From contig NZ_CP068595.1 of assembly GCF_016772475.1 (NCBI RefSeq), positions 558,001 to 622,000 on the forward strand: a stretch of DNA of 64,000 nt, in the 5' to 3' direction. The DNA comes from Paenibacillus sonchi (lineage in GTDB: Bacteria > Bacillota > Bacilli > Paenibacillales > Paenibacillaceae). Below are positions 1 through 64,000 of the stretch, one piece after another (the first letter of the stretch is position 1; each line of letters opens with the position of its first letter). The position numbers were made by a program, and so were the translations under genes. The notes below the pieces were generated by a model that was not told where the DNA came from, did no database searches, and was given only the letters and a program-made list of their open reading frames with translations.

Positions 1-200
1 GTGCCACTCCGAGGCTTCATCCGCATGCAGCAAAAAATAAATGGAAGAGGCCGAGGCTCTTGGCCCGGAATAGCTCTCCCCAGCGTTTCCTGCGGGATTT
101 CAAAGGGAGCGTTCCACAGCCGTTTGTACCAGCCGCCTTCCACGTGGGGCTGCAGCCCCAGCGCTTCTACCAGCGGCGAAATTTCTTTTTGCGTCACCAT
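1..200 (-). CDS. DUF985 / cupin_5-like protein, 5' part only, frameshifted
   Basis: The start ATG lies at 198-200, behind an AAGGAGA ribosome-binding site, and the reading frame runs off the left edge of the window. The first ~45 residues carry the family signature LGLQPHVEGGWYKR. After ETLG the correct continuation (SYSGPRASASSIYFLL, then EASEWH) lies in a different frame. The switch is at the CCCC run at 78-81, where one more C would restore a single frame. Cupin_5 proteins are small one-domain proteins of uncertain enzymatic role. Family assignment rests on these two signatures. The break is probably a sequencing error, because three other genes in this window show the same kind of break. 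Confidence 0.6.
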   Translation of the reverse strand, partial: MVTQKEISPLVEALGLQPHVEGGWYKRLWNAPFEIPQETLGRAIPGQEPRPLPFIFCCMRMKPRSG

Positions 201-212
201 ATTCTCTCCTTA

Positions 213-286
213 AAGTTTTGCGCAGCAAAACTGGCATCGTAAGCATAAGCTTAAGTTATGCGCGGCAAAACTGCTTCGTAAGCATT
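213..286. repeat. two degenerate ~34-bp direct repeats between genes
   Basis: Two copies of a unit of the form AAGTTNTGCGCNGCAAAACT followed by a CATCGTAAGCAT-like end lie at about 213-247 and 252-286, with a period near 40 bp. A further partial TTTTGC echo follows at ~295. Each copy contains a short hairpin (GTTTTGC and GCAAAAC). They fill the gap between the DUF985 gene and the SPFH gene. No gene is visible here. Confidence 0.5.
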
Positions 287-342
287 ACGCTTCGTTTTGC
301 TTTTACTTTAACGGAATGTGCCGCAATTGTAAAATCTCCGGC

Positions 343-1278
343 TTACTTGCTTTCCTTGCTGGCCTTGAACACCTCGGCCATGGCGCCCAGCGTGCCCAGT
401 GTTTCAACAGCGCTGGTAGGCAAGAACACCTTGTTGGCCGCGCCTTTGGAGATTTCGGTCAGCGCGTCAAAGGATTGATAGGCCAGCACCCGTTCATCCA
501 GCCCCGCACTGCCGATCAGTTCAATCCGCGATTTCTCGGCTTCCGCTACCGCCTGGATCGCTTTGGCCTGCCCCAGCGCTTCCAGCTCCTGTGCCTGCCG
601 CAAGCCTTCCGCCTGCCGGATGCGCGCTTCCTTGTCACCTTCCGCCTTCAGGATCTTGCTCTGCTTGTCACCTTCAGCACGCAGGATCATATCCTGCTTG
701 GCGGCTTCCGCCTCCAGCACAATCGCACGCTTGCTGCGCTCGGCCTTCATCTGCTTATCCATCGCTTCCTGGATATCAAGCGGCGGCTTGATATCGATCA
801 CCTCAACGCGCTCGATCCGCACGCCCCACTTCTCCGTCGCCTCATCCAGCGCCAGGCGGATATCCGAGGAAATCTTTTCCCGGCCGGACAAGGTTTCATC
901 CAGCTCCAGCTTACCGATAATCTGCCGCATGGTGGCTGTGGAGATGTTGCGCACCCCGTATACATAATCGGAAATGCCGTAGGTTGCTTCTTCCGGTCCC
1001 ACTACCTGATAGAAAATAATCGTATCAATCTGCACCTGCACATTATCCTTGGTAATCACGGTTTGCGGCGGCACATTAGCCTGCTGTATCCGCAAATCAT
1101 GATACGTGCGCACCTGGTCGATGATCGGAATGAGAACATTCAGACCGGGTGTGAGCAGCCGGTGGAATTTACCGAGACGCTCTACAACCCCTACCCGCTG
1201 CTGCGGTACGATTTTGACCGTCAGTGCTACAAATACGACAACAACAAAAACGATAATCCCAATAATAGCCCATTGCAT
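343..1278 (-). CDS. SPFH/stomatin-like (slipin, QmcA-type) membrane protein
   Basis: This is a stomatin-family membrane scaffold of about 311 residues. One N-terminal membrane helix (residues ~3-25, IIGIIVFVVVVFVALTV) is followed by the SPFH/band-7 domain beginning VPQQRVGVVERLGKF. A long Glu/Ala/Lys/Arg-rich coiled coil (EAEAAKQDMILRAEGDKQ) follows at residues ~190-250. The ATG at 1278 is preferred: it overlaps the NfeD stop as ATGA and has a GGGGGGA ribosome-binding site upstream, while an in-frame ATG at 1296 has none. The NfeD partner directly upstream is the classic arrangement for these proteins, which organise membrane microdomains or membrane-protein turnover. The exact function here is unknown. 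Confidence 0.85.
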   Translation of the reverse strand: MQWAIIGIIVFVVVVFVALTVKIVPQQRVGVVERLGKFHRLLTPGLNVLIPIIDQVRTYHDLRIQQANVPPQTVITKDNVQVQIDTIIFYQVVGPEEATYGISDYVYGVRNISTATMRQIIGKLELDETLSGREKISSDIRLALDEATEKWGVRIERVEVIDIKPPLDIQEAMDKQMKAERSKRAIVLEAEAAKQDMILRAEGDKQSKILKAEGDKEARIRQAEGLRQAQELEALGQAKAIQAVAEAEKSRIELIGSAGLDERVLAYQSFDALTEISKGAANKVFLPTSAVETLGTLGAMAEVFKASKESK

Positions 1279-1712
1279 CAATACATATCCCCCCATCGTA
1301 CTACTTCAATAATTGTAGAGCTTCTTCCGACCACTTTGACCACTTCATCCTTGCCCAGCGACTCTATCGAGGTTGCACTCCAAGTATCGCCGCCTACCTT
1401 AACCTGGCCATACCGTCCCGGCTCTATCGGTTCTACGACCAACCCCTGCCTGCCGACAATATCCGTCCCTGTATCCTGGAACCCCCTCGAACTGCGGAAT
1501 CTCGCCACAAGCGGCTTTGAGAAAATCGTCAACACCAGGGCAACCAGCGAGCCTGCCAAAACCTGGAGCAGTATCGCATCCGGCAGCAAAAGCGAAACCA
1601 GACAAGCCGCCAGAGCACCAATGCTTAACCAGAGCAGATAAAACGTAAGCGTCATCATTTCAACGACAAACAGGACACCGGCTGCAATTAACCAAAACAC
1701 CCAGACCACCAT
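1278..1712 (-). CDS. NfeD-like membrane protein with OB-fold C-terminus
   Basis: The protein has about 144 residues. The N-terminal half has two to three hydrophobic helices (VVWVFWLIAAGVLFVVEMM, then LLWLSIGALAACLVSLLLP and LLQVLAGSLVALVLTIF). The C-terminal half (GRQGLVVEPIEPGRYGQVKV through IIEVVRW) is the NfeD OB-fold pattern. NfeD proteins work with SPFH partners, and the stop of this gene overlaps the start of the stomatin-like gene by four bases. The start is uncertain: ATG at 1712 behind GGTGG, or the in-frame GTG at 1727. No clear promoter was resolved upstream. Confidence 0.85.
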   Translation of the reverse strand: MVVWVFWLIAAGVLFVVEMMTLTFYLLWLSIGALAACLVSLLLPDAILLQVLAGSLVALVLTIFSKPLVARFRSSRGFQDTGTDIVGRQGLVVEPIEPGRYGQVKVGGDTWSATSIESLGKDEVVKVVGRSSTIIEVVRWGDMY

Positions 1713-1872
1713 CGGTGAACCCACCACCTTCCGCTATATACTACTATAACGAAAAAAACGGCATGACGTTGCATAAGTTTTTTGGCAATCCGGATACAGT
1801 GCGGCATAGCCATTATATTTCAGCGGATGGAAGGTTATGAACGACACAATCAACCTGCTTCATAAAAATCAA

Positions 1873-1916
1873 CAAAAAAAGCTCGCAGAGAAGGCATCGC
1901 CTCATGCTGCAAGCTT
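1873..1916 (-). terminator. intrinsic terminator of the amino-sugar operon
   Basis: Read on the minus strand, AAGCTTGCAG and CTGCGAGCTT pair around a ~20-base loop and are followed by seven Ts. It sits just beyond the stop of the FAD oxidoreductase gene at 1934. A near-twin, including the loop motif with GGCATCGC, terminates the first chitinase gene at 10895-10938. Confidence 0.75.
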
Positions 1917-1933
1917 GTCCGCTATCCTATCGG

Positions 1934-3523
1934 CTATTGCATCTCAAGTTCGGCTTCACTCCAGTGAAGCTGAACGCCATGCTCTGTTAAGAGCTGCTGA
2001 TACGCCTTTAGATGGGCTTCAGACTCGTACACCTCGCGGGGCAGGACACGCCGCGTGCAGGCGTAGGAGGCAAGAAGTCCGGCAGCCTCACCGATGTTCC
2101 ATTCGGTCGGATGCAAGCGGTAGCACCCGTTCGCAATCTGGGTCATCGAAATATTTTTGCAGGCCGGGAGCAGATTCGTGACACGTACAGGAATCAGCGA
2201 GCCCAGCGGAATTTCATACGGGTGATTCGGAATGTAGAATGTGCGCTGGGACACTGTGGTGGGATGAAGATCCAGATGATAGCTGCCGACACCCACACTG
2301 TCTTCATAGCGCATGGGGCCTAACGCGCCGCGCAGCTCTTTGCTTACATCCTGCTCGGTAACGGTGTAGAGCCCCCGGATTCGTCTTGCTTCGCGGATGT
2401 AGGGGGACTTCGCAAGCCCGTCCTCTGTCCCGAGCACGTCCCCGCGCAACCTCACACCCGGGTATCCCTTCCCGCCGTCCAGGCGCGGAGCCTCCGTCTG
2501 AAGCCAGTAGACGAGGGACAGCGTCAGCTGTCTGGCCCCTTTCAGATGCGACTCCCGTTCTCCAGGAGATACTCCGATCAACGGACCGGCGTAATAATCG
2601 TTCAGCGCCCAGTTCAGCAGGGTTACTTCGCCGTCATTCAGCGGCTGGCTCCAGATGGAAGGATCGACAATCCGCCGGTAATCCCAGAGCGGCATAATTC
2701 CCTCTTCATTGGGAAACATGGTGAACTGCTTCAGCTTGGTTGTGTCACTTGCATCGGAGGCGTACCAGCTGAGGATCGGGTACCGGGAAAAGGAGGGAAC
2801 ATACTGGCGCCAATAGTCATAGTCCTCAGGGCAGTCTATCGTGAAATCGCCGTCCGGCACATAATCGACGGCAGCCACATGCGTAATCGACTGCATATCG
2901 AGCGGGTCCGCTTGTTCCAGCGCATGCGGCTCCCCGGTCTCATTCCGTGATTCGGCACCACACACATGCTCTGCACCGGCGAGCGGCAGCAAATCCCCGC
3001 ATTCCGTTGCATCCAGGTAATATGCGCCATGCAGCTTGATTTCAGCCCCGCTCTCCTTATGCAGGACCGTCACCTCCGTCACTTCATCTCCCGCTGTCTC
3101 CGCATGGACAGGCACCGTATGATACAGCACTTTAATCCGCCCCGTATTTATATAGGGAGCCAGCATTTCGTACAGAACGCTTAACGCAACCTTCGGCTCA
3201 TGGGCAAGCCGGCTGACCCAGCCGTTTCCCGGATTGAGCAGCGGATTGTTCCTGGCAGACGCCGTAAGCGGATAATTCCGCCGGTAATAATCTCTCACCC
3301 TGTTGCGGAACTCCCGGTAAGATGCCGTGCAGCCGGAGCTCTCGATCCAGCGGTGCTCATCCGGCGGAACCGCCTGGGAGGTAAGCTGGCCGCCGAGCCA
3401 ATCGGTTTCCTCGGTCATAATTACGCGCATCCCCGCTTTGGCTGCGGCGAGAGCCGCCGCCGTTCCGCCAAGCCCGCCGCCGATGATGATCACATCGCTT
3501 GGTCTTATGCGTTCAAAGGTCAT
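1934..3523 (-). CDS. FAD-dependent oxidoreductase (FAD_oxidored family)
   Basis: This ~529-residue flavoprotein starts with a Rossmann dinucleotide-binding motif (VIIIGGGLGGTAAALAAAKA, GGGLGG at residues 15-20), followed by an acidic strand end and WLGGQLTSQAVPPDEH, typical of the FAD_oxidored family. The C-terminal part (ACKNISMTQIANGCYRLHPTEWNIGEAAG) is the usual second FAD-contact region. ATG at 3523 is chosen because AAGGAGG lies seven bases upstream and it overlaps the ROK-kinase stop as ATGA. It is the last gene of the amino-sugar operon. Relatives often sit in carbohydrate clusters, but their substrates are mostly undefined, so an oxidised sugar substrate is only inferred. Confidence 0.85.
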   Translation of the reverse strand: MTFERIRPSDVIIIGGGLGGTAAALAAAKAGMRVIMTEETDWLGGQLTSQAVPPDEHRWIESSGCTASYREFRNRVRDYYRRNYPLTASARNNPLLNPGNGWVSRLAHEPKVALSVLYEMLAPYINTGRIKVLYHTVPVHAETAGDEVTEVTVLHKESGAEIKLHGAYYLDATECGDLLPLAGAEHVCGAESRNETGEPHALEQADPLDMQSITHVAAVDYVPDGDFTIDCPEDYDYWRQYVPSFSRYPILSWYASDASDTTKLKQFTMFPNEEGIMPLWDYRRIVDPSIWSQPLNDGEVTLLNWALNDYYAGPLIGVSPGERESHLKGARQLTLSLVYWLQTEAPRLDGGKGYPGVRLRGDVLGTEDGLAKSPYIREARRIRGLYTVTEQDVSKELRGALGPMRYEDSVGVGSYHLDLHPTTVSQRTFYIPNHPYEIPLGSLIPVRVTNLLPACKNISMTQIANGCYRLHPTEWNIGEAAGLLASYACTRRVLPREVYESEAHLKAYQQLLTEHGVQLHWSEAELEMQ

Positions 3524-4452
3524 GCTGTGTCCTCCTTCCTGGAGCCGGCCGGCAGCTGCCCGAAGCGTTCCAGCACGAGCTTGGCCGCCCCAAAGCAACC
3601 GGCCCGGTTCCCGAGTTCAGCCGCCGCAAGGAGCTCTGATAGACCTTCATCCTTCAGCTTGTTCTTCAGCAGCGGCCACCATATTTCCCGTTCATGGATA
3701 ACCCCTCCGCCAATGATGATGCGTGCCGGATCAAATGTGACGCTGATATTGCTGAGCACAACCGCCAAATCTGCTGCGAAGCGTTCCAGCACCCGCAATG
3801 CGCCCGAATCCCCCGCCCGCGCATCGGCCATAAGCTCTGATCCATGTCCATAGGTCCGGCCTGTCAGCTCCAGTCCGAGCCGCAGCAGGGCGGAACCCGA
3901 GACATACTGCTCCACACAGCCCTGCTTGCCGCAATTGCAGGGGAGGCCGCCGGGAACCAGAACGCTGTGTCCGAATTCCCCGCCGTTCCAATGGATGCCG
4001 CGGCCAAGAGTACCGTGTACCATATAAGCCCCGCCTACACCAGTGCCCAGCGTGAGCATAACCAGGTCCTGATGTCCGCGCCCTGCTCCCAGCCACGCTT
4101 CGCCCAGCAGCGCGGCATTGGCATCATTGTCGGCGGCAGCCTGAAGCCTGAAGGCACCGGCTGCCCACTCGGCAAGGTGAAGCCCCTGCCAGCCCTGCAG
4201 ATTATCGGTGGCATACACCACCTGTCCGGTATCCGTATTCACTCTCCCCGCCGAAGCTATGCCGATTGCCTGGACCAAGGGGCAGACCTCCAGCAGCTCG
4301 CGGACCAGCGCTTCCAGCTTGCCCAATATTGCTTCCCTGCCCTGTCGGGCATCCGTATCCCGCCTGGCTTCTGCCCACACTGCTCCAGCTTCGTCAATCA
4401 CCAGCCCTTTGACGGCCGTACCCCCGATATCCACTCCGATGACTTGCCTCAT
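3520..4452 (-). CDS. ROK-family sugar kinase (ManNAc kinase or glucokinase-like)
   Basis: The product of ~310 residues has the N-terminal phosphate-binding motif GVDIGGTAVKG, the ATP-site motif LTLGTGVGGAYM, the catalytic-loop region HWNGGEFGHSVL and the ROK zinc motif CNCGKQGCVEQYVSG. ROK proteins phosphorylate hexoses or N-acetylhexosamines, and those with a DNA-binding head are repressors. This one has no such head, so it is a kinase. The NanE gene in the same operon points to N-acetylmannosamine as substrate, giving ManNAc-6-P for NanE. That assignment rests on context. The start at 4452 is behind AAGGAGGGAGAGGG. Confidence 0.85.
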   Translation of the reverse strand: MRQVIGVDIGGTAVKGLVIDEAGAVWAEARRDTDARQGREAILGKLEALVRELLEVCPLVQAIGIASAGRVNTDTGQVVYATDNLQGWQGLHLAEWAAGAFRLQAAADNDANAALLGEAWLGAGRGHQDLVMLTLGTGVGGAYMVHGTLGRGIHWNGGEFGHSVLVPGGLPCNCGKQGCVEQYVSGSALLRLGLELTGRTYGHGSELMADARAGDSGALRVLERFAADLAVVLSNISVTFDPARIIIGGGVIHEREIWWPLLKNKLKDEGLSELLAAAELGNRAGCFGAAKLVLERFGQLPAGSRKEDTA

Positions 4453-4483
4453 CCCTCTCCCTCCTTTACCGCTATCGCTTCCC

Positions 4484-5311
4484 TTAATAGATTCGGTCGA
4501 TGACAGCCCTTGCCGTCAGTTCCTTCATGTTTTTCGTCTCATCCGCATGCCTCCGCTCCAGCCCTTTACAGATCAGGTCAATAATGAACAGCTGGGAGAT
4601 TTTCGCGCCCATGGACCCTCCTTCAAGAGGCGATTCCTTCCCGGCTGTCAGGAGAACGATATCTGCAATGGACGCTATGGGAGACTTGGCATAATTGGTC
4701 ATGGCAATAACCTTTGCCCCGTTCTGCTTCGCTTTCATCAGCATATCATTGGTATCCAGTGTGCTTCCGGAGACGCTGATGCCGAAGGCGACATCCCCTT
4801 CGCCCATCGTTACAGCCATCATCGATTGGATGTGGCTGTCCGCAATCGCCTCAACCCGTCTTCCAATCCGCAGGAAGCGGTTTTTGGCATCCAGTGCGGT
4901 AATGGCCGATGAGCCCACTCCAAAAAACTGCACGTGGCGCGCCGCATCGATTTGATTAATCGACTCCTCCAGCTGTTCACGGTCCAGCATACCGAGACTT
5001 GACTGGAGAATGTTGACCATCGACTCGTACAGAAGCGTCGCATCATCCGCGTCCCCGCCATCCCTTCCAGAAGGGGCCTGCTGCTTCGGCAGCCCTTGGG
5101 CAAGCATCAGCTTAAAATCCTGGTAGCCCTTGAATCCGATTTTGCGGCAGAAACGCATAACCGTCGTCTCTCCTGTACCGGCAAAATCCGCGAGCTCTGT
5201 TACAGAAAGGTAGATCAGGTTATCCGGGTGCTCAAGAACACATTTGGCCACCTTCTGCTCTGATTTGGTCATGGAGGGATAATACGTATTAATCCGGTCT
5301 GTCATTTCCAT
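4484..5311 (-). CDS. MurR/RpiR-family transcriptional regulator
   Basis: About 275 residues. The N-terminal HTH_6 domain (TKSEQKVAKCVLEHPDNLIYLSV to GETTVMRFCRKIGFKGYQDFK, residues ~12-80) is followed by a SIS sugar-phosphate-binding domain (residues ~125-260, FFGVGSSAITALDAKNRFLR and GISVSGSTLDTNDML). Such proteins sense phosphosugars through the SIS domain. This one lies between nanE and the kinase gene, so the likely effector is an amino-sugar 6-phosphate. Its start overlaps the nanE stop by 23 bases, consistent with translational coupling. Whether it represses or activates the operon cannot be read from the sequence. Confidence 0.9.
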   Translation of the reverse strand: MEMTDRINTYYPSMTKSEQKVAKCVLEHPDNLIYLSVTELADFAGTGETTVMRFCRKIGFKGYQDFKLMLAQGLPKQQAPSGRDGGDADDATLLYESMVNILQSSLGMLDREQLEESINQIDAARHVQFFGVGSSAITALDAKNRFLRIGRRVEAIADSHIQSMMAVTMGEGDVAFGISVSGSTLDTNDMLMKAKQNGAKVIAMTNYAKSPIASIADIVLLTAGKESPLEGGSMGAKISQLFIIDLICKGLERRHADETKNMKELTARAVIDRIY

Positions 5312-6026
5312 TGTTCATTTCCACCCTTCTTATTGCTGCCGCAAACCGCCCTGTAATCAACTGGGGTCTTGTTATGGCTGAACCCACCACTGCTGCATAC
5401 GCACCCAAATCCATGGCCTTCCGGACCTGATCCGGCTCAATCATCCTGCCTTCAGCGATAACAGGGATCGATAAACGCTCAACCGCTTTTTGCAGCAGTT
5501 CAAAGTTAGGGCCCTCCTGTTGAAGGGAGTACGGTGTATAACCCGAGAGTGTTGTTGAGACGCAGCTGACCCCTAGGGCTTCAGCATGGATAGCCTCCTC
5601 CAGAATCGAAATATCGGCCATTGAAGCCGTTCCGTTCCGGTTCAAAAAGGCGACCATCTGCTCCAGCGTGCAGTTCTCCGGTCTCTTTTGCCCAGTCGCA
5701 TCCAACGCGATCATATCGGCTCCTGCTTCAAGCAGTTCTTCTATTTCTCTTAGCGTCGGGGTGATGTACACCGCCGAATCCGGATAATCCCTCTTTACAA
5801 TGCCGATAACAGGCAGTGAAACCGCGCTCTTGATGGCGCGGACATCCGCGGCACCATTAGCCCGGATGCCAACCGCGCCCCCTTCCTCAGCAGCCGCTGC
5901 CATACGTGCCATCATTTCGGCACCATACAGCGGTTCACCCGGAAGTGCCTGACAGGATACGATCAGTCCGTGATGCAGCTTCTGTATTATTGTATTCAGG
6001 GTCCCCACCCTCTCTCTTGTAGTCAA
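5289..6026 (-). CDS. nanE: N-acetylmannosamine-6-phosphate 2-epimerase
   Basis: NanE converts ManNAc-6-P to GlcNAc-6-P. The sequence shows the family hallmarks LIVSCQALPGEPLYG near the N-terminus, GIRANGAADVRAIK, LPVIGIVKRDYP, ADMIALDAT and PVIAEGRM, all on one TIM-barrel of about 230 residues. The N-terminus is ~17 residues longer than usual. The first possible start is TTG at 6026 behind AGAAGGAAAAG, and GTG at 6008 is an alternative. No NanA lyase, NagA or NagB is present in the window. The GlcNAc-6-P made here must therefore feed pathways encoded elsewhere. Confidence 0.92.
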   Translation of the reverse strand: MTTRERVGTLNTIIQKLHHGLIVSCQALPGEPLYGAEMMARMAAAAEEGGAVGIRANGAADVRAIKSAVSLPVIGIVKRDYPDSAVYITPTLREIEELLEAGADMIALDATGQKRPENCTLEQMVAFLNRNGTASMADISILEEAIHAEALGVSCVSTTLSGYTPYSLQQEGPNFELLQKAVERLSIPVIAEGRMIEPDQVRKAMDLGAYAAVVGSAITRPQLITGRFAAAIRRVEMNNGNDRPD

Positions 6027-6035
6027 CTTTTCCTT

Positions 6036-7571
6036 CTATTCTCCAGAAGGCTCAAAACGGACGGACAATCCCACCTCAAACATCCGGTTCCACGGCATGT
6101 AGCAGTCTGTAATCTCTACCCTTCCCTCCGGGCCGTCAATTCTAACAGCCAACTCCTGACGCAGCCGTTGTTCAACCATGGACGCTACACTCCCGCGCTG
6201 CCCGTCGAGCAGATATTTGCCGAAACCCATGTCCTGGACCGGACCATCGCTGAGTTCGCCCCGGACAACCGAGCAGTAGCAGACATCTTCGGCATAACGG
6301 AGGCCGAGAAAATCCAAATGCTCCTGTGTACGTCCGTAATGCAGGTATATCATTGCCTGAGAAATGACTGTACCGAGCGTGTTCGAGCTTGTATTCCAGC
6401 CCGCATATCCGGCCAGCTTAAACAAAATATTTTTCTCCCGCAGCATCTTCACCAGCTTCCGGTCCCCGCCATTGGCGTATCCGACATCGGCTACGGCGAT
6501 TGGCTTTCCCTTATGCTTCAAGATATAATCCCCGTATTCCACAATTTCCATCAGGTTCCGGTACACATCATAGCTGAAAAAGGAACCCTGCTGCGATGCC
6601 GCTTCGATCATGGTCTCACCCGGCGTATTGACCAGAAGCACGAGATCGGCCTCCCCGGCACTGGAGGCAATCAGGCCGCCCGCGGCTGTAATCTGGTACT
6701 TCAGCGTCTCATAGAAAAAACGGTCCTCGAACAGCGGGGTGACAAACGCCCCCTGTACCGATGACAGCCGCGGATAAATAAGCGGCACTGTTCCTGTGGC
6801 CTTATTGATCATCCGTGCCAGCAGGGTGCACCCCACCTCATCGGCACCAGGATACATATAAGCTCTAAGCTCCAGGTCAAGCTCAGTAATCCGTGAACGT
6901 ACCTTCTGCTGGTCTTTGGCCGTATGTCCAAAGGGAGCCGAGTCATCCTGCGGAAAGATCATGAACCCGATAATGCCTTCCTTCACCAGCTCCAGCACCA
7001 GCTTGTTCGCTTCGATATTGATGCTCCGCCGGCCCAGATAATCATCCAGTATTTGCCGGGGCAGGCGGTCTTCAATTTCTGCAAGCTCCTGAAGTTCCTC
7101 GTCCGAGGCTGCTCCCAGCTCCTTGCGGTGGCTGATGAAGCCTTTGCGAAAAATTTCCCGTCCCCAGTCGGCATAGTAATCCGGTTCTTCGTCCGAAATC
7201 GAGTACTGCGGGCAGCGCATAATGAGCTGAAAGGCATAAATGACCAGCTTCGGGTGCCTGCGTTTGAAGGCGCGCAGCTTATCCAGCCTTGCAGCCAGCT
7301 CCTCCAGCTTCAAGCTATGCAATCTGGAAGGAATAATCCCTCCATATAGCAGCGTATCCAAAGCAACGACGGCTCCATCCGCCTGACAGCAGGCTTCCTC
7401 GAACCATGTCCACAACCCGTCTACATCTCCGGGACGTTTTTTCAGCCCCATCAGCTGCATCGGGGGACGCAGCACCTCAAATTCTGTTCCCCTGGCCAAA
7501 AGAGGGGGGAACCCGTAATTGCAGGGCCGCTCATCCAGCGGCACAAAAGCGATTGTGTATGACTTCGACAT
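6036..7571 (-). CDS. DUF4127 family protein
   Basis: A soluble protein of 511 residues with the DUF4127 signature start (IAFVPLDERPCNYGFP) and conserved blocks ALDTLLYGGIIPSRLH, IMRCPQYSISDEEPDYY, FPQDDSAPFGHTAKDQQ and VADVGYANGGDRKL. The family has no established activity. The many conserved Asp, His and Arg residues suggest a metal-dependent or carbohydrate-active enzyme, but this is inference. It lies between the sugar permeases and nanE, with only nine bases before the nanE TTG start, so it is probably part of the same catabolic route. No signal peptide is visible. Confidence 0.85.
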   Translation of the reverse strand: MSKSYTIAFVPLDERPCNYGFPPLLARGTEFEVLRPPMQLMGLKKRPGDVDGLWTWFEEACCQADGAVVALDTLLYGGIIPSRLHSLKLEELAARLDKLRAFKRRHPKLVIYAFQLIMRCPQYSISDEEPDYYADWGREIFRKGFISHRKELGAASDEELQELAEIEDRLPRQILDDYLGRRSINIEANKLVLELVKEGIIGFMIFPQDDSAPFGHTAKDQQKVRSRITELDLELRAYMYPGADEVGCTLLARMINKATGTVPLIYPRLSSVQGAFVTPLFEDRFFYETLKYQITAAGGLIASSAGEADLVLLVNTPGETMIEAASQQGSFFSYDVYRNLMEIVEYGDYILKHKGKPIAVADVGYANGGDRKLVKMLREKNILFKLAGYAGWNTSSNTLGTVISQAMIYLHYGRTQEHLDFLGLRYAEDVCYCSVVRGELSDGPVQDMGFGKYLLDGQRGSVASMVEQRLRQELAVRIDGPEGRVEITDCYMPWNRMFEVGLSVRFEPSGE

Positions 7572-7606
7572 GAATACCCGCCATCCTCTCTGTCAGTATT
7601 CGCCAT

Positions 7607-8455
7607 CTAACCTTTGATGGCGCCTGCGATTCCTTCCATATAATATCTCTGTGTGAACAGAAAGACGACAATAATTGGCGTAACCGATATCATAGTTCCC
7701 GCGGCAATCCAGCCAAAGTTATAGGAAAACTGGCCGTTCAGGTACGTAAGCGCTGCTGCCAGCGGATATTTTCCGGGGTCTTCAAGTACAACAATCGGCC
7801 ACAGAAAGTTATTCCAGAACGCCATAACCTCAAGCAGCCCAATCACGGCAATCCCCGGTTTGACGAGCGGCAGGACCAGCTGCCAGAAGATGCGCAGCTC
7901 TGAAGCGCCATCCATTTTCCCCGAATCGCGGATATCGGACGGAACCCCCAGAAAGGTCTGGCGCATCAGAAAGATATTGAACACCGAGACGGCGGCCGGA
8001 AGCACCACGCCCAGAAATGAATTTCCCAGATGAAAGGCCTGGATGGTCAAATAATGCACGATCATCGCTGTCGAGGACGGAATAATCATAGTGGCTATCA
8101 GCAGTGAGAAGACGATATTCCGGCCTTTGAAATGAAAAACAGCCAGCGGATATGCCGTCAGACTGGACAGCAAAATATTAAATACTACCCCAAGCGCTGT
8201 AATAATGACTGTGTTCGAGATATACCGCGGGAAGGACATGAACTTCCAGACCTGCACGTAGTTGTCAAAGTCGATGAACGCCGGCAGGATGGCCGGCGGG
8301 TTTGAGAACACATTCCTGCCGGGCATCAGCGATACGCTCAGCAGCCAGAGGAAAGGTCCCATCATGAACAGGGCTAACAGAATTAACAGAGTGTAGATGA
8401 TGGTATAGCGGATTCCTGTGATCAGCTGTTTGGTTGATCTGCTGGTTGGGTTCAA
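7607..8455 (-). CDS. carbohydrate ABC transporter permease, MalG type
   Basis: About 282 residues and six predicted membrane helices. The cytoplasmic coupling loop SGKMDGASELRIFWQLVLPLVKPG matches the EAA motif of binding-protein-dependent permeases. It ends with TQRYYMEGIAGAIKG, typical of MalG/UgpE-like subunits. It overlaps the upstream permease gene by four bases. The operon contains no ATP-binding subunit, so this importer probably uses a shared MsmX/UgpC-type ATPase encoded elsewhere, as is usual for CUT1 transporters of Firmicutes. Confidence 0.9.
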   Translation of the reverse strand: MNPTSRSTKQLITGIRYTIIYTLLILLALFMMGPFLWLLSVSLMPGRNVFSNPPAILPAFIDFDNYVQVWKFMSFPRYISNTVIITALGVVFNILLSSLTAYPLAVFHFKGRNIVFSLLIATMIIPSSTAMIVHYLTIQAFHLGNSFLGVVLPAAVSVFNIFLMRQTFLGVPSDIRDSGKMDGASELRIFWQLVLPLVKPGIAVIGLLEVMAFWNNFLWPIVVLEDPGKYPLAAALTYLNGQFSYNFGWIAAGTMISVTPIIVVFLFTQRYYMEGIAGAIKG

Positions 8456-9333
8456 TATGAGTTCACCCCGCCTTTCCGATTGAGCCGGAATACCAGAACG
8501 CTAAGCGCCCCTACAAGAACACTGACTATCAGGCCAAGCGCCGACGCATATCCGAAGTTGAACTGTTCCAGCCCCTTTTGAAAAATATACACGCTTGAGG
8601 TAAGAGTGGAGGTTCCCGGTCCGCCCTTTGTCAGAATGTACACCTCATCAAATACCCGGATTGCCCCCATAACCGAGATCAGTGTACAGAACAGGATATG
8701 GGGCCTCAGCAGGGGAATAGTGACATGAATAATAAGCTTCAGGAAGTTCGCCCCGTCCACTCTGGCCGCTTCATACAGATCTGAGGGAACACCCTGAAGA
8801 CCTGCCAGATAGAGCATCATATAATAACCGAGGCCTTTCCACATGGTGATGAACATCAGAACGTACAGGGCAGTGCTGCTGGTTGACAGCCATGATACCT
8901 GTCCGCTGATGATACCCGCCTGTATAAGCAGATAATTAACCACCCCGTTATTGCCCAGCAGCCAGCTCCAAATCAGGGCCACCGCCACCATCGAAGTCAC
9001 GACCGGAATGTAATAAGCTGTCCGGAACATCTTCACGCCCGGAATGCGGCTGTTTACAAGGATAGCCATAAGGATGGAAATCACCTGAATAACCGGAACA
9101 ATCAAGACATACACCAGCGAATTCCATAACGAAATGATAAAATTGTGATCCTGAAAGGCTCTGGTAAAATTCTCAAAACCCACATAGTGCGTTTCGGTAA
9201 TGACCGAATAATCGGTTAATGAAAGCGGAATTCCGTAAATGATCGGCCAGAATGTAAAAGCAGCGAGAAACAAAAGACCCGGCGTCATAAACGCCCAAGC
9301 GCTGAAAGACTCGGAACGAAACCAGCTCTTCAT
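8452..9333 (-). CDS. carbohydrate ABC transporter permease, MalF/UgpA type
   Basis: About 293 residues with six predicted membrane helices and the EAA loop YEAARVDGANFLKLIIHVTIPLLRP. The N-terminus (AWAFMTPGLLFLAAFTFWPIIYG) is the usual first helix of CUT1 permeases. It pairs with the MalG-type gene just downstream and the lipoprotein gene upstream to form one importer. The substrate is not readable from the permease. NanE and the ROK kinase in the operon suggest a ManNAc-containing mono- or oligosaccharide. Confidence 0.9.
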   Translation of the reverse strand: MKSWFRSESFSAWAFMTPGLLFLAAFTFWPIIYGIPLSLTDYSVITETHYVGFENFTRAFQDHNFIISLWNSLVYVLIVPVIQVISILMAILVNSRIPGVKMFRTAYYIPVVTSMVAVALIWSWLLGNNGVVNYLLIQAGIISGQVSWLSTSSTALYVLMFITMWKGLGYYMMLYLAGLQGVPSDLYEAARVDGANFLKLIIHVTIPLLRPHILFCTLISVMGAIRVFDEVYILTKGGPGTSTLTSSVYIFQKGLEQFNFGYASALGLIVSVLVGALSVLVFRLNRKGGVNSY

Positions 9334-9403
9334 TCAATCTTCCTCCCTTCCGCTCTTTTCTAAAAGAGGGGAGGAGCAGCGCCTCCCCGAATCCGCAACC
9401 GGA

Positions 9404-10732
9404 TTATGAACCCTGGCTTATGATTCTGTTCACTTCCTTCTCCACGGCATCCAGTGTCTGCTTGATGTCCGCCCCGTTTAGCAATATTTCCTGGAATCCG
9501 CGGGCAATGGCGGAGTTGATATCGGATGCGCTTGGAACTCCGACCATATAATCAGTAGCTTTATCCAGGCTTTGCGAAGAAACAACCTTCGCCTCAGCTT
9601 CAAGAGTACCGTCGGATTCCGTGAAGAAAGGATCTTGGATCGATGCTTTAGAGGACGGCAGTGTGTTGGCAACCTTGGAGAAGGAAGTCTGATTATCCGC
9701 ATTGGTCACGAATGCGGCGAATTCCACCGCCTGCTCCGGATTCTTCGACTTCTGCGGCACAACCAGATCCATGGAATTGGAGAGGCGCAGGTTGGCTTTG
9801 CCTGTCGGAAGCTGAACCGCAATCGTATTTGCATACACATCCGGCGCCGAGGTTTTGATAAAATTGATAAACGTTGGTCCTGACAGCTGGAAAGCTACCT
9901 GTTCACCGGAAAAATACTGGATCTGCTTTTTGAAATCCGCATCCTCCTTCAGAACCACGCCCTCTTTCATCAAATCGCGCATTTGGGAGATCATTGCCTC
10001 AGCTTCAGGCGTATTGAAGGCCGCTGCTGTTTTGTCCTCATTCAGAATGGAGATTCCGTCTATCGGGAACAGCTTGGATACAAGCTGCTGCGCATAACCG
10101 GCCGCACCGGTCTGCTTATGAATCTGACGGGCCCACTCGATCAGCTCTTCCCGGGTTTTCGGCGGATTGGCAGGATCCAGGCCTGCCTTCTCCACGAGCT
10201 TTTTATTCATGAATAAGACTTCCGTACCTGTATACCATGGAAGAGAATAAGCTTTGCCGTCAATAACAGTAGAGTTATAAATCCCTTCAAAGTAAGAATT
10301 CCTCTCTTCACCCGTTAGATATTCCGCCAGATTCAGTAAAGCACCTTTGCTCCCCAATTGGCTGGCGAATTCTGTATTGAGATTTACTACATCGGGGCTT
10401 TTGCCGCTGGCTGTACTTGTCAGCAGCCTTTGTGAGATGGCATCGTAGGGATAATCCTTCCATTCAACCGTTACACCAGGGTGGCTTTCCTCGTATTTCG
10501 CGATCAGATCATTGAAATAGTCATTAAAGGTAGGCTGAAGGGCAATCGTCCAAAATTCCAGCGTAACAGGTTCCGCTTGGGGACTATCCGTCTGTTCAGC
10601 AGGTGCACCGGTGGCATTTGCAGTGTTGGCCGGAGCAGCCGGATTTCCATTTCCTCCACACCCGGCAAGCAGCATCGACAACGCCAATACAACGAACAGC
10701 GACAGAATAAAGAACGGTCTGTTTGTCCTCAC
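9404..10732 (-). CDS. extracellular sugar-binding lipoprotein (ABC family 1)
   Basis: About 442 residues. It has a lipoprotein signal peptide (FFILSLFVVLALSMLLAGC, Cys of the lipobox near residue 25), a Gly/Ala/Asn linker and the solute-binding domain starting VTLEFWTIALQPTFNDYFND, as in family 1 carbohydrate-binding proteins. The GTG start at 10732 follows AAGGGGG by seven bases. It is the first gene of a run of eight close or overlapping minus-strand genes reaching to 1934, so the promoter just upstream probably drives the operon. Confidence 0.9.
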   Translation of the reverse strand: MRTNRPFFILSLFVVLALSMLLAGCGGNGNPAAPANTANATGAPAEQTDSPQAEPVTLEFWTIALQPTFNDYFNDLIAKYEESHPGVTVEWKDYPYDAISQRLLTSTASGKSPDVVNLNTEFASQLGSKGALLNLAEYLTGEERNSYFEGIYNSTVIDGKAYSLPWYTGTEVLFMNKKLVEKAGLDPANPPKTREELIEWARQIHKQTGAAGYAQQLVSKLFPIDGISILNEDKTAAAFNTPEAEAMISQMRDLMKEGVVLKEDADFKKQIQYFSGEQVAFQLSGPTFINFIKTSAPDVYANTIAVQLPTGKANLRLSNSMDLVVPQKSKNPEQAVEFAAFVTNADNQTSFSKVANTLPSSKASIQDPFFTESDGTLEAEAKVVSSQSLDKATDYMVGVPSASDINSAIARGFQEILLNGADIKQTLDAVEKEVNRIISQGS

Positions 10733-10812
10733 ACAAAATCCCCCTTAATAGTGGTGTAAGACGAGAGTTACGCCAATGTCAGATTCCCTAACTTAACCCT
10801 CTCTTTCTTAGG

Positions 10813-10818
10813 AGTATA
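10813..10818 (-). promoter_or_regulatory. candidate extended -10 box of the sugar operon
   Basis: On the minus strand TATACT is preceded by TGC, giving an extended -10 element, about 80 bases before the GTG start at 10732. The -35 region (TTCATT, 17 bases upstream) is poor. No clear catabolite-response element was found nearby. Confidence 0.4.
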
Positions 10819-10894
10819 GCAGGCTTTGCCATAAAAATGAATATTTTTTTCTAAAATAAAATAAAAAAAGAAATTCTCCTCCTTTTCAGTCCAC

Positions 10895-10938
10895 AAAAAA
10901 GCTTGCAGAGGAAAGCGATGCCTTCCCTGCAAGCTTTT
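10895..10938 (-). terminator. intrinsic terminator of the first chitinase gene
   Basis: On the minus strand AAAGCTTGCAG pairs with CTGCAAGCTTT around a loop containing GGCATCGC and is followed by Ts. It lies ~80 bases past the stop of the chitinase gene at 11020. It closely resembles the terminator at 1873-1916. Confidence 0.8.
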
Positions 10939-11019
10939 GCCGAACAATGTGAATCTGTATGACAACCCATGATTACAATAAATGCGGTTTGAAAAGTTGT
11001 GCCCATTCCCTACCCGCTT

Positions 11020-13449
11020 TTAGTCCAGCTGCCAAAGGGCGGCCGTCGTGGCCGGTTCCCAGCCCTGCAGCGAGGTATGCGATTGCAGGCAGATGTACGT
11101 TTTGCCGTCGTAGCTTACTTTATCGCCTGTTGTATAGGCCACTCCTGCGGCCCAGGCGGATGCGCCGGGCGTTGCGGACGGGTTGACAGTAGCGGTTGGC
11201 ACGGGTGTTGCCGTCTGTACAGGCGTTGATGTTGGTTTCACCGTAGCCGTTGGCGTAGCCGTCGGCGCCGGCGTGGTGTTGCCGCAGCTGCCAATCGCTT
11301 TCCAGACCCCGAAGGTGCCGCTCAGGTCAGGGCGTTCCCCCTGTGTCCACCACTGGGCTTCATACAGCACACCTTCATAGGAGGCCTGCTGCCCCTTGGT
11401 ATATACGGCTGTTGCGCTCCAAGCCTCTGCCGTACATTGTCCCGGTGTTGCCGTCGGCGTCACAGTAGATGTAGGCGTTGGGGTTGGTTTCACTGTAGCT
11501 GTTGGCGTCGGCGTCGGTGTTGCCGTCGGTTTCACTGTGGCTGTTGGCGTTGGTGTCGGTGTAGCCGTCGGTTTTACTGTGGCTGTTGGCGTTGGTGTTG
11601 GCTTCGCGGTAGCCGTTGCCGTGGCTGACGGTGTCGGGGTTGGGGTCACACCTCCATACAGCTTGTCGTATTCCTTCTGCGACGAGCTGCCGTTCAGGAT
11701 AAAACGCTGCGGACCGCCGGAGAAATTCAGCTTCATCATGCCCTGCAGCTCAAGGGTCGCACCATTTGCTATGGCTTGTGATGCCGTTCCGGTCAGCCGG
11801 TAGCGGTTGAAATCCCAGGCTGTCGAGATTCGCTCCACAGCTCCCGCTCCCCAGGCTGAGGTCAGCGCAGTTGTGGTCGGCAGATCAAATTCAAGCTTCC
11901 AGCCCCCGGGAATCTCCGCTCCAGTGTTGTTGGTTATTTTCAGCGAATAGGTATAGTTCGGATGATCGTAGGTGCCGCCGAAGGAAATGCTGAAATTTTT
12001 GGGTGAAGGCAATACCGGCTTGACGGGGCCGCCCGGCGCACCAGCCGTTTTCAACTGTTCGTAGGCATAGTCAGTCAGCGAGCTGCCGTATGTGCATGTG
12101 CCGTCCGCCTGCTGGGAATAGTCTCCCGTCAGCTCCCAGAGCATCATCCCGCCGAGGCCTTTTTCCTTAATATAGTTCAGCTTGTAGCCCAGCGATTCCT
12201 TATCCTCATAAGTCAGGAACACCTTCTTGTCTGCGTTGTACAGATACGGTGTTTTGGTTACAGGGTCAAAAAACCGCTGATTGGCCGGATCTTTCAGCAG
12301 ATTCAGGATATGCCAGACGGGGTTAGCCCCGGAAGGCTTCTCCGGAGCAGGATCATTCCAGATGCCGTAAATTCCGTCTGCTCCCCCGCCCGTAGTCGGA
12401 GCAGTACCATAGAGGCCCGTGTTATTTATCCCGCCGCTGACATTTTTCCAGCCCCGCGAGTAGTAAGGAACCCCAATGACGATTTTTTCAGGCGGAAGTG
12501 TACCGAGATAGTACCGGACTGCCCAGTCCGTGTTCAGCACCGGCGTACCCAGTGCAGCCGTTTCCGTGTCGCGGGAATCCGGGTAGAGGGCGGATTGCGG
12601 CCCCACATAGCCGTTCCACGCGCCGTGGAAATCATAGGTCATGAGATTTGCCCAATCCAAATAGGAATTCGCTTCACCAAGCTTCATCCCGCCGAGAACC
12701 CACGAAGAAGCCGTCGCAGCGATAGTCAGGTCATATTTCTGGTTATCCTGCGCACCCGCGAGATCCAGCTTTTCACGCAGCTTTTTCATCAGAAGCACAT
12801 AGTTGTCATAATTGACCGCACGCAAAGGCTCGGCCACGGAGGAGTCAATCGGGTTGCCGGAAAGTGCGGTGCCGGACGGATATTCCCAGTCAATATCTAC
12901 CCCGTTGAACTGATATGTGCGCAGAAAATCCACCACGCTGTTGGCAAAGGTCTCCCGGCCTGCCGCCGAATTCGCCATATTGTAAAAACCGCCTGAGGCG
13001 GACCAGCCGCCGACGGAAATCAGGGTGCGCACATCCGGGTAGAGCCGTTTGTATTTGATCAGCTGATTAAAATGCCCTTTGAACGGCACATCGGTAAGCT
13101 GACCGGAATAGTCTTTTTCAATCGCCGCTGCACGGTCCATGAAGTCAATTTTGTTCTGGGCATTCACTTTGGCAAAAGCATAGTTAATGTGTGTGATTTT
13201 GCTCCAAGGAATTTTGCTCACCGTATAAAAGCCTTTGTTCTCCTGATCCCCCCATTCAGGGAAATAGGCAACAATCTTGCGGGGATGGTCCGCAGCAGGC
13301 GGTGGTGCCTCAGCAGCAGCTCCGGCCGCGACTGCCACCAGCTTAGCGCTGCTTCCTGACCCTGGATAGAAGGGCAAGAGAAGGGTCAGCCCCATCAATA
13401 CCGCCAGCAGAGAAGGTAATGTTACACGCCTTGACTTCAATCGTTTCAT
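11020..13449 (-). CDS. secreted GH18 chitinase, CBM2-like module and two CBM5/12 modules
   Basis: A secreted enzyme of ~809 residues that hydrolyses chitin. In order: signal peptide (residues ~1-35); GH18 domain (~55-440) with the motif GVDIDWEYP, where Glu189 is the catalytic acid; a beta-sandwich CBM2-like module (~470-590, [20 protein letters not shown]); Thr/Pro linker repeats; a CBM5/12 module ([17 protein letters not shown]); a second linker; and a second CBM5/12 ([20 protein letters not shown]). The ATG at 13449 is chosen because GGAGG lies eight bases upstream. An in-frame ATG 15 bases earlier has no such site. The linker and tail nearly duplicate those of the neighbouring chitinase. 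The 13465-13591 gap holds a 10-bp inverted repeat (AACGGCGTTC and GAACGCCGTT, ~60 bases apart) without a T run. Confidence 0.93.
11031..11480 (-). repeat. chitinase tail repeat, copy 1
   Basis: Both CBM5/12 modules and the linker between them are nearly the same at nucleotide level as 13603-14055 in the neighbouring chitinase gene, with only scattered substitutions by eye. The Thr/Pro linker beyond (11440-11640) consists of short tandem repeats coding [16 protein letters not shown] units. Confidence 0.8.
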
Positions 13450-13591
13450 CTTGCATTCCTCCACTTTCAGATCATGTTATTGCCATAAAATGCAGAAACG
13501 GCGTTCGCTTGCACAAATCCTGTACCGTTAAAATAAACCCGGAAGGGAGGTTGCTGCCGGAACGCCGTTGTATGATGCCTGCCCTATTATT

Positions 13592-15532
13592 CTAGTTCAG
13601 CTGCCATAGGGCCGGTGTTACCGCCGGTTCCCAGCCCTCCAGCGAGGTATGAGATTGCAGGCAGGTGTACGTTTTGCCGCTGTAGCTTACTTTATCGCCT
13701 GTTGTATAGGCCACTCCTGCGGCCCAGGCGGATGCGCCGGGCGTGGCCGACGGATTGACTGTAGCGGTTGGCACGGGTGTTGCCGTCTGTACAGGTGTTG
13801 ATGTTGGTTTCACCGTAGCCGTCGGCGTTGGCGTTGGCGTGGTGTTGCCGCAGCTGCCGATCGCCTTCCAGACCCCGAAGGCCCCGCTCAGATCAGGGCG
13901 TTCCCCCTGTGTCCACCACTGGGCTTCATACAGCACACCTCCATAGGAGGCCTGCTGCCCCTTGGTATATACGGCTGTTGCGCTCCAAGCCTCCGCCGAA
14001 CATTGCCCCGGTGTTGCCGTCGGCGTCACAGTAGATGTAGGCGTTGGGGTTGGTTTCACTGTAGCCGTTGGCGTCGGCGTCGGTGTAGCTGTTGGCGTCG
14101 GTGTAGCCGTCGGTTTCACTGTGGCCGTTGGCGTTGCTGTTGGTTTCACTGTAGCTGTCGGCGTAGGGGTCGGCACTACTCCGCCGCCCAGATCGGTGTT
14201 CAGCTTGGTTTGCAGCGTTTTGTTGCGGTCGCCGCTGGTCTCCCAGAACATCGCTCCTGCTAGACCTTTGGTTTTGATGTAGCTGGTTTTATAGCCGATG
14301 GACTCCGCGTCATCATAGCTGATGAATGTTTGTGTAGACGGATTATAGAGATATGGAACTTTAGCGGTGTTGTTCCAGTAGCGCGTATAACCGTTTTTGT
14401 TAATATAGTTGGCTTCGAGATCCCAGAAATCATAATTCCCCTTTTCCCAAGTGCCTGTAGACGAAATACCGGCTGACACCTGATATTGCCCGTTTCCTGT
14501 ACCCGGCGCACCGCCCCAGCCGCGTCCATAGAACGGCAGGCCCAAGACCAATTTGTTCGCAGGGACTCCGTTTGCCAGATAGCTTGTGACAGCCTTGTCG
14601 ATATTGAAATTCGCCGGATCGCTCAGACCTGACGAGGCTGCCGCCGGGTCATAGTAGAGCGGAGAATTGTGTCCGGTAGTCGTGTTCCAGCTGCCGTTGA
14701 AGTCATAGGTCATAATGTTGATCCAGTCGACAATGGCCGCAATCCCGCTGAGATTGTTATTCTGAACGTAGGCAGGGCTTGCACCGGAGGCAATGGTCAG
14801 CAGATAGGTTTTGCCGTCAGCGGTTCCGGCGGCATTCAGCTTTTCACGGATTTTCTGCAGCAGCAGCACATAATTCTGCTTATCCTCCGGACGGTAGCTG
14901 TTGCCTGCCAGCCCTCCGCTGACCGGGTATTCCCAGTCCAGATCGACACCATCCATATGATATTTGCGGATGAAATCGACTGCGGAATTCGCGAATACTT
15001 CGCGGGTCGCTGCTGTAGCGGCAACATCCGAGAAACGGTTTGACCAGGTCCAGCCGCCAATGGATATCACCGTTTTGAGATTCGGGTTCTTTTCTTTCAG
15101 TTTCCAGAGCTGCTTCAGGTTGCCTTTAATCGGATCATCCCACTTGTCATCCCCGAAGCTTTTCTGGGCATCAATCCAGGGATCACCCAGCACAACCGTT
15201 CCATTCGGAACGCTGATCGTTTGGCCTTGCTCATTTTGGCAGGTCCAGGTGACCGGATTCGGTCCGGTCGGGTCAGGATTGCCGTGAACCCCGTTCCAGC
15301 ATATATCGGCAAACGCGTAGTTGATCACATTCATTTTACCGGGATCGATATCCGTTACGTTGTAGGACCGCCCGTAGGCCGCCCAGGAAGCATAATAACC
15401 GACGAGCTTGTAACCCGCAGCCGCATTTGCAGTTTTGACACTGGTGCCTATCGTTGAAAAGAGTGCGATTACAAGAGCAACGGCCATGCCAAGCGCAAAG
15501 GTTTTTCGAAATCTGCTGTTTTTCGACTTCAT
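13592..15532 (-). CDS. secreted GH18 chitinase with two CBM5/12 modules
   Basis: About 646 residues. Signal peptide ending near TANAA; GH18 catalytic domain (residues ~42-440) with GGW and DGVDLDWEYP, where the Glu of DWE (~201) is catalytic; a Thr/Pro linker of short repeats; then two CBM5/12 chitin-binding modules separated by a second linker. The start is set at the second ATG (15532), eight bases behind GAGGAGG. The first ATG (15538) is only three bases from it. The catalytic domain differs from that of the downstream chitinase (for example a longer N-terminal insertion, DICWNGVHGNPDP), so the two enzymes probably act differently on chitin while sharing a binding tail. Confidence 0.93.
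   Translation of the reverse strand: MKSKNSRFRKTFALGMAVALVIALFSTIGTSVKTANAAAGYKLVGYYASWAAYGRSYNVTDIDPGKMNVINYAFADICWNGVHGNPDPTGPNPVTWTCQNEQGQTISVPNGTVVLGDPWIDAQKSFGDDKWDDPIKGNLKQLWKLKEKNPNLKTVISIGGWTWSNRFSDVAATAATREVFANSAVDFIRKYHMDGVDLDWEYPVSGGLAGNSYRPEDKQNYVLLLQKIREKLNAAGTADGKTYLLTIASGASPAYVQNNNLSGIAAIVDWINIMTYDFNGSWNTTTGHNSPLYYDPAAASSGLSDPANFNIDKAVTSYLANGVPANKLVLGLPFYGRGWGGAPGTGNGQYQVSAGISSTGTWEKGNYDFWDLEANYINKNGYTRYWNNTAKVPYLYNPSTQTFISYDDAESIGYKTSYIKTKGLAGAMFWETSGDRNKTLQTKLNTDLGGGVVPTPTPTATVKPTATPTATVKPTATPTPTATPTPTPTATVKPTPTPTSTVTPTATPGQCSAEAWSATAVYTKGQQASYGGVLYEAQWWTQGERPDLSGAFGVWKAIGSCGNTTPTPTPTATVKPTSTPVQTATPVPTATVNPSATPGASAWAAGVAYTTGDKVSYSGKTYTCLQSHTSLEGWEPAVTPALWQLN
13603..14055 (-). 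repeat. chitinase tail repeat, copy 2
   Basis: Near-identical partner of 11031-11480: two CBM5/12 modules and linker. The Thr/Pro linker beyond it (to ~14180) has a different number of repeat units than copy 1. The two copies are direct repeats ~2.6 kb apart. Confidence 0.8.
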
Positions 15533-15538
15533 TTTCAT

Positions 15539-15920
15539 TTACCTCCTCGGTTCAATGCATAGCTTACAGTACTGCTTTACAGGCAAAGCTCCCCAAAGTC
15601 ACCTCCTGGTTCGGATTCACCTTCATCCAGTGTCTCTATCAGATTCACGAGATCAGGATGGTAGATTAAGCACACAAAAAAGCGCACGAAAAATAATCTG
15701 TGCCCTTACTGGTGTTGCTGTTCACGGGTTGCAATCTCGGTAATGTTGTCCGGGCACCTGCTTATACCTGCATAACGGTTGGGGGATGGTGAGCATGTGG
15801 GAGAATTTATAACGCAAGAAGGATGAAGGCAATCTTATTGTCATATAAAGCACCTGATTAATCTAGGGAGAAATTTCCATAGTCGGGGGATAATATCATC
15901 TAATTTCCAAATTATGTACC
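15539..15920. other. chitinase upstream region, no gene seen
   Basis: About 380 bases without a convincing open frame. On the minus strand a GTTGC/GCAAC hairpin lies near 15713-15732. Further down there is a stretch with GTGCGC, six Ts and GTGTGC. I could not fit it to a known riboswitch, including class I cyclic-di-GMP. No promoter is called. Confidence 0.4.
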
Positions 15921-15960
15921 AAAAAAAGGCTATACTGTCCCTCACTTGGGCAGCATAGCC
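15921..15960 (-). terminator. intrinsic terminator after rdgB
   Basis: On the minus strand GGCTATGCTGCCC pairs imperfectly with GGGACAGTATAGCC and is followed by seven Ts, 28 bases after the rdgB stop at 15988. Confidence 0.85.
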
Positions 15961-15987
15961 TTCATTCATTTTAAGTTAGGGTTGCTT

Positions 15988-16641
15988 TTACTGATTCTGC
16001 TGTCCCTGCTGTCCCTGCTGCGCCGCAAGCTTCCCGGTTAAGAGCATAAGCGCCTTGCCCCGGTGGCTGATCGCCTGCTTCTCTTCCAGCGTCAGCTCGG
16101 CCATGGTTTTTTCATACTCTGCCAGGTAAAAGAGGGGATCATAGCCGAAGCCGCCTGCCCCCGCCTGCTCAGAGGTGATCCAGCCTTCCACGGTTCCCTC
16201 AGCAGTCAATTCTGTGCCCGTCACTGGATCGTACAAAGACAAAGCACAGACAAAGCGGGCTGTACTTAGCAGCGGCTGGCCGGTGTCTTCCCCCTGCTTC
16301 AGCTTCTCCAGCTCGTTCAGCAGCTTCAGATTATTCTCCATATCGTCCGCGCCTTCACCCGCATAACGGGCCGAGTAGACCCCCGGTTTTCCATCCAGGG
16401 CATCGACACAGAGACCGGAGTCATCCGCCAGAACGGGGAAGCCGAGGGCGTCCCCGACCGCTTTTGACTTTTTCAGCGCATTCTCGGCAAAAGTCGTTCC
16501 ATCCTCCACCACATCGGGCAGACCGGGATAATCGAACATGCTTTTAACGGTCAGGCCAAGCGGTGCAAACGCATGCTGGAACTCGCGCACCTTGCCTTGA
16601 TTCTTCGTCGCTACAATCAGAACACCGCTGCCGGACTCCAT
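15988..16641 (-). CDS. rdgB: RdgB-family dITP/XTP pyrophosphatase
   Basis: A housecleaning enzyme that hydrolyses non-canonical purine triphosphates (dITP, XTP) to monophosphates. Family signatures are visible: VLIVATKNQGKVREF at the N-terminus, DGTTFAENALKKSKAV, VLADDSGLCVDALDGKPGVYSARYAG and the late GFGYDPLFY. Of ~217 residues, the last ~12 are a Gln-rich low-complexity tail (QQGQQGQQ) that is not part of the fold. It starts one base after the rph stop, behind AAGAGGTG inside the rph end, so it is translationally coupled. The order gerM-rph-rdgB is the Bacillus arrangement. Confidence 0.95.
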   Translation of the reverse strand: MESGSGVLIVATKNQGKVREFQHAFAPLGLTVKSMFDYPGLPDVVEDGTTFAENALKKSKAVGDALGFPVLADDSGLCVDALDGKPGVYSARYAGEGADDMENNLKLLNELEKLKQGEDTGQPLLSTARFVCALSLYDPVTGTELTAEGTVEGWITSEQAGAGGFGYDPLFYLAEYEKTMAELTLEEKQAISHRGKALMLLTGKLAAQQGQQGQQNQ

Positions 16642-16642
16642 A

Positions 16643-17401
16643 CTACACCTCTTGGCCGGTTTGGCCTGCAGGAATTTTGAGCGCGATGGCTCCCAGCACT
16701 TCCTTCTGCACAGCGATCAGCTCATAAATCCCCTTCTCGCCCAGGCCCAGCAGCTGATCCAGCTCCTGGCGGGTGAACGGACGCTCTTCGCCGGTGCCCT
16801 GGACCTCTACAAAAGCCCCGCCGCCGGTCATCACCACATTCATATCGACCTTCGCCTTGGAATCCTCTTCATAGTTCAGATCGAGCAGCGTCTCATCGCC
16901 GACAACCCCCACGCTGATCGCCGCCAGATAATCTGTAATCGGAAACACGCTCAGCTTATGCTGCAGCGCAATTTTGTTAACCGCAAAAGCCATGGCTACA
17001 AAAGCACCCGTAATCGAAGCCGTCCGGGTCCCGCCGTCTGCCTGAATGACATCGCAGTCCAGCGTAATGCTGCGCTCGCCGAGAGCATGCAGGTTCACCA
17101 CGGAACGCAGTGCCCGGCCGATCAGCCGCTGTATTTCCATCGTGCGTCCGGTCAGCTTGCCGCGTGCCGCTTCCCGCTGGTTGCGCGTCTGTGTGGCACG
17201 GGGAAGCATGGAGTACTCAGCCGTGACCCAGCCTTTGCCCTGTCCTTTCAGGAACGGGGGAACCTTCTCGTCCACAGTTGCGGTACAAATGACCTTGGTG
17301 TCCCCCATTTCAATGATTACAGAACCTTCAGCATATTTATTGGTTTGGGTGGTTATTGTCAGCGGCCTAAGCTGATCTGCATGGCGCCCGTTTGATCTCA
17401 T
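16643..17401 (-). CDS. rph: ribonuclease PH
   Basis: A phosphorolytic 3'-5' exoribonuclease that trims tRNA 3' ends. The ~252-residue sequence shows the RNase PH hallmarks [67 protein letters not shown] and the phosphate-site region [19 protein letters not shown]. The ATG at 17401 is preceded by GGAGG at a spacing of eight bases. The last ~13 residues ([10 protein letters not shown]) are the usual loose tail. It is co-transcribed with rdgB. Confidence 0.96.
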
Positions 17402-17762
17402 CTTTTCTGCCTCCTACATCTTTAGCTCTAAGTTTGTTGTGAATTCCGCCTGGCCCTGTGCACGTATGTTTACGGGTAATAAAGCCCCTGCAGCAACATT
17501 TCGCCCTCTTATATTCTAAGCAGAAAGGGATGCCGTCCTCGACTGCTCAGGACGGCATCACCATTAAAGTTCATCTATAAGATTTGGAAGAGCTTACGCG
17601 ACAGCTTAGTGTCTTGTTCCCGCAGCACAGATACCTGCAACGCTTACGGCAAACAGCCGGTTCAGGAGAGTTCTTTCTCCTTCCAGGCAGCCGTTTCTTG
17701 TTAGCAAGCTTTATTCTACCAAAGAGCAGGCATAAAAGCATCTTTTGACCTTGCTTTCGATT
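17402..17762 (-). other. gerM-rph spacer with a strong hairpin
   Basis: A 360-base gap without a gene. At 17528-17560 an 11-bp perfect stem (GATGCCGTCCT with AGGACGGCATC, nine-base loop) lies without a flanking T run, so it may be an mRNA-processing or stabilising hairpin rather than a classic terminator. Several weaker inverted repeats (GAACCGGCTG region) lie between it and gerM. Confidence 0.5.
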
Positions 17763-18887
17763 CTACAGCGGGAGTACGTTCACATATTCCGGCGCCGAAA
17801 CCGGCTGTCCGTAATCTACATTATTGGTGCCGGTAACGGTCTTTTGCCCGTTCATGCGGATTTGTACCAGAGCATCGTCCGAGTTCTGAGCAACGGTAAG
17901 CACGACCGATTCCAGCATTTCCGCCGGTATGCCCTTGCCGTCGGCGAACATATCATCGTTGAGGGAAACCGTGACCACTCCGTTCTGGCCCGCTTCCACG
18001 GAATCCAGCACAGTTTCCTGGGTCATCACCATCTCCAGCCCCTTCTCTGATTCCGGTCCGGCAATCAGCTCATTCAGCGCCGCTTTCAGCGTATCCTGCC
18101 CTGCGGGTACAAAGCGGGTAACAGGTACATAATACTGATGAGTGCCGTCAGACGTTGCTGCGGAAAAATATACGGTAACCGCGCTTGAATTCATCAGCAG
18201 CGGGCCGTGTTTCGGCAGGTTGATTCCCAGAGTGCGTGTTAACGGGCGGTCCAGCGGTGTGTCCTGCAGCGGCATCTCCGTAAGCTTCTTGCCATCCACC
18301 CACAGCTGCACTCCCTGAATCCCGTCCTGGCCGGTAAGTGTCCAGGTGATCGCTTCAAGGATTTTGCGCTCATCTGCGGGTTCGTAATCGTTAAACTTGG
18401 AATTGAACTCAACCACAGCCAGCTTATCCTTGTCTACGGTGATGTTCTTTACCTCTGTACCGGCAGGAAGCACACCCTTGAAGCCTTCCGGCAATGCCGA
18501 AGCATATTGCCCCTTGCTGACGAGCGCAGCAAGCGAATCCTTCAGCATGGCGGTGTTATCGCCTTCCGGCAAGCTTAGGGATACCGGTGCGAGCAGGCCG
18601 TTGCCATCCTCCAGGAAAACGGTTGTCCGTTCCCCGGCTGCAGCCGCAGGCGCAGTATCCGTGCTCACCCCTGCCGCAAGATCGGCCTCATCCAGCGCTA
18701 CAGGCCCGAGTACCCCTGTATCCGGCGTTCCCTCGCCGCTGACCTGCAGCATCTGCGCTTCGACCTCGCTGGGGGGCGGGTCTACCGATGCCGACTCCGA
18801 GCCGAACAGGCCGCAGCCGGACAAGGTTAATGGAACTGCGAGCAGGCAAGCCGCGGACAGCCCGCGGATTGGTTTCATATGCTTCAT
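17763..18887 (-). CDS. gerM: GerM spore germination/sporulation lipoprotein
   Basis: Two GerM domains (residues ~75-210 and ~225-360) follow a lipoprotein signal (LAVPLTLSGCGLFGSE, lipobox LSGC near residue 25) and an Ala/Glu-rich linker. The repeated motif of the domains is seen as AVVEFNSKFNDYEPADERKILEAITWTLTG and VTVSLNDDMFADGKGIPAEMLESVVLTVAQ. In Bacillus GerM is needed for sporulation and germination and sits at the outer forespore membrane. The downstream rph and rdgB support the assignment, since this trio is conserved in Bacillales. Confidence 0.92.
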   Translation of the reverse strand: MKHMKPIRGLSAACLLAVPLTLSGCGLFGSESASVDPPPSEVEAQMLQVSGEGTPDTGVLGPVALDEADLAAGVSTDTAPAAAAGERTTVFLEDGNGLLAPVSLSLPEGDNTAMLKDSLAALVSKGQYASALPEGFKGVLPAGTEVKNITVDKDKLAVVEFNSKFNDYEPADERKILEAITWTLTGQDGIQGVQLWVDGKKLTEMPLQDTPLDRPLTRTLGINLPKHGPLLMNSSAVTVYFSAATSDGTHQYYVPVTRFVPAGQDTLKAALNELIAGPESEKGLEMVMTQETVLDSVEAGQNGVVTVSLNDDMFADGKGIPAEMLESVVLTVAQNSDDALVQIRMNGQKTVTGTNNVDYGQPVSAPEYVNVLPL

Positions 18888-18987
18888 GAATGATTACCCC
18901 TTTCAACGCTTGAGATCAGTTGTACTGCTATGTATACGAGCCCTCTGCTCAAAAAATAACAACAGCTTATCCTAAATTGCCGGTTTC

Positions 18988-19017
18988 TGGACAATTACTG
19001 CACAGGCAGGGTACAAT
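18988..19017 (+). promoter_or_regulatory. candidate sigma-A promoter of the PgpA-type gene
   Basis: TGGACA (18988-18993) and TACAAT (19012-19017) are separated by 18 bases, about 47 bases before the ATG at 19064. Confidence 0.45.
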
Positions 19018-19063
19018 TTTCTAAACCAATCAAACTAAGACTTAAATTACGGGGTGACTGAAC

Positions 19064-19669
19064 ATGGCTGATGCTAGTGCAAAAATACCTTACAGTCTAA
19101 ACAGCAAAAAGGTCGCGGAAGCAACCACATTCTGGCTGCATAAACGCGGAGTAACCTTGGAAGAAATCGCCGAGCTGGTGATGCTGCTGCAGAAGAAATA
19201 CTATCCGAATCTGACCATGGAAGAGTGTGTGCATAACGTAGAGATGGTGCTAAGCAAACGCGAGGTGCAGAATGCTGTGCTGACCGGCATCCAGCTGGAT
19301 GTGCTGGCCGAAGAGGGCAAGCTGCTCTCCCCTCTGCAGGATATGATTGAAAACGACGAAAGCTTATACGGCGTAGATGAAATTCTGGCTTTTTCAATTG
19401 TGAACGTATACGGGAGCATCGGCTTCACCAACTATGGTTATGTGGACAAGCTGAAGCCCGGTGTGCTGGAGCGTCTGAATGACAAAACCACCGGCCAAAT
19501 CCATACCTATCTGGACGATATTGTCGGGGCTGTAGCTGCTGCCGCCAGCTCCCGCATCGCACACCGGAAGCAGGCCGAGCGCGAACAGGAGCTGGGCCAG
19601 CCGCATGCGCCCGAAGATCTTGAGGCAGCCTCCCGGAAGGCGGCAACGGACAAGCTGCAGCACGAGTGA
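19064..19669 (+). CDS. YutG/PgpA-family phosphatidylglycerophosphatase A-related protein
   Basis: About 201 residues closely resembling Bacillus YutG: RGVTLEEIAELVMLLQKKYYPNLT, then VLSKREVQNAVLTGIQLDVLAE and NDESLYGVDEILAFSIVNVYGSIGFTNYGYVDK. The family is annotated as phosphatidylglycerophosphatase A, which dephosphorylates PG-phosphate, but the bacilli version is a short soluble form. The C-terminal ~35 residues are charged and variable (RKQAEREQELGQ). It is a single gene on the plus strand between gerM and an unknown gene. Family assignment is firm; the enzymatic role is less so. Confidence 0.8.
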   Translation: MADASAKIPYSLNSKKVAEATTFWLHKRGVTLEEIAELVMLLQKKYYPNLTMEECVHNVEMVLSKREVQNAVLTGIQLDVLAEEGKLLSPLQDMIENDESLYGVDEILAFSIVNVYGSIGFTNYGYVDKLKPGVLERLNDKTTGQIHTYLDDIVGAVAAAASSRIAHRKQAEREQELGQPHAPEDLEAASRKAATDKLQHE

Positions 19670-19907
19670 AGCGGGCAAGCTTTGCCGGATGGGTATATCT
19701 ATTTCGGGCAGAATCTCGGGCAGAATCAGGTAGATGCTCGGCAGAATCGGCGAGATGTTCGCGGAATACCGGGTAGATGCTCGGCGGAATTTAGCACGTC
19801 CCCACCCTTTTACCGGCCTGCAGAAATAGGTTTACGTTTTTCCGTACCCTGGGTTTTGGCAGTAAGAACGCTTGGAATAATAGATTGGAAAGAAGGTGAA
19901 CACCAGG

Positions 19908-20843
19908 ATGACCTATTCGTTTGTAATCAGCCCGGTGTCAGTACAGGATTTTGAGAGCGAAGATGAGCTGATCGAGCGCTGCAAGGAATGGAATCTTTTG
20001 TCCAGTACAGCTACCCGGGTAAAAACTTATCTGTATAAGCGGCAAGGGTTCACGCTGCCTTGTGAAATTGTCGGATATGTGGATCCTCAGACCGTTGTGA
20101 TTCAGTTCGAGAATAAGCAGCAGCACTGCATTCATCCCGCTTATCTAAAAGAAATGCAGACCGCCGCCTTCGGCTCAAGGGCAGGCGCAGCTTCCGATGC
20201 AGTTAAGACGGAGGACTCCCCGACCTCTTCCGAAGAGGTTATGGAGGAAGACAAGGATGCAGACGCTGTAGATGCAGCACCCGGAGCTGAAGGGGACGAA
20301 AACGTCCAGGCCGCAGCCGGAACGTCTGCAGGCACTGGGGCAGGTGCAACACTTGCTGGGGCAGGTGCAGATGTTGATGGGGCGGGTGCTGCTGTTGCCG
20401 GGGCAAGTGCTGCTGTTGTTGGGGCAGGTGCTGCTGTTGCCGGGACAGGTGCTGCCGAGGTAGATGCGACAGTTGCTGGGGCAGCACCTGCCGATGAAAC
20501 GCCAGAGGCTCCGAAGAAGCCGGCTAAATCCAAAAAGAAACCGGCCCTTGTCCTGCCGGACGAGAAACTCCAGATGACAGCCACCGTCAAAGAGTTCACA
20601 ACCGTGCCCAATCATTTCTCGGATAACGACGACGAGGTAATCATTTATGAGGGAGTGACCGTGGAGGGACAAGATCTTGCCATCGAGGAAGTCTGGTCCA
20701 GCCACAGCGCCACGCTGAAAAAGCTGGAGCTGGCTGTTGGCGACACCCTCTCCTTCGAGGCAAAGGTCGTCGCCAAAAAGCTCACCCAGCATCCGGTCAA
20801 ATACAAAATCAACAACCCGTCCAAGATAAAAAAAGTGGACTAG
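19908..20843 (+). CDS. unknown protein with Gly/Ala repeat linker
   Basis: I do not recognise this ~311-residue protein. The N-terminal ~85 residues form a compact mixed region (FVISPVSVQDFESEDELIER to QFENKQQHCIHPAYLKEM). An acidic stretch follows, then ~60 residues of Gly/Ala/Val repeats of the type GAGAAVAGAG, then a Lys/Pro-rich hinge (PKKPAKSKKKP). The C-terminal ~90 residues look like a small beta-rich domain (LQMTATVKEFTTVPNHFSDN to VKYKINNPSKIKKV), possibly OB-like. No signal peptide or membrane helix is visible. The start is set at ATG 19908, nine bases behind AAGGTG; an in-frame GTG lies at 19896. A GC-rich hairpin follows the stop. Confidence 0.7.
   Translation: MTYSFVISPVSVQDFESEDELIERCKEWNLLSSTATRVKTYLYKRQGFTLPCEIVGYVDPQTVVIQFENKQQHCIHPAYLKEMQTAAFGSRAGAASDAVKTEDSPTSSEEVMEEDKDADAVDAAPGAEGDENVQAAAGTSAGTGAGATLAGAGADVDGAGAAVAGASAAVVGAGAAVAGTGAAEVDATVAGAAPADETPEAPKKPAKSKKKPALVLPDEKLQMTATVKEFTTVPNHFSDNDDEVIIYEGVTVEGQDLAIEEVWSSHSATLKKLELAVGDTLSFEAKVVAKKLTQHPVKYKINNPSKIKKVD
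20330..20490 (+). repeat. in-frame tandem Gly/Ala-coding repeat
   Basis: Repeats of about 24 bases with the core GGGGCAGGTGCTGCTGTTG code for GAGAAVAG-like units inside the unknown protein. The units differ slightly, so this is an old or actively shuffled repeat. Confidence 0.7.
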
Positions 20844-20862
20844 CCGTCTATATGCAGTGCGA

Positions 20863-20894
20863 ACAACCCCGGGCGCTTCAACCAGCCCGGGGTT
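20863..20894. terminator. GC-rich hairpin after the Gly/Ala protein
   Basis: A 10-bp stem (AACCCCGGGC with GCCCGGGGTT) lies 20 bases after the stop at 20843. No T run follows, so it is a probable but not textbook terminator. Confidence 0.5.
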
Positions 20895-21022
20895 CTTCAA
20901 CAACGGCATTTCTGCCGTTGTTTCGGAGCAAACCCGCCGGCGGTGCTTCAACAACGGCACTTTTGCCGTTGTTTCGGGGCAAACCCGCTACGGGCGCTTC
21001 AACAACGGCACTTTTGCCGTTG
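20895..21022. repeat. palindromic repeat array A, first cluster (three units)
   Basis: Three units of ~50 bases, each with CTTCAACAACGGCA, a short spacer (TTTCT or CTTTT) and TGCCGTTGTT, that is a perfect 8-9 bp hairpin around a 4-6 base loop, followed by TCGGGGCAAACCCGC. Units start near 20895, 20947 and 20998. Confidence 0.85.
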
Positions 21023-21117
21023 TAGATATACACTGTTCCCCACGGCAGTCCAGCCGTCTTGAATTTCAGTCTAGCGTTACCTGGAGAACGACTCCCCATG
21101 AATCCCACGGCAACTCT

Positions 21118-21340
21118 AAGTGGAAAAAGGGAAACTAATTTGCTTGCTCACCCTTTTTTTCAGCAGATGAAGTGGAAAAAGGTACACTAATTCAGCTCAT
21201 TTCGCCATTGGACGAGGAATTTATCCCCATTAAGTTTACTTTTTCCATCTAATTCTCAGAATTTTTGAATTCCGGGAAAAATAAGCTCCCTTTTTCCAAC
21301 TAGCGTTTGCGAATAAGCCAGTGAGCACGCACTAGTTGGA
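21118..21340. repeat. second intergenic repeat family built on TGGAAAAAGG
   Basis: Two direct units, AGTGGAAAAAGG followed by an ACTAATT end, lie at 21119 and 21171. Two related inverted units lie at ~21233-21258 (ACTTTTTCCATCTAATT) and ~21285-21303 (CCCTTTTTCCAACTAG). A shorter CTAGTTGGAA echo lies at 21332. No open frame explains them. Confidence 0.7.
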
Positions 21341-21399
21341 ATGAGGAGATCTAGAATGATCCCTCAACTTTATAATTTCCAAGATTCGGCCTTCACCGG

Positions 21400-21518
21400 T
21401 TCAACAACGGCACTTTTACCGAACAATCTAGTCTGCGGGACTTCATCAACGGCATTTCTGCCGTTGTTTCGGAGCGAATCCGCCTCGTGGGCTTCATTAA
21501 CGCACTTTTACCGTTGTT
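21400..21518. repeat. palindromic repeat array A, second cluster (three degenerate units)
   Basis: Three further units of the CAACGGCA/TGCCGTTG family lie near 21400, 21442 and 21493. The first and last have decayed arms (TTTTACCG). They precede the end of the metallo-hydrolase gene at 21613. The stretch 20844-21612 holds no gene, only these two repeat families. Confidence 0.8.
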
Positions 21519-21612
21519 GATCCAAAAAAGCCAGGCTGCGCATACATGGTTCACCCCGTATACGCGGCCTGGCCTCTATTCTCGGGTTCCCTCCGTATAC
21601 GCAACCTGGCCT

Positions 21613-22638
21613 CTATTCATCTGCTGCCGGGCGGGCAGCCTGATTAACTGCCGCGAACATCGTCACCCCGCCGGGCTCCGGCCCGGTGACTTCCGCCCGC
21701 TCCCGGCGCACCAGCTCGGCCAGATGCGCCAGCGCCTCGCTCATCGCGAACCGCATCTGGTGCGCGCTGGACACGCGGCTGCGGAACAGCGCTTCGCATA
21801 CCGCGAAGCCGCTGAGCGGGCCGCCCGCGAGCAGAGCGGCTGCCTGCTCCAGCCGCTCTTCGTGATGGCGCAGCAGGCTGTCCGCCCGCTCCGTGAAGCC
21901 CGTGAACGGTTCCCGGTGTCCCGGGAACGCACGGGTCACCCGGAGGCTGCGCAGCTCGCGCAGCCCCTCCATGAAGGTGCGCAGCGGCTGCGGATCGCTG
22001 CCCGGCTGCAGGCTGATGTTGGGCGAGATCTGCGGCAGCACGGCATCGCCGCAGAGAATCTGCCCGCTGCCGCCGTGATAAAAGGACAAATGCCCCGGCG
22101 CATGTCCGCCGGTTACCAGCGGCTGCCATTTGCGGTTGCCCATGATGAACGGCTCTGCCGCGTTGATATAGGCCACCTCCGGCTGCGGGGTGACCTGGGG
22201 CAGGAAGCTCTCCAGATGCTCCCTGATTCCCTGTACCCAGTCCTCCGGCATGCCGTAGCGGAGGAAGAACAGCGGCAGCGCTTCATTCAGAATCCCCTCC
22301 GCTCCCCAGGTCAGCCGGGCTTCTTCATGGGCCCGTTCCGACATCCAGACCTTGCCGCCGCTGCGGGCCTGCAGCCAGCCGGCAAGACCGTAATGGTCCG
22401 GATGATGATGCGTCACCACGATATCCCGGATTGCGCTCCAGGAACAGTCCAGCTCCTGAAGCACAGCTTCCCATGCCGCTTCCGCCTCAGGCGTGTGCGG
22501 CCCGGGGTCAATCACCGTAAGCTGTCCGTTCCGGTCAGGCAGAATATAGCTGTTCACCTGGCGCAGCGGCGGAGCCATCGGAACCGAGAACTGGAGAATG
22601 CCGCCTTCCCATGTGGTGATGTCTGTCTTTGGCATCAT
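21613..22638 (-). CDS. metallo-beta-lactamase fold hydrolase
   Basis: About 341 residues. The MBL metal motif THHHPDHYG is at residues ~75-83, with VIDPGPHTPE before it, later ligands in VTGGHAPGHLSFY and CGDAVLP, and the final His in FPGHREP. A C-terminal helical extension (residues ~235-330, ending in AVCEALFRSRVSSAHQMRF) resembles the winged-helix tail of LACTB2-like hydrolases. The substrate is unknown. ATG 22638 is chosen because GGGGAGG lies ten bases upstream. It begins 40 bases after the methyltransferase stop, so the two probably share a transcript. The region is unusually GC-rich towards the 3' end. Confidence 0.88.
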   Translation of the reverse strand: MMPKTDITTWEGGILQFSVPMAPPLRQVNSYILPDRNGQLTVIDPGPHTPEAEAAWEAVLQELDCSWSAIRDIVVTHHHPDHYGLAGWLQARSGGKVWMSERAHEEARLTWGAEGILNEALPLFFLRYGMPEDWVQGIREHLESFLPQVTPQPEVAYINAAEPFIMGNRKWQPLVTGGHAPGHLSFYHGGSGQILCGDAVLPQISPNISLQPGSDPQPLRTFMEGLRELRSLRVTRAFPGHREPFTGFTERADSLLRHHEERLEQAAALLAGGPLSGFAVCEALFRSRVSSAHQMRFAMSEALAHLAELVRRERAEVTGPEPGGVTMFAAVNQAARPAADE

Positions 22639-22678
22639 GCCGTCGCCGCCTCCCCTGAATCTTCTCCCTGATACCATC

Positions 22679-23412
22679 CTAGGGACGCACGCCCGTAAAG
22701 ATCATCCGCCGCGAATTCTCCGCCTCATACTCATCTTCCTCATAGCTGCCGTGCACGGCCTCCAGCTGAAGGCCCGCAGCGGCAATCATCTCGCGGAATT
22801 TCTCCAGCGGATACAGCTTGACCCGCTCATGATATATGCGGGGGCACCCCCTGACTTTGAGGTCAGGATGATGTCCTTCTTGACATAGCCATCCTCAATC
22901 CGCCGCGACTCATCAATCAGGTTGTCCCCGTCCTCACGGACTGAGTGCGGAACCAGATGACGGATCACATGGGCCGGATTCAAAAAATCAACAATGAATT
23001 TGCCGCCCGGCACCAGCATACGGTGAATTTCCCGCAGCACCTTCACCTGCTCCTCATCCTCTTCAAAATATCCAAACGAAGTAAACAAATTCACCACAGC
23101 CGCAAAACCGCCTTCAAGCGGCAGCCTGCGCATATCCGAACGTATCCAGGTGACCGCTTCTGCCCCGGCCTGCGCCCGTGCTTCACGGAGCAGCGCATCC
23201 GACAAATCCACACCCGTAACCTCATAGCCCGCTTCCGCCAGCGCCAGGGAATGGCGGCCCATGCCGCAGCATAAATCCAGCACTTTGGCGCCTTGCGGCA
23301 GCTCCAGCCAGCCGATCATTTTCTCCACCTCGCGCCGTGCCCCGCCGAAATCCCTGTGCCTGTATACAATTAGATAATCCTCGCCAAAGCTCTCCTCGTA
23401 CCACTCGCCCAT
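22679..23412 (-). CDS. class I SAM-dependent methyltransferase, frameshifted near the 3' end
   Basis: A small-molecule methyltransferase with motif I VLDLCCGMGRHSLALAEAG, an acidic strand end VTGVDLSDALL and the post-I region GGFAAVVNLFTSFGYF. The frame breaks after KSGGAP at the GGGGG run 22840-22844. Restoring one base continues it as RIYHERVKLYPLEKFREM and ends EAENSRRMIFTGVRP at a TAG at 22679-22681, for ~244 residues in total. Without repair the protein ends in ~15 unrelated residues. The start at 23412 is behind GGGAGGAGAAGGAAC. The break is probably a homopolymer error. Confidence 0.82.
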
Positions 23413-23587
23413 GTTCCTTCTCCTCCCGCAGCAGCGCCTGCACAAGCTTTTTCTATGTATGCTAATGCGTGTATTCAAACCTTAACTCTCCCAAATCTGC
23501 GGCTATGCTCCTGCTTTTCCTCCTAATATCGGGGCTTGAATACACCGCCTAATGTAACGCAATTGTACCGCCTTTTAGGGGTAAACT

Positions 23588-23638
23588 CAAAAAAGAGTCG
23601 CCATTTCGTCATACTTCCCGCGTCACGGCAACTCTTTA
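23588..23638 (-). terminator. intrinsic terminator of the GH13 gene
   Basis: On the minus strand AAAGAGTTGCCG and GGCGACTCTTT form a stem with a ~25-base loop and end in six Ts. It is the first termination signal after the GH13 stop at 23848. The rest of 23413-23847 shows no gene. Confidence 0.7.
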
Positions 23639-23847
23639 GCCACTTTTAGTTCAGTTGGAATTTAGATTTTCATACGGGTCTGGTCGTTACTACAGGAAAT
23701 GGTTGGACTTTCGGCCGCAGTTGAAATCCGGTGACTGATTATACTTCCGGTGCGGGCTTTCCTACAAAAAGCTTTCAGGCGGGCGCTTCCGCTCCTTCAG
23801 TTCCAACTTCCCCTCCGCACTTCTACCCTTTTACGAATTTTTTAAGT

Positions 23848-25548
23848 TCATCTCACCTGGCTCTGCCGCTGCAAATAGACTCTCGCTTCATAAGGCCGGA
23901 GCTTCAGGCTCTGCAGGTCTTCCTCTTTATTCGGCGTGTAATTGGAAATCAGCAGCTCCAGCTTCTCCGGCTGAAAATCCTCCGGCAGCTCAAATACCGG
24001 CTCCCGCTCAAAAAAATTCAGGATTACCAGCAGCCGCTGCTCCTCCAGCGTGCGCGTATACGCATAAATTTCCGGATGCTCTTCCAGCAGCAGGGTATAG
24101 TCGCCGTAGACAATGACCTGATGTTTTTTTCGCAGCTCAATCAGCTTCTTGTAGTAATGATAGATCGAATCCGGGTCCCTGACCGCGCTCGCTGCATTGA
24201 TCTCCCTGGAATTGGAGTTCACCCGGATCCATGGCACGCCTGTTGTAAACCCGCCGTTCTCCCCATCGTCCCACTGCATCGGCGTGCGGGCATTGTCCCG
24301 GCTTTTTTTGTGGATCGCGGCCATGATGTCGGCTTCGGGAACGCCATTCGTACGTTTTTCTTCATAATAATTCAGCGTCTCCACATCCCGGTAATCATCA
24401 ATCGACTCAAAACCCGCATTCGTCATCCCGAGCTCCTCACCCTGATAGATATAAGGCGTTCCCTCCAGCATGTGAATGAAGGTAGCCAGCATTTTGGCCG
24501 AGGGGATGCGGTAATACAGATCATTGCCGAACCGGGAAACCGAGCGCGGCTGGTCATGGTTGCACAAATAGTTGGCGTTCCAGCCTTTGCCGTGCAGGAC
24601 CGTCTGCCAATTGCTGATAATCTTCTTAAGCTCCAGGAGGCTCCAGGGTACCGTATCCCATTTTCCTCCGCCGGGCGCGGCGCAATCCAGATTCATATGC
24701 TCGAATTGAAAGGTCATATTCAGCTCGCGGCGTCCATCCCCGACATAATCCAGGGCCTGCTCCGGGCCCAGACCCGAGGTTTCGCCGACCGTCATGATAT
24801 CGTAGAAGTAGAGCACCTGATCGTTCAGGTTGCGCAGCAGCGTGTGCACATGCTCCAGATTGGAGAACATATCATACGCCCGCACCGTTGCCGTTCCATG
24901 GGGATTCAAGGCGTCGGGATATCCGCCTTTTTTCACAATATGGGCGATTGCATCAAACCGGAAGCCGTCGACCCCTTTTTTCAGCCACCACTGCACCATT
25001 TCATGCAGCTTGTCAATCACGGCGGGGTTTTCCCAGTTCAGATCCGGCTGGAATTTAGAATAGAGATGCAGATAATATTCATCCGTCTTGGGATCAAGCT
25101 CCCAGACCGAACCGCTGAAATAGGACTCCCAGTTATTCGGCGGACCGCCGTTTTTGCCTTTTCTCCAGATGTAGTAATCCCGTTTGGGATTATCCTTCGA
25201 GCTTCTGGATTCAATAAACCAGGGATGCTGATGGGACGTATGGTTCAGCACCAGATCCATCATCAGCTTCATTCCGCGCGAGTGCAGCTCCCGCAGCAGC
25301 CGGTCAAAATCATCCATCGTCCCGAATTCCTTCATAATGTCGCAATAATCACTGATATCATAGCCGTTGTCATGATTTGGAGATTTATAAATCGGACAGA
25401 TCCAGATCACATCCACGCCCAGATCCTGCAAATAATCCAGCTTGGACATAATCCCGCGCAGATCTCCAATCCCGTCACCGTTACTATCCATGAAGCTGAT
25501 CGGATAAATCTGGTATACGACACTTTCCTTCCACCATTTTGGATTCAC
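23848..25548 (-). CDS. GH13 alpha-glucosidase (oligo-1,6-glucosidase type)
   Basis: About 566 residues, the usual length for the oligo-1,6-glucosidase/trehalose-6-phosphate hydrolase group. It starts with WWKESVVYQIYPISFMDSNGDGIGDLRG. The four GH13 regions are visible: DLVLNHTS, GFRFDAIAH (nucleophile Asp), VGETSG (acid/base Glu) and CNHDQPRSVSRFG (transition-state Asp). There is no signal peptide, so it acts on imported oligosaccharides in the cytoplasm. The GTG start lies seven bases behind GGAGGG. No transporter is adjacent, so the substrate (isomaltose, maltose or trehalose-6-P) is not settled. No sequence-based call between MalL and TreA is made. Confidence 0.9.
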   Translation of the reverse strand: MNPKWWKESVVYQIYPISFMDSNGDGIGDLRGIMSKLDYLQDLGVDVIWICPIYKSPNHDNGYDISDYCDIMKEFGTMDDFDRLLRELHSRGMKLMMDLVLNHTSHQHPWFIESRSSKDNPKRDYYIWRKGKNGGPPNNWESYFSGSVWELDPKTDEYYLHLYSKFQPDLNWENPAVIDKLHEMVQWWLKKGVDGFRFDAIAHIVKKGGYPDALNPHGTATVRAYDMFSNLEHVHTLLRNLNDQVLYFYDIMTVGETSGLGPEQALDYVGDGRRELNMTFQFEHMNLDCAAPGGGKWDTVPWSLLELKKIISNWQTVLHGKGWNANYLCNHDQPRSVSRFGNDLYYRIPSAKMLATFIHMLEGTPYIYQGEELGMTNAGFESIDDYRDVETLNYYEEKRTNGVPEADIMAAIHKKSRDNARTPMQWDDGENGGFTTGVPWIRVNSNSREINAASAVRDPDSIYHYYKKLIELRKKHQVIVYGDYTLLLEEHPEIYAYTRTLEEQRLLVILNFFEREPVFELPEDFQPEKLELLISNYTPNKEEDLQSLKLRPYEARVYLQRQSQVR

Positions 25549-25701
25549 AAGGATTCCCTCCGCTTCTGCATTTCAGACATATTAGTATATCTTAACCACA
25601 CTGGCGGAAGAGAATAACAAATTTTGATAAATCATTGCTTCACATGCGTTACTCAGCAGCGAATCCTCCATGATTGATTAATCTCTGTCCGCTTCACTCA
25701 G

Positions 25702-25791
25702 CTAAATGGAGTCCAATCCTCCTGCACCGCCCATATCATCTGAAGCTTTCAGGATATCCGCATGTTTCGGCACTGCATAATCTCCCGTACT
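25702..25791 (-). pseudogene. possible C-terminal gene remnant at the intron 3' flank
   Basis: On the minus strand, directly after the intron's 3' end, an open stretch reads GDYAVPKHADILKASDDMGG and continues to LDSI and a TAG at 25702-25704. It has no start, and its upstream part is missing. The amino-acid sequence looks protein-like but I do not recognise it. It may be the tail of a gene lost in a rearrangement around the intron. Confidence 0.35.
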
Positions 25792-25792
25792 A

Positions 25793-27717
25793 GAGTAAAG
25801 GGCTGGATTTAAACCAGCCCCTCCTCATCAAACCGTACGTGAGGTTTTCCCTCATACGGCTTTCCGATGTTTGTCATTCATGGGCATGCAGATCACAATA
25901 GCGTTTTCAGTCCATACATGTTGGCAATATACTTAACCTCAGATAATGAACTCATCCATCTTCTACGTTGTCTCTTCTTCGCATACCACCGGGTTAATCT
26001 CTGCAAAATATACCAATCCAGCTTAGTTAACCTCTTTTGGCTATAGTTCGTGTAGTAGTAATTTCTCCATCCTTGAATTTTTGGATTGAGCCATTCCACC
26101 TGTTCCGCGAACGATCTTGAGCGCATGCTCGGCGGTGCTAATCTGTTTTTGACCACGCCTCGGATCCGTTCCTCTGCCTTCTTCGTTAGCCACTGTTGCG
26201 TGGTATAATATACCTTCCCTTGAGAAGTTTCTGCTTTCGTTTTTCGGTGGTGCATTCCTAAAAAGTCGAACCCTTCGTCTCCTGTCCACAAGCCTACAAT
26301 TCGGGTTTTCGTCGGGTGTAGGGTGAGTTCCAGACGTTCCATGATTCTGCGTATGAGTTCATACGCATGTTCGGCGTCCTTTTTGGTTTTGCAGACCACT
26401 ACAAAGTCGTCTGCATACCTTGTCAGCTCTCCCAATCCACTTCCGTGTTTCTCCCACAATCGGTCAAAGTAGTGCAGGTAGATATTCGCCAGCAGCGGTG
26501 AAATGACGCCACCTTGCGGAGTGCCTAAATCAGATCGCTTTACGTTTCCTTCTTCCATGACTCCCGCCTGTAGCCACTTCCGTATTAATTTCAGGATCCG
26601 CCTGTCATTGATACGCATCTGTATCAATTTCATGAGCTTCTCTTGATTAATATTGTCGAAGTAACCTTGGATATCGACGTCGACTACCCAATTCCCTTTG
26701 CGGTTGCAGGCTTTCCGAATTCGTTCCAACGCTCCTTTCGCACTTCGTTTCGGACGAAATCCGTAAGAGACTTCTTCGAAGTCTGCTTCGAAGATGGGTT
26801 CAATTACCAGCTTAGTTGCCATCTGTATGACTCGGTCGCGAACAGTGGGTATGCCCAGCGGTCTTAGCTTCCCGTCTTTCTTTGGGATAAAGTGCCGCCG
26901 TACGGGCTGGGGATAGTAGTTGCCTTCTTTCAATTCTCTCTCGCAAGCCTTGAGGAAGCTTGTTTCTCCTTGTTCCTCAATATCTGCGAGCGTCACGGCA
27001 TCTACTCCTGCAGCCCCCTTATTCGCCTTCACCCGTTTCCAGGCTTCGCACAGCACGTCCCAGCGGTGGATTTTGTCGTACAGGGCATGGAATTTACGCT
27101 TGCTGTTCTCCTTGGCCGCATGACCTAGCTTTTCTTGGAGTTCTTGAACTTTTTCCTTTGGTGTCGTTAGCCCTTTGGCATTCACTCACTCGTACCTCCT
27201 CCAAAAGCATAAACAAAGCAGGGCTCCTTCCCTCCCTAAGGTTATGTTGTCCTTAGGTTCTTCGGTACTATGAGCCCCTCGGACTCCCTTCCCACAGACG
27301 GTTCACTTCGTCTTCTGGACTTATAGAGCGTCTCTTTACGGGTTCCTACAAAAAAAATTCTCCCGTGTGGGGGAGGGTCTCCCCAGTTCACTGCACTATC
27401 TTTCAATCCATGCCGTTCCCATTACGCCGGAGGGTTCTTCACTGCTGTTCCAAGTTCTGCACAGTTTCCTTGGCCTTCGTCCATAGTTGCGGGACTCGGC
27501 TCCCTCTGTTCCCCTTCGCAGGGCCTTTTTGACGACGCGGCAGGATTCACTTGATGTTGCGGCCTGGATTGTTGCTCGCCCAGTCTCTGACTGATACTTT
27601 TGTCGATGCGCTTTTACACACAGATTTCGCCATATGCAAGCATCCTAGCTACAAAGGTGGCTTGGTCCCTCCCTTGGTTGGACTTTCACCAACTAGATAA
27701 TGCGTACTTCTGGGCAC
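25793..27717 (-). mobile_element. group II intron, probably bacterial class C
   Basis: A self-splicing retroelement of ~1.9 kb. The 5' end is placed at GTGCCC (minus strand, 27717-27712). Ribozyme domains I-III lie between there and the reverse-transcriptase gene, for example the hairpin TTGGTGAAAGTCCAACC at ~27675-27693. Domain V is clear at 25830-25862 (GCCGTATGAGG, GAAA-like loop, CCTCACGTACGG), and domain VI is the stem GGGCTGG/CCAGCCC at ~25799-25821. The 3' end is uncertain by a few bases. It lies immediately behind the T tail of the nifV terminator, the preferred landing site of class C introns. Confidence 0.85.
25893..27185 (-). CDS. ltrA: group II intron reverse transcriptase/maturase
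   Basis: The intron-encoded protein, ~430 residues, combines a reverse transcriptase with a maturase domain that promotes splicing and retrohoming. Visible are RT blocks [67 protein letters not shown] and the catalytic [11 protein letters not shown] (YADD), then the GIIM domain ([15 protein letters not shown], residues ~365-380). No HNH endonuclease domain follows, which fits class C. The GTG start is nine bases behind GGAGGAGG. The frame is intact with all catalytic residues, so the element may be active. Confidence 0.95.
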
Positions 27718-27723
27718 GCCAAC

Positions 27724-27764
27724 AACAAAAAAACAGCTCCCGCTTAAATAACCAGGAGCTGTTT
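27724..27764 (-). terminator. intrinsic terminator of the nif operon
   Basis: AAACAGCTCC pairs with GGGAGCTGTTT around a 14-base loop and is followed by seven Ts on the minus strand, 25 bases after the nifV stop at 27789. The group II intron begins directly behind it. Confidence 0.9.
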
Positions 27765-27788
27765 GATACATGATTATGAATGTTGTTC

Positions 27789-28931
27789 CTAAACCACATT
27801 CTGTGCCCGCTGCTGCTCTTCCATCAGCCACTGCACCAGCATATACTCAGGAACCGTGCCTTTGTGGGACTCGGCATATTCGCGGACCCGCACCAGCAGA
27901 CGCCCTGCGGTGTCAGGTGTGATTGTCAGGCCCAACTGGTCCAGCACATGGGCCACGCCGCCGGTGCCGGAATGCTTGCCCAGTACAAAACGGTGGCTCC
28001 GGCCTACCTCCGAGGGATCAAAGGTCTGATAGGTAGCCCTCTCCTTCATCAGCCCATCCACGTGGATTCCCGACTCATGGGTAAAAGCCAGCTGGCCCAC
28101 GATCGGCTTGGCATCGCCCACGCTGCGGCCGGAAGCGGCAATCACCTTGTCCGCCAAACCTTTGAGCAGATCGAATCTTACGCTGCTATCCCCGCCGTAA
28201 AGGTGGTGCCAGGCCATCGCTACTTCCTCCATGGCTGCGTTGCCGGTGCGTTCTCCAATCCCGGCAACCGTGGTGCTGGCCCAGACCGCACCTGCGGCAA
28301 TGCCGCTCAGCGTATTTGCACATGCCAGGCCAAAATCGTTATGGCAGTGCACCTCCAGCTCGACATCACCGGGAACTTCACCGAGCAGCGTGCTTACGCG
28401 CCCGGCAATCTGTCCCGGATGATGCGCCGACACAGTATCCGCATACCGGAACCTGCGGATGCCTTCCCGGTGCAGCGAATTCACCAGCCGGACCAGAAAA
28501 CCCATATCGGCTCTTGATGAATCCTCCATGCCCACCGATACCGTCATGCCCAGCGAAAGGGCATACTCCGCCGCACCCAGCAGTTTGTTCAGTCCCTCAT
28601 CTGTTGAGAGCCCCAGCTTGCCTTGCAGCTGAATCTCCGAAACAGGAATGGACACGTGGCTCCAGTTAACTCCTGTCGCCCGCGCCTTGTCGATATCCCC
28701 CGGCAGCGAGCGGTTCCAGGTCATCAGCTTCATCGGGAGGTTCAATCCGGCAATCGCCGCAATATCCTCCTGCTCCCGCGTACCCATGGCAGGAATCCCT
28801 ACCTCTGCCTGCTCCACTCCGCACTCCGACAGCAACTTTGCGATTTCCAGCTTTTCCGCCCTCGTGAATGATACTCCAGCCGCCTGTTCGCCATCCCGCA
28901 GTGTCGTGTCACATAGCTTGAGACTTTTCAC
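27789..28931 (-). CDS. nifV: homocitrate synthase NifV
   Basis: Makes homocitrate, the organic ligand of FeMo-co, from acetyl-CoA and 2-oxoglutarate. About 380 residues with the DRE-TIM metallolyase signature LCDTTLRDGEQAAGVSF at the N-terminus, RRFRYADTVSA, the metal ligands in LEVHCHNDFGLACAN and the later FTHESGIHVDGLMK. GTG at 28931 is chosen: it overlaps the hesA stop as GTGA and has GGAGG six bases upstream. It is the last gene of the nif operon, followed by a strong terminator. Confidence 0.95.
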   Translation of the reverse strand: MKSLKLCDTTLRDGEQAAGVSFTRAEKLEIAKLLSECGVEQAEVGIPAMGTREQEDIAAIAGLNLPMKLMTWNRSLPGDIDKARATGVNWSHVSIPVSEIQLQGKLGLSTDEGLNKLLGAAEYALSLGMTVSVGMEDSSRADMGFLVRLVNSLHREGIRRFRYADTVSAHHPGQIAGRVSTLLGEVPGDVELEVHCHNDFGLACANTLSGIAAGAVWASTTVAGIGERTGNAAMEEVAMAWHHLYGGDSSVRFDLLKGLADKVIAASGRSVGDAKPIVGQLAFTHESGIHVDGLMKERATYQTFDPSEVGRSHRFVLGKHSGTGGVAHVLDQLGLTITPDTAGRLLVRVREYAESHKGTVPEYMLVQWLMEEQQRAQNVV

Positions 28932-29680
28932 GGTGTACCTCCTTCTCCGCAGCAAGCGCATTTCGGATTACGGGAAATATGGACGCTGTAACAGGCGAAG
29001 TCGAGTGAGCTGAAGCGATGCATTACGCCCGCATAAGTTGTCCCTACCCCTGTAATCCATTTTACGGCTTCCAGCGCAGCCAGACAACCCGCAATTCCGG
29101 AGGTGGCTCCCAGAACTGGAAATCCAAGCGGCTCCCACTGGGGCGCCACATCCGGGTACAGGCATTCCAGGCAGGGGGTTACACCGGGAACGACCGTTGT
29201 GAGGGAAATCTCAAAACCATACATAGCAGCTTCCACCATAGGCGTTCCGGTATCTACACACAGACGGTTCAGCGCATATCGCTCGGGAAAGTCATAACGG
29301 GCGTCAATCACAATATCAGCGTCCTGCACCCAGGGCCGGGCAAGAGGAATTTCAATTCTGGCATTGTGGCCCTCAATTTCGACATGCGGGTTCAGACGCT
29401 TCAGCTGGGCAATCGCTGTACTCATGCGTTCCATCTTCAGGTGATCCGTATCCATCAGAATCTGCCGGTTCAGATCAGGCGGGACAACAATCCCTTCATG
29501 GGCCAAAATAAGCCTGCCGACACCCGCCGCAGCCAGATACAGCGCAGCCGTTCCCCCCAGCCCGCCAATTCCGGCCACCATCACCGTCGCTTCCTTCAGC
29601 GCCTTTTGCCCTTCTTCCCCGAGCAGCTTAAGCTGCCGGGCATACCGTTCCAGCTCCAAACCTCCGGCAAGCGGCTCCAT
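28928..29680 (-). CDS. hesA: HesA, E1-like adenylating protein of the nif operon
   Basis: A ThiF/MoeB-type protein of ~250 residues. It shows the nucleotide-binding motif VAGIGGLGGTAALYLAAAGVG, the adenylation Arg/Gln block LNRQILMDTDHLKMERM and two Cys pairs for zinc (TPCLECLYP and CACCGEGG). In Paenibacillus hesA sits between nifX and nifV and is required for full nitrogenase activity, probably in metal-cofactor or sulfur handling. It overlaps nifV by four bases and lies 38 bases after the DUF269 gene. Confidence 0.94.
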   Translation of the reverse strand: MEPLAGGLELERYARQLKLLGEEGQKALKEATVMVAGIGGLGGTAALYLAAAGVGRLILAHEGIVVPPDLNRQILMDTDHLKMERMSTAIAQLKRLNPHVEIEGHNARIEIPLARPWVQDADIVIDARYDFPERYALNRLCVDTGTPMVEAAMYGFEISLTTVVPGVTPCLECLYPDVAPQWEPLGFPVLGATSGIAGCLAALEAVKWITGVGTTYAGVMHRFSSLDFACYSVHISRNPKCACCGEGGTP

Positions 29681-29718
29681 CCCCGTCCCCCCTTGTGACT
29701 GATCATCAATTTGCAGCG

Positions 29719-30285
29719 TTAGCCTTCAAGGCTGAACAATCCGTGGCATGCGGTCATTTCCTTATATTTTTCCAAAAAAGCCAGTCCTTCCTCGACACAT
29801 TCCACCCCGTAGCGGATGGTCTTCTCCTCTGAAGTGAACGGGAAAGGGGCACCGGCCCGCAGGCTCTTCAGCACCAGAATCACACGCCCGGTATACAGCA
29901 GCCCCCGTCCAAAACCCTCCACATTAATCTCAGCGGTGCTTTGCACCATGGCTCCGCTCTTCTCTTCCATGACTCCGGCGATAGCCTGGAACAAAATCGG
30001 AACCTGCTGGCGGACCTTCGGAGATACGGCACAGTTGAAGTCCGATTTATTCTTGTCCTCGGCGGAAGCCAGGAACAGCTTGGCGATTTTCTCCTGCGGA
30101 GACAGCGCGGCATGCCGTCCGAAGAAATCAGCCGTATCGAGCAGATTGCACAAACGGCGGACGAAAGCATCCGCCGTACCCTGATCCAGCTCCTTTACAA
30201 CTTTGCGGCGGCGGGGTTTCACCGCCGCCCCCTCCCGGAAAAGTCCGACCTGAACTGCCATCTTTCCATCAGCCAATGGTTCCAT
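29719..30285 (-). CDS. NifX-associated protein (DUF269)
   Basis: About 188 residues. The family core is visible in the second half: STAEINVEGFGRGLLYTGRVI followed by SLRAGAPFPFTSEEKTIRYG and VECVEEGLAFLEKY. DUF269 proteins follow nifX in many diazotrophs, and their biochemical role is not defined. In Paenibacillus nif clusters the gene between nifX and hesA is usually called orf1, and some species lack it. Its start overlaps the nifX stop by 17 bases. The N-terminal third (residues 1-45) is basic and less conserved. Confidence 0.88.
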   Translation of the reverse strand: MEPLADGKMAVQVGLFREGAAVKPRRRKVVKELDQGTADAFVRRLCNLLDTADFFGRHAALSPQEKIAKLFLASAEDKNKSDFNCAVSPKVRQQVPILFQAIAGVMEEKSGAMVQSTAEINVEGFGRGLLYTGRVILVLKSLRAGAPFPFTSEEKTIRYGVECVEEGLAFLEKYKEMTACHGLFSLEG

Positions 30286-30676
30286 CCCCTTCCTCCCCTT
30301 TCACCGTGTCTTCTTCCGCACGCAGCACTTTGGCCAGCCACATCGGCGGCTTGCCCTGAAGCATCTCAACCAGACGTTTCACCTGCTCATCAATCGGGCT
30401 GCCGAATGGAACCTTAACCGGCATAATCTTGCGGCGTGTCACCCGCGCGGCGGCTGAAGCGCCTATCTGCATGATGAAGATCAGTGTGCAATCTTCTACA
30501 GCCGTCAGGCGGCAGTCAATTTTACCGGCTTCATCCTGATTCAGAACAGCCGGCAGCTTGCGCAGCTCTACCAGTTCACCGCCATTTTTGGTCACATTAT
30601 ATACAGCGAACATTGGGCTTTGCCCGAAATGGGCATTCACACGGCTTCCATCATCTGTGGCGAACGCTACTTTCAC
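30269..30676 (-). CDS. nifX: nitrogen fixation protein NifX
   Basis: A ~135-residue carrier of NifB-co/VK-cluster on the way to NifEN. It starts MKVAFATDDGSRVNAHFGQSP, the NifX/NifB-tail domain pattern, and has EDCTLIFIMQIGASAAARV in the middle. The last ~20 residues are charged. Its start lies 26 bases inside the end of nifN and its stop inside the DUF269 gene, so translation is probably coupled across all three. The domain is related to the C-terminal part of NifB encoded 7 kb upstream in the same operon. Confidence 0.92.
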   Translation of the reverse strand: MKVAFATDDGSRVNAHFGQSPMFAVYNVTKNGGELVELRKLPAVLNQDEAGKIDCRLTAVEDCTLIFIMQIGASAAARVTRRKIMPVKVPFGSPIDEQVKRLVEMLQGKPPMWLAKVLRAEEDTVKGEEGDGTIG

Positions 30677-31979
30677 GGTGCCCAGCCTCCCTCTGCATTA
30701 ACAAATTCCCTGCTTTGTTGCTCCACTCCATGGCGCCTCTGTATCCTACGGAGACAGACATATATGCGCCCAGCTCATTCCATACCGGGAACCCCGCCGG
30801 CATAAATGCAGCAGCAATCCGCTGCGCTCCGGCGATACCGTGCGAATTGCTGATCCACAGATCAGCCCCCTTGCCCAGCACTTCGGCATCATCCAGATCC
30901 CCTATCCACACCTCGCGCTCCATCCCTGCAACCAGCGGTGTTTCATAGGAGGCAATCAGCGCCTTCTGCTCCACACCCAGCTCCTCAAGCCAACCCGAGA
31001 CCGAGCAGAGATGATCCGGCTCCAGTGCAGCGATGGCAGACATGCCCGCAAACTGGAAATGCGCATCAAGCATGCTGTCGAGCAGATTCTCGCGCTGCCA
31101 GCAATAACGCAGCGGTACCGGCTCTCCGCTGATCTGATGCAGAAAATGCAGCAGCTCGTCGGAAGCCTTCAGCCCCATCGCATGCGTAAATACCTTATAG
31201 GGCGTACCCAGCGCATTATGAAGTCTTCTTGCCGGACGCTCCATGCTGCCGCCGATGGCGATCGTAAGCCCGGACTGCAGGCTCTGCAGCATGGAATCCA
31301 GCGGCACACCGCCCCGGGTCAGCGGGGAGAACCCGGTCAGCAAATGTCCTGACAAGGAGGTCGAGATATCCGGCAGCGCGATCACCTCGAACCCGAAGGA
31401 AGAAATCATCTCCTTCAGTTCCATCACATCGGCAGGTGTCAAAAAAGATCCGGGCAGCAGCGTAATCTGCCGGGTATTCACACTTCTCGAACCCCGGTGG
31501 CCCACCTGCTGGATCATTTCATCGATCATCGACTCCACCGCTGCGCTGAAGCCCGATTCCAGCGAGCCCCGGAAGTCCGGCAGCACCACGGAAAAGGCAA
31601 GCCCCCCGCGCATATTCCGCTCCCGCTTGTAGGACTTGAGCATACTCTGGTAATCCACCCCGGCGACATCGGTCAGTTCCGTTCCGATGATCCCGATGAT
31701 ATCGGGGCGGTGCTTGCTAAGCACCAGATTAAGAGCTTCCTCCAGATTGCGGTTGGCATCGAAGATCACGTCCATCTCCTGCAGGGCGGAGGTCTGTACT
31801 GCAATCGGCTCACGGAAATGCCGGGTCAGCAGCGCCTTGGGAAAAGCGGAACAGCCCTGTGAGCCGTGCAGCAGAGGCATGGCACGGTAGCAGCCCTGCA
31901 GGGCCAGCACGGCGCCGAGCGACTGGCCGGTCTTGATCGGATTGACCGAAGCCGGCTTCCTTCTTCGGTTAACGGTCAT
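30651..31979 (-). CDS. nifN: nitrogenase FeMo-cofactor biosynthesis protein NifN
   Basis: Beta subunit of the NifEN scaffold on which FeMo-co precursor matures. About 442 residues with the oxidoreductase/nitrogenase component 1 fold. The N-terminal block NPIKTGQSLGAVLALQGCYRA is followed by LLHGSQGCSAFPKALLTRHFREP, carrying Cys ligands equivalent to the NifK P-cluster region. DIIGIIGTELTDVAGVD replaces the Cys pair seen in NifK, as is normal for NifN. Its start overlaps the nifE stop by 11 bases. Confidence 0.95.
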   Translation of the reverse strand: MTVNRRRKPASVNPIKTGQSLGAVLALQGCYRAMPLLHGSQGCSAFPKALLTRHFREPIAVQTSALQEMDVIFDANRNLEEALNLVLSKHRPDIIGIIGTELTDVAGVDYQSMLKSYKRERNMRGGLAFSVVLPDFRGSLESGFSAAVESMIDEMIQQVGHRGSRSVNTRQITLLPGSFLTPADVMELKEMISSFGFEVIALPDISTSLSGHLLTGFSPLTRGGVPLDSMLQSLQSGLTIAIGGSMERPARRLHNALGTPYKVFTHAMGLKASDELLHFLHQISGEPVPLRYCWQRENLLDSMLDAHFQFAGMSAIAALEPDHLCSVSGWLEELGVEQKALIASYETPLVAGMEREVWIGDLDDAEVLGKGADLWISNSHGIAGAQRIAAAFMPAGFPVWNELGAYMSVSVGYRGAMEWSNKAGNLLMQREAGHRESSVRHR

Positions 31980-33332
31980 AGGGAGGCGCCTCCTTATCCC
32001 ACGGAGCCGGGCTGGCAGCCAGCTTCCAGATCGGATTGGCCAGCGAATAGGTCAGTTCCTTGGCGAGCCGCAGAAGTCCTTCATAGCCCGCATACGCTTT
32101 ATGCCGCTCCTGGTTGATATCAATGAACGGAATCTGTTCCTTCATCGCAACATACATATTGCGGCCGCCCGCGATCATCATATCGGCTTTGCGTTCCCGG
32201 ACCGTCTTGAGGATGCGGCCGGCACCGCCCTCGGGAATATATTCGGTATCGTCACCTACACGGTCAGCGATCCGCCGGACATCATCCTCTGTGCTTTTGT
32301 TCGTTCCGACGCCCACCACCTGAACGCCCAGCTCCTTCAGTGCGGAAATGACCGACCAGCTCTTGACGCCGCCGGTATAGAGCACCGCTTTCTTTCCTTT
32401 CAGAATTTTGCGGTAAGGACGCAGCTCCTGGCTGAGCCGGGCCTCTTCACGCTCGGTTAGCCGGTCTACCCGGCGCTCCATATCACGGTCATTCATCAGA
32501 TAGGCCATTTGCCGCAGCGAATAAGTCGTCTCCTTGGCTCCGTAAAAAGAGCCTTCGAAATAGGGGATGCCGTATCTGGACTCCATTTCCCTGGCGAGTC
32601 CAAGTAAGGCCCGGCTGCAGACAACCATGTTCACCTTGGCGCGGTGCGCCCAGGTGACCTCCTTGTAGCGGGCATCTCCTGTTATCCGTGAGGTTACTGA
32701 AATACCGGCACTGTTCATCAGCTTCTCGATATCCCACATCTCGCCGGCGATATTGTATTCGCCGATAAGATTGATCCCCATGGGCATATCGGGGAGGGCT
32801 CCCCTGTACCAATGACATACTGGAGCAGCGCATCTCCGGCCAGCCGGTTGCCGAGATTTTTGCTTCCGACAAATCCGGGGCTGTTCACCGGGATGACCGG
32901 TATACCGAGCCGCTCCGCAGCCGTCTTGCAGACGGCATCCATGTCTTCACCGGTCAGGGCAGTCACACAGGTTGAATATACAAATATTGCCGGAGGCGCA
33001 AAGCGCCCGGCAATATAGTCAATACTGTCCTTCAGTTTCTTTTCTCCGCCAAAAATAATATCGGAATCGGTCAGATCCGTAGCAAAGCCATATTGGGACA
33101 GGGAGGGCCCGCTGGACAGGGTCCCCCTGCTCTCCCAGCTGTTCCCGGCACAGGCAATCGGACCATGGACAAGATGCGCAGCGTCCATAATCGGCAGCAG
33201 TGTAATTTGGGCTCCGTCGAAGGAGCAGCCTCCAGCCGCTTCGCCCGGTTTGGGCCGTGGACAGGGCCGTACTTTCGGGGCCAGGCTCCCGCAAGCCCCG
33301 GAATCAAATTCGTCTTTTCGAACAGGGTCCAT
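31969..33332 (-). CDS. nifE: nitrogenase FeMo-cofactor scaffold NifE, frameshifted
   Basis: Alpha subunit of the NifEN scaffold. The 5' part carries [34 protein letters not shown] and [16 protein letters not shown]. The 3' part carries [40 protein letters not shown] and [19 protein letters not shown]. The two lie in different frames, joining at the GGGG run 32791-32794 (minus CCCC, after TGEPSP). One extra base gives a single ~454-residue protein of normal NifE length. ATG 33332 is chosen, 11 bases behind AAGGAG; an in-frame TTG lies at 33374. The two halves are both well conserved, so a sequencing error is more likely than decay, but as read the gene is broken. Confidence 0.9.
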
Positions 33333-33438
33333 CGGCTCTTCATCTCCTTCGCTAAAGTTGCTTGCTTCACGCAAACCTCGCGCTGCTCAGGCGGCCATTG
33401 CACATGATTGCAAAATTCCTTTTATATTTATTCAAATA

Positions 33439-34998
33439 TCACCGCACCAAATCATAGTTAAAGCCGGAGTTGTTGCGGTCAAGCTCATCAAGGACCGTAT
33501 TCACGAGCAAGCTCAACAGGTTCAGCGTGCCCTGATAGCCGATGATCGGATAACGGTGCATATGATGACGGTCCAGAATCGGGAAGCCTACGCGAACCAG
33601 GGGCACACCCGCATCCTTGGCGGCAAATTTCAGATGCGAGCTGCCGATTGCCAGGTCAACCGGATCGTTGATCAGCAGCGAACGCATATGCCACAGGTCA
33701 TTGCCGATGTACAGGGCCGCTTCGGAACCGTAAGGACTGGAAGCCAGAAGCGCCTCTGCTTCGTCCTTGAATTTCACTTCATTAAAATCGACATCGCCAT
33801 TGGAGCAGACGATATGAACCGGCTCCATGCCAATCTCCAGGCAGAATCCGATGAGTCCGATCAACAGGTCCGGATCGCCTACGAGCGCAACCCGTTTGCC
33901 GTGCAGATAAGGATGGCTGTCCGTCAGGGCATCCACTACCCGGCCGCGTTCCTCCATTAGAGAAGCCGGAACGGGAAGGCCTGTCAGCTCACTGACGGCA
34001 TCCAGCAGCTTATCCGTGCCGGTAATCCCCAGCGGTGTGGACAATGCAGTGAGCTGCTGGTTCCAGGTGCCGCTGATGAAATCCTGTGTTTTCTTCAATG
34101 TGTATTTCTGCAGTGACAATGTACCGAGAGCATTGGCTGCCAGAGGCACATCAGCGAGCTTCGTGCCGCCGTAGTAATATTCATACTCGCCTGTGGCCGG
34201 AGAGTCATAGTTGCCGCTGTGATCTCCCAGAAGCGTATATTTGGTATCGAAGGCCTCGAGAATTTTACGGATTTCAGCAAAGTTGCCGGTGTAAGGCTCA
34301 AACCCAAGCATCACATTCAGCTTCTCGCCCGCCTCTTCGCCGCTTCCAGGGTTAGCCTGAACGCCTGAGCGTTCATACAGGTAGCTCAAAATGCCTTTCA
34401 GCATGGAATCATAACCTGTAATATGCGAACCGACAAAGCTTGGCGTGTTGCAGAAGGCTACCGGGAAATCTTCTGTAATGGCTCCCTTGATCCGGGCATT
34501 GCCGATAAAAGAAGACAGGTCATCACCGATGACTTCAGCCATGCAGGTAGTACAGAGAGCAATCATCTCCGGCTTATACAATGCGATGCTGTTCTCCAAG
34601 CCGTCGATCAGATTGTTCATCCCGCCGAATACCGCCGCGTCCTCGGTCATCGAAGAAGAGACGGCAGGCGTAGGCTCTTTGAAGTGCCGGCTGAGATGAC
34701 TGCGGAAATAAGAGTTGCAGCCCTGTGAGCCATGAACGAACGGCAGTGTTTTCTCGAAGCCAAGCGCAGCCATCACTGAACCCAGCGGCTGGCAGGCTTT
34801 ATGAGGGTTGATGACCACAGCTTTGCGGTCAAAGTTTTTTTGCATATATTCTGCGGATTTGGAGTAGGCGAGTGCTTCTGCTGTATCCTGTTCGCTGCAG
34901 GGTGCTTCAAACTGCTTTTTGTTTGCCCGCTGCTGAACGTAGCGTTCTTCGGAGAATAATGAGTTGTAGTCTGGAATTTCCAGTCTGTCCCTGCTCAT
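33439..34998 (-). CDS. nifK: nitrogenase MoFe protein beta chain
   Basis: About 519 residues. It forms the alpha2-beta2 MoFe protein with NifD. The P-cluster ligands are visible in [39 protein letters not shown] and [30 protein letters not shown] is the conserved segment downstream. ATG 34998 is chosen: it overlaps the nifD stop as ATGA with AGGGGG upstream. It is 106 bases upstream of nifE at the chosen starts. Confidence 0.97.
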
Positions 34999-36452
34999 AC
35001 GCCCGCCCCCTCTTTCTGTGCTTTTTCCTTCTTGCGGATCAGATTCCATACCGGACTGTTTACGGTCATATCCATGTCCTTGGCGAAAATTTTGAACCCG
35101 TCAAAGCCGTGATACGGGCCGCTGTAGTCCCAGGAATGCATCTGGCGGAACGGAACGCCCATCTTGTGGTACACATATTTTTCCTTGACGCCCGAGCCTA
35201 CCAGATCGACATTCAGCTTCTGGGCCAGCTCTTCCAGCTCATAAGCGGTAGGGTCATCCATAATGATGGTGCCTTCCTTCATCATAGGGAAGGTTCTTTC
35301 GTAATCATCCTTATGGGCAAATTCATAACCGGAAGCTACGATATCCATGCCCAGATCCTCGTATGCTCCAATCGTATGACGGGAACGCAGACCGCCGATC
35401 ATCAGCAGCACCTTTTTATTCTCCAGACGCGGTTTGTATTTATTAATAATGGCATCCATTGCCGGTTTGTGTTTCGCAATCATTTTCTCACAGTTCTCCT
35501 GGATCGTTGCATCGAACCGCGCTGCGATAGCGCGCAGACTCTCATAAGTCTTGGACGGTCCGAAGAAATTGTATTCCATCCACGGAATATCATAGGCCTT
35601 CTCCATATGATCCACCATGTAGTTCATGGAGCGGTGGCAGTGAATCAGATTCAGCTTCGCCTTATGGGCAATTTCCAGCTCGTTCAGGGTACCGTCGCCG
35701 GACCACTGGGCAATGACGCGAAGGCCCATTTCTTCCAGCAGAATACGGGAAGCCCATGCATCGCCGCCGATATTATAGTCGCCGATAATATTGACATCAT
35801 AAGGGCCGGTTTCAGCCAGTTCGGCTTTGCCCAGCACGAAATCGCGGATGGCATCATTGGCGATGTGGTGGCCCAGCGACTGGCTGACGCCGCGGAATCC
35901 TTCGCAGCGTACTGGCACAATCGGCATATCCAGCTCTTTGGCCATTTTTTTGGATACCGCTTCAATATCATCGCCGATCAGACCGACCGGGCATTCGGAT
36001 TGTACAGAGATCCCTTTGGCGAGGGGGAACATTTCCGTGATCTCGCGTATAATCACTTCCAGCTTTTTGTCACCGCCGAAAACAATGTCCGTTTCCTGGA
36101 AATCACTCGTAATCTGCATAGCCGTAAAATTGTCGATCCCCAGCGTGCCATTGGCATAGTTGCGGCGTGTGCCCCAGCTGTACTGTCCGCAGCCGATAGG
36201 ACCGTGGCTGATATGAACCATATCCTTGATCGGCCCCCATACCACACCTTTGGAGCCCGCAAAGGAGCAGCCGCGCGGCGTCATTACCCCGGGACGGGAT
36301 TTAATATTAGACTTCAGGGCACAGGTGCCGCAGGATTGGGCTTCTTCGGTATTGATCTGGAAATGCTTCTCGCGGTCCTTCTTTGCTTTTTTGGGGTAGG
36401 CTTCCAGAACCTCTTCTACTATTTTCTTATTCTCCTCGATATTCAGTCCCAT
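34995..36452 (-). CDS. nifD: nitrogenase MoFe protein alpha chain
   Basis: About 485 residues. P-cluster ligands lie in [33 protein letters not shown] and [12 protein letters not shown]. The FeMo-co ligand Cys is in [18 protein letters not shown], and the His ligand in [19 protein letters not shown]. The conserved [19 protein letters not shown] is also intact. So this is a Mo-dependent NifD, not VnfD or AnfD. It is separated from nifH by 134 bases with two strong hairpins. Confidence 0.98.
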
Positions 36453-36497
36453 TCATTGCCCCTCCTTTTCCTGGTGCAGGATGCTTGAGCCGCCTGC

Positions 36498-36565
36498 GTG
36501 GCCTTAAGGCCACTGAAAGGTCATCCGGTGAAGGCCGTCTCTCCACTCCCGTTCACCGGATGGCC
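36498..36565 (-). promoter_or_regulatory. two hairpins between nifH and nifD
   Basis: A perfect 16-base palindrome (GTGGCCTTAAGGCCAC, 36498-36513) lies beside a 14-bp stem (GGTCATCCGGTGAA, 36519-36532, with TTCACCGGATGGCC, 36552-36565) around a 19-base loop. No T run follows, so read-through into nifD is expected. Such a structure could protect the nifH 3' end or partly terminate, giving more NifH than NifDK. Confidence 0.7.
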
Positions 36566-36586
36566 GGGTAATCACGGCTTGCCGTC

Positions 36587-37456
<870 letters not shown>

Positions 37457-37459
37457 TCA

Positions 37460-38830
37460 TCATCCCTTCGAAATGTTTATATTTTCAAAATAAGAGCTGT
37501 ACTTCACACTTTCGAGAATCGCTTCCTGTATTCCGCCTTTGCGGACAAGCGGCAGGACCCCGGCTTTGTTCAGGCTGGCACGGGGACTATCGCCGATTCC
37601 GGAGCAGAGAAGAATGCGGCAATCACTTACAATAGAGATAATTTCTTGGAGCGTGGCGGCTTTGTCGCCGTTGCAGTCTGCTGTGCCGTGGCAGTATGCC
37701 TGTATCTTGCGGACACCGAGCAGCTGAACCTCCGCTCCATCGGTATCGTAAACCAGGAATTCCGTGGCATGCCCGAAATGCTGATTGACCTTGTCGCCGC
37801 CTCTGGTAGCCACCGCGACCCTGATCTTCGGTGCATTCTCCCGCAACAATCTCGCCTCCTTCGCTTGGACCCGTTCGCGGATCTTCACATCCAGCTCTCC
37901 TTGAAACAATGCTCTGGCTTCTGTATTGATCACCGGATCAGCCTCCATCGCTTCCAGCGGGAAGTCCCGGTTGCGGTCCTGGCCCAGCAGCCCGATGGCG
38001 TCAGCCCGGCATTGCCGGCAGTGGCGCATCACCTTCATGCCGCCCTGTCCAAGAAGCTCCTGCAGATTGTGCAGTTCCTTCGGACGGGGCGCTTTGCGCC
38101 CGTCCTTCTCATACTGGCTGCCCGGCGCGATAATCAGCGGTGTTACGTTGTGCAGTGTGGCCCCGAGCTCTTTTACTCTTTTGGACACTGCCGGTAAATG
38201 ATGATCGTTGACCCCAGGAATCATAATCGAATTCACTTTGACGAGAATCCCCAGCTTCGCCAGCAGTTCAAGCCCCCTCAGCTGGCGGCTGATCAGCAGT
38301 TCTGCGGCAGCTTTTCCTTCATAACGCACACCCTCGTCGAACACCCAGGGATAAATCGCTTGACCGACATCAGCATCGATGGCGTTGATGGTGATGGTGA
38401 CATGGCGGATGCCAAGCTCCACAATCTCATCGATATGCCGGTACAGCGTTAACCCGTTGGTGCTGAGGCAAAGGGAGACATCAGGCACATTCTTCTTCAC
38501 CCGGGCGAAGGTGTCGAACGTCTGCTCCGGATTCGCCAGCGGATCGCCGGGACCGGCAATGCCCACTACCGACAGCTGCATCAGCTGGGCGGCTACCCCT
38601 TTCACTTTGCGTTCTGCCTGCTCCGGGGTAAGCACCTCACTGACCACACCAGGCCTGCTCTCATTCACGCAGTCAAACTTGCGGTTGCAGTAATGGCACT
38701 GGATGTTGCAGGCGGGAGCTACCGGGATGTGCATCCTGGCATAAAACCGATGGGCTTCCTCGCTGTAGCAAGGGTGGCGGCTGATCTCCTCCTCTGCTTC
38801 ACTTGATATACACGGCGACGGCTGCATCAT
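37460..38830 (-). CDS. nifB: FeMo-cofactor biosynthesis radical SAM protein NifB
   Basis: Builds NifB-co, the 8Fe-9S-C core of FeMo-co. About 456 residues: radical SAM domain with the cluster motif CNIQCHYC (residues ~41-48), GIAGPGDPLANPEQTF and LSTNGLTLY, extra Cys ligands in MRHCRQCRADAIGLLGQD, and a C-terminal NifX-like domain (KIRVAVATRGGDKVNQHFGH to the end). AGGAGGTGGGAA precedes the start. It is the first nif gene, ~100 bases behind a sigma-A promoter. Confidence 0.97.
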   Translation of the reverse strand: MMQPSPCISSEAEEEISRHPCYSEEAHRFYARMHIPVAPACNIQCHYCNRKFDCVNESRPGVVSEVLTPEQAERKVKGVAAQLMQLSVVGIAGPGDPLANPEQTFDTFARVKKNVPDVSLCLSTNGLTLYRHIDEIVELGIRHVTITINAIDADVGQAIYPWVFDEGVRYEGKAAAELLISRQLRGLELLAKLGILVKVNSIMIPGVNDHHLPAVSKRVKELGATLHNVTPLIIAPGSQYEKDGRKAPRPKELHNLQELLGQGGMKVMRHCRQCRADAIGLLGQDRNRDFPLEAMEADPVINTEARALFQGELDVKIRERVQAKEARLLRENAPKIRVAVATRGGDKVNQHFGHATEFLVYDTDGAEVQLLGVRKIQAYCHGTADCNGDKAATLQEIISIVSDCRILLCSGIGDSPRASLNKAGVLPLVRKGGIQEAILESVKYSSYFENINISKG

Positions 38831-38891
38831 TTCCCACCTCCTAAAAGTGACCTGATTAATAGAGTTTATTTGTGCGGAACAATTAAACGAA

Positions 38892-38908
38892 TGTTATGTT
38901 TCCTAACA
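38892..38908 (-). promoter_or_regulatory. GlnR-type operator in the nif leader
   Basis: TGTTATGTTTCCTAACA fits the GlnR/TnrA consensus TGTNAN7TNACA exactly. It lies ~24-40 bases downstream of the predicted nif transcription start, where a bound repressor would block transcription. In Paenibacillus GlnR is known to control nif through one upstream and one downstream site. Confidence 0.85.
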
Positions 38909-38938
38909 ACAATTCGCTTGGCCGCTTTAATTAGTCTC

Positions 38939-38967
38939 ATCATATTTTCATTCCTGTACATCGTCAA
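38939..38967 (-). promoter_or_regulatory. sigma-A promoter of the nif operon
   Basis: On the minus strand TTGACG (38967-38962) and TATGAT (38944-38939) are 17 bases apart, putting the start of transcription near 38932. No NifA/sigma-54 type -24/-12 element is seen, as expected for Paenibacillus nif. Confidence 0.85.
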
Positions 38968-39026
38968 TTGTATTCAGACTTAAAAAGCCCTATTTTTCCT
39001 TATGTTTGCAGTTTCGCCATATCATA

Positions 39027-39043
39027 TGTTAAGTTATCTGACT
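39027..39043 (-). promoter_or_regulatory. candidate upstream GlnR site
   Basis: TGTTAAGTTATCTGACT matches TGTNAN7TNACA except at the last base. Its centre is ~100 bases upstream of the predicted nif start, a plausible activating site. It could instead serve the divergent riboswitch promoter, whose -35 lies 64 bases away. Confidence 0.5.
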
Positions 39044-39106
39044 TATATGTATCATGTTTCCGTTTCCATTGCAGTCAATTTCTATTGATATTTGTTCTCA
39101 CAGGCA

Positions 39107-39135
39107 TTGACAACGGCTCTTAAGTCGTATATGAT
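39107..39135 (+). promoter_or_regulatory. sigma-A promoter of the riboswitch-terC unit
   Basis: TTGACA (39107-39112) and TATGAT (39130-39135) are separated by 17 bases, close to the ideal, ~45 bases before the conserved riboswitch core. It diverges from the nif promoter. Confidence 0.85.
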
Positions 39136-39175
39136 ACTTTTAAGTCAACCATGTAACCAATCAAATTTAATATAT

Positions 39176-39330
39176 CCCGTGAAGGGGAGTAGCTGTTAGA
39201 TAAAATCGTCAATACGAGAACGTGAGGATGTTCTCCGGTTTTATCGGCAATGAACATTGTTAGCGAGACCTTTACCAATCAGGTTAGACCTTTATTCCAA
39301 AGGCTGATCTGTTTGGTAAAGGTCTTTTTT
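39176..39330 (+). ncRNA. yybP-ykoY manganese riboswitch with terminator
   Basis: The aptamer core shows the conserved halves of the yybP-ykoY family: GAAGGGGAGTAGC at 39181-39193 and TTAGCGAGACCTTTACC at 39260-39276. An 13-bp stem follows: AGACCTTTACCAA (39266-39278) with TTGGTAAAGGTCT (39313-39325), ending in a T run to 39330. The 5' arm of this terminator overlaps the aptamer's second half. Metal binding should therefore keep it from pairing and let transcription go on. The family senses Mn2+ and controls exporters such as the TerC-like gene downstream. Confidence 0.9.
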
Positions 39331-39406
39331 ATATATATTTGGTTAAAATATTGGTATCGCAGGAATTTTGTAGCCGTATTTACATTCAATTGAGGAGGAA
39401 GCAGCA

Positions 39407-40234
39407 ATGGATTGGGGATTATTATTAGAATACGGATGGGTATTACTCGTTCTCGTAGCACTGGAAGGGTTGCTCGCCGCAGATAACGCACTGGTACTGG
39501 CAATCATGGTTAAACACCTTCCTGATGAGGAACGTAAAAAAGCTTTGTTCTATGGTTTGGCCGGGGCATTCGTGTTCCGCTTCGGTTCGCTTTTCGTCAT
39601 CTCTTATCTCGTGGACATCTGGCAGGTACAAGCCATTGGCGCCATCTACCTCCTGTTCATCGCGGGGAATCACATCTTCCGGAAAGTGCTGTTTAAGAAG
39701 CCTGTTACTGAAGAGGCTGCGGAAAGCGGCACTGAGGAAGTCGTACAGAAAAAGAAATCCAGCTTCTGGTTTACAGTACTTAAGGTTGAAGTAGCGGATA
39801 TTGCGTTTGCCGTTGACTCTATCCTCGCGGCCGTTGCGCTTGCCGTCGCGCTTCCGCCAAGCGGAATGGGCAAGATCGGCGGCCTTGACGGCGGCCAGTT
39901 CCTCGTTATTTTTGCCGGCGGCTTCATTGGACTGGTCATTATGCGGTTTGCAGCCTCATTCTTCGTCAAGCTGCTCCACTCCCGTCCAGGTCTTGAAGTT
40001 GCTGCATTCTTCATCGTTGGCTGGGTCGGCGTTAAGCTGGCTGTCATCACCCTGGCTCATCCGTCACTGGGTGTCCTGTCCGAGGACTTCGCCCACAGCA
40101 CCTTGTGGAAAGCTACCTTCTATGTCGTGCTTGTCATTATTGCAGCCACCGGCTGGTTCATGAGCAGCCATAAGACAGAAGAGAATGTCGGTGAAAACCC
40201 TGTCCGCGAAGTCGATAAGCAGCTGGGCAAATAA
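39407..40234 (+). CDS. TerC-family integral membrane protein (YkoY/MeeY type)
   Basis: About 275 residues with roughly eight hydrophobic helices. The TerC signatures ALEGLLAADNALVLAIMVKHLP near the N-terminus and LKVEVADIAFAVDSILAAVALA in the middle carry the conserved acidic metal-site residues. Proteins of this family in Bacillus (YkoY, YceF) export Mn2+, also to supply secreted enzymes. A Mn-sensing riboswitch directly upstream fits. The C-terminal ~20 residues are hydrophilic. GAGGAGG lies about eight bases before the ATG. Confidence 0.92.
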   Translation: MDWGLLLEYGWVLLVLVALEGLLAADNALVLAIMVKHLPDEERKKALFYGLAGAFVFRFGSLFVISYLVDIWQVQAIGAIYLLFIAGNHIFRKVLFKKPVTEEAAESGTEEVVQKKKSSFWFTVLKVEVADIAFAVDSILAAVALAVALPPSGMGKIGGLDGGQFLVIFAGGFIGLVIMRFAASFFVKLLHSRPGLEVAAFFIVGWVGVKLAVITLAHPSLGVLSEDFAHSTLWKATFYVVLVIIAATGWFMSSHKTEENVGENPVREVDKQLGK

Positions 40235-40261
40235 ATAGCAGCTGTTCATAGCCAGCCACAT

Positions 40262-40301
40262 AAAAAGCCTGCTCCCCGCCTGATGGCGGGAGGCAGGCTT
40301 T
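40262..40301. terminator. strong bidirectional terminator
   Basis: AAAAAGCCTGCTCCCCGCC pairs with GGCGGGAGGCAGGCTTT across a four-base loop, 28 bases after the terC stop. The A run on one side and T run on the other could serve both terC and the converging SLH gene. Confidence 0.85.
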
Positions 40302-40357
40302 GCTATTGCTCATGGTGTGGAGAAAGTACTATGTTTTGATAACGTACGCCTCTTAGG

Positions 40358-42748
40358 CTACATACGCTGCCGCTGGCCAATATTCTGGTCAACTTTGCCC
40401 TGCAGCTCCACCAGCTTCATCAGGACGGTGGCAACGCCAGCTTTGGTTACATTTTGCTGCGGATTGAATTTGCCGTTGTCTCCCTGCATGAGCCCCAGCT
40501 TCACAGCCAGCGCTACCGCACCTTTGTTTTTAATAGAGGCACTGTCACTAAAGCTGCTCACCGCTGTGTCATTTTCCAGAAAAACAGAGATTTTGCTGTA
40601 TTGCAAAAAGGAGGCCAGCAGCACAGCGAGCTGTTCACGGCTAAGCTTATTGTCCGGCTGCAGCACAGTATCCTTGCTGATCCATTCGTGATTTGCGGCG
40701 AAGCTGACAGCCTTATAATATTCACTGTCCGGATTTACCCCTGCTACGGTCTTCTGTTCTGTTCCATTCGTGTACCCTTGGTAGCTGGATGTGGATGCTG
40801 TGGCAATGAAGGTAAACCAATCACCCACAGTGATTTCCTGATCCGGGTTGATTTTGCCGTCAGCATCAGGGACAAGCACACCATACTTCACCAGCTCAGT
40901 TAATGCCTGCTCGGCTGGATGGCCTTTCAGGTCAACTGCCGCAGGGGTGCCCGCATTCTGGCCGGAATAGGCGTACACTTTCACCCATTTCCCCGTAGCA
41001 GCATCCAGGACTTCGGACTGATCTTGTTCGTTGGCCGGCAGCGGGCTGTAGACCAGCTTTACTTGTGGTTCTACATATCCAATGTTGTTATAGACTCCGC
41101 CTATGCGGTTATATTGCAGCTTCATGGCATAGCGGTCTTTGTAGCTCTGCACTGCCTCGCTTTGGGATATTGCCGGGGTTGGCTGCCCCTGTATCGTTGA
41201 GAAATCCGGACCTGCTGCAGAATAGCTTACCAGCCTGCCGTAAATATCCATTGCCAGCGTTACTCCTGTATCACTTACCGGAATACCGTTATAATAGCGC
41301 ACAAATTGAAAACGGAAGCCCTTGCCGTCCGGAAGCACACTCCATGTTCCGCCATGCTCAGCCAGCTTAAGAACACTGCTGGCCTGATCATACAAACGGT
41401 TGACAAGTAATATGGCTTGCTGCTTGGCTTCGGCCTGGGTCAGCTTCTTTCCTCCGGCAGGTGCTGGCTGTGGCTTCACATCCTTGCTGCCGGTAAATTG
41501 CTCCAGCTGATACTGGTAGATTTGGCCGGTTGCCGCATCCACCTCTGCATAAGAGCTGGCTGGAAATCCGGCCATGCGTGTGTTGCTGTTATCCCTCCAG
41601 GCCAGCCTCCAGACCTTTTGCTTCGTATTCGGGTAGCCAGTGCCCAGCGATTGATTGTCCGGCTTGCGTTCTGCCGGAATGGCTACAACCTGCTGCACAA
41701 GCTTGGCAGCTTCCGCAGCGGTAATCTCCTTGCCGGTATTGGCCGCTTGAAACCGTTCCTTGGCCTGAGGCACAGCTTCATATGTTATCGGTAAGCTGGA
41801 AGCTTCAGCCCCTTCGTTGTCTATACTTTTACCGGTCTGGGCATTTATTGAATACAGCGATTGTTCCTGTGGACGCCAGCCCAGCACCCACTTCTCTATG
41901 GTGTTGTCCTTATACACCGGAATATAGTACAGGCCTACGGCAAAACCGTCCGTAAACTTCTTCTGCGCCGAGTCCAAAGAAATAGCAGGTTTGGCCGATG
42001 GATACTCTACCCCAGGGGCTGTCTTATTGAACTGGAGAACATCACCGTTGCCGTTTACAGTGATTGAGAGTACATCCGAAGCTGAAGGCAGTCCATTCTT
42101 CAGGAGCTTGAAATAGAAATTGTATTGCACCGTCCCGAAAAGGCTCCCCCCTACCGGATTCATGGCCTCATTATCCGTCAGCTGAATGTCATCAGGCCCC
42201 AGGGAAGGCGCCGCTTTGGCAATAAACTTCCGGGCCTGCTCCAGCGCATCGGCACGCGTCAATTTGGGCGGATAATAGGCATCCTGCTGCAAAAATGGAT
42301 ACGTGACATAAGTATTGATTAAATCCCCGGTAAGCGCGTCAACCTGGGTCGAAAACCCATAGCTTGTGCCGCCAATCTCATAACTCCACGAAATATTCCA
42401 GATCATCTGATTGCCGCTGGGCGGCCAGGAATTGTCCTCTCCCAGACGGACACCGGATACCGTTGCATCCTTCAGAACCGGGAACAGCTCCCTGGTCTTG
42501 GCAACGGCTTGATCCTCTGTGATTTTAGCTTTGGAAGGATCGGGGGTGACTGCGGCTTGTCCGCCAACATCCATAACTGATGGCACAGCAACCGCAGAGG
42601 CAGAGCCTGACTCGGCTGCGGCCAGTCCGCCAGGCAGCAGCAGGGAGAGAGCTACTGTAGAGATCAGCGCGGCTTTGACCGTGTGATGAACGAATGGGGA
42701 ACTGTTTTTCGTATGTTCATGTCTATCCAAAAAATTCATCCTCCTCAT
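40358..42748 (-). CDS. secreted YcdB/YcdC-domain protein with C-terminal SLH domains
   Basis: About 796 residues. A signal peptide (AALISTVALSLLLPGGLAAAE, residues ~26-46) is followed by repeated PepSY-like YcdB/YcdC units (for example DQAVAKTRELFPVLKDATVSG, RADALEQARKFIAKAAPSLG, and YNGIPVSDTGVTLAMDIYGRLVSY). The C-terminal ~170 residues contain S-layer-homology motifs (EQALTELVKYGVLVPDADGKINPDQEITVGDW, LSREQLAVLLASFL, KLGLMQGDNGKFNPQQNVTKAGVA). SLH domains bind pyruvylated cell-wall polymer, so the protein is probably surface-anchored, with its PepSY-like part facing out. The start is uncertain: GAGGAGG best serves an in-frame TTG eight bases behind it, at ~42730. Confidence 0.82.
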   Translation of the reverse strand: MRRMNFLDRHEHTKNSSPFVHHTVKAALISTVALSLLLPGGLAAAESGSASAVAVPSVMDVGGQAAVTPDPSKAKITEDQAVAKTRELFPVLKDATVSGVRLGEDNSWPPSGNQMIWNISWSYEIGGTSYGFSTQVDALTGDLINTYVTYPFLQQDAYYPPKLTRADALEQARKFIAKAAPSLGPDDIQLTDNEAMNPVGGSLFGTVQYNFYFKLLKNGLPSASDVLSITVNGNGDVLQFNKTAPGVEYPSAKPAISLDSAQKKFTDGFAVGLYYIPVYKDNTIEKWVLGWRPQEQSLYSINAQTGKSIDNEGAEASSLPITYEAVPQAKERFQAANTGKEITAAEAAKLVQQVVAIPAERKPDNQSLGTGYPNTKQKVWRLAWRDNSNTRMAGFPASSYAEVDAATGQIYQYQLEQFTGSKDVKPQPAPAGGKKLTQAEAKQQAILLVNRLYDQASSVLKLAEHGGTWSVLPDGKGFRFQFVRYYNGIPVSDTGVTLAMDIYGRLVSYSAAGPDFSTIQGQPTPAISQSEAVQSYKDRYAMKLQYNRIGGVYNNIGYVEPQVKLVYSPLPANEQDQSEVLDAATGKWVKVYAYSGQNAGTPAAVDLKGHPAEQALTELVKYGVLVPDADGKINPDQEITVGDWFTFIATASTSSYQGYTNGTEQKTVAGVNPDSEYYKAVSFAANHEWISKDTVLQPDNKLSREQLAVLLASFLQYSKISVFLENDTAVSSFSDSASIKNKGAVALAVKLGLMQGDNGKFNPQQNVTKAGVATVLMKLVELQGKVDQNIGQRQRM

Positions 42749-42832
42749 TATGCATCCATTAATCTCCTAAGTATAAAGATTCATGCTTATTTTTTCCATA
42801 TTTTATTTACGACAGGAAACTACAGGTTTACG

Positions 42833-42870
42833 CAAAAAAAGACCCCATCTGTCTATTCGGCAGAGAGGCC
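42833..42870 (-). terminator. probable terminator after the histidine kinase gene
   Basis: On the minus strand GGCCTCTCTG pairs imperfectly with CAGATGGGGTC and is followed by seven Ts, 40 bases after the kinase stop at 42911. Confidence 0.55.
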
Positions 42871-42910
42871 AGTGCTGCGGCATAACGGATGAAACATCGG
42901 CAACAGATAT

Positions 42911-44251
42911 TCAATTAGGCAGATGTACTTGGAATTCCGAGCCTGCCCCCAAAGTGCTTGTAACTGTTATTTGTCCTCCATGGGCTTCGACAATGGCTTT
43001 TACGACCGCCAGGCCAATGCCTGCTCCTCCGGTTTTACGGCTGCGCGATTTCTCTCCACGGTAGAACCGCTCAAAGATAAATGGCAATTCGTCCGCAGCA
43101 ATTCCCGCCCCTGTATCGGCAATCCTCACAGTAATCCCGGAAGGTTCTTCTATAAAGCTGATTTCTACTTGTCCTTCTTTGGTAAATTTCAGCGCGTTAT
43201 TCAAAAGATTCACGAACACCTGGACCAGGCGCTCATAGTCTCCGCTGATCCAGTGTTCCTTGTCCTCCTTCAGTGTCAAGACTACCTTCTCCAGCTCCGG
43301 CCTGCCGGCAACCGAATGAATGGAATCCCTGATCACGTCACTCAGGCACAGCCTTTCATGACGCAGCTGGATCATCGGGTTCTCCGCAGCGTTCAACTGC
43401 TCTAGATCACCGATAAGCTGAACCAGGCGCATGATTTGTGCATGGCAAATCTGGAGCCTGTCAGGCGTGGCTTTCCAGACGCCATCCTGAAATGCCTCAA
43501 TATAGCTCTGGACTGTGGTCAGAGGAGTACGCAATTCATGCGCTACATCCGCCGTAAGATTCTTCCTCAGCTTCTCCTGCTGCTGTAGGGTATCAGCGAG
43601 ATAATTAAGGGCCTGGCCGACCTCATCGATTTCCGTGTGTGTTCTGGCCGGCAGTGGAACCCGTTCCGTCAAATCCCCTTCTCTCATCTTCATTGCTATT
43701 CCCTTGATGCGCACGAGTGGCCGGCTGAGCCCTTTGGCCATATATCGGCTGTACAGATACGCCCCGCCCAGCACCAGCAGCAGCGCGCCCCATGACAGTC
43801 TGTTGAACCTCTGCAAAAAATCCCGGTTCTGCGCCTGCTCCGCTCCGCCATTCCCCCGGATTTCGAGTGTGCCCACATTCACTCCTTCCTTCTGCACCGC
43901 ATAACGGGTCGCAGCCTCATCCGGAGCAGCCGCTGACATCGGCATACCCATGTTTCCCGTATCCCAGACGAGCTTCCCCGCCGCATCAAAGAGGCGTATC
44001 GAATAATTCCGCAGCATGGCCTGATGGGCCACCCCCATCAACATGTCCCGATTCCATGAATCAGAGGAATCATAAGCCTGTTCCAGATCGGCCAGCAGGA
44101 ACCCGGCCTCTGTCCGCTGCCGGCTCTCAACATACCTTCCAAAGGAAAAGCTCATGACCAGATTTACCAGAAATAAGATGATCAGCAGGGAGCTTAGAGC
44201 AACCCCCAAATGGGACAGCAGCAGTTTGTTCCCTAGTCCGCCTCTATTCAT
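42911..44251 (-). CDS. two-component sensor histidine kinase
   Basis: About 446 residues. Two membrane helices (residues ~10-33 and ~150-168) flank a ~115-residue extracellular sensor. Then come HAMP (YMAKGLSRPLVRIKGIAMKMREGDLTERVP), HisKA with the phospho-acceptor in DVAHELRTPLTTVQSYIEAF, and HATPase (FVNLLNNALKFT, ADTGAGIAADELPFIFERFYRGE, GAGIGLAVVKAIVEAHGG). The start overlaps the end of the response-regulator gene by eight bases, so the two are one unit. The signal is unknown; the SLH/YcdB protein downstream and the secreted small protein upstream suggest an envelope function. Confidence 0.93.
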   Translation of the reverse strand: MNRGGLGNKLLLSHLGVALSSLLIILFLVNLVMSFSFGRYVESRQRTEAGFLLADLEQAYDSSDSWNRDMLMGVAHQAMLRNYSIRLFDAAGKLVWDTGNMGMPMSAAAPDEAATRYAVQKEGVNVGTLEIRGNGGAEQAQNRDFLQRFNRLSWGALLLVLGGAYLYSRYMAKGLSRPLVRIKGIAMKMREGDLTERVPLPARTHTEIDEVGQALNYLADTLQQQEKLRKNLTADVAHELRTPLTTVQSYIEAFQDGVWKATPDRLQICHAQIMRLVQLIGDLEQLNAAENPMIQLRHERLCLSDVIRDSIHSVAGRPELEKVVLTLKEDKEHWISGDYERLVQVFVNLLNNALKFTKEGQVEISFIEEPSGITVRIADTGAGIAADELPFIFERFYRGEKSRSRKTGGAGIGLAVVKAIVEAHGGQITVTSTLGAGSEFQVHLPN

Positions 44252-44951
44252 CCCGGTTCACCAAAAATTTATACCCCACCCCGAACACAGTGGCAATATA
44301 TCGGGGCCGCCTGGAATCATCGCCGATTTTTTGCCGCAGATTCTTGATATGCACATCAATCGTCCGCTCAAAGCCGTCGAAGTCATCCCCCTGGATCAGG
44401 TTCACCAGCTCATAACGGCTGAAAACCCGTTTGGGATTCCCGCTCAGGCACTCCAGCAGCTTGAATTCAAGAGGGGTCAGAGCAATTAGTGCACCTTCCA
44501 CTTTGACCTCATGCCGCTCGGCATCAATGGACAGGCTGCCGCCTCCAAAGCTCCGGGGACTCCCTTGCTCCCGGTTCAACTGGAGCCGCGTTCTCCGGAG
44601 CAGGCTGGTTATCCGGGCCAGCAGTTCCCGTGGACTGAAAGGTTTGGTAATATAATCATCTGCGCCTGTCAGCAGGCCGTTCACCAGATCATCCTCACTG
44701 CTTTTCGCGGTAAGCATAAGAATGGGAGTATTTGAGCTGCTGCGGATCAACCGGCAGACCTCTTCGCCGGCTATGTCCGGCAGCATGAGATCAAGCACCA
44801 CCAGATCAGGCTTCATCTGCTCAAAAAGCTGCAGCGCGCTGGTTCCCGTCTCAGCCTCGTATACGATATAATTGCTTTTCTCCAGATAAGCCCTGATCAC
44901 CTGAAGAATATCCTTCTCATCGTCCACCAGCAAAATGGTTGAAGTACCCAC
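44244..44951 (-). CDS. OmpR-family response regulator
   Basis: About 235 residues. The receiver domain has the acidic pair in ILLVDDEKDIL, the phosphorylated Asp in PDLVVLDLMLPDIAGEE, the Thr in PILMLTAKSSEDD and the Lys in DDYITKPFSPRELLAR. The C-terminal winged-helix domain (residues ~135-232) ends FDGFERTIDVHIKNLRQKIG and YIATVFGVGYKFL. The GTG start at 44951 lies behind GAAGGGATGG. It is paired with the histidine kinase that follows. Confidence 0.94.
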   Translation of the reverse strand: MGTSTILLVDDEKDILQVIRAYLEKSNYIVYEAETGTSALQLFEQMKPDLVVLDLMLPDIAGEEVCRLIRSSSNTPILMLTAKSSEDDLVNGLLTGADDYITKPFSPRELLARITSLLRRTRLQLNREQGSPRSFGGGSLSIDAERHEVKVEGALIALTPLEFKLLECLSGNPKRVFSRYELVNLIQGDDFDGFERTIDVHIKNLRQKIGDDSRRPRYIATVFGVGYKFLVNRDE

Positions 44952-45025
44952 ACATGACCATCCCTTCCATATATAAAAAGACAGACCCCGTCCTTGTCCG
45001 GAAGTCCATCTTCATTTTCTTTAAT

Positions 45026-45277
45026 TTAGAAATTCATCATACTTCCGCGGACAGATGTGCTGTCCATCATTCCACCCTTGCCGGTGCCTTGCTTGCTGTG
45101 GCAATTGTTCACCATATCTTTGATCTGACTGTCAGTCAGATCCGGGTGCATCTTTTTGGCAAAAGGAAGCATGTTCTCGAACCAGCTTTGTCCATTGTCT
45201 GCTTCCGCCGCATAAACACTTGTCCCGATTCCCATAACCAATACCAATGCGATGATACCTAACCAGATTTTTTTCAA
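45026..45277 (-). CDS. small secreted protein with an NCH motif
   Basis: I do not recognise the family. The TTG start at 45277 is eight bases behind AAGGAGG and gives ~83 residues. A signal peptide (KKIWLGIIALVLVMGIGTSVYAA) leads to a ~60-residue mature part. That part has WFENMLPFAKKMHPDLTDSQ, then IKDMVNNCHSKQGTGKGGMM and a Met-rich end. His, Cys and Met clustering could mean metal or heme binding, but this is speculation. It lies between the ABC permease gene and the two-component genes, all on the minus strand, so it may share their regulation. Confidence 0.7.
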   Translation of the reverse strand: MKKIWLGIIALVLVMGIGTSVYAAEADNGQSWFENMLPFAKKMHPDLTDSQIKDMVNNCHSKQGTGKGGMMDSTSVRGSMMNF

Positions 45278-45330
45278 TTTGTTCTCCTCCTTCTGTGTAT
45301 ACAGCATAACCCACAGTTGTGAAGAACTTA

Positions 45331-46083
45331 TTAACGCCGCCATTTCATAAATTTGTAATCCATAACATCCACCAACAGGAACAGTACAAAACCGACCAGG
45401 CTGAACAGCATAATGCCCGCATACATTTCCGGATAGTCCAGCCGCAGCCAGGCATCCATGATGAAAAAGCCCATCCCGTGCTCCGTCCCGTAAATTTCAG
45501 TGAAAAATAAAACGGATATCGCGGTTCCGAGCGAGATCCGGATCGTGCTGAGAATGACTGACAATGCCCCGGGCAGGGTCACATTCCAGAATTTCTGTCC
45601 TGTGCTTGCGCCGATACTGGTCAGGACATCATAGGTGCTCTCGGGGATCGCCTTGACCCCGTCGCGCACGGAAATGATGACCTGGAACAGCAGAATCAGC
45701 ATAATCATCAGCACTTTGGAGGTTTCCCCCAGACCGAAGAAGAGCATAACCACCGGCAGCAGCGCAATCTTCGGAATCGGATAGGTGAGGTAAACTACCG
45801 GGTCCAACAGCCGGTTCCACAGCGGGGAACGGCCCATCAAGAGACCAATCAGCAGACCGATCAGCAAGGCCAGCAGCACGCCTTCGAAGATCCGCAGCAG
45901 GCTGTATCCGACATTCAGGGCCACTTCCTTGGCTCCCAGATGGAACATCGCCTCATAGACTGCTCCGGGGCTGGGCAGAATCGGATGATGCATCAGCAGA
46001 TAGGCAATGTACCAGACCAGGTTCATGCCCAAAAAGACAAACAACAGCCGCAGCAGGTGTGGAAAACGCCGTTTTTTCACCAT
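45331..46083 (-). CDS. ABC transporter permease, NitT/TauT (SsuC/TauC) type
   Basis: About 250 residues with six membrane helices and the EAA-loop region KAIPESTYDVLTSIGASTGQKFWNVTLPGALSVI. The first cytoplasmic residues are basic (KKRRFPH). Permeases of this group move nitrate, sulfonates, taurine or thiamine precursors. The gene overlaps the ATPase gene by seven bases. The substrate cannot be read from the permease. Confidence 0.9.
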   Translation of the reverse strand: MVKKRRFPHLLRLLFVFLGMNLVWYIAYLLMHHPILPSPGAVYEAMFHLGAKEVALNVGYSLLRIFEGVLLALLIGLLIGLLMGRSPLWNRLLDPVVYLTYPIPKIALLPVVMLFFGLGETSKVLMIMLILLFQVIISVRDGVKAIPESTYDVLTSIGASTGQKFWNVTLPGALSVILSTIRISLGTAISVLFFTEIYGTEHGMGFFIMDAWLRLDYPEMYAGIMLFSLVGFVLFLLVDVMDYKFMKWRR

Positions 46084-46853
46084 TTCGCAAGCATTACCTT
46101 TCTGATCCGTTTGCTCTGCTCAAAAAACTCATCACTGTCCCGCTTCTCCGCATGTTTCATGGCAAAGACAGATGCGTTGTCGAGGACCTCAGGGGTATCC
46201 TCTTTGGCTGATGGCATCACAACGATTTTTTGCCCCAGCAGAATCGCCTCTTCCACATCATGGGTGACAAACAGCGCAGCAGCCGGATGTGTCAGCCAAT
46301 TATCCAGGAAAATCTGCTGCAGCGCTTCGCGGGTAATGGCATCCAGCGCGGAGAACGGCTCATCCAGCAGCAGGATCGCCGGCTGAATGGCAAAAGCCCG
46401 GGCGATCGCCACCCGCTGCTGCTGCCCTCCGCTCAGGGAGAGCGGGTAGCGGCCGGCGAGCTCAGCAATCCCCATTGACTGCAGCCAATGGGTAATTTCC
46501 GCTTCCATGGCTTCCCTGCTCCCTCCATCCGGGCGGGTAATCTTCATAGCCACCCGGATGTTATCGCGGACCGTTTTCCAGGGCAGCAGTCCGTAATTCT
46601 GCGGAACCAGCCCGATCAGCGTTCCCTGGTCATGCACGGATTTTCCGTTGAACAGCAGTTCACCCTCATACTCCGGCAGAAGGCCTGCCACCGCGCGCAG
46701 CAGCGTGGATTTCCCGCTGCCGGAGGGCCCGATAATCGTGTATATGCCATGCTCGGGCAAGGTTAAATCGACCTGCCCGAGAGCCTTTTGTCCGCTTTTA
46801 TATTCCACTTGAAGCGCTTTGATGCTCAGTCCGCTATTTCTTAAACTGGACAT
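46077..46853 (-). CDS. ABC transporter ATP-binding protein, NitT/TauT type
   Basis: About 258 residues. Walker A IGPSGSGKSTLLRAVAGL, signature LSGGQQQRVAIARAFA, Walker B ILLLDEPFSALD and switch His in ALFVTHDVEEAILLG. It energises the permease that follows and overlaps both neighbours by 7 and 20 bases. Its start lies inside the end of the binding-protein gene, so all three genes are tightly coupled. Confidence 0.93.
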   Translation of the reverse strand: MSSLRNSGLSIKALQVEYKSGQKALGQVDLTLPEHGIYTIIGPSGSGKSTLLRAVAGLLPEYEGELLFNGKSVHDQGTLIGLVPQNYGLLPWKTVRDNIRVAMKITRPDGGSREAMEAEITHWLQSMGIAELAGRYPLSLSGGQQQRVAIARAFAIQPAILLLDEPFSALDAITREALQQIFLDNWLTHPAAALFVTHDVEEAILLGQKIVVMPSAKEDTPEVLDNASVFAMKHAEKRDSDEFFEQSKRIRKVMLAKW

Positions 46854-47847
46854 CGGAGATCACTTCTTCGGCCGGTATATTTTTGGTCAGCAGGCCTTTT
46901 TCCCGGGCCCAGGCAAATGCCGCTTCCACTTCCTTCACGTCCACCTGATTCGCCGGCAGATACTCCGGCACTGTGATCTGATCCTTCAGGGTATCCGGGT
47001 AACCGACCTCCTTGATAATCAGATCGATATATTCGGATTGGTCGTGTGATTTCATATAAGCTACCGCTTCATCATAGGCGGCATACATATCCTGAATAGC
47101 TTGGCCTTTGGCGTCAATTACGCTTTGCGGAAAGGCCAGCACAAACGGATTTATTCCGGCAGTCTTGGTAGAGCTGAGCACGCGCAGGCCTGACGCTTTG
47201 CCCATAGTGACATAAGGCTCCGGCAATACAGCAGCATCCGCTTTTTGGTTTTTCAGCAGTTCCAGACGGGTTGGAATTTGAGGCACCTCGGTCACCTTTA
47301 TATCCTCTTCCGTCAGGCCTGCCTGCTTCAGCATCATTGCCACCGTATATTGGGTTGAAGTGTTTTTGGACAGAATTACCGTCTTGCCCTTAAGGTCCTT
47401 CACCCCCTGGACTCCGTCATTTCCGGTCAACAGATCGAACTCGCCAGTGGTGGTACTGGTGATCTTGACATCCAGCCCCGCTTCATTATAGATCGAAATT
47501 GCGACCAAATCCGCGCTGATTCCATCCACTTTACCGGCCTGGAAGGCCACATCACGGTCTTTGGCGCTCTTGAACGTCTGAATCTCCAGATTCACGTTAT
47601 GCTTTTTGTCGAAGCCCTGCTCGTGGGCAATAATGAATGGAATCGCATCAATCGAAGGTAAAAGTCCCAGTGTCAGTGCCGCCGCTTCAGCGGGTGCATC
47701 ACTTGCAGCCGGTGCGTTTCCAGCGGCATTTCCTGTAGCAGGCGCGCCTGCATTATTCGTATTTGAGCCGCAGCCCACCGCCACCATACTCATCGCAGCG
47801 ACCAGCATGAACAGCATCATTAAGTGTTTCCAGTTTCTTCTCTCCAT
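46834..47847 (-). CDS. ABC substrate-binding lipoprotein, NitT/TauT (NMT1-like) type
   Basis: About 337 residues. A lipoprotein signal (HLMMLFMLVAAMSMVAVGC) leads to an Asn/Ala linker and a type 2 periplasmic fold (LTLGLLPSIDAIPFIIAHEQG, KGKTVILSKNTSTQYTVAMML, KADAAVLPEPYVTMGKASGL). It would bind a small substrate such as a sulfonate, nitrate or pyrimidine precursor. The chosen ATG (47847) has GGAGG 13 bases upstream, which is long. The frame stays open another 29 codons upstream, coding an Arg-rich stretch (RRTSRRKRSS). About 290 bases lie between this gene and the upstream terminator, with no other gene. Confidence 0.87.
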   Translation of the reverse strand: MERRNWKHLMMLFMLVAAMSMVAVGCGSNTNNAGAPATGNAAGNAPAASDAPAEAAALTLGLLPSIDAIPFIIAHEQGFDKKHNVNLEIQTFKSAKDRDVAFQAGKVDGISADLVAISIYNEAGLDVKITSTTTGEFDLLTGNDGVQGVKDLKGKTVILSKNTSTQYTVAMMLKQAGLTEEDIKVTEVPQIPTRLELLKNQKADAAVLPEPYVTMGKASGLRVLSSTKTAGINPFVLAFPQSVIDAKGQAIQDMYAAYDEAVAYMKSHDQSEYIDLIIKEVGYPDTLKDQITVPEYLPANQVDVKEVEAAFAWAREKGLLTKNIPAEEVISDVQFKK

Positions 47848-48141
47848 GGTTCTCGAGTAGCCTCCATCTTCTTGTTGATTGGGTTCTGAGCTTCTTTTCC
47901 TCCTGGAGGTCCGCCTGGCAATATACATCCGCATATGCGAATTTATTCACATAAGGACATGCAAGAAGAGACGCGCCCTCAGACCAAGAGGCACCCGGTT
48001 CCGGCCTTCCTGACAAATCTGTTTTTGCGAGACTTATGTACTTTGCCTGTCCCCCGAAAAGCTCAAGTAATGCAATTCTACACCCATTGCCCTATTTTGT
48101 ATATTTATAAATTGAAATAATTTCCCGGATTTCTCCATGAC

Positions 48142-48180
48142 AAAAAGCTATCCCCTGCCTTTCCAGGCCGGGGATAGCTG
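48142..48180 (-). terminator. intrinsic terminator of the nitroreductase operon
   Basis: On the minus strand AGCTATCCCCGGCC pairs with GGCAGGGGATAGCT and is followed by five Ts, 25 bases after the stop at 48205. Confidence 0.85.
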
Positions 48181-48204
48181 CAGATTCTCACTGTGTTCCA
48201 GCAT

Positions 48205-48690
48205 TTAGAGCAGATCGAACTTCACCTCAGCCCTTTGTGGAGAAGGCGTTGCTCCGGGATCTCCATCCCAAAAACCTATTTCAAGAACAGCAGCAATGCG
48301 TTCCTTGTCCTGCACGCCAAAAGCATTCATCTGCTTCCGGTCATATATCCAGTCATTCATCGTCCGCCTTACCCCCAGCTTGCGCTCACAGGCAAGCAAT
48401 TCGAAGTTCTGCATCAGGCAGCAGACCGCAGCGAAATCCTCATCCCGCTTGTATGAGTCACTCTCTTCCTTCATGACCACAATAAGGTATGCCGGAGCAG
48501 GTTCCTGCAAGCCGGACAGCCTGCCGCTGCTGTCATTGTCAGCATAGATGAATCTCCAAGGCTCTCTTAGCCCGTCATTCGGCGCCCATACCGCATCATT
48601 CAGCAGCTCCAGCACCAGCTGCCGGGGTACTGACTGTCCGGAAAAGGAGCCGGAGCCGCGCAGCTCCGGGCGGAAATTGAATAAAGTCAT
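48205..48690 (-). CDS. short nitroreductase-family protein
   Basis: About 161 residues, shorter than the usual 190-220. The nitroreductase start is seen as VPRQLVLELLNDAVWAPNDGLREPWRFIYAD, and the C-terminal half as FAAVCCLMQNFELLACERKLGVR and ERIAAVLEIGFWD. The middle ~30 residues that normally cover FMN and complete the dimer are missing, so cofactor binding is uncertain. It follows a full-length nitroreductase gene by ten bases and shares its layout, which suggests duplication followed by an internal deletion. Confidence 0.8.
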   Translation of the reverse strand: MTLFNFRPELRGSGSFSGQSVPRQLVLELLNDAVWAPNDGLREPWRFIYADNDSSGRLSGLQEPAPAYLIVVMKEESDSYKRDEDFAAVCCLMQNFELLACERKLGVRRTMNDWIYDRKQMNAFGVQDKERIAAVLEIGFWDGDPGATPSPQRAEVKFDLL

Positions 48691-48700
48691 ATGATCCCTC

Positions 48701-49282
48701 CTATTTCAAGCTCTGGCTGCCTGCATAGACCGTCCATTTCTTCTCGGCCGGTGTCCTTGAGCGGCCCCTGGGGGCCTTATTGTAGTACCCCAGATGAAGA
48801 ACGCCTACAAACCGCTCATTCTCACGGATGCCGAGACGTTCGTAAAAACCCTCGCTCTGCATCATCGGCTCCGTATCCCATAACATGCCTAGCTGGCGCT
48901 CCCAGCCCAGCAGCTGGAAATTCTGCAGGATGCTGCAGACCGCCGCATAATTCCGGTCGCTTGCCTGCCGGTCAGGGCCAGTGCCTGCAATAACGACTAC
49001 ATGGCCGGGAATATCGGCAAATCTTTTTTTGAACAGCTCGATCATCTTGCCCGGCATCCATTTGCCCAGCCTGCTCCCGGCCATATGCTCCATCATGTAA
49101 TCAGCCAGCCGTTTGCGCGACTCGGGGGTACCGGCATAAATACAGCGCCAGACGGCATCTTCGGCATTAGGATACAAGCCTGCTGCCTGCTGCAGCAGTT
49201 CGGCCACCAGCTCCCGGGCGACAGGCGTCTGATTAAAGCTGCGGATCGTCCGCCGTCCTCTGATCAATTCAGCCAGACTCAT
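48701..49282 (-). CDS. nitroreductase family protein
   Basis: About 193 residues. The FMN-binding start is MSLAELIRGRRTIRSFNQTPV (Arg-rich phosphate contact), then ELLQQAAGLYPNAEDAVWRCIYAG, NYAAVCSILQNFQLLGWERQLG and RFVGVLHLGYY. These enzymes reduce nitro compounds, quinones or, in some cases, ferric chelates with NAD(P)H. The chosen ATG (49282) lies 19 bases after the MarR stop behind GGGAG. A Fur box at the operon promoter suggests it is used under iron limitation. Confidence 0.87.
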   Translation of the reverse strand: MSLAELIRGRRTIRSFNQTPVARELVAELLQQAAGLYPNAEDAVWRCIYAGTPESRKRLADYMMEHMAGSRLGKWMPGKMIELFKKRFADIPGHVVVIAGTGPDRQASDRNYAAVCSILQNFQLLGWERQLGMLWDTEPMMQSEGFYERLGIRENERFVGVLHLGYYNKAPRGRSRTPAEKKWTVYAGSQSLK

Positions 49283-49301
49283 GATTCCCACGCTCCCAGG
49301 T

Positions 49302-49808
49302 TCATCTTTTTGCGGTTCCCCCGGATATTCGCAATTCCAACTCCGCGCTGTAATCCTTAAGGAAACTGCCAATAATCTTCAATTCTCCAGCTGAGTATTT
49401 GCCCAAAAAACAGTTAAGCCGCTCTGCTTCATTCGCATGAATCCGTTCATGGAGATCAAATATCTTCTTCCCCTGCGGGGTCAGCCGGAAATAGCTTTCC
49501 TTTTTGTTGTCATTCAATTGCATTCGCTCCACGAGTCCATCCCCGAGCAGTTTGCCGCCGATCTTGGTGATGCTGGCTTTGGACAGCTCCATCTTCCCGG
49601 CAATAGCTGTGCTGTTGATGGGCTCATGACGCCCGATACAATCGATCACATGCACAGCAGTAATATTGTGCGGAAAGTTCTCGATCCGCTCCCTTTCGGC
49701 AATGCTGAGAAAATGATCAATTTCTGTATCCGAAAAAGATTCATAGACGTGCAGAAATCGAATGAACTGTTCATACACCTGCTGTTTGACCGCATCTGCA
49801 GATTCCAT
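49302..49808 (-). CDS. MarR-family transcriptional regulator
   Basis: About 168 residues. The winged-helix domain (residues ~40-115) contains PINSTAIAGKMELSKASITKIGGKLLGDGLVERMQLNDNKKESYFRLT, with the recognition helix SKASITKIGGKL and the wing DNKKESY. The flanking helices for dimerisation are present. It is the first gene of an operon with two nitroreductases and may sense a redox-active or phenolic compound. No palindromic operator other than the Fur box was spotted. Confidence 0.88.
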   Translation of the reverse strand: MESADAVKQQVYEQFIRFLHVYESFSDTEIDHFLSIAERERIENFPHNITAVHVIDCIGRHEPINSTAIAGKMELSKASITKIGGKLLGDGLVERMQLNDNKKESYFRLTPQGKKIFDLHERIHANEAERLNCFLGKYSAGELKIIGSFLKDYSAELELRISGGTAKR

Positions 49809-49865
49809 AGGTTATGGCGCTCCATTCACTAAGTAGTTTTTTGTTAACCAGTAAACTATATTGGC

Positions 49866-49894
49866 ATCTTATCATTATTGATAATGATTATCAA
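49866..49894 (-). promoter_or_regulatory. promoter of the MarR-nitroreductase operon
   Basis: On the minus strand TTGATA (49894-49889) and TAAGAT (49871-49866) are 17 bases apart, ~60 bases before the ATG at 49808. A Fur box covers the -35. Confidence 0.8.
49879..49893. promoter_or_regulatory. Fur box, perfect 7-1-7 palindrome
   Basis: TGATAATGATTATCA is a perfect 7-1-7 inverted repeat matching the Bacillus Fur consensus. It covers the -35 box of the MarR-operon promoter and lies ~85 bases upstream of the divergent PadR promoter, so it should repress the former. Confidence 0.85.
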
Positions 49895-49975
49895 CTATAA
49901 AGTTTCTTTTCGAAGAAGGGTTCTGATTCCTGCTGCCCGGCTGTGCAACCCAACAAAGTATTGTATTTAAAATAT

Positions 49976-50008
49976 TACCTTGACAGTCAAGGTACTGTGT
50001 CGTATTAT
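49976..50008 (+). promoter_or_regulatory. PadR-operon promoter with overlapping operator
   Basis: A perfect 9-1-9 inverted repeat TACCTTGACAGTCAAGGTA (49976-49994) contains the -35 TTGACA (49980-49985). The -10 TATTAT follows at 50003-50008 after 17 bases. It is a likely autoregulatory operator for the PadR protein encoded 20 bases downstream. Confidence 0.85.
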
Positions 50009-50028
50009 ACAGATGCGGAGGTGATGAT

Positions 50029-50358
50029 ATGAGCGAGAATAAAATTACATCCGACCTGCTGCGCGGACATACCGATACGATGATTTTACGGCTCTTATCC
50101 GAAGCTGACCGCTACGGGTACGAGATCGTCAAGCTGATTGCCGAGCGTTCGGACGGTGAGTATGAATTAAAGGAAGCCACGATGTACTCCAGCGTCCGGC
50201 GGCTTGAGGCGGACGGTGATATCGAATGGTATTGGGGCGATGAATCTCAGGGTGGACGGCGTAAATATTTTAGGATTACCGAAAAGGGTAAGGCGGCTTA
50301 TGCCCGCAACAAAAGCAACTGGGAATACGCAAAGCGCGTGCTCGAAAACTTATTATAG
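50029..50358 (+). CDS. PadR-family transcriptional repressor
   Basis: About 109 residues. The PadR winged helix shows LLRGHTDTMILRLLSEADRYGYEIVKLI, ATMYSSVRRLEADGDIEWYWG and the wing GGRRKYFRITEKG. A short C-terminal helix (NKSNWEYAKRVLENLL) for dimerisation follows. Small PadR proteins repress neighbouring transporter operons and release on binding a drug-like ligand. The ATG is behind GGAGGTGAT. It heads a four-gene operon. Confidence 0.93.
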   Translation: MSENKITSDLLRGHTDTMILRLLSEADRYGYEIVKLIAERSDGEYELKEATMYSSVRRLEADGDIEWYWGDESQGGRRKYFRITEKGKAAYARNKSNWEYAKRVLENLL

Positions 50359-50372
50359 GGAGAGTTGATATT

Positions 50373-51236
50373 ATGTACGAGAAATTGACCAGCTATTTGA
50401 ATGGCGTTTTTGCACCCTACGATGGGGTGAAAAGCGCCACCGAACTAAAGGCCGATCTGCTCTCCGATTTGCAGGAGCGCTTTCGTGAACTCAAAGCCGA
50501 GGGCAAGGACGATGAAACAGCGTTTGAGATGACCATCAGCAGCATCGGAGATATTGAGCAGACGGTACAGGAGGTCGCCAATCTCTCCCGTTCCCTGGAA
50601 CGGCAGGTGGTGACAAACTTCAGCTCGGGTAACCTGTCAAAGAGCGACTTCGCAGGTGTTACCGCCCACAAGGGAAAATTTGAAGGGAGCGCGTTGCTTG
50701 GCTCCGACTTTTCCGGTGCGGACCTGACGGGCAGCTCGTTCAAGGCCAGCGATGTGCGTGAAGCCCATTTTGACGGCGCAAATCTGACAGACTGCAACTT
50801 CTTTGCTCTTGATCTGGCGGGTGCAAGCTTCCGTCAATCCATCCTTGTGCGTACCAATTTCAGCAAGTCGTGGCTCGCCGGGGCCAAATTCATCGATGTA
50901 AAGCTGACCGACGTCAACCTAACCATGTGCGACCTGAGCAAAACAATCTTTGAGCACTGTATTTTCGACGGCGTGGACTTTAAGTCTTCCAACCTGTCGG
51001 GTCTGTGTCTGGACGGGCTGACCTTTCTCGGCGTCAAGTTTGACAAGGCAGCGCTGAACGAGGTTTCGTTTAAAGGTGCAACGCTGAAAAATGTGTCTTT
51101 CCCAACGTCTAACCTGTCCAAGAAGTATTACCGCGCCATCAAGACCGTCTGCTTCGACGGCGCGATGATGGATAAACTGACCTATGCCGCACTCAAGGGC
51201 ATGGAAGCAGACTTGTCAAAAGTTACAGTTATTTAA
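50373..51236 (+). CDS. HAAS-domain protein fused to pentapeptide repeats
   Basis: About 287 residues. The N-terminal ~70 residues (LTSYLNGVFAPYDGVKSATE to AFEMTISSIGDIEQTVQEV) resemble the HAAS/DUF1700 domain that usually partners PadR regulators. From ~95 to 270 there is a pentapeptide-repeat solenoid with A(D/N)LXX units: FSGADLTGSSF, FDGANLTDCNF, LAGASFRQSI, FDGVDFKSSNLSG. Such solenoids can mimic DNA or act as scaffolds. It starts 14 bases after padR and precedes an ABC exporter. The function is unknown; a sensor or protection role is inferred. Confidence 0.85.
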   Translation: MYEKLTSYLNGVFAPYDGVKSATELKADLLSDLQERFRELKAEGKDDETAFEMTISSIGDIEQTVQEVANLSRSLERQVVTNFSSGNLSKSDFAGVTAHKGKFEGSALLGSDFSGADLTGSSFKASDVREAHFDGANLTDCNFFALDLAGASFRQSILVRTNFSKSWLAGAKFIDVKLTDVNLTMCDLSKTIFEHCIFDGVDFKSSNLSGLCLDGLTFLGVKFDKAALNEVSFKGATLKNVSFPTSNLSKKYYRAIKTVCFDGAMMDKLTYAALKGMEADLSKVTVI

Positions 51237-51251
51237 GGGAGGGGAAAGAAG

Positions 51252-52013
51252 ATGCAAACCAAATCAATTCAAGTAAAAGGACTGCAAAAGTCCTACAAGC
51301 AGCTTCATGTCCTGAAGGGTGTAGACTTCGAGGTGGAAAAGGGCAGTATTTTCGCCCTGCTCGGCTCCAACGGCGCGGGCAAGACGACGGTTGTCAAAAT
51401 CCTCTCTACGCTGCTCAAACCGGACAGCGGAACCGTCAGCGTAAACGGATTCGACGTTGCAGCGAGGCCTGGCGATGTGCGGCAGTCGATCAGTCTGACC
51501 GGGCAGTTTGCCGCCGTGGATGAGGTTTTGACCGGGCGGGAAAACCTGATCATGATTGCCAAGCTGCGGCATCTTAATCATCCGCTTCAAGTTGCGGACG
51601 ATTTGCTGAAACGCTTCGGCTTAACGGACGCTGCCGACCGTAAGGCATCTGCTTATTCGGGCGGTATGCGCCGCAGGCTTGATATCGCCATGAGCCTTGT
51701 AGGAAAACCGCAGCTTATTTTCCTCGATGAGCCAACCACCGGGCTTGACCCCGAGGCGCGCATTGAGGCTTGGAAGATTGTAAAGGAGCTTGCGGACGGC
51801 GGCACTACGGTATTCCTGACCACGCAGTATTTAGAGGAAGCCGAGCAGCTTGCCGACCGGATTGCCATTCTGCACGAGGGCAGGATTATCGCCAGCGGCA
51901 CGCTCGCAGAACTGAAAAAGCTGTTTCCATCCGCAAAGGTGGAGTATGTTGAAAAACAACCGACACTGGAAGAAATTTTCCTCGCAATCATCGGCAAAAA
52001 GGAGGCCGTTTAA
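51252..52013 (+). CDS. ABC exporter ATP-binding protein, DrrA type
   Basis: About 253 residues. Walker A LGSNGAGKTTVVKIL, signature YSGGMRRRLDIAMSL, Walker B LIFLDEPTTGLD and switch LTTQYLEEAEQLADR, the typical DrrA-like pattern. The C-terminal ~40 residues (FPSAKVEYVEKQPTLEEIFLAI) are the DrrA extension. It pairs with the membrane protein encoded directly after it, whose ATG follows its stop without a gap. Confidence 0.93.
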   Translation: MQTKSIQVKGLQKSYKQLHVLKGVDFEVEKGSIFALLGSNGAGKTTVVKILSTLLKPDSGTVSVNGFDVAARPGDVRQSISLTGQFAAVDEVLTGRENLIMIAKLRHLNHPLQVADDLLKRFGLTDAADRKASAYSGGMRRRLDIAMSLVGKPQLIFLDEPTTGLDPEARIEAWKIVKELADGGTTVFLTTQYLEEAEQLADRIAILHEGRIIASGTLAELKKLFPSAKVEYVEKQPTLEEIFLAIIGKKEAV

Positions 52014-52781
52014 ATGGAAACAACAAAAAACCATTTTTTCAGCGACATGAGTGTGATGCTTGGACGTTCCATGCGCCATATTTTGCGAAGCATGGACACC
52101 ATCGTCACGGTCTGCATCACACCGATTGCGTTGATGCTGCTGTTCGTCTATGTGCTCGGCGGAGCCATCCAAACCGATACGGATAACTATGTGAACTACC
52201 TGTTGCCCGGTATCCTGCTGATTGCGATTGCAAGCGGTATATCCTATACGGCTTACCGCCTGTTTTTGGATAAGCAACGGGGCATCATTGAACGGTTCCA
52301 CTCCATGCCGATTGCGCGTTCCACCGTGCTGTGGGGGCATGTGCTGACCTCGGTGGTATCCAACGTCATTTCTGTTGTCGTCATTATTCTCGTAGCGCTC
52401 ATTATGGGCTTTCGCTCGTCGGCGGGGATACTGTCCTGGCTTGCCGTGGCCGGTATACTCGTGCTGTTTACGCTGGCTTTGACCTGGGTCGCGGCGATTG
52501 CCGGACTATCCGCAAAATCGGTGGAAGGTGCAAGCGCGTTTTCCTATCCGCTTATCTTCCTGCCGTTTATCAGCTCGGCATTTGTGCCGACCGAGTCGAT
52601 GCCGTCTGCCGTCCGTATTTTTGCCGAAAACCAGCCGGTGACCTCAATCGTAGAAGCCATTCGTGCGCTGCTGTCAGGTCAGCCGGTGGGCAATGATATA
52701 TGGGTCGCTCTCGCCTGGTGCGTCGGGATTTCACTCGTAGCCTATTGCTTTGCTATGAGAGTGTATAAAAAGCGGGTGTGA
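52014..52781 (+). CDS. ABC-2 type membrane protein, DrrB type
   Basis: About 255 residues, six predicted helices. It starts with a short amphipathic segment (MSVMLGRSMRHILRSMDTIV) and shows the ABC-2 signature DKQRGIIERFHSMPIARSTVLWG. LIFLPFISSAFVPTESMPSAVR is the conserved later segment, and the end ENQPVTSIVEAIRALLSGQPVGND is the family hallmark. With the DrrA-type ATPase it should form a drug or lipid exporter. The gene cluster may be acquired as a unit, since it is self-contained with its own PadR regulator. Confidence 0.92.
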   Translation: METTKNHFFSDMSVMLGRSMRHILRSMDTIVTVCITPIALMLLFVYVLGGAIQTDTDNYVNYLLPGILLIAIASGISYTAYRLFLDKQRGIIERFHSMPIARSTVLWGHVLTSVVSNVISVVVIILVALIMGFRSSAGILSWLAVAGILVLFTLALTWVAAIAGLSAKSVEGASAFSYPLIFLPFISSAFVPTESMPSAVRIFAENQPVTSIVEAIRALLSGQPVGNDIWVALAWCVGISLVAYCFAMRVYKKRV

Positions 52782-52880
52782 TTAACAGACAGGTACACCA
52801 TAGGTTGGATGGATGCGTCGCAGTGCCGCCGCGTGATGCATCCCGTCTTGCCCTTCCTTCTCGAAGCAAAGGCTAACCGG

Positions 52881-53978
52881 CTACATGTATTTACCGTAGT
52901 CCTTAATTGTCACTTTTACTCGGCACTCCACTTCAACCCCGGGATATACTTTTCTCCAATCGAGACTTTTCCATGCCTTATAGGTAAGGCTGTTTCTTAC
53001 ATATTGTCCGATGCCAATGCTGTCCACATTGTTCTGCTGCAGCTGCCTTACCATTTCCTGAGCCTTGTCCCTGATATATTCGGCGACATCTCCTTCCAAT
53101 TCATGACGTTTTTTACTCTGTGAAAGATCCCCATGTCCGGTATATTCAAGCACCGAGCCTTGGATGGAATTAGCAATAATAAACTTGAAGCGATTGTCTC
53201 CGAGATGCTGCACACTCACCTTCCGCTTATTCAGCATAGAGCTGAACATGACCACCACTTTTCTGCCATTTCGTTCACCTAATTTAGCAGACAATTCTCC
53301 TTGTTTGATGTCCCCCCGGAGCAGGGCAAAGATAATTCCATCTTTGGCCGGAATTTTCATCACGAAGCGGTCATCCTGAAAAAAAGCAATCCCGGAAATG
53401 CCGGCTCTGTTCCCTTCATCCTTTACAATCGGAGCAATCGGATCAATTCCATCATCGTGATATTCCCTGGTGAACGCATAAAGTGTAGTTGGTGGAATGG
53501 CGTCGGAAGAGCTCTCTTTTTCCAGCAAATGATTAACATATGTTCCTGTATCCTTATTGGGCTTAAAGGGTTTGGACAGCAATTTACCTGCATCTCCATC
53601 CACTATGGCCACTTGGACCCCAAGAGCAATAGATGGATCGCGTAAAAGCGTATCAATATGATCCGCAAGCCCTTCCTTGGCCAGCTCTGATCCGAACAGA
53701 ACACTTCTTAACTGGCCGCTGACCAGGCGAAGATCAATTTGTTTCGATAACCGCACCCTCGCTTCTTTGAGGCTGTCGGTTACTGCTGTCAGCAGCAGTC
53801 TGCGTTCCGACGATTCTGGATCAATAACCGGAATAGAGTAGGTCGTTTTCAGCTGATGATTCTCCGCCAGGTCGTAACTGGCGGTTTGCACCAGTCCCAG
53901 CTTCTCAAGAATCCTCTGATCGCTACTGCAGCCGGTCAACAGCAGCATCAGGAGTACAGCAGACAGCCGCCTATACAC
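52881..53978 (-). CDS. Ger(x)C-family spore germination lipoprotein
   Basis: C subunit of a germinant receptor. About 365 residues with a lipoprotein signal (LSAVLLMLLLTGCSSDQ) and the GerAC fold: RSVLFGSELAKEGLADHIDTLLRDPSIALGVQVAIVDG in the first half and the C-terminal domain ending VYPGVEVECRVKVTIKDYGKYM. It overlaps the B-subunit gene by eight bases. The receptor sits in the spore inner membrane with the A and B subunits, and its germinant is unknown. Confidence 0.9.
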   Translation of the reverse strand: MYRRLSAVLLMLLLTGCSSDQRILEKLGLVQTASYDLAENHQLKTTYSIPVIDPESSERRLLLTAVTDSLKEARVRLSKQIDLRLVSGQLRSVLFGSELAKEGLADHIDTLLRDPSIALGVQVAIVDGDAGKLLSKPFKPNKDTGTYVNHLLEKESSSDAIPPTTLYAFTREYHDDGIDPIAPIVKDEGNRAGISGIAFFQDDRFVMKIPAKDGIIFALLRGDIKQGELSAKLGERNGRKVVVMFSSMLNKRKVSVQHLGDNRFKFIIANSIQGSVLEYTGHGDLSQSKKRHELEGDVAEYIRDKAQEMVRQLQQNNVDSIGIGQYVRNSLTYKAWKSLDWRKVYPGVEVECRVKVTIKDYGKYM

Positions 53979-55050
53979 GGGATACCCTCCTTCCTTGAAG
54001 GAGCAGCAGCGCTATCAATAGTACAGGCAGACCAAAAGCAATCCCGGTGACAGCGTATCCCAGATGGAGAATCCAGTTATTCACCTGATCCAAGGTCTTC
54101 GGGATATAAGAGATGCAGTAGGAGATGACCGTCAACAGAAACGCCATGACCGGAATTTTTAACTTGGGAATCATTCTTCTCATTGCCTCCATAGCCCCCC
54201 ACCAATACATTGCCGCTGTGATCAGTATCAAAAAGAGGAAAAACCCGTAAAGCATATTTTCCAGACGCTCAACGAATGGAAACTGGATATAGGCCAGCAT
54301 ATCCAATAGCGGAAACAGCAGCTTTTTCAACTGTCCAAAGCTGAAAAAACCAAAACATATAAGGGACAAACAAATGTAAACCAGAGATAAAAAAGCATTT
54401 CCTGCATAAATGGCAGCCAGCGATTTTTTGCTTTTATCCATATAAGGAAACAGAAGGATAGATAACTCGTAGCCAAGGTAAGCAGAATATAGATCGAAGG
54501 CTCCTTTGATCTGGTCATGGCCTCCCTGCAAAATAAAGGGTGTCAGGCGGACCCAATTGAAGGAAGGGAGAAACCAGAGAAAGATAAAGTACATCCAGAA
54601 TGTCATCCAAAAGAAGAAGGTTGCCACTTTGGATATCGTAAAGATCCCTTTAATAAGCAGCAGAAAAAGCAGGACATCTAGAGCCATCTTGAATACCATC
54701 GGATTGGTCGTTGGGAAAGCAAGCATTTGAAATAAAAGCACATATTTTTTACCGATCATACAGCCGAAGAGCAGCCAGACAGAACACAGTCCAAGATAGA
54801 CAGGATACAGTACAGCTTTGGGGACGGACCGCTCCATGATTTCAAAAACCGACTTTCCGCCTCCCAGCCGGTGCACCAGCGTGATCAAATAAATATTGAA
54901 AGACGTCAGCAGCAGACCCGGCAGCAGAACCAGCCATCCGTTTGTGCCGAAATAATCAGCCAGCTGGCGCGGCAGGGTGAAGACAATGATCCCGATTTGG
55001 CTCATATACACCAGGATGCCAACATGAAAGGGGCTGAGCTTCTCCATCAT
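53971..55050 (-). CDS. GerAB/ArcD/ProY-family spore germination permease
   Basis: B subunit of the germinant receptor, ~359 residues, about ten membrane helices. The start HVGILVYMSQIGIIVFTLPRQLADYFGTNGWL is the GerAB signature, and KYVLLFQMLAFPTTNPM and LFPLLDMLAYIQFPFVERLENM are family segments. It overlaps the C-subunit gene by eight bases and starts 14 bases after the A-subunit stop. Confidence 0.93.
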   Translation of the reverse strand: MMEKLSPFHVGILVYMSQIGIIVFTLPRQLADYFGTNGWLVLLPGLLLTSFNIYLITLVHRLGGGKSVFEIMERSVPKAVLYPVYLGLCSVWLLFGCMIGKKYVLLFQMLAFPTTNPMVFKMALDVLLFLLLIKGIFTISKVATFFFWMTFWMYFIFLWFLPSFNWVRLTPFILQGGHDQIKGAFDLYSAYLGYELSILLFPYMDKSKKSLAAIYAGNAFLSLVYICLSLICFGFFSFGQLKKLLFPLLDMLAYIQFPFVERLENMLYGFFLFLILITAAMYWWGAMEAMRRMIPKLKIPVMAFLLTVISYCISYIPKTLDQVNNWILHLGYAVTGIAFGLPVLLIALLLLQGRRVSRV

Positions 55051-55064
55051 AAAATTTCTGACGC

Positions 55065-56485
55065 CTACTTTCTTTTGATCTGCTTGATTGGATTAGGCGA
55101 TTGGGACTGGGAAGGCCTCCGGGTTAAAAAGGTGAACGGCGCACGGATAAAAATATCCTTCCAATCCCCTGGCGCCATCGGCGCAACCGGGATTAAATAA
55201 GAGGAACCCAGGCTTGTGAGGCTGGAAATATGCGTTACAATCAGGGCAACCCCCATGGCTATCCCTATATTTCCCCAGATACCAGCCAGTATGATAATGC
55301 CAAAGCGAACCAGCCGGATCGAGGCGCTCATCATATAGCTGGGAATTACAAAAGAGGCGATTGCAGAAGAGGCTACAGCAATAATCAGGACATTACTGGT
55401 CAACCCCGCCTGAACGGCAGCTTGTCCAATGACAATCCCCCCTACAATCCCGATGGTTTGCCCAATTTTGGTTGGAAGACGGGCGCCTGCTTCCCGCAGA
55501 AGCTCAATCATGGTTTCCATAAGCAGCGCCTCGTAAACCGGTGGAAAAGGCACTCTGTTCCGCGATTCAGCCAGTGTCCGAAGCAGTGCTTCGGGGATCA
55601 TTTCGTAATGAAAGGTAGTCACGGATACATAAAATGCTGTGAACGAAATCGTAATCAGCAAAGCGAGATATCTTAACAGCCGGAGTGCCGTTCCCAAAGC
55701 CCAGCGCTGATAGTAATCATCCGGTGAGGAGAAGAATTCAAAAAAGCGGAGGGTGCGGCAAATGCGGTCGGACTGTTGTCAATCAGTGTGATAATCCGGC
55801 CGGCTGTCAGCTTGGATACAGCCACATCGGGCCTTTCTGTAGTCAGAAATTGCGGAAAAACCGAATTAGGACGGTCCTCCAGAAACTGGGTCAGCATCCC
55901 CCCATCATTAACAGCATCTATTTCGATCCGTTTAATCCGTTTCTCCAGTTCCCCGACATATTTCATATTGGCGATATCTTTAATATAAAGGACATACACA
56001 CTGGTCTTGGTGATTTCTCCGACAGAATACTCCTTAATTTTCAGATGCGAGCTTTTGATTCTTTGGCGTATCAGCGAAATATTTGTCATGGCGCATTCCA
56101 CAAAAGCGTCATGGGGGCCGGAAATAATGGTTTCGGTTTCGGATTGCTGTACAGCCCGCGTTTTCGGGCCATAGATATCGAGCAAATAGACATTTTTTTC
56201 GTGAAAAATGGCGGCGCTGCCCGCCAGGATTCCCGCAACCACAGTTTTAGATTCTGTTACCCGCGTAAATTGTGATTGTTGGAATAACTGCTCCAACTCA
56301 TCAAGCTGAACCTGGGCAAAGGGCGCCAGAATCTCATCTGTAAACAGTTTTTGGTCCACTATGCTGGTGAAGTAGACAATATCAGTCCGTATTTCCGGAA
56401 AGGAGCGGAAGATCAAATCCGCACATTGGTCAAACTCATCAAGAATATGCCGCAGCATAGGAGCATTTTGTGGGTTGGCATCCAT
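55065..56485 (-). CDS. GerA-family germination receptor A subunit, frameshifted
   Basis: The N-terminal part is seen in ADLIFRSFPEIRTDIVYFTSIVD and IYGPKTRAVQQSETETIISGPHDAFVECAMTNISLIRQRI, the conserved NTD of GerA. The C-terminal membrane part (LRLLRYLALLITISFTAFYV and GGIVIGQAAVQAGLTSN) is in another frame. The switch lies at the run of six As, 55740-55745. A seventh base joins them as AFFEFFSSPDDYYQRWALGTALR, giving ~473 residues, the normal GerA length. The frame break is probably an assembly error. Confidence 0.87.
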
Positions 56486-56567
56486 AAGATTAACCCGCCT
56501 TTACCATAAGTTTTTGGTAGTATTCCCACATTCCCCTTGGATATTAGCCGGAAACACCTGTCAGTCA

Positions 56568-56610
56568 GCAAAAAAGCCCGCTTTCCTCCCGAAGGATGAA
56601 AGAAGGCTCT
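56568..56610 (-). terminator. terminator behind a gene remnant
   Basis: On the minus strand AGCCTTCTTTCATCC pairs imperfectly with GGAGGAAAGCGGGCT, followed by six Ts. It follows the remnant at 56632-56763 and lies upstream of gerAA. Confidence 0.65.
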
Positions 56611-56631
56611 CGCTTTAGTTGATTTCATTCA

Positions 56632-56763
56632 CTACATCGTTACACCGGTAACACATGTTCCATTCTTCGTAATTTTATAATTCAGAATTTCACCGTTCCA
56701 GAAATGGAACTTCAGGATTACATCGCCATTGTTGACTTCGTTGAAGTTAGTGTAAAAAACCAG
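56632..56763 (-). pseudogene. C-terminal remnant of an Ig-like/carbohydrate-protein domain
   Basis: On the minus strand an open stretch reads TNFNEVNNGDVILKFHFWNG, then EILNYKITKNGTCVTGVTM and a TAG at 56632-56634. It has no start; an in-frame TGA lies at 56764-56766. The composition resembles Ig-like or X2-type end domains of secreted carbohydrate-active proteins, but I cannot name the parent. It keeps its own terminator. It is most likely the tail of a lost gene. Confidence 0.5.
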
Positions 56764-56844
56764 TCAAAATTGCATATTATCCGCTCACTTCCAGCGGGCT
56801 GCGAATTCATCATTTTAACAATTTTTGTCCACCTTGATCTGTGC

Positions 56845-56850
56845 TATAAT
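56845..56850 (+). promoter_or_regulatory. candidate extended -10 (TATAAT) of the coiled-coil gene
   Basis: TGCTATAAT at 56842-56850 is an extended -10. The -35 (TTTTTG, 17 bases upstream) is poor. The start ATG is at 56934, so the leader is ~75 bases. Confidence 0.5.
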
Positions 56851-56933
56851 AAATCAAAATTACACCGATGAAGTCCCCTCTCCCGCATCCATCATCCATC
56901 GATAATTTATTCAATAGCTGAGGAGCTGTGACG

Positions 56934-57311
56934 ATGAGTGACCCCGTTCTTCAACAGATACTAACTGCTTTAACAGGCGTACAGACGGATTTGAATGAGA
57001 TGAGAACTGAGTTCAGTGAGATGAAATCAGAGATCAGCGGCATGAAATCAGAGATCAGCGGCATGAAATCAGAGATTAGTGAAATAAGAACTGAGATCAA
57101 CGAGATGAAAACCGAAATTGCCAGCATCAAAGAGGATACCCGGCTGATTCCGTTGATTCAGCAAGCTGTATCAGAAGTGAACGCTGAGGTAATTGCTACC
57201 CGTGACACCATCGAGCGCATTGAGGAAACGCTGCGCGGACATGACGTAACACTTGATTTGCTGTCCAGACGATCCATCGATCAGGAAGCCGCTTTGAAGC
57301 GGATTAAATAA
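56934..57311 (+). CDS. small coiled-coil protein with repeated heptads
   Basis: I do not recognise a family. About 125 residues, almost all helical. Residues ~20-65 form heptad-like repeats (EMKSEISGMKSEISGMKSEI), then EIRTEINEMKTEIASIKEDT, so a long coiled coil with Met/Ile at core positions is likely. Three exact or near-exact 21-base repeats (57021-57083) encode the MKSEISG unit. The C-terminal part (VIATRDTIERIEETLRGHD) is also helical. There is no signal or membrane segment. The ATG is eight bases behind AGGAG. It is monocistronic with a terminator behind it. Confidence 0.8.
   Translation: MSDPVLQQILTALTGVQTDLNEMRTEFSEMKSEISGMKSEISGMKSEISEIRTEINEMKTEIASIKEDTRLIPLIQQAVSEVNAEVIATRDTIERIEETLRGHDVTLDLLSRRSIDQEAALKRIK
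57021..57083 (+). repeat. three tandem 21-bp repeats
   Basis: ATGAAATCAGAGATCAGCGGC occurs twice without change at 57021 and 57042, and a third copy at 57063 has small differences. Each codes for MKSEISG, one heptad of the coiled coil. Confidence 0.9.
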
Positions 57312-57335
57312 TCTTTCTGCATATCTTATCCATGG

Positions 57336-57364
57336 GGCTGCCTTTGTAGGCAGCCGCTTTTTTG
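57336..57364 (+). terminator. intrinsic terminator of the coiled-coil gene
   Basis: GGCTGCC and GGCAGCC around a six-base loop, then GC and six Ts, 25 bases after the stop at 57311. Confidence 0.85.
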
Positions 57365-57616
57365 GGGACAAGCCGGTTTAGTCCACCTTCCCGGCGTTAC
57401 TCTTGAACGACACTTCGGAGATCTCAAAATCGTCTCCATCCAGGAGACATATATCTTCCGGCCAGAAACAAACCCCTTTATCTACGCAAATAATTCACAT
57501 ATTTATGTCTTTTTCAGGCGGACACACCTTTTAAAATCATTTTATTGTGTTATAATGAAAGCGTAACCAAAGGAGCTGTGAACAATAGATTTCATCGCCC
57601 AAGGAGGATGGAAGAA

Positions 57617-57802
57617 ATGCTGGCTGGACTGAAGGAACTTAAGAATTGGGTAGCGGGAATGTGGCAGCCGTGGATGACCTCAGAGGAAGAGGACTACTGG
57701 AAAATCGAATATTCGGCAGAGCGCCATCTGCACACTCCGCCAACACCTAGCCCGCTCACCTATCAGGAAGAAGCACGCATCAAATCAGTGAAATACCACT
57801 AA
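57617..57802 (+). CDS. small unknown acidic protein
   Basis: The ATG at 57617 is nine bases behind AAGGAGG, giving ~61 residues: LAGLKELKNWVAGMWQPWMT, then an acidic part (SEEEDYWKIEYSAERHLH) and a Pro-rich middle (TPPTPSPLTY). An ATG at 57608 is too close to the ribosome-binding site. TATAAT at 57552-57557 could be its -10. I do not recognise a family. A strong terminator follows. Confidence 0.65.
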   Translation: MLAGLKELKNWVAGMWQPWMTSEEEDYWKIEYSAERHLHTPPTPSPLTYQEEARIKSVKYH

Positions 57803-57848
57803 CCAACTACTAACGAGATCAATTACTCTTATAATACCTTGAGCATAA

Positions 57849-57890
57849 AGCCGCGTAAGCCGGAGAACTTCCGGTCTGCGCGGTTTTTTT
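57849..57890 (+). terminator. intrinsic terminator of the small acidic-protein gene
   Basis: AGCCGCG/CGCGGT and GCCGG/CCGGT arms form a two-step stem, followed by seven Ts, 46 bases after the stop at 57802. Confidence 0.8.
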
Positions 57891-57945
57891 AGCCACTATG
57901 TAGACCTGAATTGGGAACAGCCCCCGGGTGAACTGCCCCAACAAA

Positions 57946-57982
57946 AAACCTCCCTTCATCCCAAAGGATAAAAGAAGGCATA
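57946..57982 (-). terminator. intrinsic terminator of gerE
   Basis: On the minus strand CCTTCTTTTATCC pairs imperfectly with GGGATGAAGGGAGG and is followed by six Ts, 26 bases after the gerE stop at 58008. Confidence 0.65.
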
Positions 57983-58007
57983 AACGCGTCGCTTCAGAAG
58001 CAAGGAG

Positions 58008-58232
58008 CTAGATTTTTAGCTCCCCAAGCTTAATCAGCTCGACAACCGCTTGCGAACGGCCTTTGACGTTTAGTTTTTGCATGACGTTGGAGATGTGGTT
58101 GCGGACGGTTTTTTCGCTGATGAATAACAATCCGGCAATATCCCGTGTTGTTTTGTCCTGCACAAGAAGCTCGAATACTTCGCGCTCACGGTGCGTCAAG
58201 AGAAATTTGCTGTGATGTTCGTTCCCTTTCAA
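58008..58232 (-). CDS. gerE: GerE late sporulation transcription factor
   Basis: A 74-residue protein made almost only of a LuxR-type HTH: LLTHREREVFELLVQDKTTRDIAGLLFISEKTVRNHISNVMQKLNVKGRSQAVVELIKLG. GerE controls late coat genes in the mother cell together with sigma-K. The TTG start at 58232 is eight bases behind GGAGGGG and gives exactly 74 residues, the usual GerE length. The frame is open further upstream but has no better start. A sequence resembling a sigma-K -10 (CATAATATG) lies upstream at ~58295. Confidence 0.93.
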   Translation of the reverse strand: MKGNEHHSKFLLTHREREVFELLVQDKTTRDIAGLLFISEKTVRNHISNVMQKLNVKGRSQAVVELIKLGELKI

Positions 58233-58274
58233 TGGTGTCACCCCTCCTTGCCCTGGGTTTGTTTGGTATAACAA

Positions 58275-58635
58275 GGTAAAGGGATACAGTCAAAACCATA
58301 TTATGTATCGGGGAGATTAATGGTGCGATCACAGCTTTAAAATGGGCGGTGCGCTTTCTTTAACGTAAAACAACCCTAGATGCCTATGACCTCCAGACAG
58401 TAAACAAGCAGAAACGGCTGCGCTTCCCTTCGCATCAGGAAGCCCACCCGTTATAGGTTACATATACCGGTCCGTCACGCCCTTGCGGTCACGCCGGTTT
58501 GGTCCGGTAATGCTGTTGCAGCTTAAGTGTAGTTTATGAAATGGATTCCATAGCAAGTTTTTTATTCGGAGGGCCGCCGGCGTGCAATGTGCTAAAATAA
58601 AAGCACTATATCTCTGATCCCAGGAGGCAGCGCCA
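58275..58635. other. gerE-lacI spacer, no gene seen
   Basis: About 360 bases with divergent leader sequences. It holds an imperfect inverted repeat at ~58468-58510 (ACCGGTCCG region and CGGTTTGGTCCGGT). No open frame is convincing. Confidence 0.4.
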
Positions 58636-59619
58636 ATGGCCAACATCAAAGAAATTGCCCGCATTGCCGGGGTTTCCGTAACGACTGTATCACGTGTGCT
58701 GAACAATCATCCTTATGTAAGCAAGGACAAAAGAACTGCTGTGCTGGAAACCATAGAGCAGCTGAATTATACACGCAATATGAACGCTGTCCATCTGATC
58801 ACTGGCCGTACCGGGGCGGTGGCGGTGATATTGCCGTACATCAATTCTTTTTATTTCTCGGTGGTGATGGACGGGCTGGCTCAGGCAGCGCTGGCCGCGC
58901 AGTACCGGCTGATTCTGTGCCAGACCAACTATGTCCCTGAAGAAGAGCTAAAGGTACTGGACATGCTGCGCAACAAGGAAATTGACGGGGTAATCATTGT
59001 TTCCACCGCTCTGAAGCCGGAAGTCATCGAATCCTATACAATTTACGGACCGGTTGTAACCTGCCAGAATAGCGGAGAGCGCCAATTCTCTTCTGTATAT
59101 ATTGAGCATTATGCCGCTTTTCGCCATGGCCTGGAGTATCTGTACGGCAAAGGACACCGCAGAATCGGTTATTGCGAAGGCCGTCAGAACGGCAGCAGTG
59201 CCTCCATCCGCCAGAACGCTTTCCAGGACTTCCTTGCTGAAAAAGGGCTGCTCTTTGACCCGGAATGGATGATCTTTGACTGTATGCGTGAAGAGGATGG
59301 TGCGGAAGTGGCCCGGCGGCTGCTGGATAACCCGGATAGGTCAGGCCGGCCTGAGGCCATGATGATCTCAGGGGATCATATCGCCGCAGGCCTGATTATC
59401 GAAGCCCGCAAACACGGCCTGAAAATCCCGGAGGACCTCGCGGTAATGGGATTTGACAACCAGCCGATCGGACGGCTGCTCGGGATCACGACGATCGACA
59501 ATCAGCTCTATCAGATGGGCGAAGCCGCCTTCGGGATCATACATGAGCAGATTAACGGCAGCAGCCTTCCGGTTACGCGCAAGCTGGATTACCGGATTAT
59601 CGAGCGGTCCACGGTATAA
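58636..59619 (+). CDS. LacI-family transcriptional regulator
   Basis: About 327 residues. The N-terminal HTH is canonical (ANIKEIARIAGVSVTTVSRVLNNHPYVS), followed by the hinge (NMNAVHLITGRTGAVAVILP). The sugar-binding core (residues ~62-325) ends GFDNQPIGRLLGITTIDNQLYQMG. It resembles the Firmicute regulators of alpha-glucoside or other sugar genes, but no target genes are adjacent. AGGAGG lies nine bases before the ATG. Confidence 0.93.
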   Translation: MANIKEIARIAGVSVTTVSRVLNNHPYVSKDKRTAVLETIEQLNYTRNMNAVHLITGRTGAVAVILPYINSFYFSVVMDGLAQAALAAQYRLILCQTNYVPEEELKVLDMLRNKEIDGVIIVSTALKPEVIESYTIYGPVVTCQNSGERQFSSVYIEHYAAFRHGLEYLYGKGHRRIGYCEGRQNGSSASIRQNAFQDFLAEKGLLFDPEWMIFDCMREEDGAEVARRLLDNPDRSGRPEAMMISGDHIAAGLIIEARKHGLKIPEDLAVMGFDNQPIGRLLGITTIDNQLYQMGEAAFGIIHEQINGSSLPVTRKLDYRIIERSTV

Positions 59620-60505
59620 GGGCGGAAGTTCGCAGTCTTGGAGCATCGCTGGCGGGTAATAACCGCATCGTTTACATATGCGGACTACTGTAAACCGAAA
59701 AATCGGCACGGGGACAAAATGCGGGCAGCTGCGCTTCCTCTCTGAGTGACTTGGGTGACTTTGATTGCATTTTCTGCAACAGATCTGCTCCCAAACGGGG
59801 GTTAATTTCGATTCTGCTGCACTATGTGCAATAGATCTCGCCAAAAAGAGTGATTTAAGGCTGTTTCTCTGAAATCTGTTGTACAAACTGCAATAGAAGC
59901 TTTTGGAAGCGCCGAAATAAGTTATTCTATTGCATAAACTGCAATGAGCTTTAAGGCATAGCTGTCTTTGAACCCTTCATTAATTACTCCTGTCTGCCGT
60001 GGCCCCATGGTCTTCAACGCCTCTTCCCTCTTCTCATATATTTCAGTTTACCTACTTCGTACTCCGTTCCACTTACACTTGAACTTACAAATGAAAACAT
60101 CAGACTGTCTCCACCTTCGAATCGTAAATTCGCTATGAGATAATTCTCCACCGAAGCCAAACGAAGGATGAGTATTCTAAGGCGAGAGAAGAGCCTCAAA
60201 TGAATGGGAGTCGCGCATCGCAGCTTCCGAGCAAGTGGAGAAAAAAGCGAGTTACTCGGCTGTCTTCACATTCGGATCGACGCCGCCGTTTGCTGATGGT
60301 TCAAAATATGCCAATCCTTACAGGGCTTAGGTCTGGGAAGAAGACTAGACTTAAGCTGGTTCTGATCTGGATGGAGCAATTGCTATACTTCAAAATAAAT
60401 ATATTAAACCCCGCCTGCGGTTAAATTCGTGGGACTTTTACTCATGCAATTGGTTATCGGCACAACAGAGTACCAAGTAGAAATCAAATTTCGGAGGCAT
60501 CTAAA
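59620..60505. other. intergenic stretch with repeats, no convincing gene
   Basis: About 885 bases between the LacI gene and the duplicated membrane protein. The first part carries a four-unit quasi-palindromic repeat. At ~60180-60330 an open stretch without start (reading SAVFTFGSTPPFADGSKYAN and a stop) may be a gene relic. Nothing else is supported. Confidence 0.4.
59763..59949. repeat. four ~24-bp quasi-palindromic repeats
   Basis: Related units lie near 59763 (GATTGCATTTTCTGCAACAG), 59812 (TCTGCTGCACTATGTGCAAT), 59875 (TCTGTTGTACAAACTGCAAT) and 59925 (TTCTATTGCATAAACTGCAA). Each pairs a CTRTTG-like arm with CAATAGA. The spacing is ~50-63 bases. It is a different family from those at 21 kb. 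Confidence 0.7.
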
Positions 60506-61228
60506 ATGAATGACGAGTTACAACGTACGTTAAGTGAGATCATTGAATCAGGCTCACAATCTAACCCCGCCGTGAATGCACTTATTAGTGATTACGCTAA
60601 GTTTCATGCTGTACTCGCTATGGTTGGCGGATGTCTGGTACTCATATTTGCATGGCTTAGTATAATTTTTTGGACCAGATTTAAAAGCTCACCTAAGATC
60701 AGCAGGCTAAAATGGGGCTTTGAAAGAAAAGCCTACTTTGTTTTCGGGTTTTCGAGTAGTAGCGTTGCTTTATTTATGATCTTGATTGTTGTAGCCAATC
60801 TGACAAATACCTTGAATCCGTTGCATGGATTTTCATTGCTTGATTTTTCGTTTAAAATATCCTCTGGAGAAACATATAAGGACGAATTACGTTATGCATT
60901 TACTGAATGGATACAATCAGGTAATGAAAATATCCCGTCTATCATTCAGGAAAGGTTTAATAAGCGCATTGAGTTTCATACTACAAAAGCCATTGTTAGT
61001 GGAATATTGTTGATACTATTTGCGGGACTTAGTGTGTATATTTGGAACGCATTAGTAAGAAGGGCTAAATCAAATGATTCAAAATGGAGATTTAAAGAAA
61101 AAGCCTGCTTTGTTTTTGGTAGTGCCACGGTTGTTCTTGCTTTGTTAATGATGGTAATCGTAATGGCAAATACACAAGCAGCATTTGCACCTAAAACATT
61201 GTCTATGATCAATTTGTTTAATAGCTGA
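60506..61228 (+). CDS. membrane protein with internal duplication, unknown
   Basis: About 240 residues in two homologous halves. Each has a stretch before the membrane (residues ~30 and ~155, FHAVLAMVGGCLVLIFAWLS and FHTTKAIVSGILLILFAGLS), then a basic loop with SRLKWGFERKAYFVFG or DSKWRFKEKACFVFG, and a second helix (VALFMILIVVANL or VLALLMMVIVMANT), then LSMINLF or FSLLDF. Four membrane helices in total. The gene is clearly AT-richer than its neighbours. I recognise no family. The ATG at 60506 is about eight bases behind GGAGG. Confidence 0.75.
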   Translation: MNDELQRTLSEIIESGSQSNPAVNALISDYAKFHAVLAMVGGCLVLIFAWLSIIFWTRFKSSPKISRLKWGFERKAYFVFGFSSSSVALFMILIVVANLTNTLNPLHGFSLLDFSFKISSGETYKDELRYAFTEWIQSGNENIPSIIQERFNKRIEFHTTKAIVSGILLILFAGLSVYIWNALVRRAKSNDSKWRFKEKACFVFGSATVVLALLMMVIVMANTQAAFAPKTLSMINLFNS

Positions 61229-61279
61229 TTGCACTGGTATGCAAGGCGAGTCTCCGCTCTGTTAGTGCGCGAAACAATA

Positions 61280-61325
61280 AGATACGCTCGGTGACTACGG
61301 AACAACCAAAGGGCGTATCTTTTTA
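61280..61325 (+). terminator. intrinsic terminator of the duplicated membrane protein gene
   Basis: AGATACGC pairs with GCGTATCT over a long loop and is followed by five Ts, 52 bases after the stop at 61228. Confidence 0.7.
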
Positions 61326-61629
61326 TATTGTTTTGACAACACCCGCAACACTTCCTTTTCACTCACTACAGTCTACTTTCCTCTTGACCTAACACTTACC
61401 TTTGCACACTTATTCTCACCTTACACTTTCACTTTCGCTTACGAATACGAACTGCCTGCGTTTATGTCGGTCACATATCCCCCTTTTTGCTTCTAGTCTA
61501 AGCCTCCCTCCGCTTGTTTCATTTGGCCCTATTTGTGTAATGCTTTGGCCCAGTGATATGTCAGTGAAGTAAATCACATTTTTATGTTGACAGTCTACGG
61601 GCAGGCAATTATGATAAATCCAGCAATAG

Positions 61630-61644
61630 TGATAACGATTATCA
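61630..61644. promoter_or_regulatory. Fur box upstream of efeO
   Basis: TGATAACGATTATCA is a 7-1-7 inverted repeat with one mismatch, ~30 bases before the efeO start. It implies repression of the iron-uptake genes when iron is sufficient. Confidence 0.85.
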
Positions 61645-61672
61645 TTTGCATATATAAAAAGGGGTGTTCTTA

Positions 61673-62569
61673 GTGAAGTTCAGTTATGCGTTTCCTGCGG
61701 GCCTGCTTGCAGCCTCCATACTGTTCGCCGGCTGCGGCAATGACAATAACAGCAATAATATTGGAAATCATTCAGGAAATGAAGCAGCCGCTACTGCAGG
61801 CGCTGTAACTAATGCCGCGGCTCCTGATGCTTCTGCTCCGGCGGCCGACTTCACCGCTGCCATTGAGCAATATCGCGCTTATGTTATTGAACAATGCGAC
61901 GAGTTTGTGAAGCAGACAGAAGCTTTTACCACTGCCGTCAAGACCGGCAAGCTCGAAGATGCCAAAGCTCTATACGCTCCAGCCCGCATGTATTACGAAC
62001 GGATCGAACCGATCGCTGAGGCGCTTGGAGATCTGGACCCGAATATCGATGCCCGTGAAAATGATGTGGACCCGGCTGAATGGCGCGGCTTCCATAAAAT
62101 CGAGCAAGCCCTCTGGCAGAAAAACTCTACAGACGGGATGACCGGGACAGCCGATCAGCTGCTCAAGGATGCGCAGTTGCTTCGCGCCAAGGTCGAAACC
62201 GTGGACATCAACGAGAGCCTGCTTGTTACCGGGGCCGTTGAGCTGCTGAACGAGGTTTCTTCTTCTAAGGTAACAGGCGAGGAAGAGCGTTACTCCCATA
62301 CGGACCTGTATGATTTTGTGGCTAATGTGGAAGGGGCGCAGAAGATTTATGAGCTGCTGAAGCCTGAGCTGACCAAAAAAGATCCTTCGCTTGCGCAAAC
62401 GATCGGCGAACGGTTCGATGCGCTGCTGGCCGAGCTGGCGCCTTTTAAATCCGGGGACGGCTACGTTTCCTACGAAACGCTGAAGGAAGATGAAGTGCGT
62501 AAACTAAGCCAGAATCTGGATGCTTTAGCGGAGCCCCTGTCCAATATGGGTACTATTCTAGGAGTGTGA
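61673..62569 (+). CDS. efeO: EfeO-type iron-uptake lipoprotein (imelysin/M75)
   Basis: About 298 residues. A lipoprotein signal (FSYAFPAGLLAASILFAGC) leads to an Asn/Ala linker and the imelysin fold: IEQYRAYVIEQCDEFVKQTEAF at the start, the metal-binding GFHKIEQALW (HxxE) in the middle and VTGAVELLNEVSSSKVTGEEERYSHTDLYD later. EfeO collects iron for the EfeU permease with EfeB. GTG at 61673 is six bases behind GGGGTG; another GTG lies at 61664. efeB starts four bases after its stop. Confidence 0.92.
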   Translation: MKFSYAFPAGLLAASILFAGCGNDNNSNNIGNHSGNEAAATAGAVTNAAAPDASAPAADFTAAIEQYRAYVIEQCDEFVKQTEAFTTAVKTGKLEDAKALYAPARMYYERIEPIAEALGDLDPNIDARENDVDPAEWRGFHKIEQALWQKNSTDGMTGTADQLLKDAQLLRAKVETVDINESLLVTGAVELLNEVSSSKVTGEEERYSHTDLYDFVANVEGAQKIYELLKPELTKKDPSLAQTIGERFDALLAELAPFKSGDGYVSYETLKEDEVRKLSQNLDALAEPLSNMGTILGV

Positions 62570-62573
62570 CCGC

Positions 62574-63869
62574 ATGAAACCTACAGATAACAATGATGCC
62601 AAAGGGGCACCCATCTTCGATAAAAAACTAAGCCGCCGCGAGATGCTGCGGCTTACCGGCGCCTCCGGGCTCGGACTGCTGCTGGGCGGCAGCAGCGTTG
62701 GCGGCATCTTGGCAGCACGTGAAGCCACCGGCCGGGCAGCATCCGCTCCGCAAGTCTCCAGTGCGGATGTCATCCCGTTCTACGGGAGCCATCAGGCCGG
62801 AATTCTGACTCCTGCGCAGAACTTCCTGTGCTTTGCTGCGTTTGACCTGACGACCACCAGACTGGCTGATGTCCAAAAGCTGCTCCAGTCATGGACTGCT
62901 GCAGCTGCTGCCCTCACCTCCGGGAGCCTGATCGGCAGCGCCAATGACAACCCCAATCTGCCTCCTACCGATACCGGAGAGGCCGACGGGCTTACACCTT
63001 CCAAATGTACGCTTACTTTTGGCGTGGGACCTGCTATGTTTGACGGGCGTTTCGGACTCGCTGCCAAACGCCCGTCCACTCTCGCCGATCTCCCGCCATT
63101 TGCGGGGGACAGTCTGGAGCCGCAGTGGTGCGGCGGTGATTTGTGCGTCCAGGCATGCGCGGACGATATGCAGGTAGCATTCCACGCCATACGGAATCTT
63201 GCCCGCATCGCCAGAGGAACAGCGGTTTTGCGCTGGACACAGGAAGGCTTTCAGCGCACAGGCAATGCCGATCCCAAAGGCGGCACTCCGCGCAATCTGC
63301 TTGGCTTCAAGGATGGTACTGGGAACCCTGATGTGACTGACGATGCCGAAATGCGCGAGGTGGTCTGGTGCGGCAGCGAAAGCCCCGCCTGGATGCAGGG
63401 CGGCACCTACATGGCTGTACGCCGTGTACGGCTGCGCATTGAGGTATGGGACCGCTCCACGTTAAGCGACCAGGAGGCCACCTTCGGCCGCCACCGCCAA
63501 AGCGGCGCACCTATCGGAGCCACAGACGAATTCGCCAAGCTGAACCTTGAGGCGGCGGACGCGGAAGGCAAACCCGTCATCCCGCCGGATTCCCACTCGG
63601 CACTTGCCCATGGAGACGGTACGGTCAAAATGCTGCGCCGCTCCTACTCCTTTTCCAGCGGAATGGATCTTACCACCGGGCAGTTAGATGCGGGCCTGCT
63701 GTTCATCAGCTTCCAGAAGGATCTGGTGAAGCAGTTCGTGAGCATTCAGAAGCGCCTCTCCAAAAATGACCGGCTGAACGAATATATGGTGCATACCGGG
63801 AGTGCGGTTTTTGCCTGCTTCCCCGGCGTGCGCGAAGGCGGCTATATCGGGGAAACTCTGCTCGGCTGA
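62574..63869 (+). CDS. efeB: EfeB-type DyP peroxidase, Tat-exported
   Basis: About 431 residues. A twin-arginine signal (KLSRREMLRLTGASGLGLLLGG) is followed by a dye-decolorising-peroxidase fold with the GXXDG motif in NLLGFKDGTGNPDVTDD and the heme-ligand region ALAHGDGTVKMLRRSYSFSSG. EfeB uses heme and peroxide to oxidise Fe(II) at the cell surface and helps Fe uptake by EfeUO. The Tat motif means it folds in the cytoplasm with heme before export. The order here is efeO-efeB then a further gene. Confidence 0.93.
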   Translation: MKPTDNNDAKGAPIFDKKLSRREMLRLTGASGLGLLLGGSSVGGILAAREATGRAASAPQVSSADVIPFYGSHQAGILTPAQNFLCFAAFDLTTTRLADVQKLLQSWTAAAAALTSGSLIGSANDNPNLPPTDTGEADGLTPSKCTLTFGVGPAMFDGRFGLAAKRPSTLADLPPFAGDSLEPQWCGGDLCVQACADDMQVAFHAIRNLARIARGTAVLRWTQEGFQRTGNADPKGGTPRNLLGFKDGTGNPDVTDDAEMREVVWCGSESPAWMQGGTYMAVRRVRLRIEVWDRSTLSDQEATFGRHRQSGAPIGATDEFAKLNLEAADAEGKPVIPPDSHSALAHGDGTVKMLRRSYSFSSGMDLTTGQLDAGLLFISFQKDLVKQFVSIQKRLSKNDRLNEYMVHTGSAVFACFPGVREGGYIGETLLG

Positions 63870-63904
63870 GCGTAACAAAAACAGATAAACGGAGGTTCGC
63901 AGCA

Positions 63905-64000
63905 GTGAAGGAACGGGTACACAAATCTATAGAAGCGCACAAGCCCTATTCCCGGCCTGCCCGGCTCCCATGGAAAGGGATGATCCCGATGCTGGCAGCT
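63905..64000 (+). CDS. start of the next gene, probably the EfeU/FTR1 iron permease, cut by the window
   Basis: Only ~32 codons are inside the window. The GTG at 63905 is nine bases behind GGAGG and follows efeB by 35 bases. The visible part (RVHKSIEAHKPYSRPARLPW and then KGMIPMLAA) is basic and then turns hydrophobic, as for a membrane protein N-terminus. EfeU is expected here from context, but no signature is visible. Confidence 0.55.
   Translation, partial: MKERVHKSIEAHKPYSRPARLPWKGMIPMLAA

Follow-up and report, generated by a model that had tools for sequence, protein, structure and literature searches.

We analysed a window of 64,000 nucleotides (G000:C1:558001-622000) from the genome of Paenibacillus sonchi, an assembly of 7,782,254 bases in three contigs with a completeness of 100% and a contamination of 1.07%. 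Four genes of the window are broken by frameshifts as assembled. The features, in window coordinates, are as follows:

1..200, minus strand: 5' part of a DUF985/Cupin_5 gene, whose start codon is near 200 and which extends beyond the left window edge
78-81 (CCCC), minus strand: break in the DUF985/Cupin_5 gene, with one frame giving way to another at the run
22679..23412, minus strand: methyltransferase gene, with a break at GGGGG 22840-22844, where Paenibacillus jilunlii has six G
31969..33332, minus strand: nifE, with a break at GGGG 32791-32794 or the adjoining three-base run
55065..56485, minus strand: gerAA-type spore germination receptor gene (GerA family), with a break at AAAAAA 55740-55745, where P. 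jilunlii has seven A

The four genes were compared with their homologues in P. jilunlii, the nearest among 40 genomes searched, whose alignment covers 56,474 of the 64,000 window bases. The homologues are syntenic, with about 93% DNA identity; identity was 96% for nifE (compared with NZ_FNGM01000011.1), 93% for gerAA and 94% for the methyltransferase gene. The named closest relatives at nifE were Paenibacillus. A preliminary description of the window had placed the loss of frame at the listed homopolymers, and the breaks were verified at all four positions. For nifE, the frame does change at GGGG 32791-32794, but the lost base could come from CCCC or from the neighbouring CCC run (as read on the minus strand), and the exact site is not fixed; placement in CCCC yields Pro-Ser-Pro, as in P. 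jilunlii. The same description had held that one extra base restores each frame and had proposed comparison with a close relative. All four P. jilunlii genes are open across the site and carry one base more than the window genome. Their products belong to the Pfam families Cupin_5/DUF985 (PF06172; 151 aa in a single open frame), methyltransferase domain, nitrogenase component 1 type (NifE) and GerA.

Adding one base to the span gives proteins of 244 (methyltransferase), 454 (nifE) and 473 (gerAA) residues. These had been described as family-length, in agreement with GerAA of 473 aa in both P. jilunlii and Paenibacillus riograndensis (the latter with 95% identity to the window gerAA) and with NifE homologues that, among the matches listed, are mostly 450-465 aa long. 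Apart from the single-base change, the four genes showed no lesion. Compared with P. jilunlii, the window has 40 bases inserted upstream of the DUF985 gene (225-264), in sequence where a short motif recurs.

The nifE gene is split into two pieces lying in different frames, and no other gene of the nifE type was found in the genome. We considered whether a second nifE might render the loss harmless and rejected this, as none scored above the cut-off in this genome; the remaining matches to TIGR01283 score lower and are nitrogenase-type genes also present in P. jilunlii. Searching a plasmid collection with the nifE DNA returned distant matches only. According to PMC5632714, P. sonchi, into which the name P. 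riograndensis has been merged, includes the nitrogen-fixing strains X19-5 and SBR5 (the latter under the name P. riograndensis), which we counted in favour of consensus errors.

Since all four changes fall at mononucleotide runs, phase variation or programmed frameshifting at these runs was considered as an explanation. However, the runs are only 4-6 bases long, and in P. jilunlii each of the four genes is a single frame. Furthermore, the DNA of relatives shares no common run at the nifE and methyltransferase sites (the DUF985 and gerAA runs were compared with P. jilunlii alone), and gltX and rpoC show the same change. We regard this explanation as scarcely credible, the least probable of those considered.

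That four of four changes have the same sign is weak evidence alone (two-sided p = 0.125). A wider sample comprised five chromosomal sites compared with P. jilunlii (400-660 kb, 1.11-1.19, 2.42-2.52, 4.92-5.02 and 5.88-5.92 Mb; 467,051 aligned bases). In total, 34 stretches of the P. sonchi genome were taken; eight scattered ones had no matching P. jilunlii stretch and were left uncompared. Open reading frames (ORFs) were selected on length and on third-position bias rather than with a gene caller, and counts of indels and broken ORFs exclude events less than 90 bases from an ORF end.

The sample contained 66 isolated interior single-base indels in coding-like ORFs. The majority (48) break the P. 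sonchi genome by loss of a base, affecting 42 P. jilunlii ORFs, and two break it by gain. Ten look broken in P. jilunlii instead (eight with P. sonchi shorter, two with P. sonchi longer), and for six the broken side is ambiguous (four shorter, two longer). The 48 losses include the methyltransferase, nifE and gerAA events, leave out the DUF985 event, and include one at window position 23418, upstream of the likely start of the methyltransferase gene. They amount to approximately one detectable coding loss per 10 kb. A run of at least three bases remains at 43 of the 48 sites; runs of this kind make up 16.8% of bases.

Coding runs of at least four bases were one base shorter in P. sonchi 40 times and one longer twice (p = 4e-10), and shortening was commoner with longer runs. 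For G/C runs of 4, 5 and 6 bases, the fractions one base shorter were 8/934, 10/185 and 3/28, respectively; for A/T runs of 6, 7 and 8 bases, they were 5/162, 5/54 and 4/12. Each of the five chromosomal sites had run-bound losses of the same sign, with gltX, rpoC and valS among the genes affected, which supports the systematic undercalling put forward in the preliminary description.

Some observations run against undercalling, among them the two gains in P. sonchi, the ten events broken in P. jilunlii and the lack of an overall bias in non-coding runs of at least four bases (18 shorter versus 19 longer). Intergenic drift may hide the signal of undercalling in non-coding runs; PMC12007338 makes a like remark on its own intergenic calls. 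Non-coding A/T runs of at least seven and G/C runs of at least five bases taken together were shorter 15 times and longer twice, a split made after seeing the data. Among non-coding A/T runs of 4-6 bases at the five sites, two were shorter and 16 longer, the reverse of the coding trend and likewise counted against undercalling.

Within the window, no further simple frame breaks inside likely genes were seen in the part aligned with P. jilunlii. The remaining window indels lie upstream of likely starts, in intergenic sequence, or in overlapping ORFs taken as chance. One window ORF (614928-615311 in P. sonchi, 205720-206160 in P. jilunlii) contains five gaps, with both versions open. As a control, we compared P. 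jilunlii in the same way with 16 named nif loci, of which 14 (110,951 bases) could be aligned. Zero such events were found in these loci, which are more diverged from P. jilunlii than the P. sonchi genome is and thus not exactly matched; the identical test on the P. sonchi nif locus gave one event in 17,840 bases.

Counted by gene, 42 of 304 P. jilunlii ORFs, or about one in seven, were frame-broken in P. sonchi. This count includes two-base, multiple and inserted changes and one case (P. jilunlii 215648-216526) with a longer ORF in P. sonchi; it overlaps with, and differs from, the 42 ORFs that carry the 48 losses. In the mirror test, 18 of 328 P. sonchi ORFs met a shift in P. jilunlii, many of these being the same events seen via fragments. 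Substitutions in the broken ORFs fell at third codon positions in 780 of 1049 cases (74%) downstream of the breaks and in 749 of 1022 cases upstream.

These data bear on natural decay, in which the four genes would be pseudogenes of the lineage. In favour of decay, the assembly shows each gene broken, and cells in rich media can do without nifE and gerAA. However, only one class of change was found in the four genes, the broken genes, when pooled, keep their third-position bias, and essential genes carry the same change. Decay is thus extremely improbable. The earlier rejection of both decay and phase variation is borne out by the bias kept downstream of the breaks and by the essential genes hit.

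The genes gltX, rpoC and valS are essential. As assembled, the breaks fall at codon 54 in gltX (487 codons), codon 1041 in rpoC (1203 codons) and codon 735 in valS (912 codons). A living cell with these three genes broken should not survive, which argues for error and against mutation. The third-position bias downstream of the breaks and the control nif loci likewise help to tell error from mutation. A search for further copies, made for gltX, found no other match in the genome that reached the family cut-off. The essential-gene argument omits adk, rplA and truA, with breaks upstream of likely start codons, and rpsC, broken at codon 208 of 221. Also left out, on account of possible paralogues, were mreB and other housekeeping names. 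Outside the window, G000:C1:1428775-1429095 weakly matches the gltX family; its open frame has only 157 aa, against 584 and 609 aa for the frames with weak matches in P. jilunlii, and it is perhaps part of another split glutaminyl-tRNA-synthetase-like gene.

A true mutator, in which mismatch repair was lost and slippage shortened runs in the cell, would make the frameshifts real and recent. The mutL gene (G000:C1:5902825-5904925, outside the window) is broken twice as assembled, at codons 254 and 497 of 700; both breaks are losses of one base at a five-base run, the very kind of change under suspicion. Recent breaks would also keep their third-position bias, as observed, and Escherichia coli lacking mismatch repair likewise shows an indel rate that varies with run length (PMC8510543). 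Against a mutator, essential genes were not spared, losses outnumber gains 48 to 2, and mutS is open (951 aa). The E. coli mutators described there accumulated 30,061 substitutions versus 5324 small indels, a ratio that is not comparable here at 93% identity. We consider a true mutator very unlikely. About as improbable is a combination of the two, i.e., a genuine mutL-deficient line in which some non-essential frameshifts (perhaps nifE and gerAA) are real amid many assembly errors.

Judged from the sequence comparison, it is highly likely that the assembly's consensus is in error at the four frameshifts, with homopolymers counted one base short. This reading is favoured because the losses are of the same sign, run-bound and dependent on run length, essential genes are hit, third-position bias is kept, and the control nif loci show no such event. 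The window genes are very probably intact in the cell. The source would be a consensus of the long-read type that was not corrected with accurate reads. Extrapolated from the sampled rate, there would be several hundred such errors genome-wide. The four frameshifts are almost certainly an ordinary artefact without biological novelty.

The value of these results lies mainly in a caution to users of this genome. It is rated complete, yet about one in seven of the genes tested is frame-broken as assembled. Inferring the loss of nitrogen fixation, germination or mismatch repair from this assembly, or counting its pseudogenes, would mislead. It is also a clear example of essential genes telling error from decay.

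Errors of this kind are known from long-read bacterial assemblies. PMC12007338 (Kastor) describes nanopore assemblies whose errors are for the most part false deletions associated with homopolymers of 2-8 bases, with apparent pseudogenes falling from 23.3% before to 5.6% after correction, and PMC8011154 (Homopolish) describes homopolymer errors that fragment genes in long-read bacterial assemblies. The likeness to the Kastor assemblies lies in single-base false deletions at homopolymers that split genes, as in the broken ORFs counted here. The difference is that A/T runs dominate in the Kastor example, whereas here coding G/C runs are affected at shorter lengths. Slippage in the mismatch-repair-deficient lines of PMC8510543 resembles the present case in its dependence on run length. 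A living mutator differs in that it should keep its essential genes, whereas here three of them are broken as assembled.
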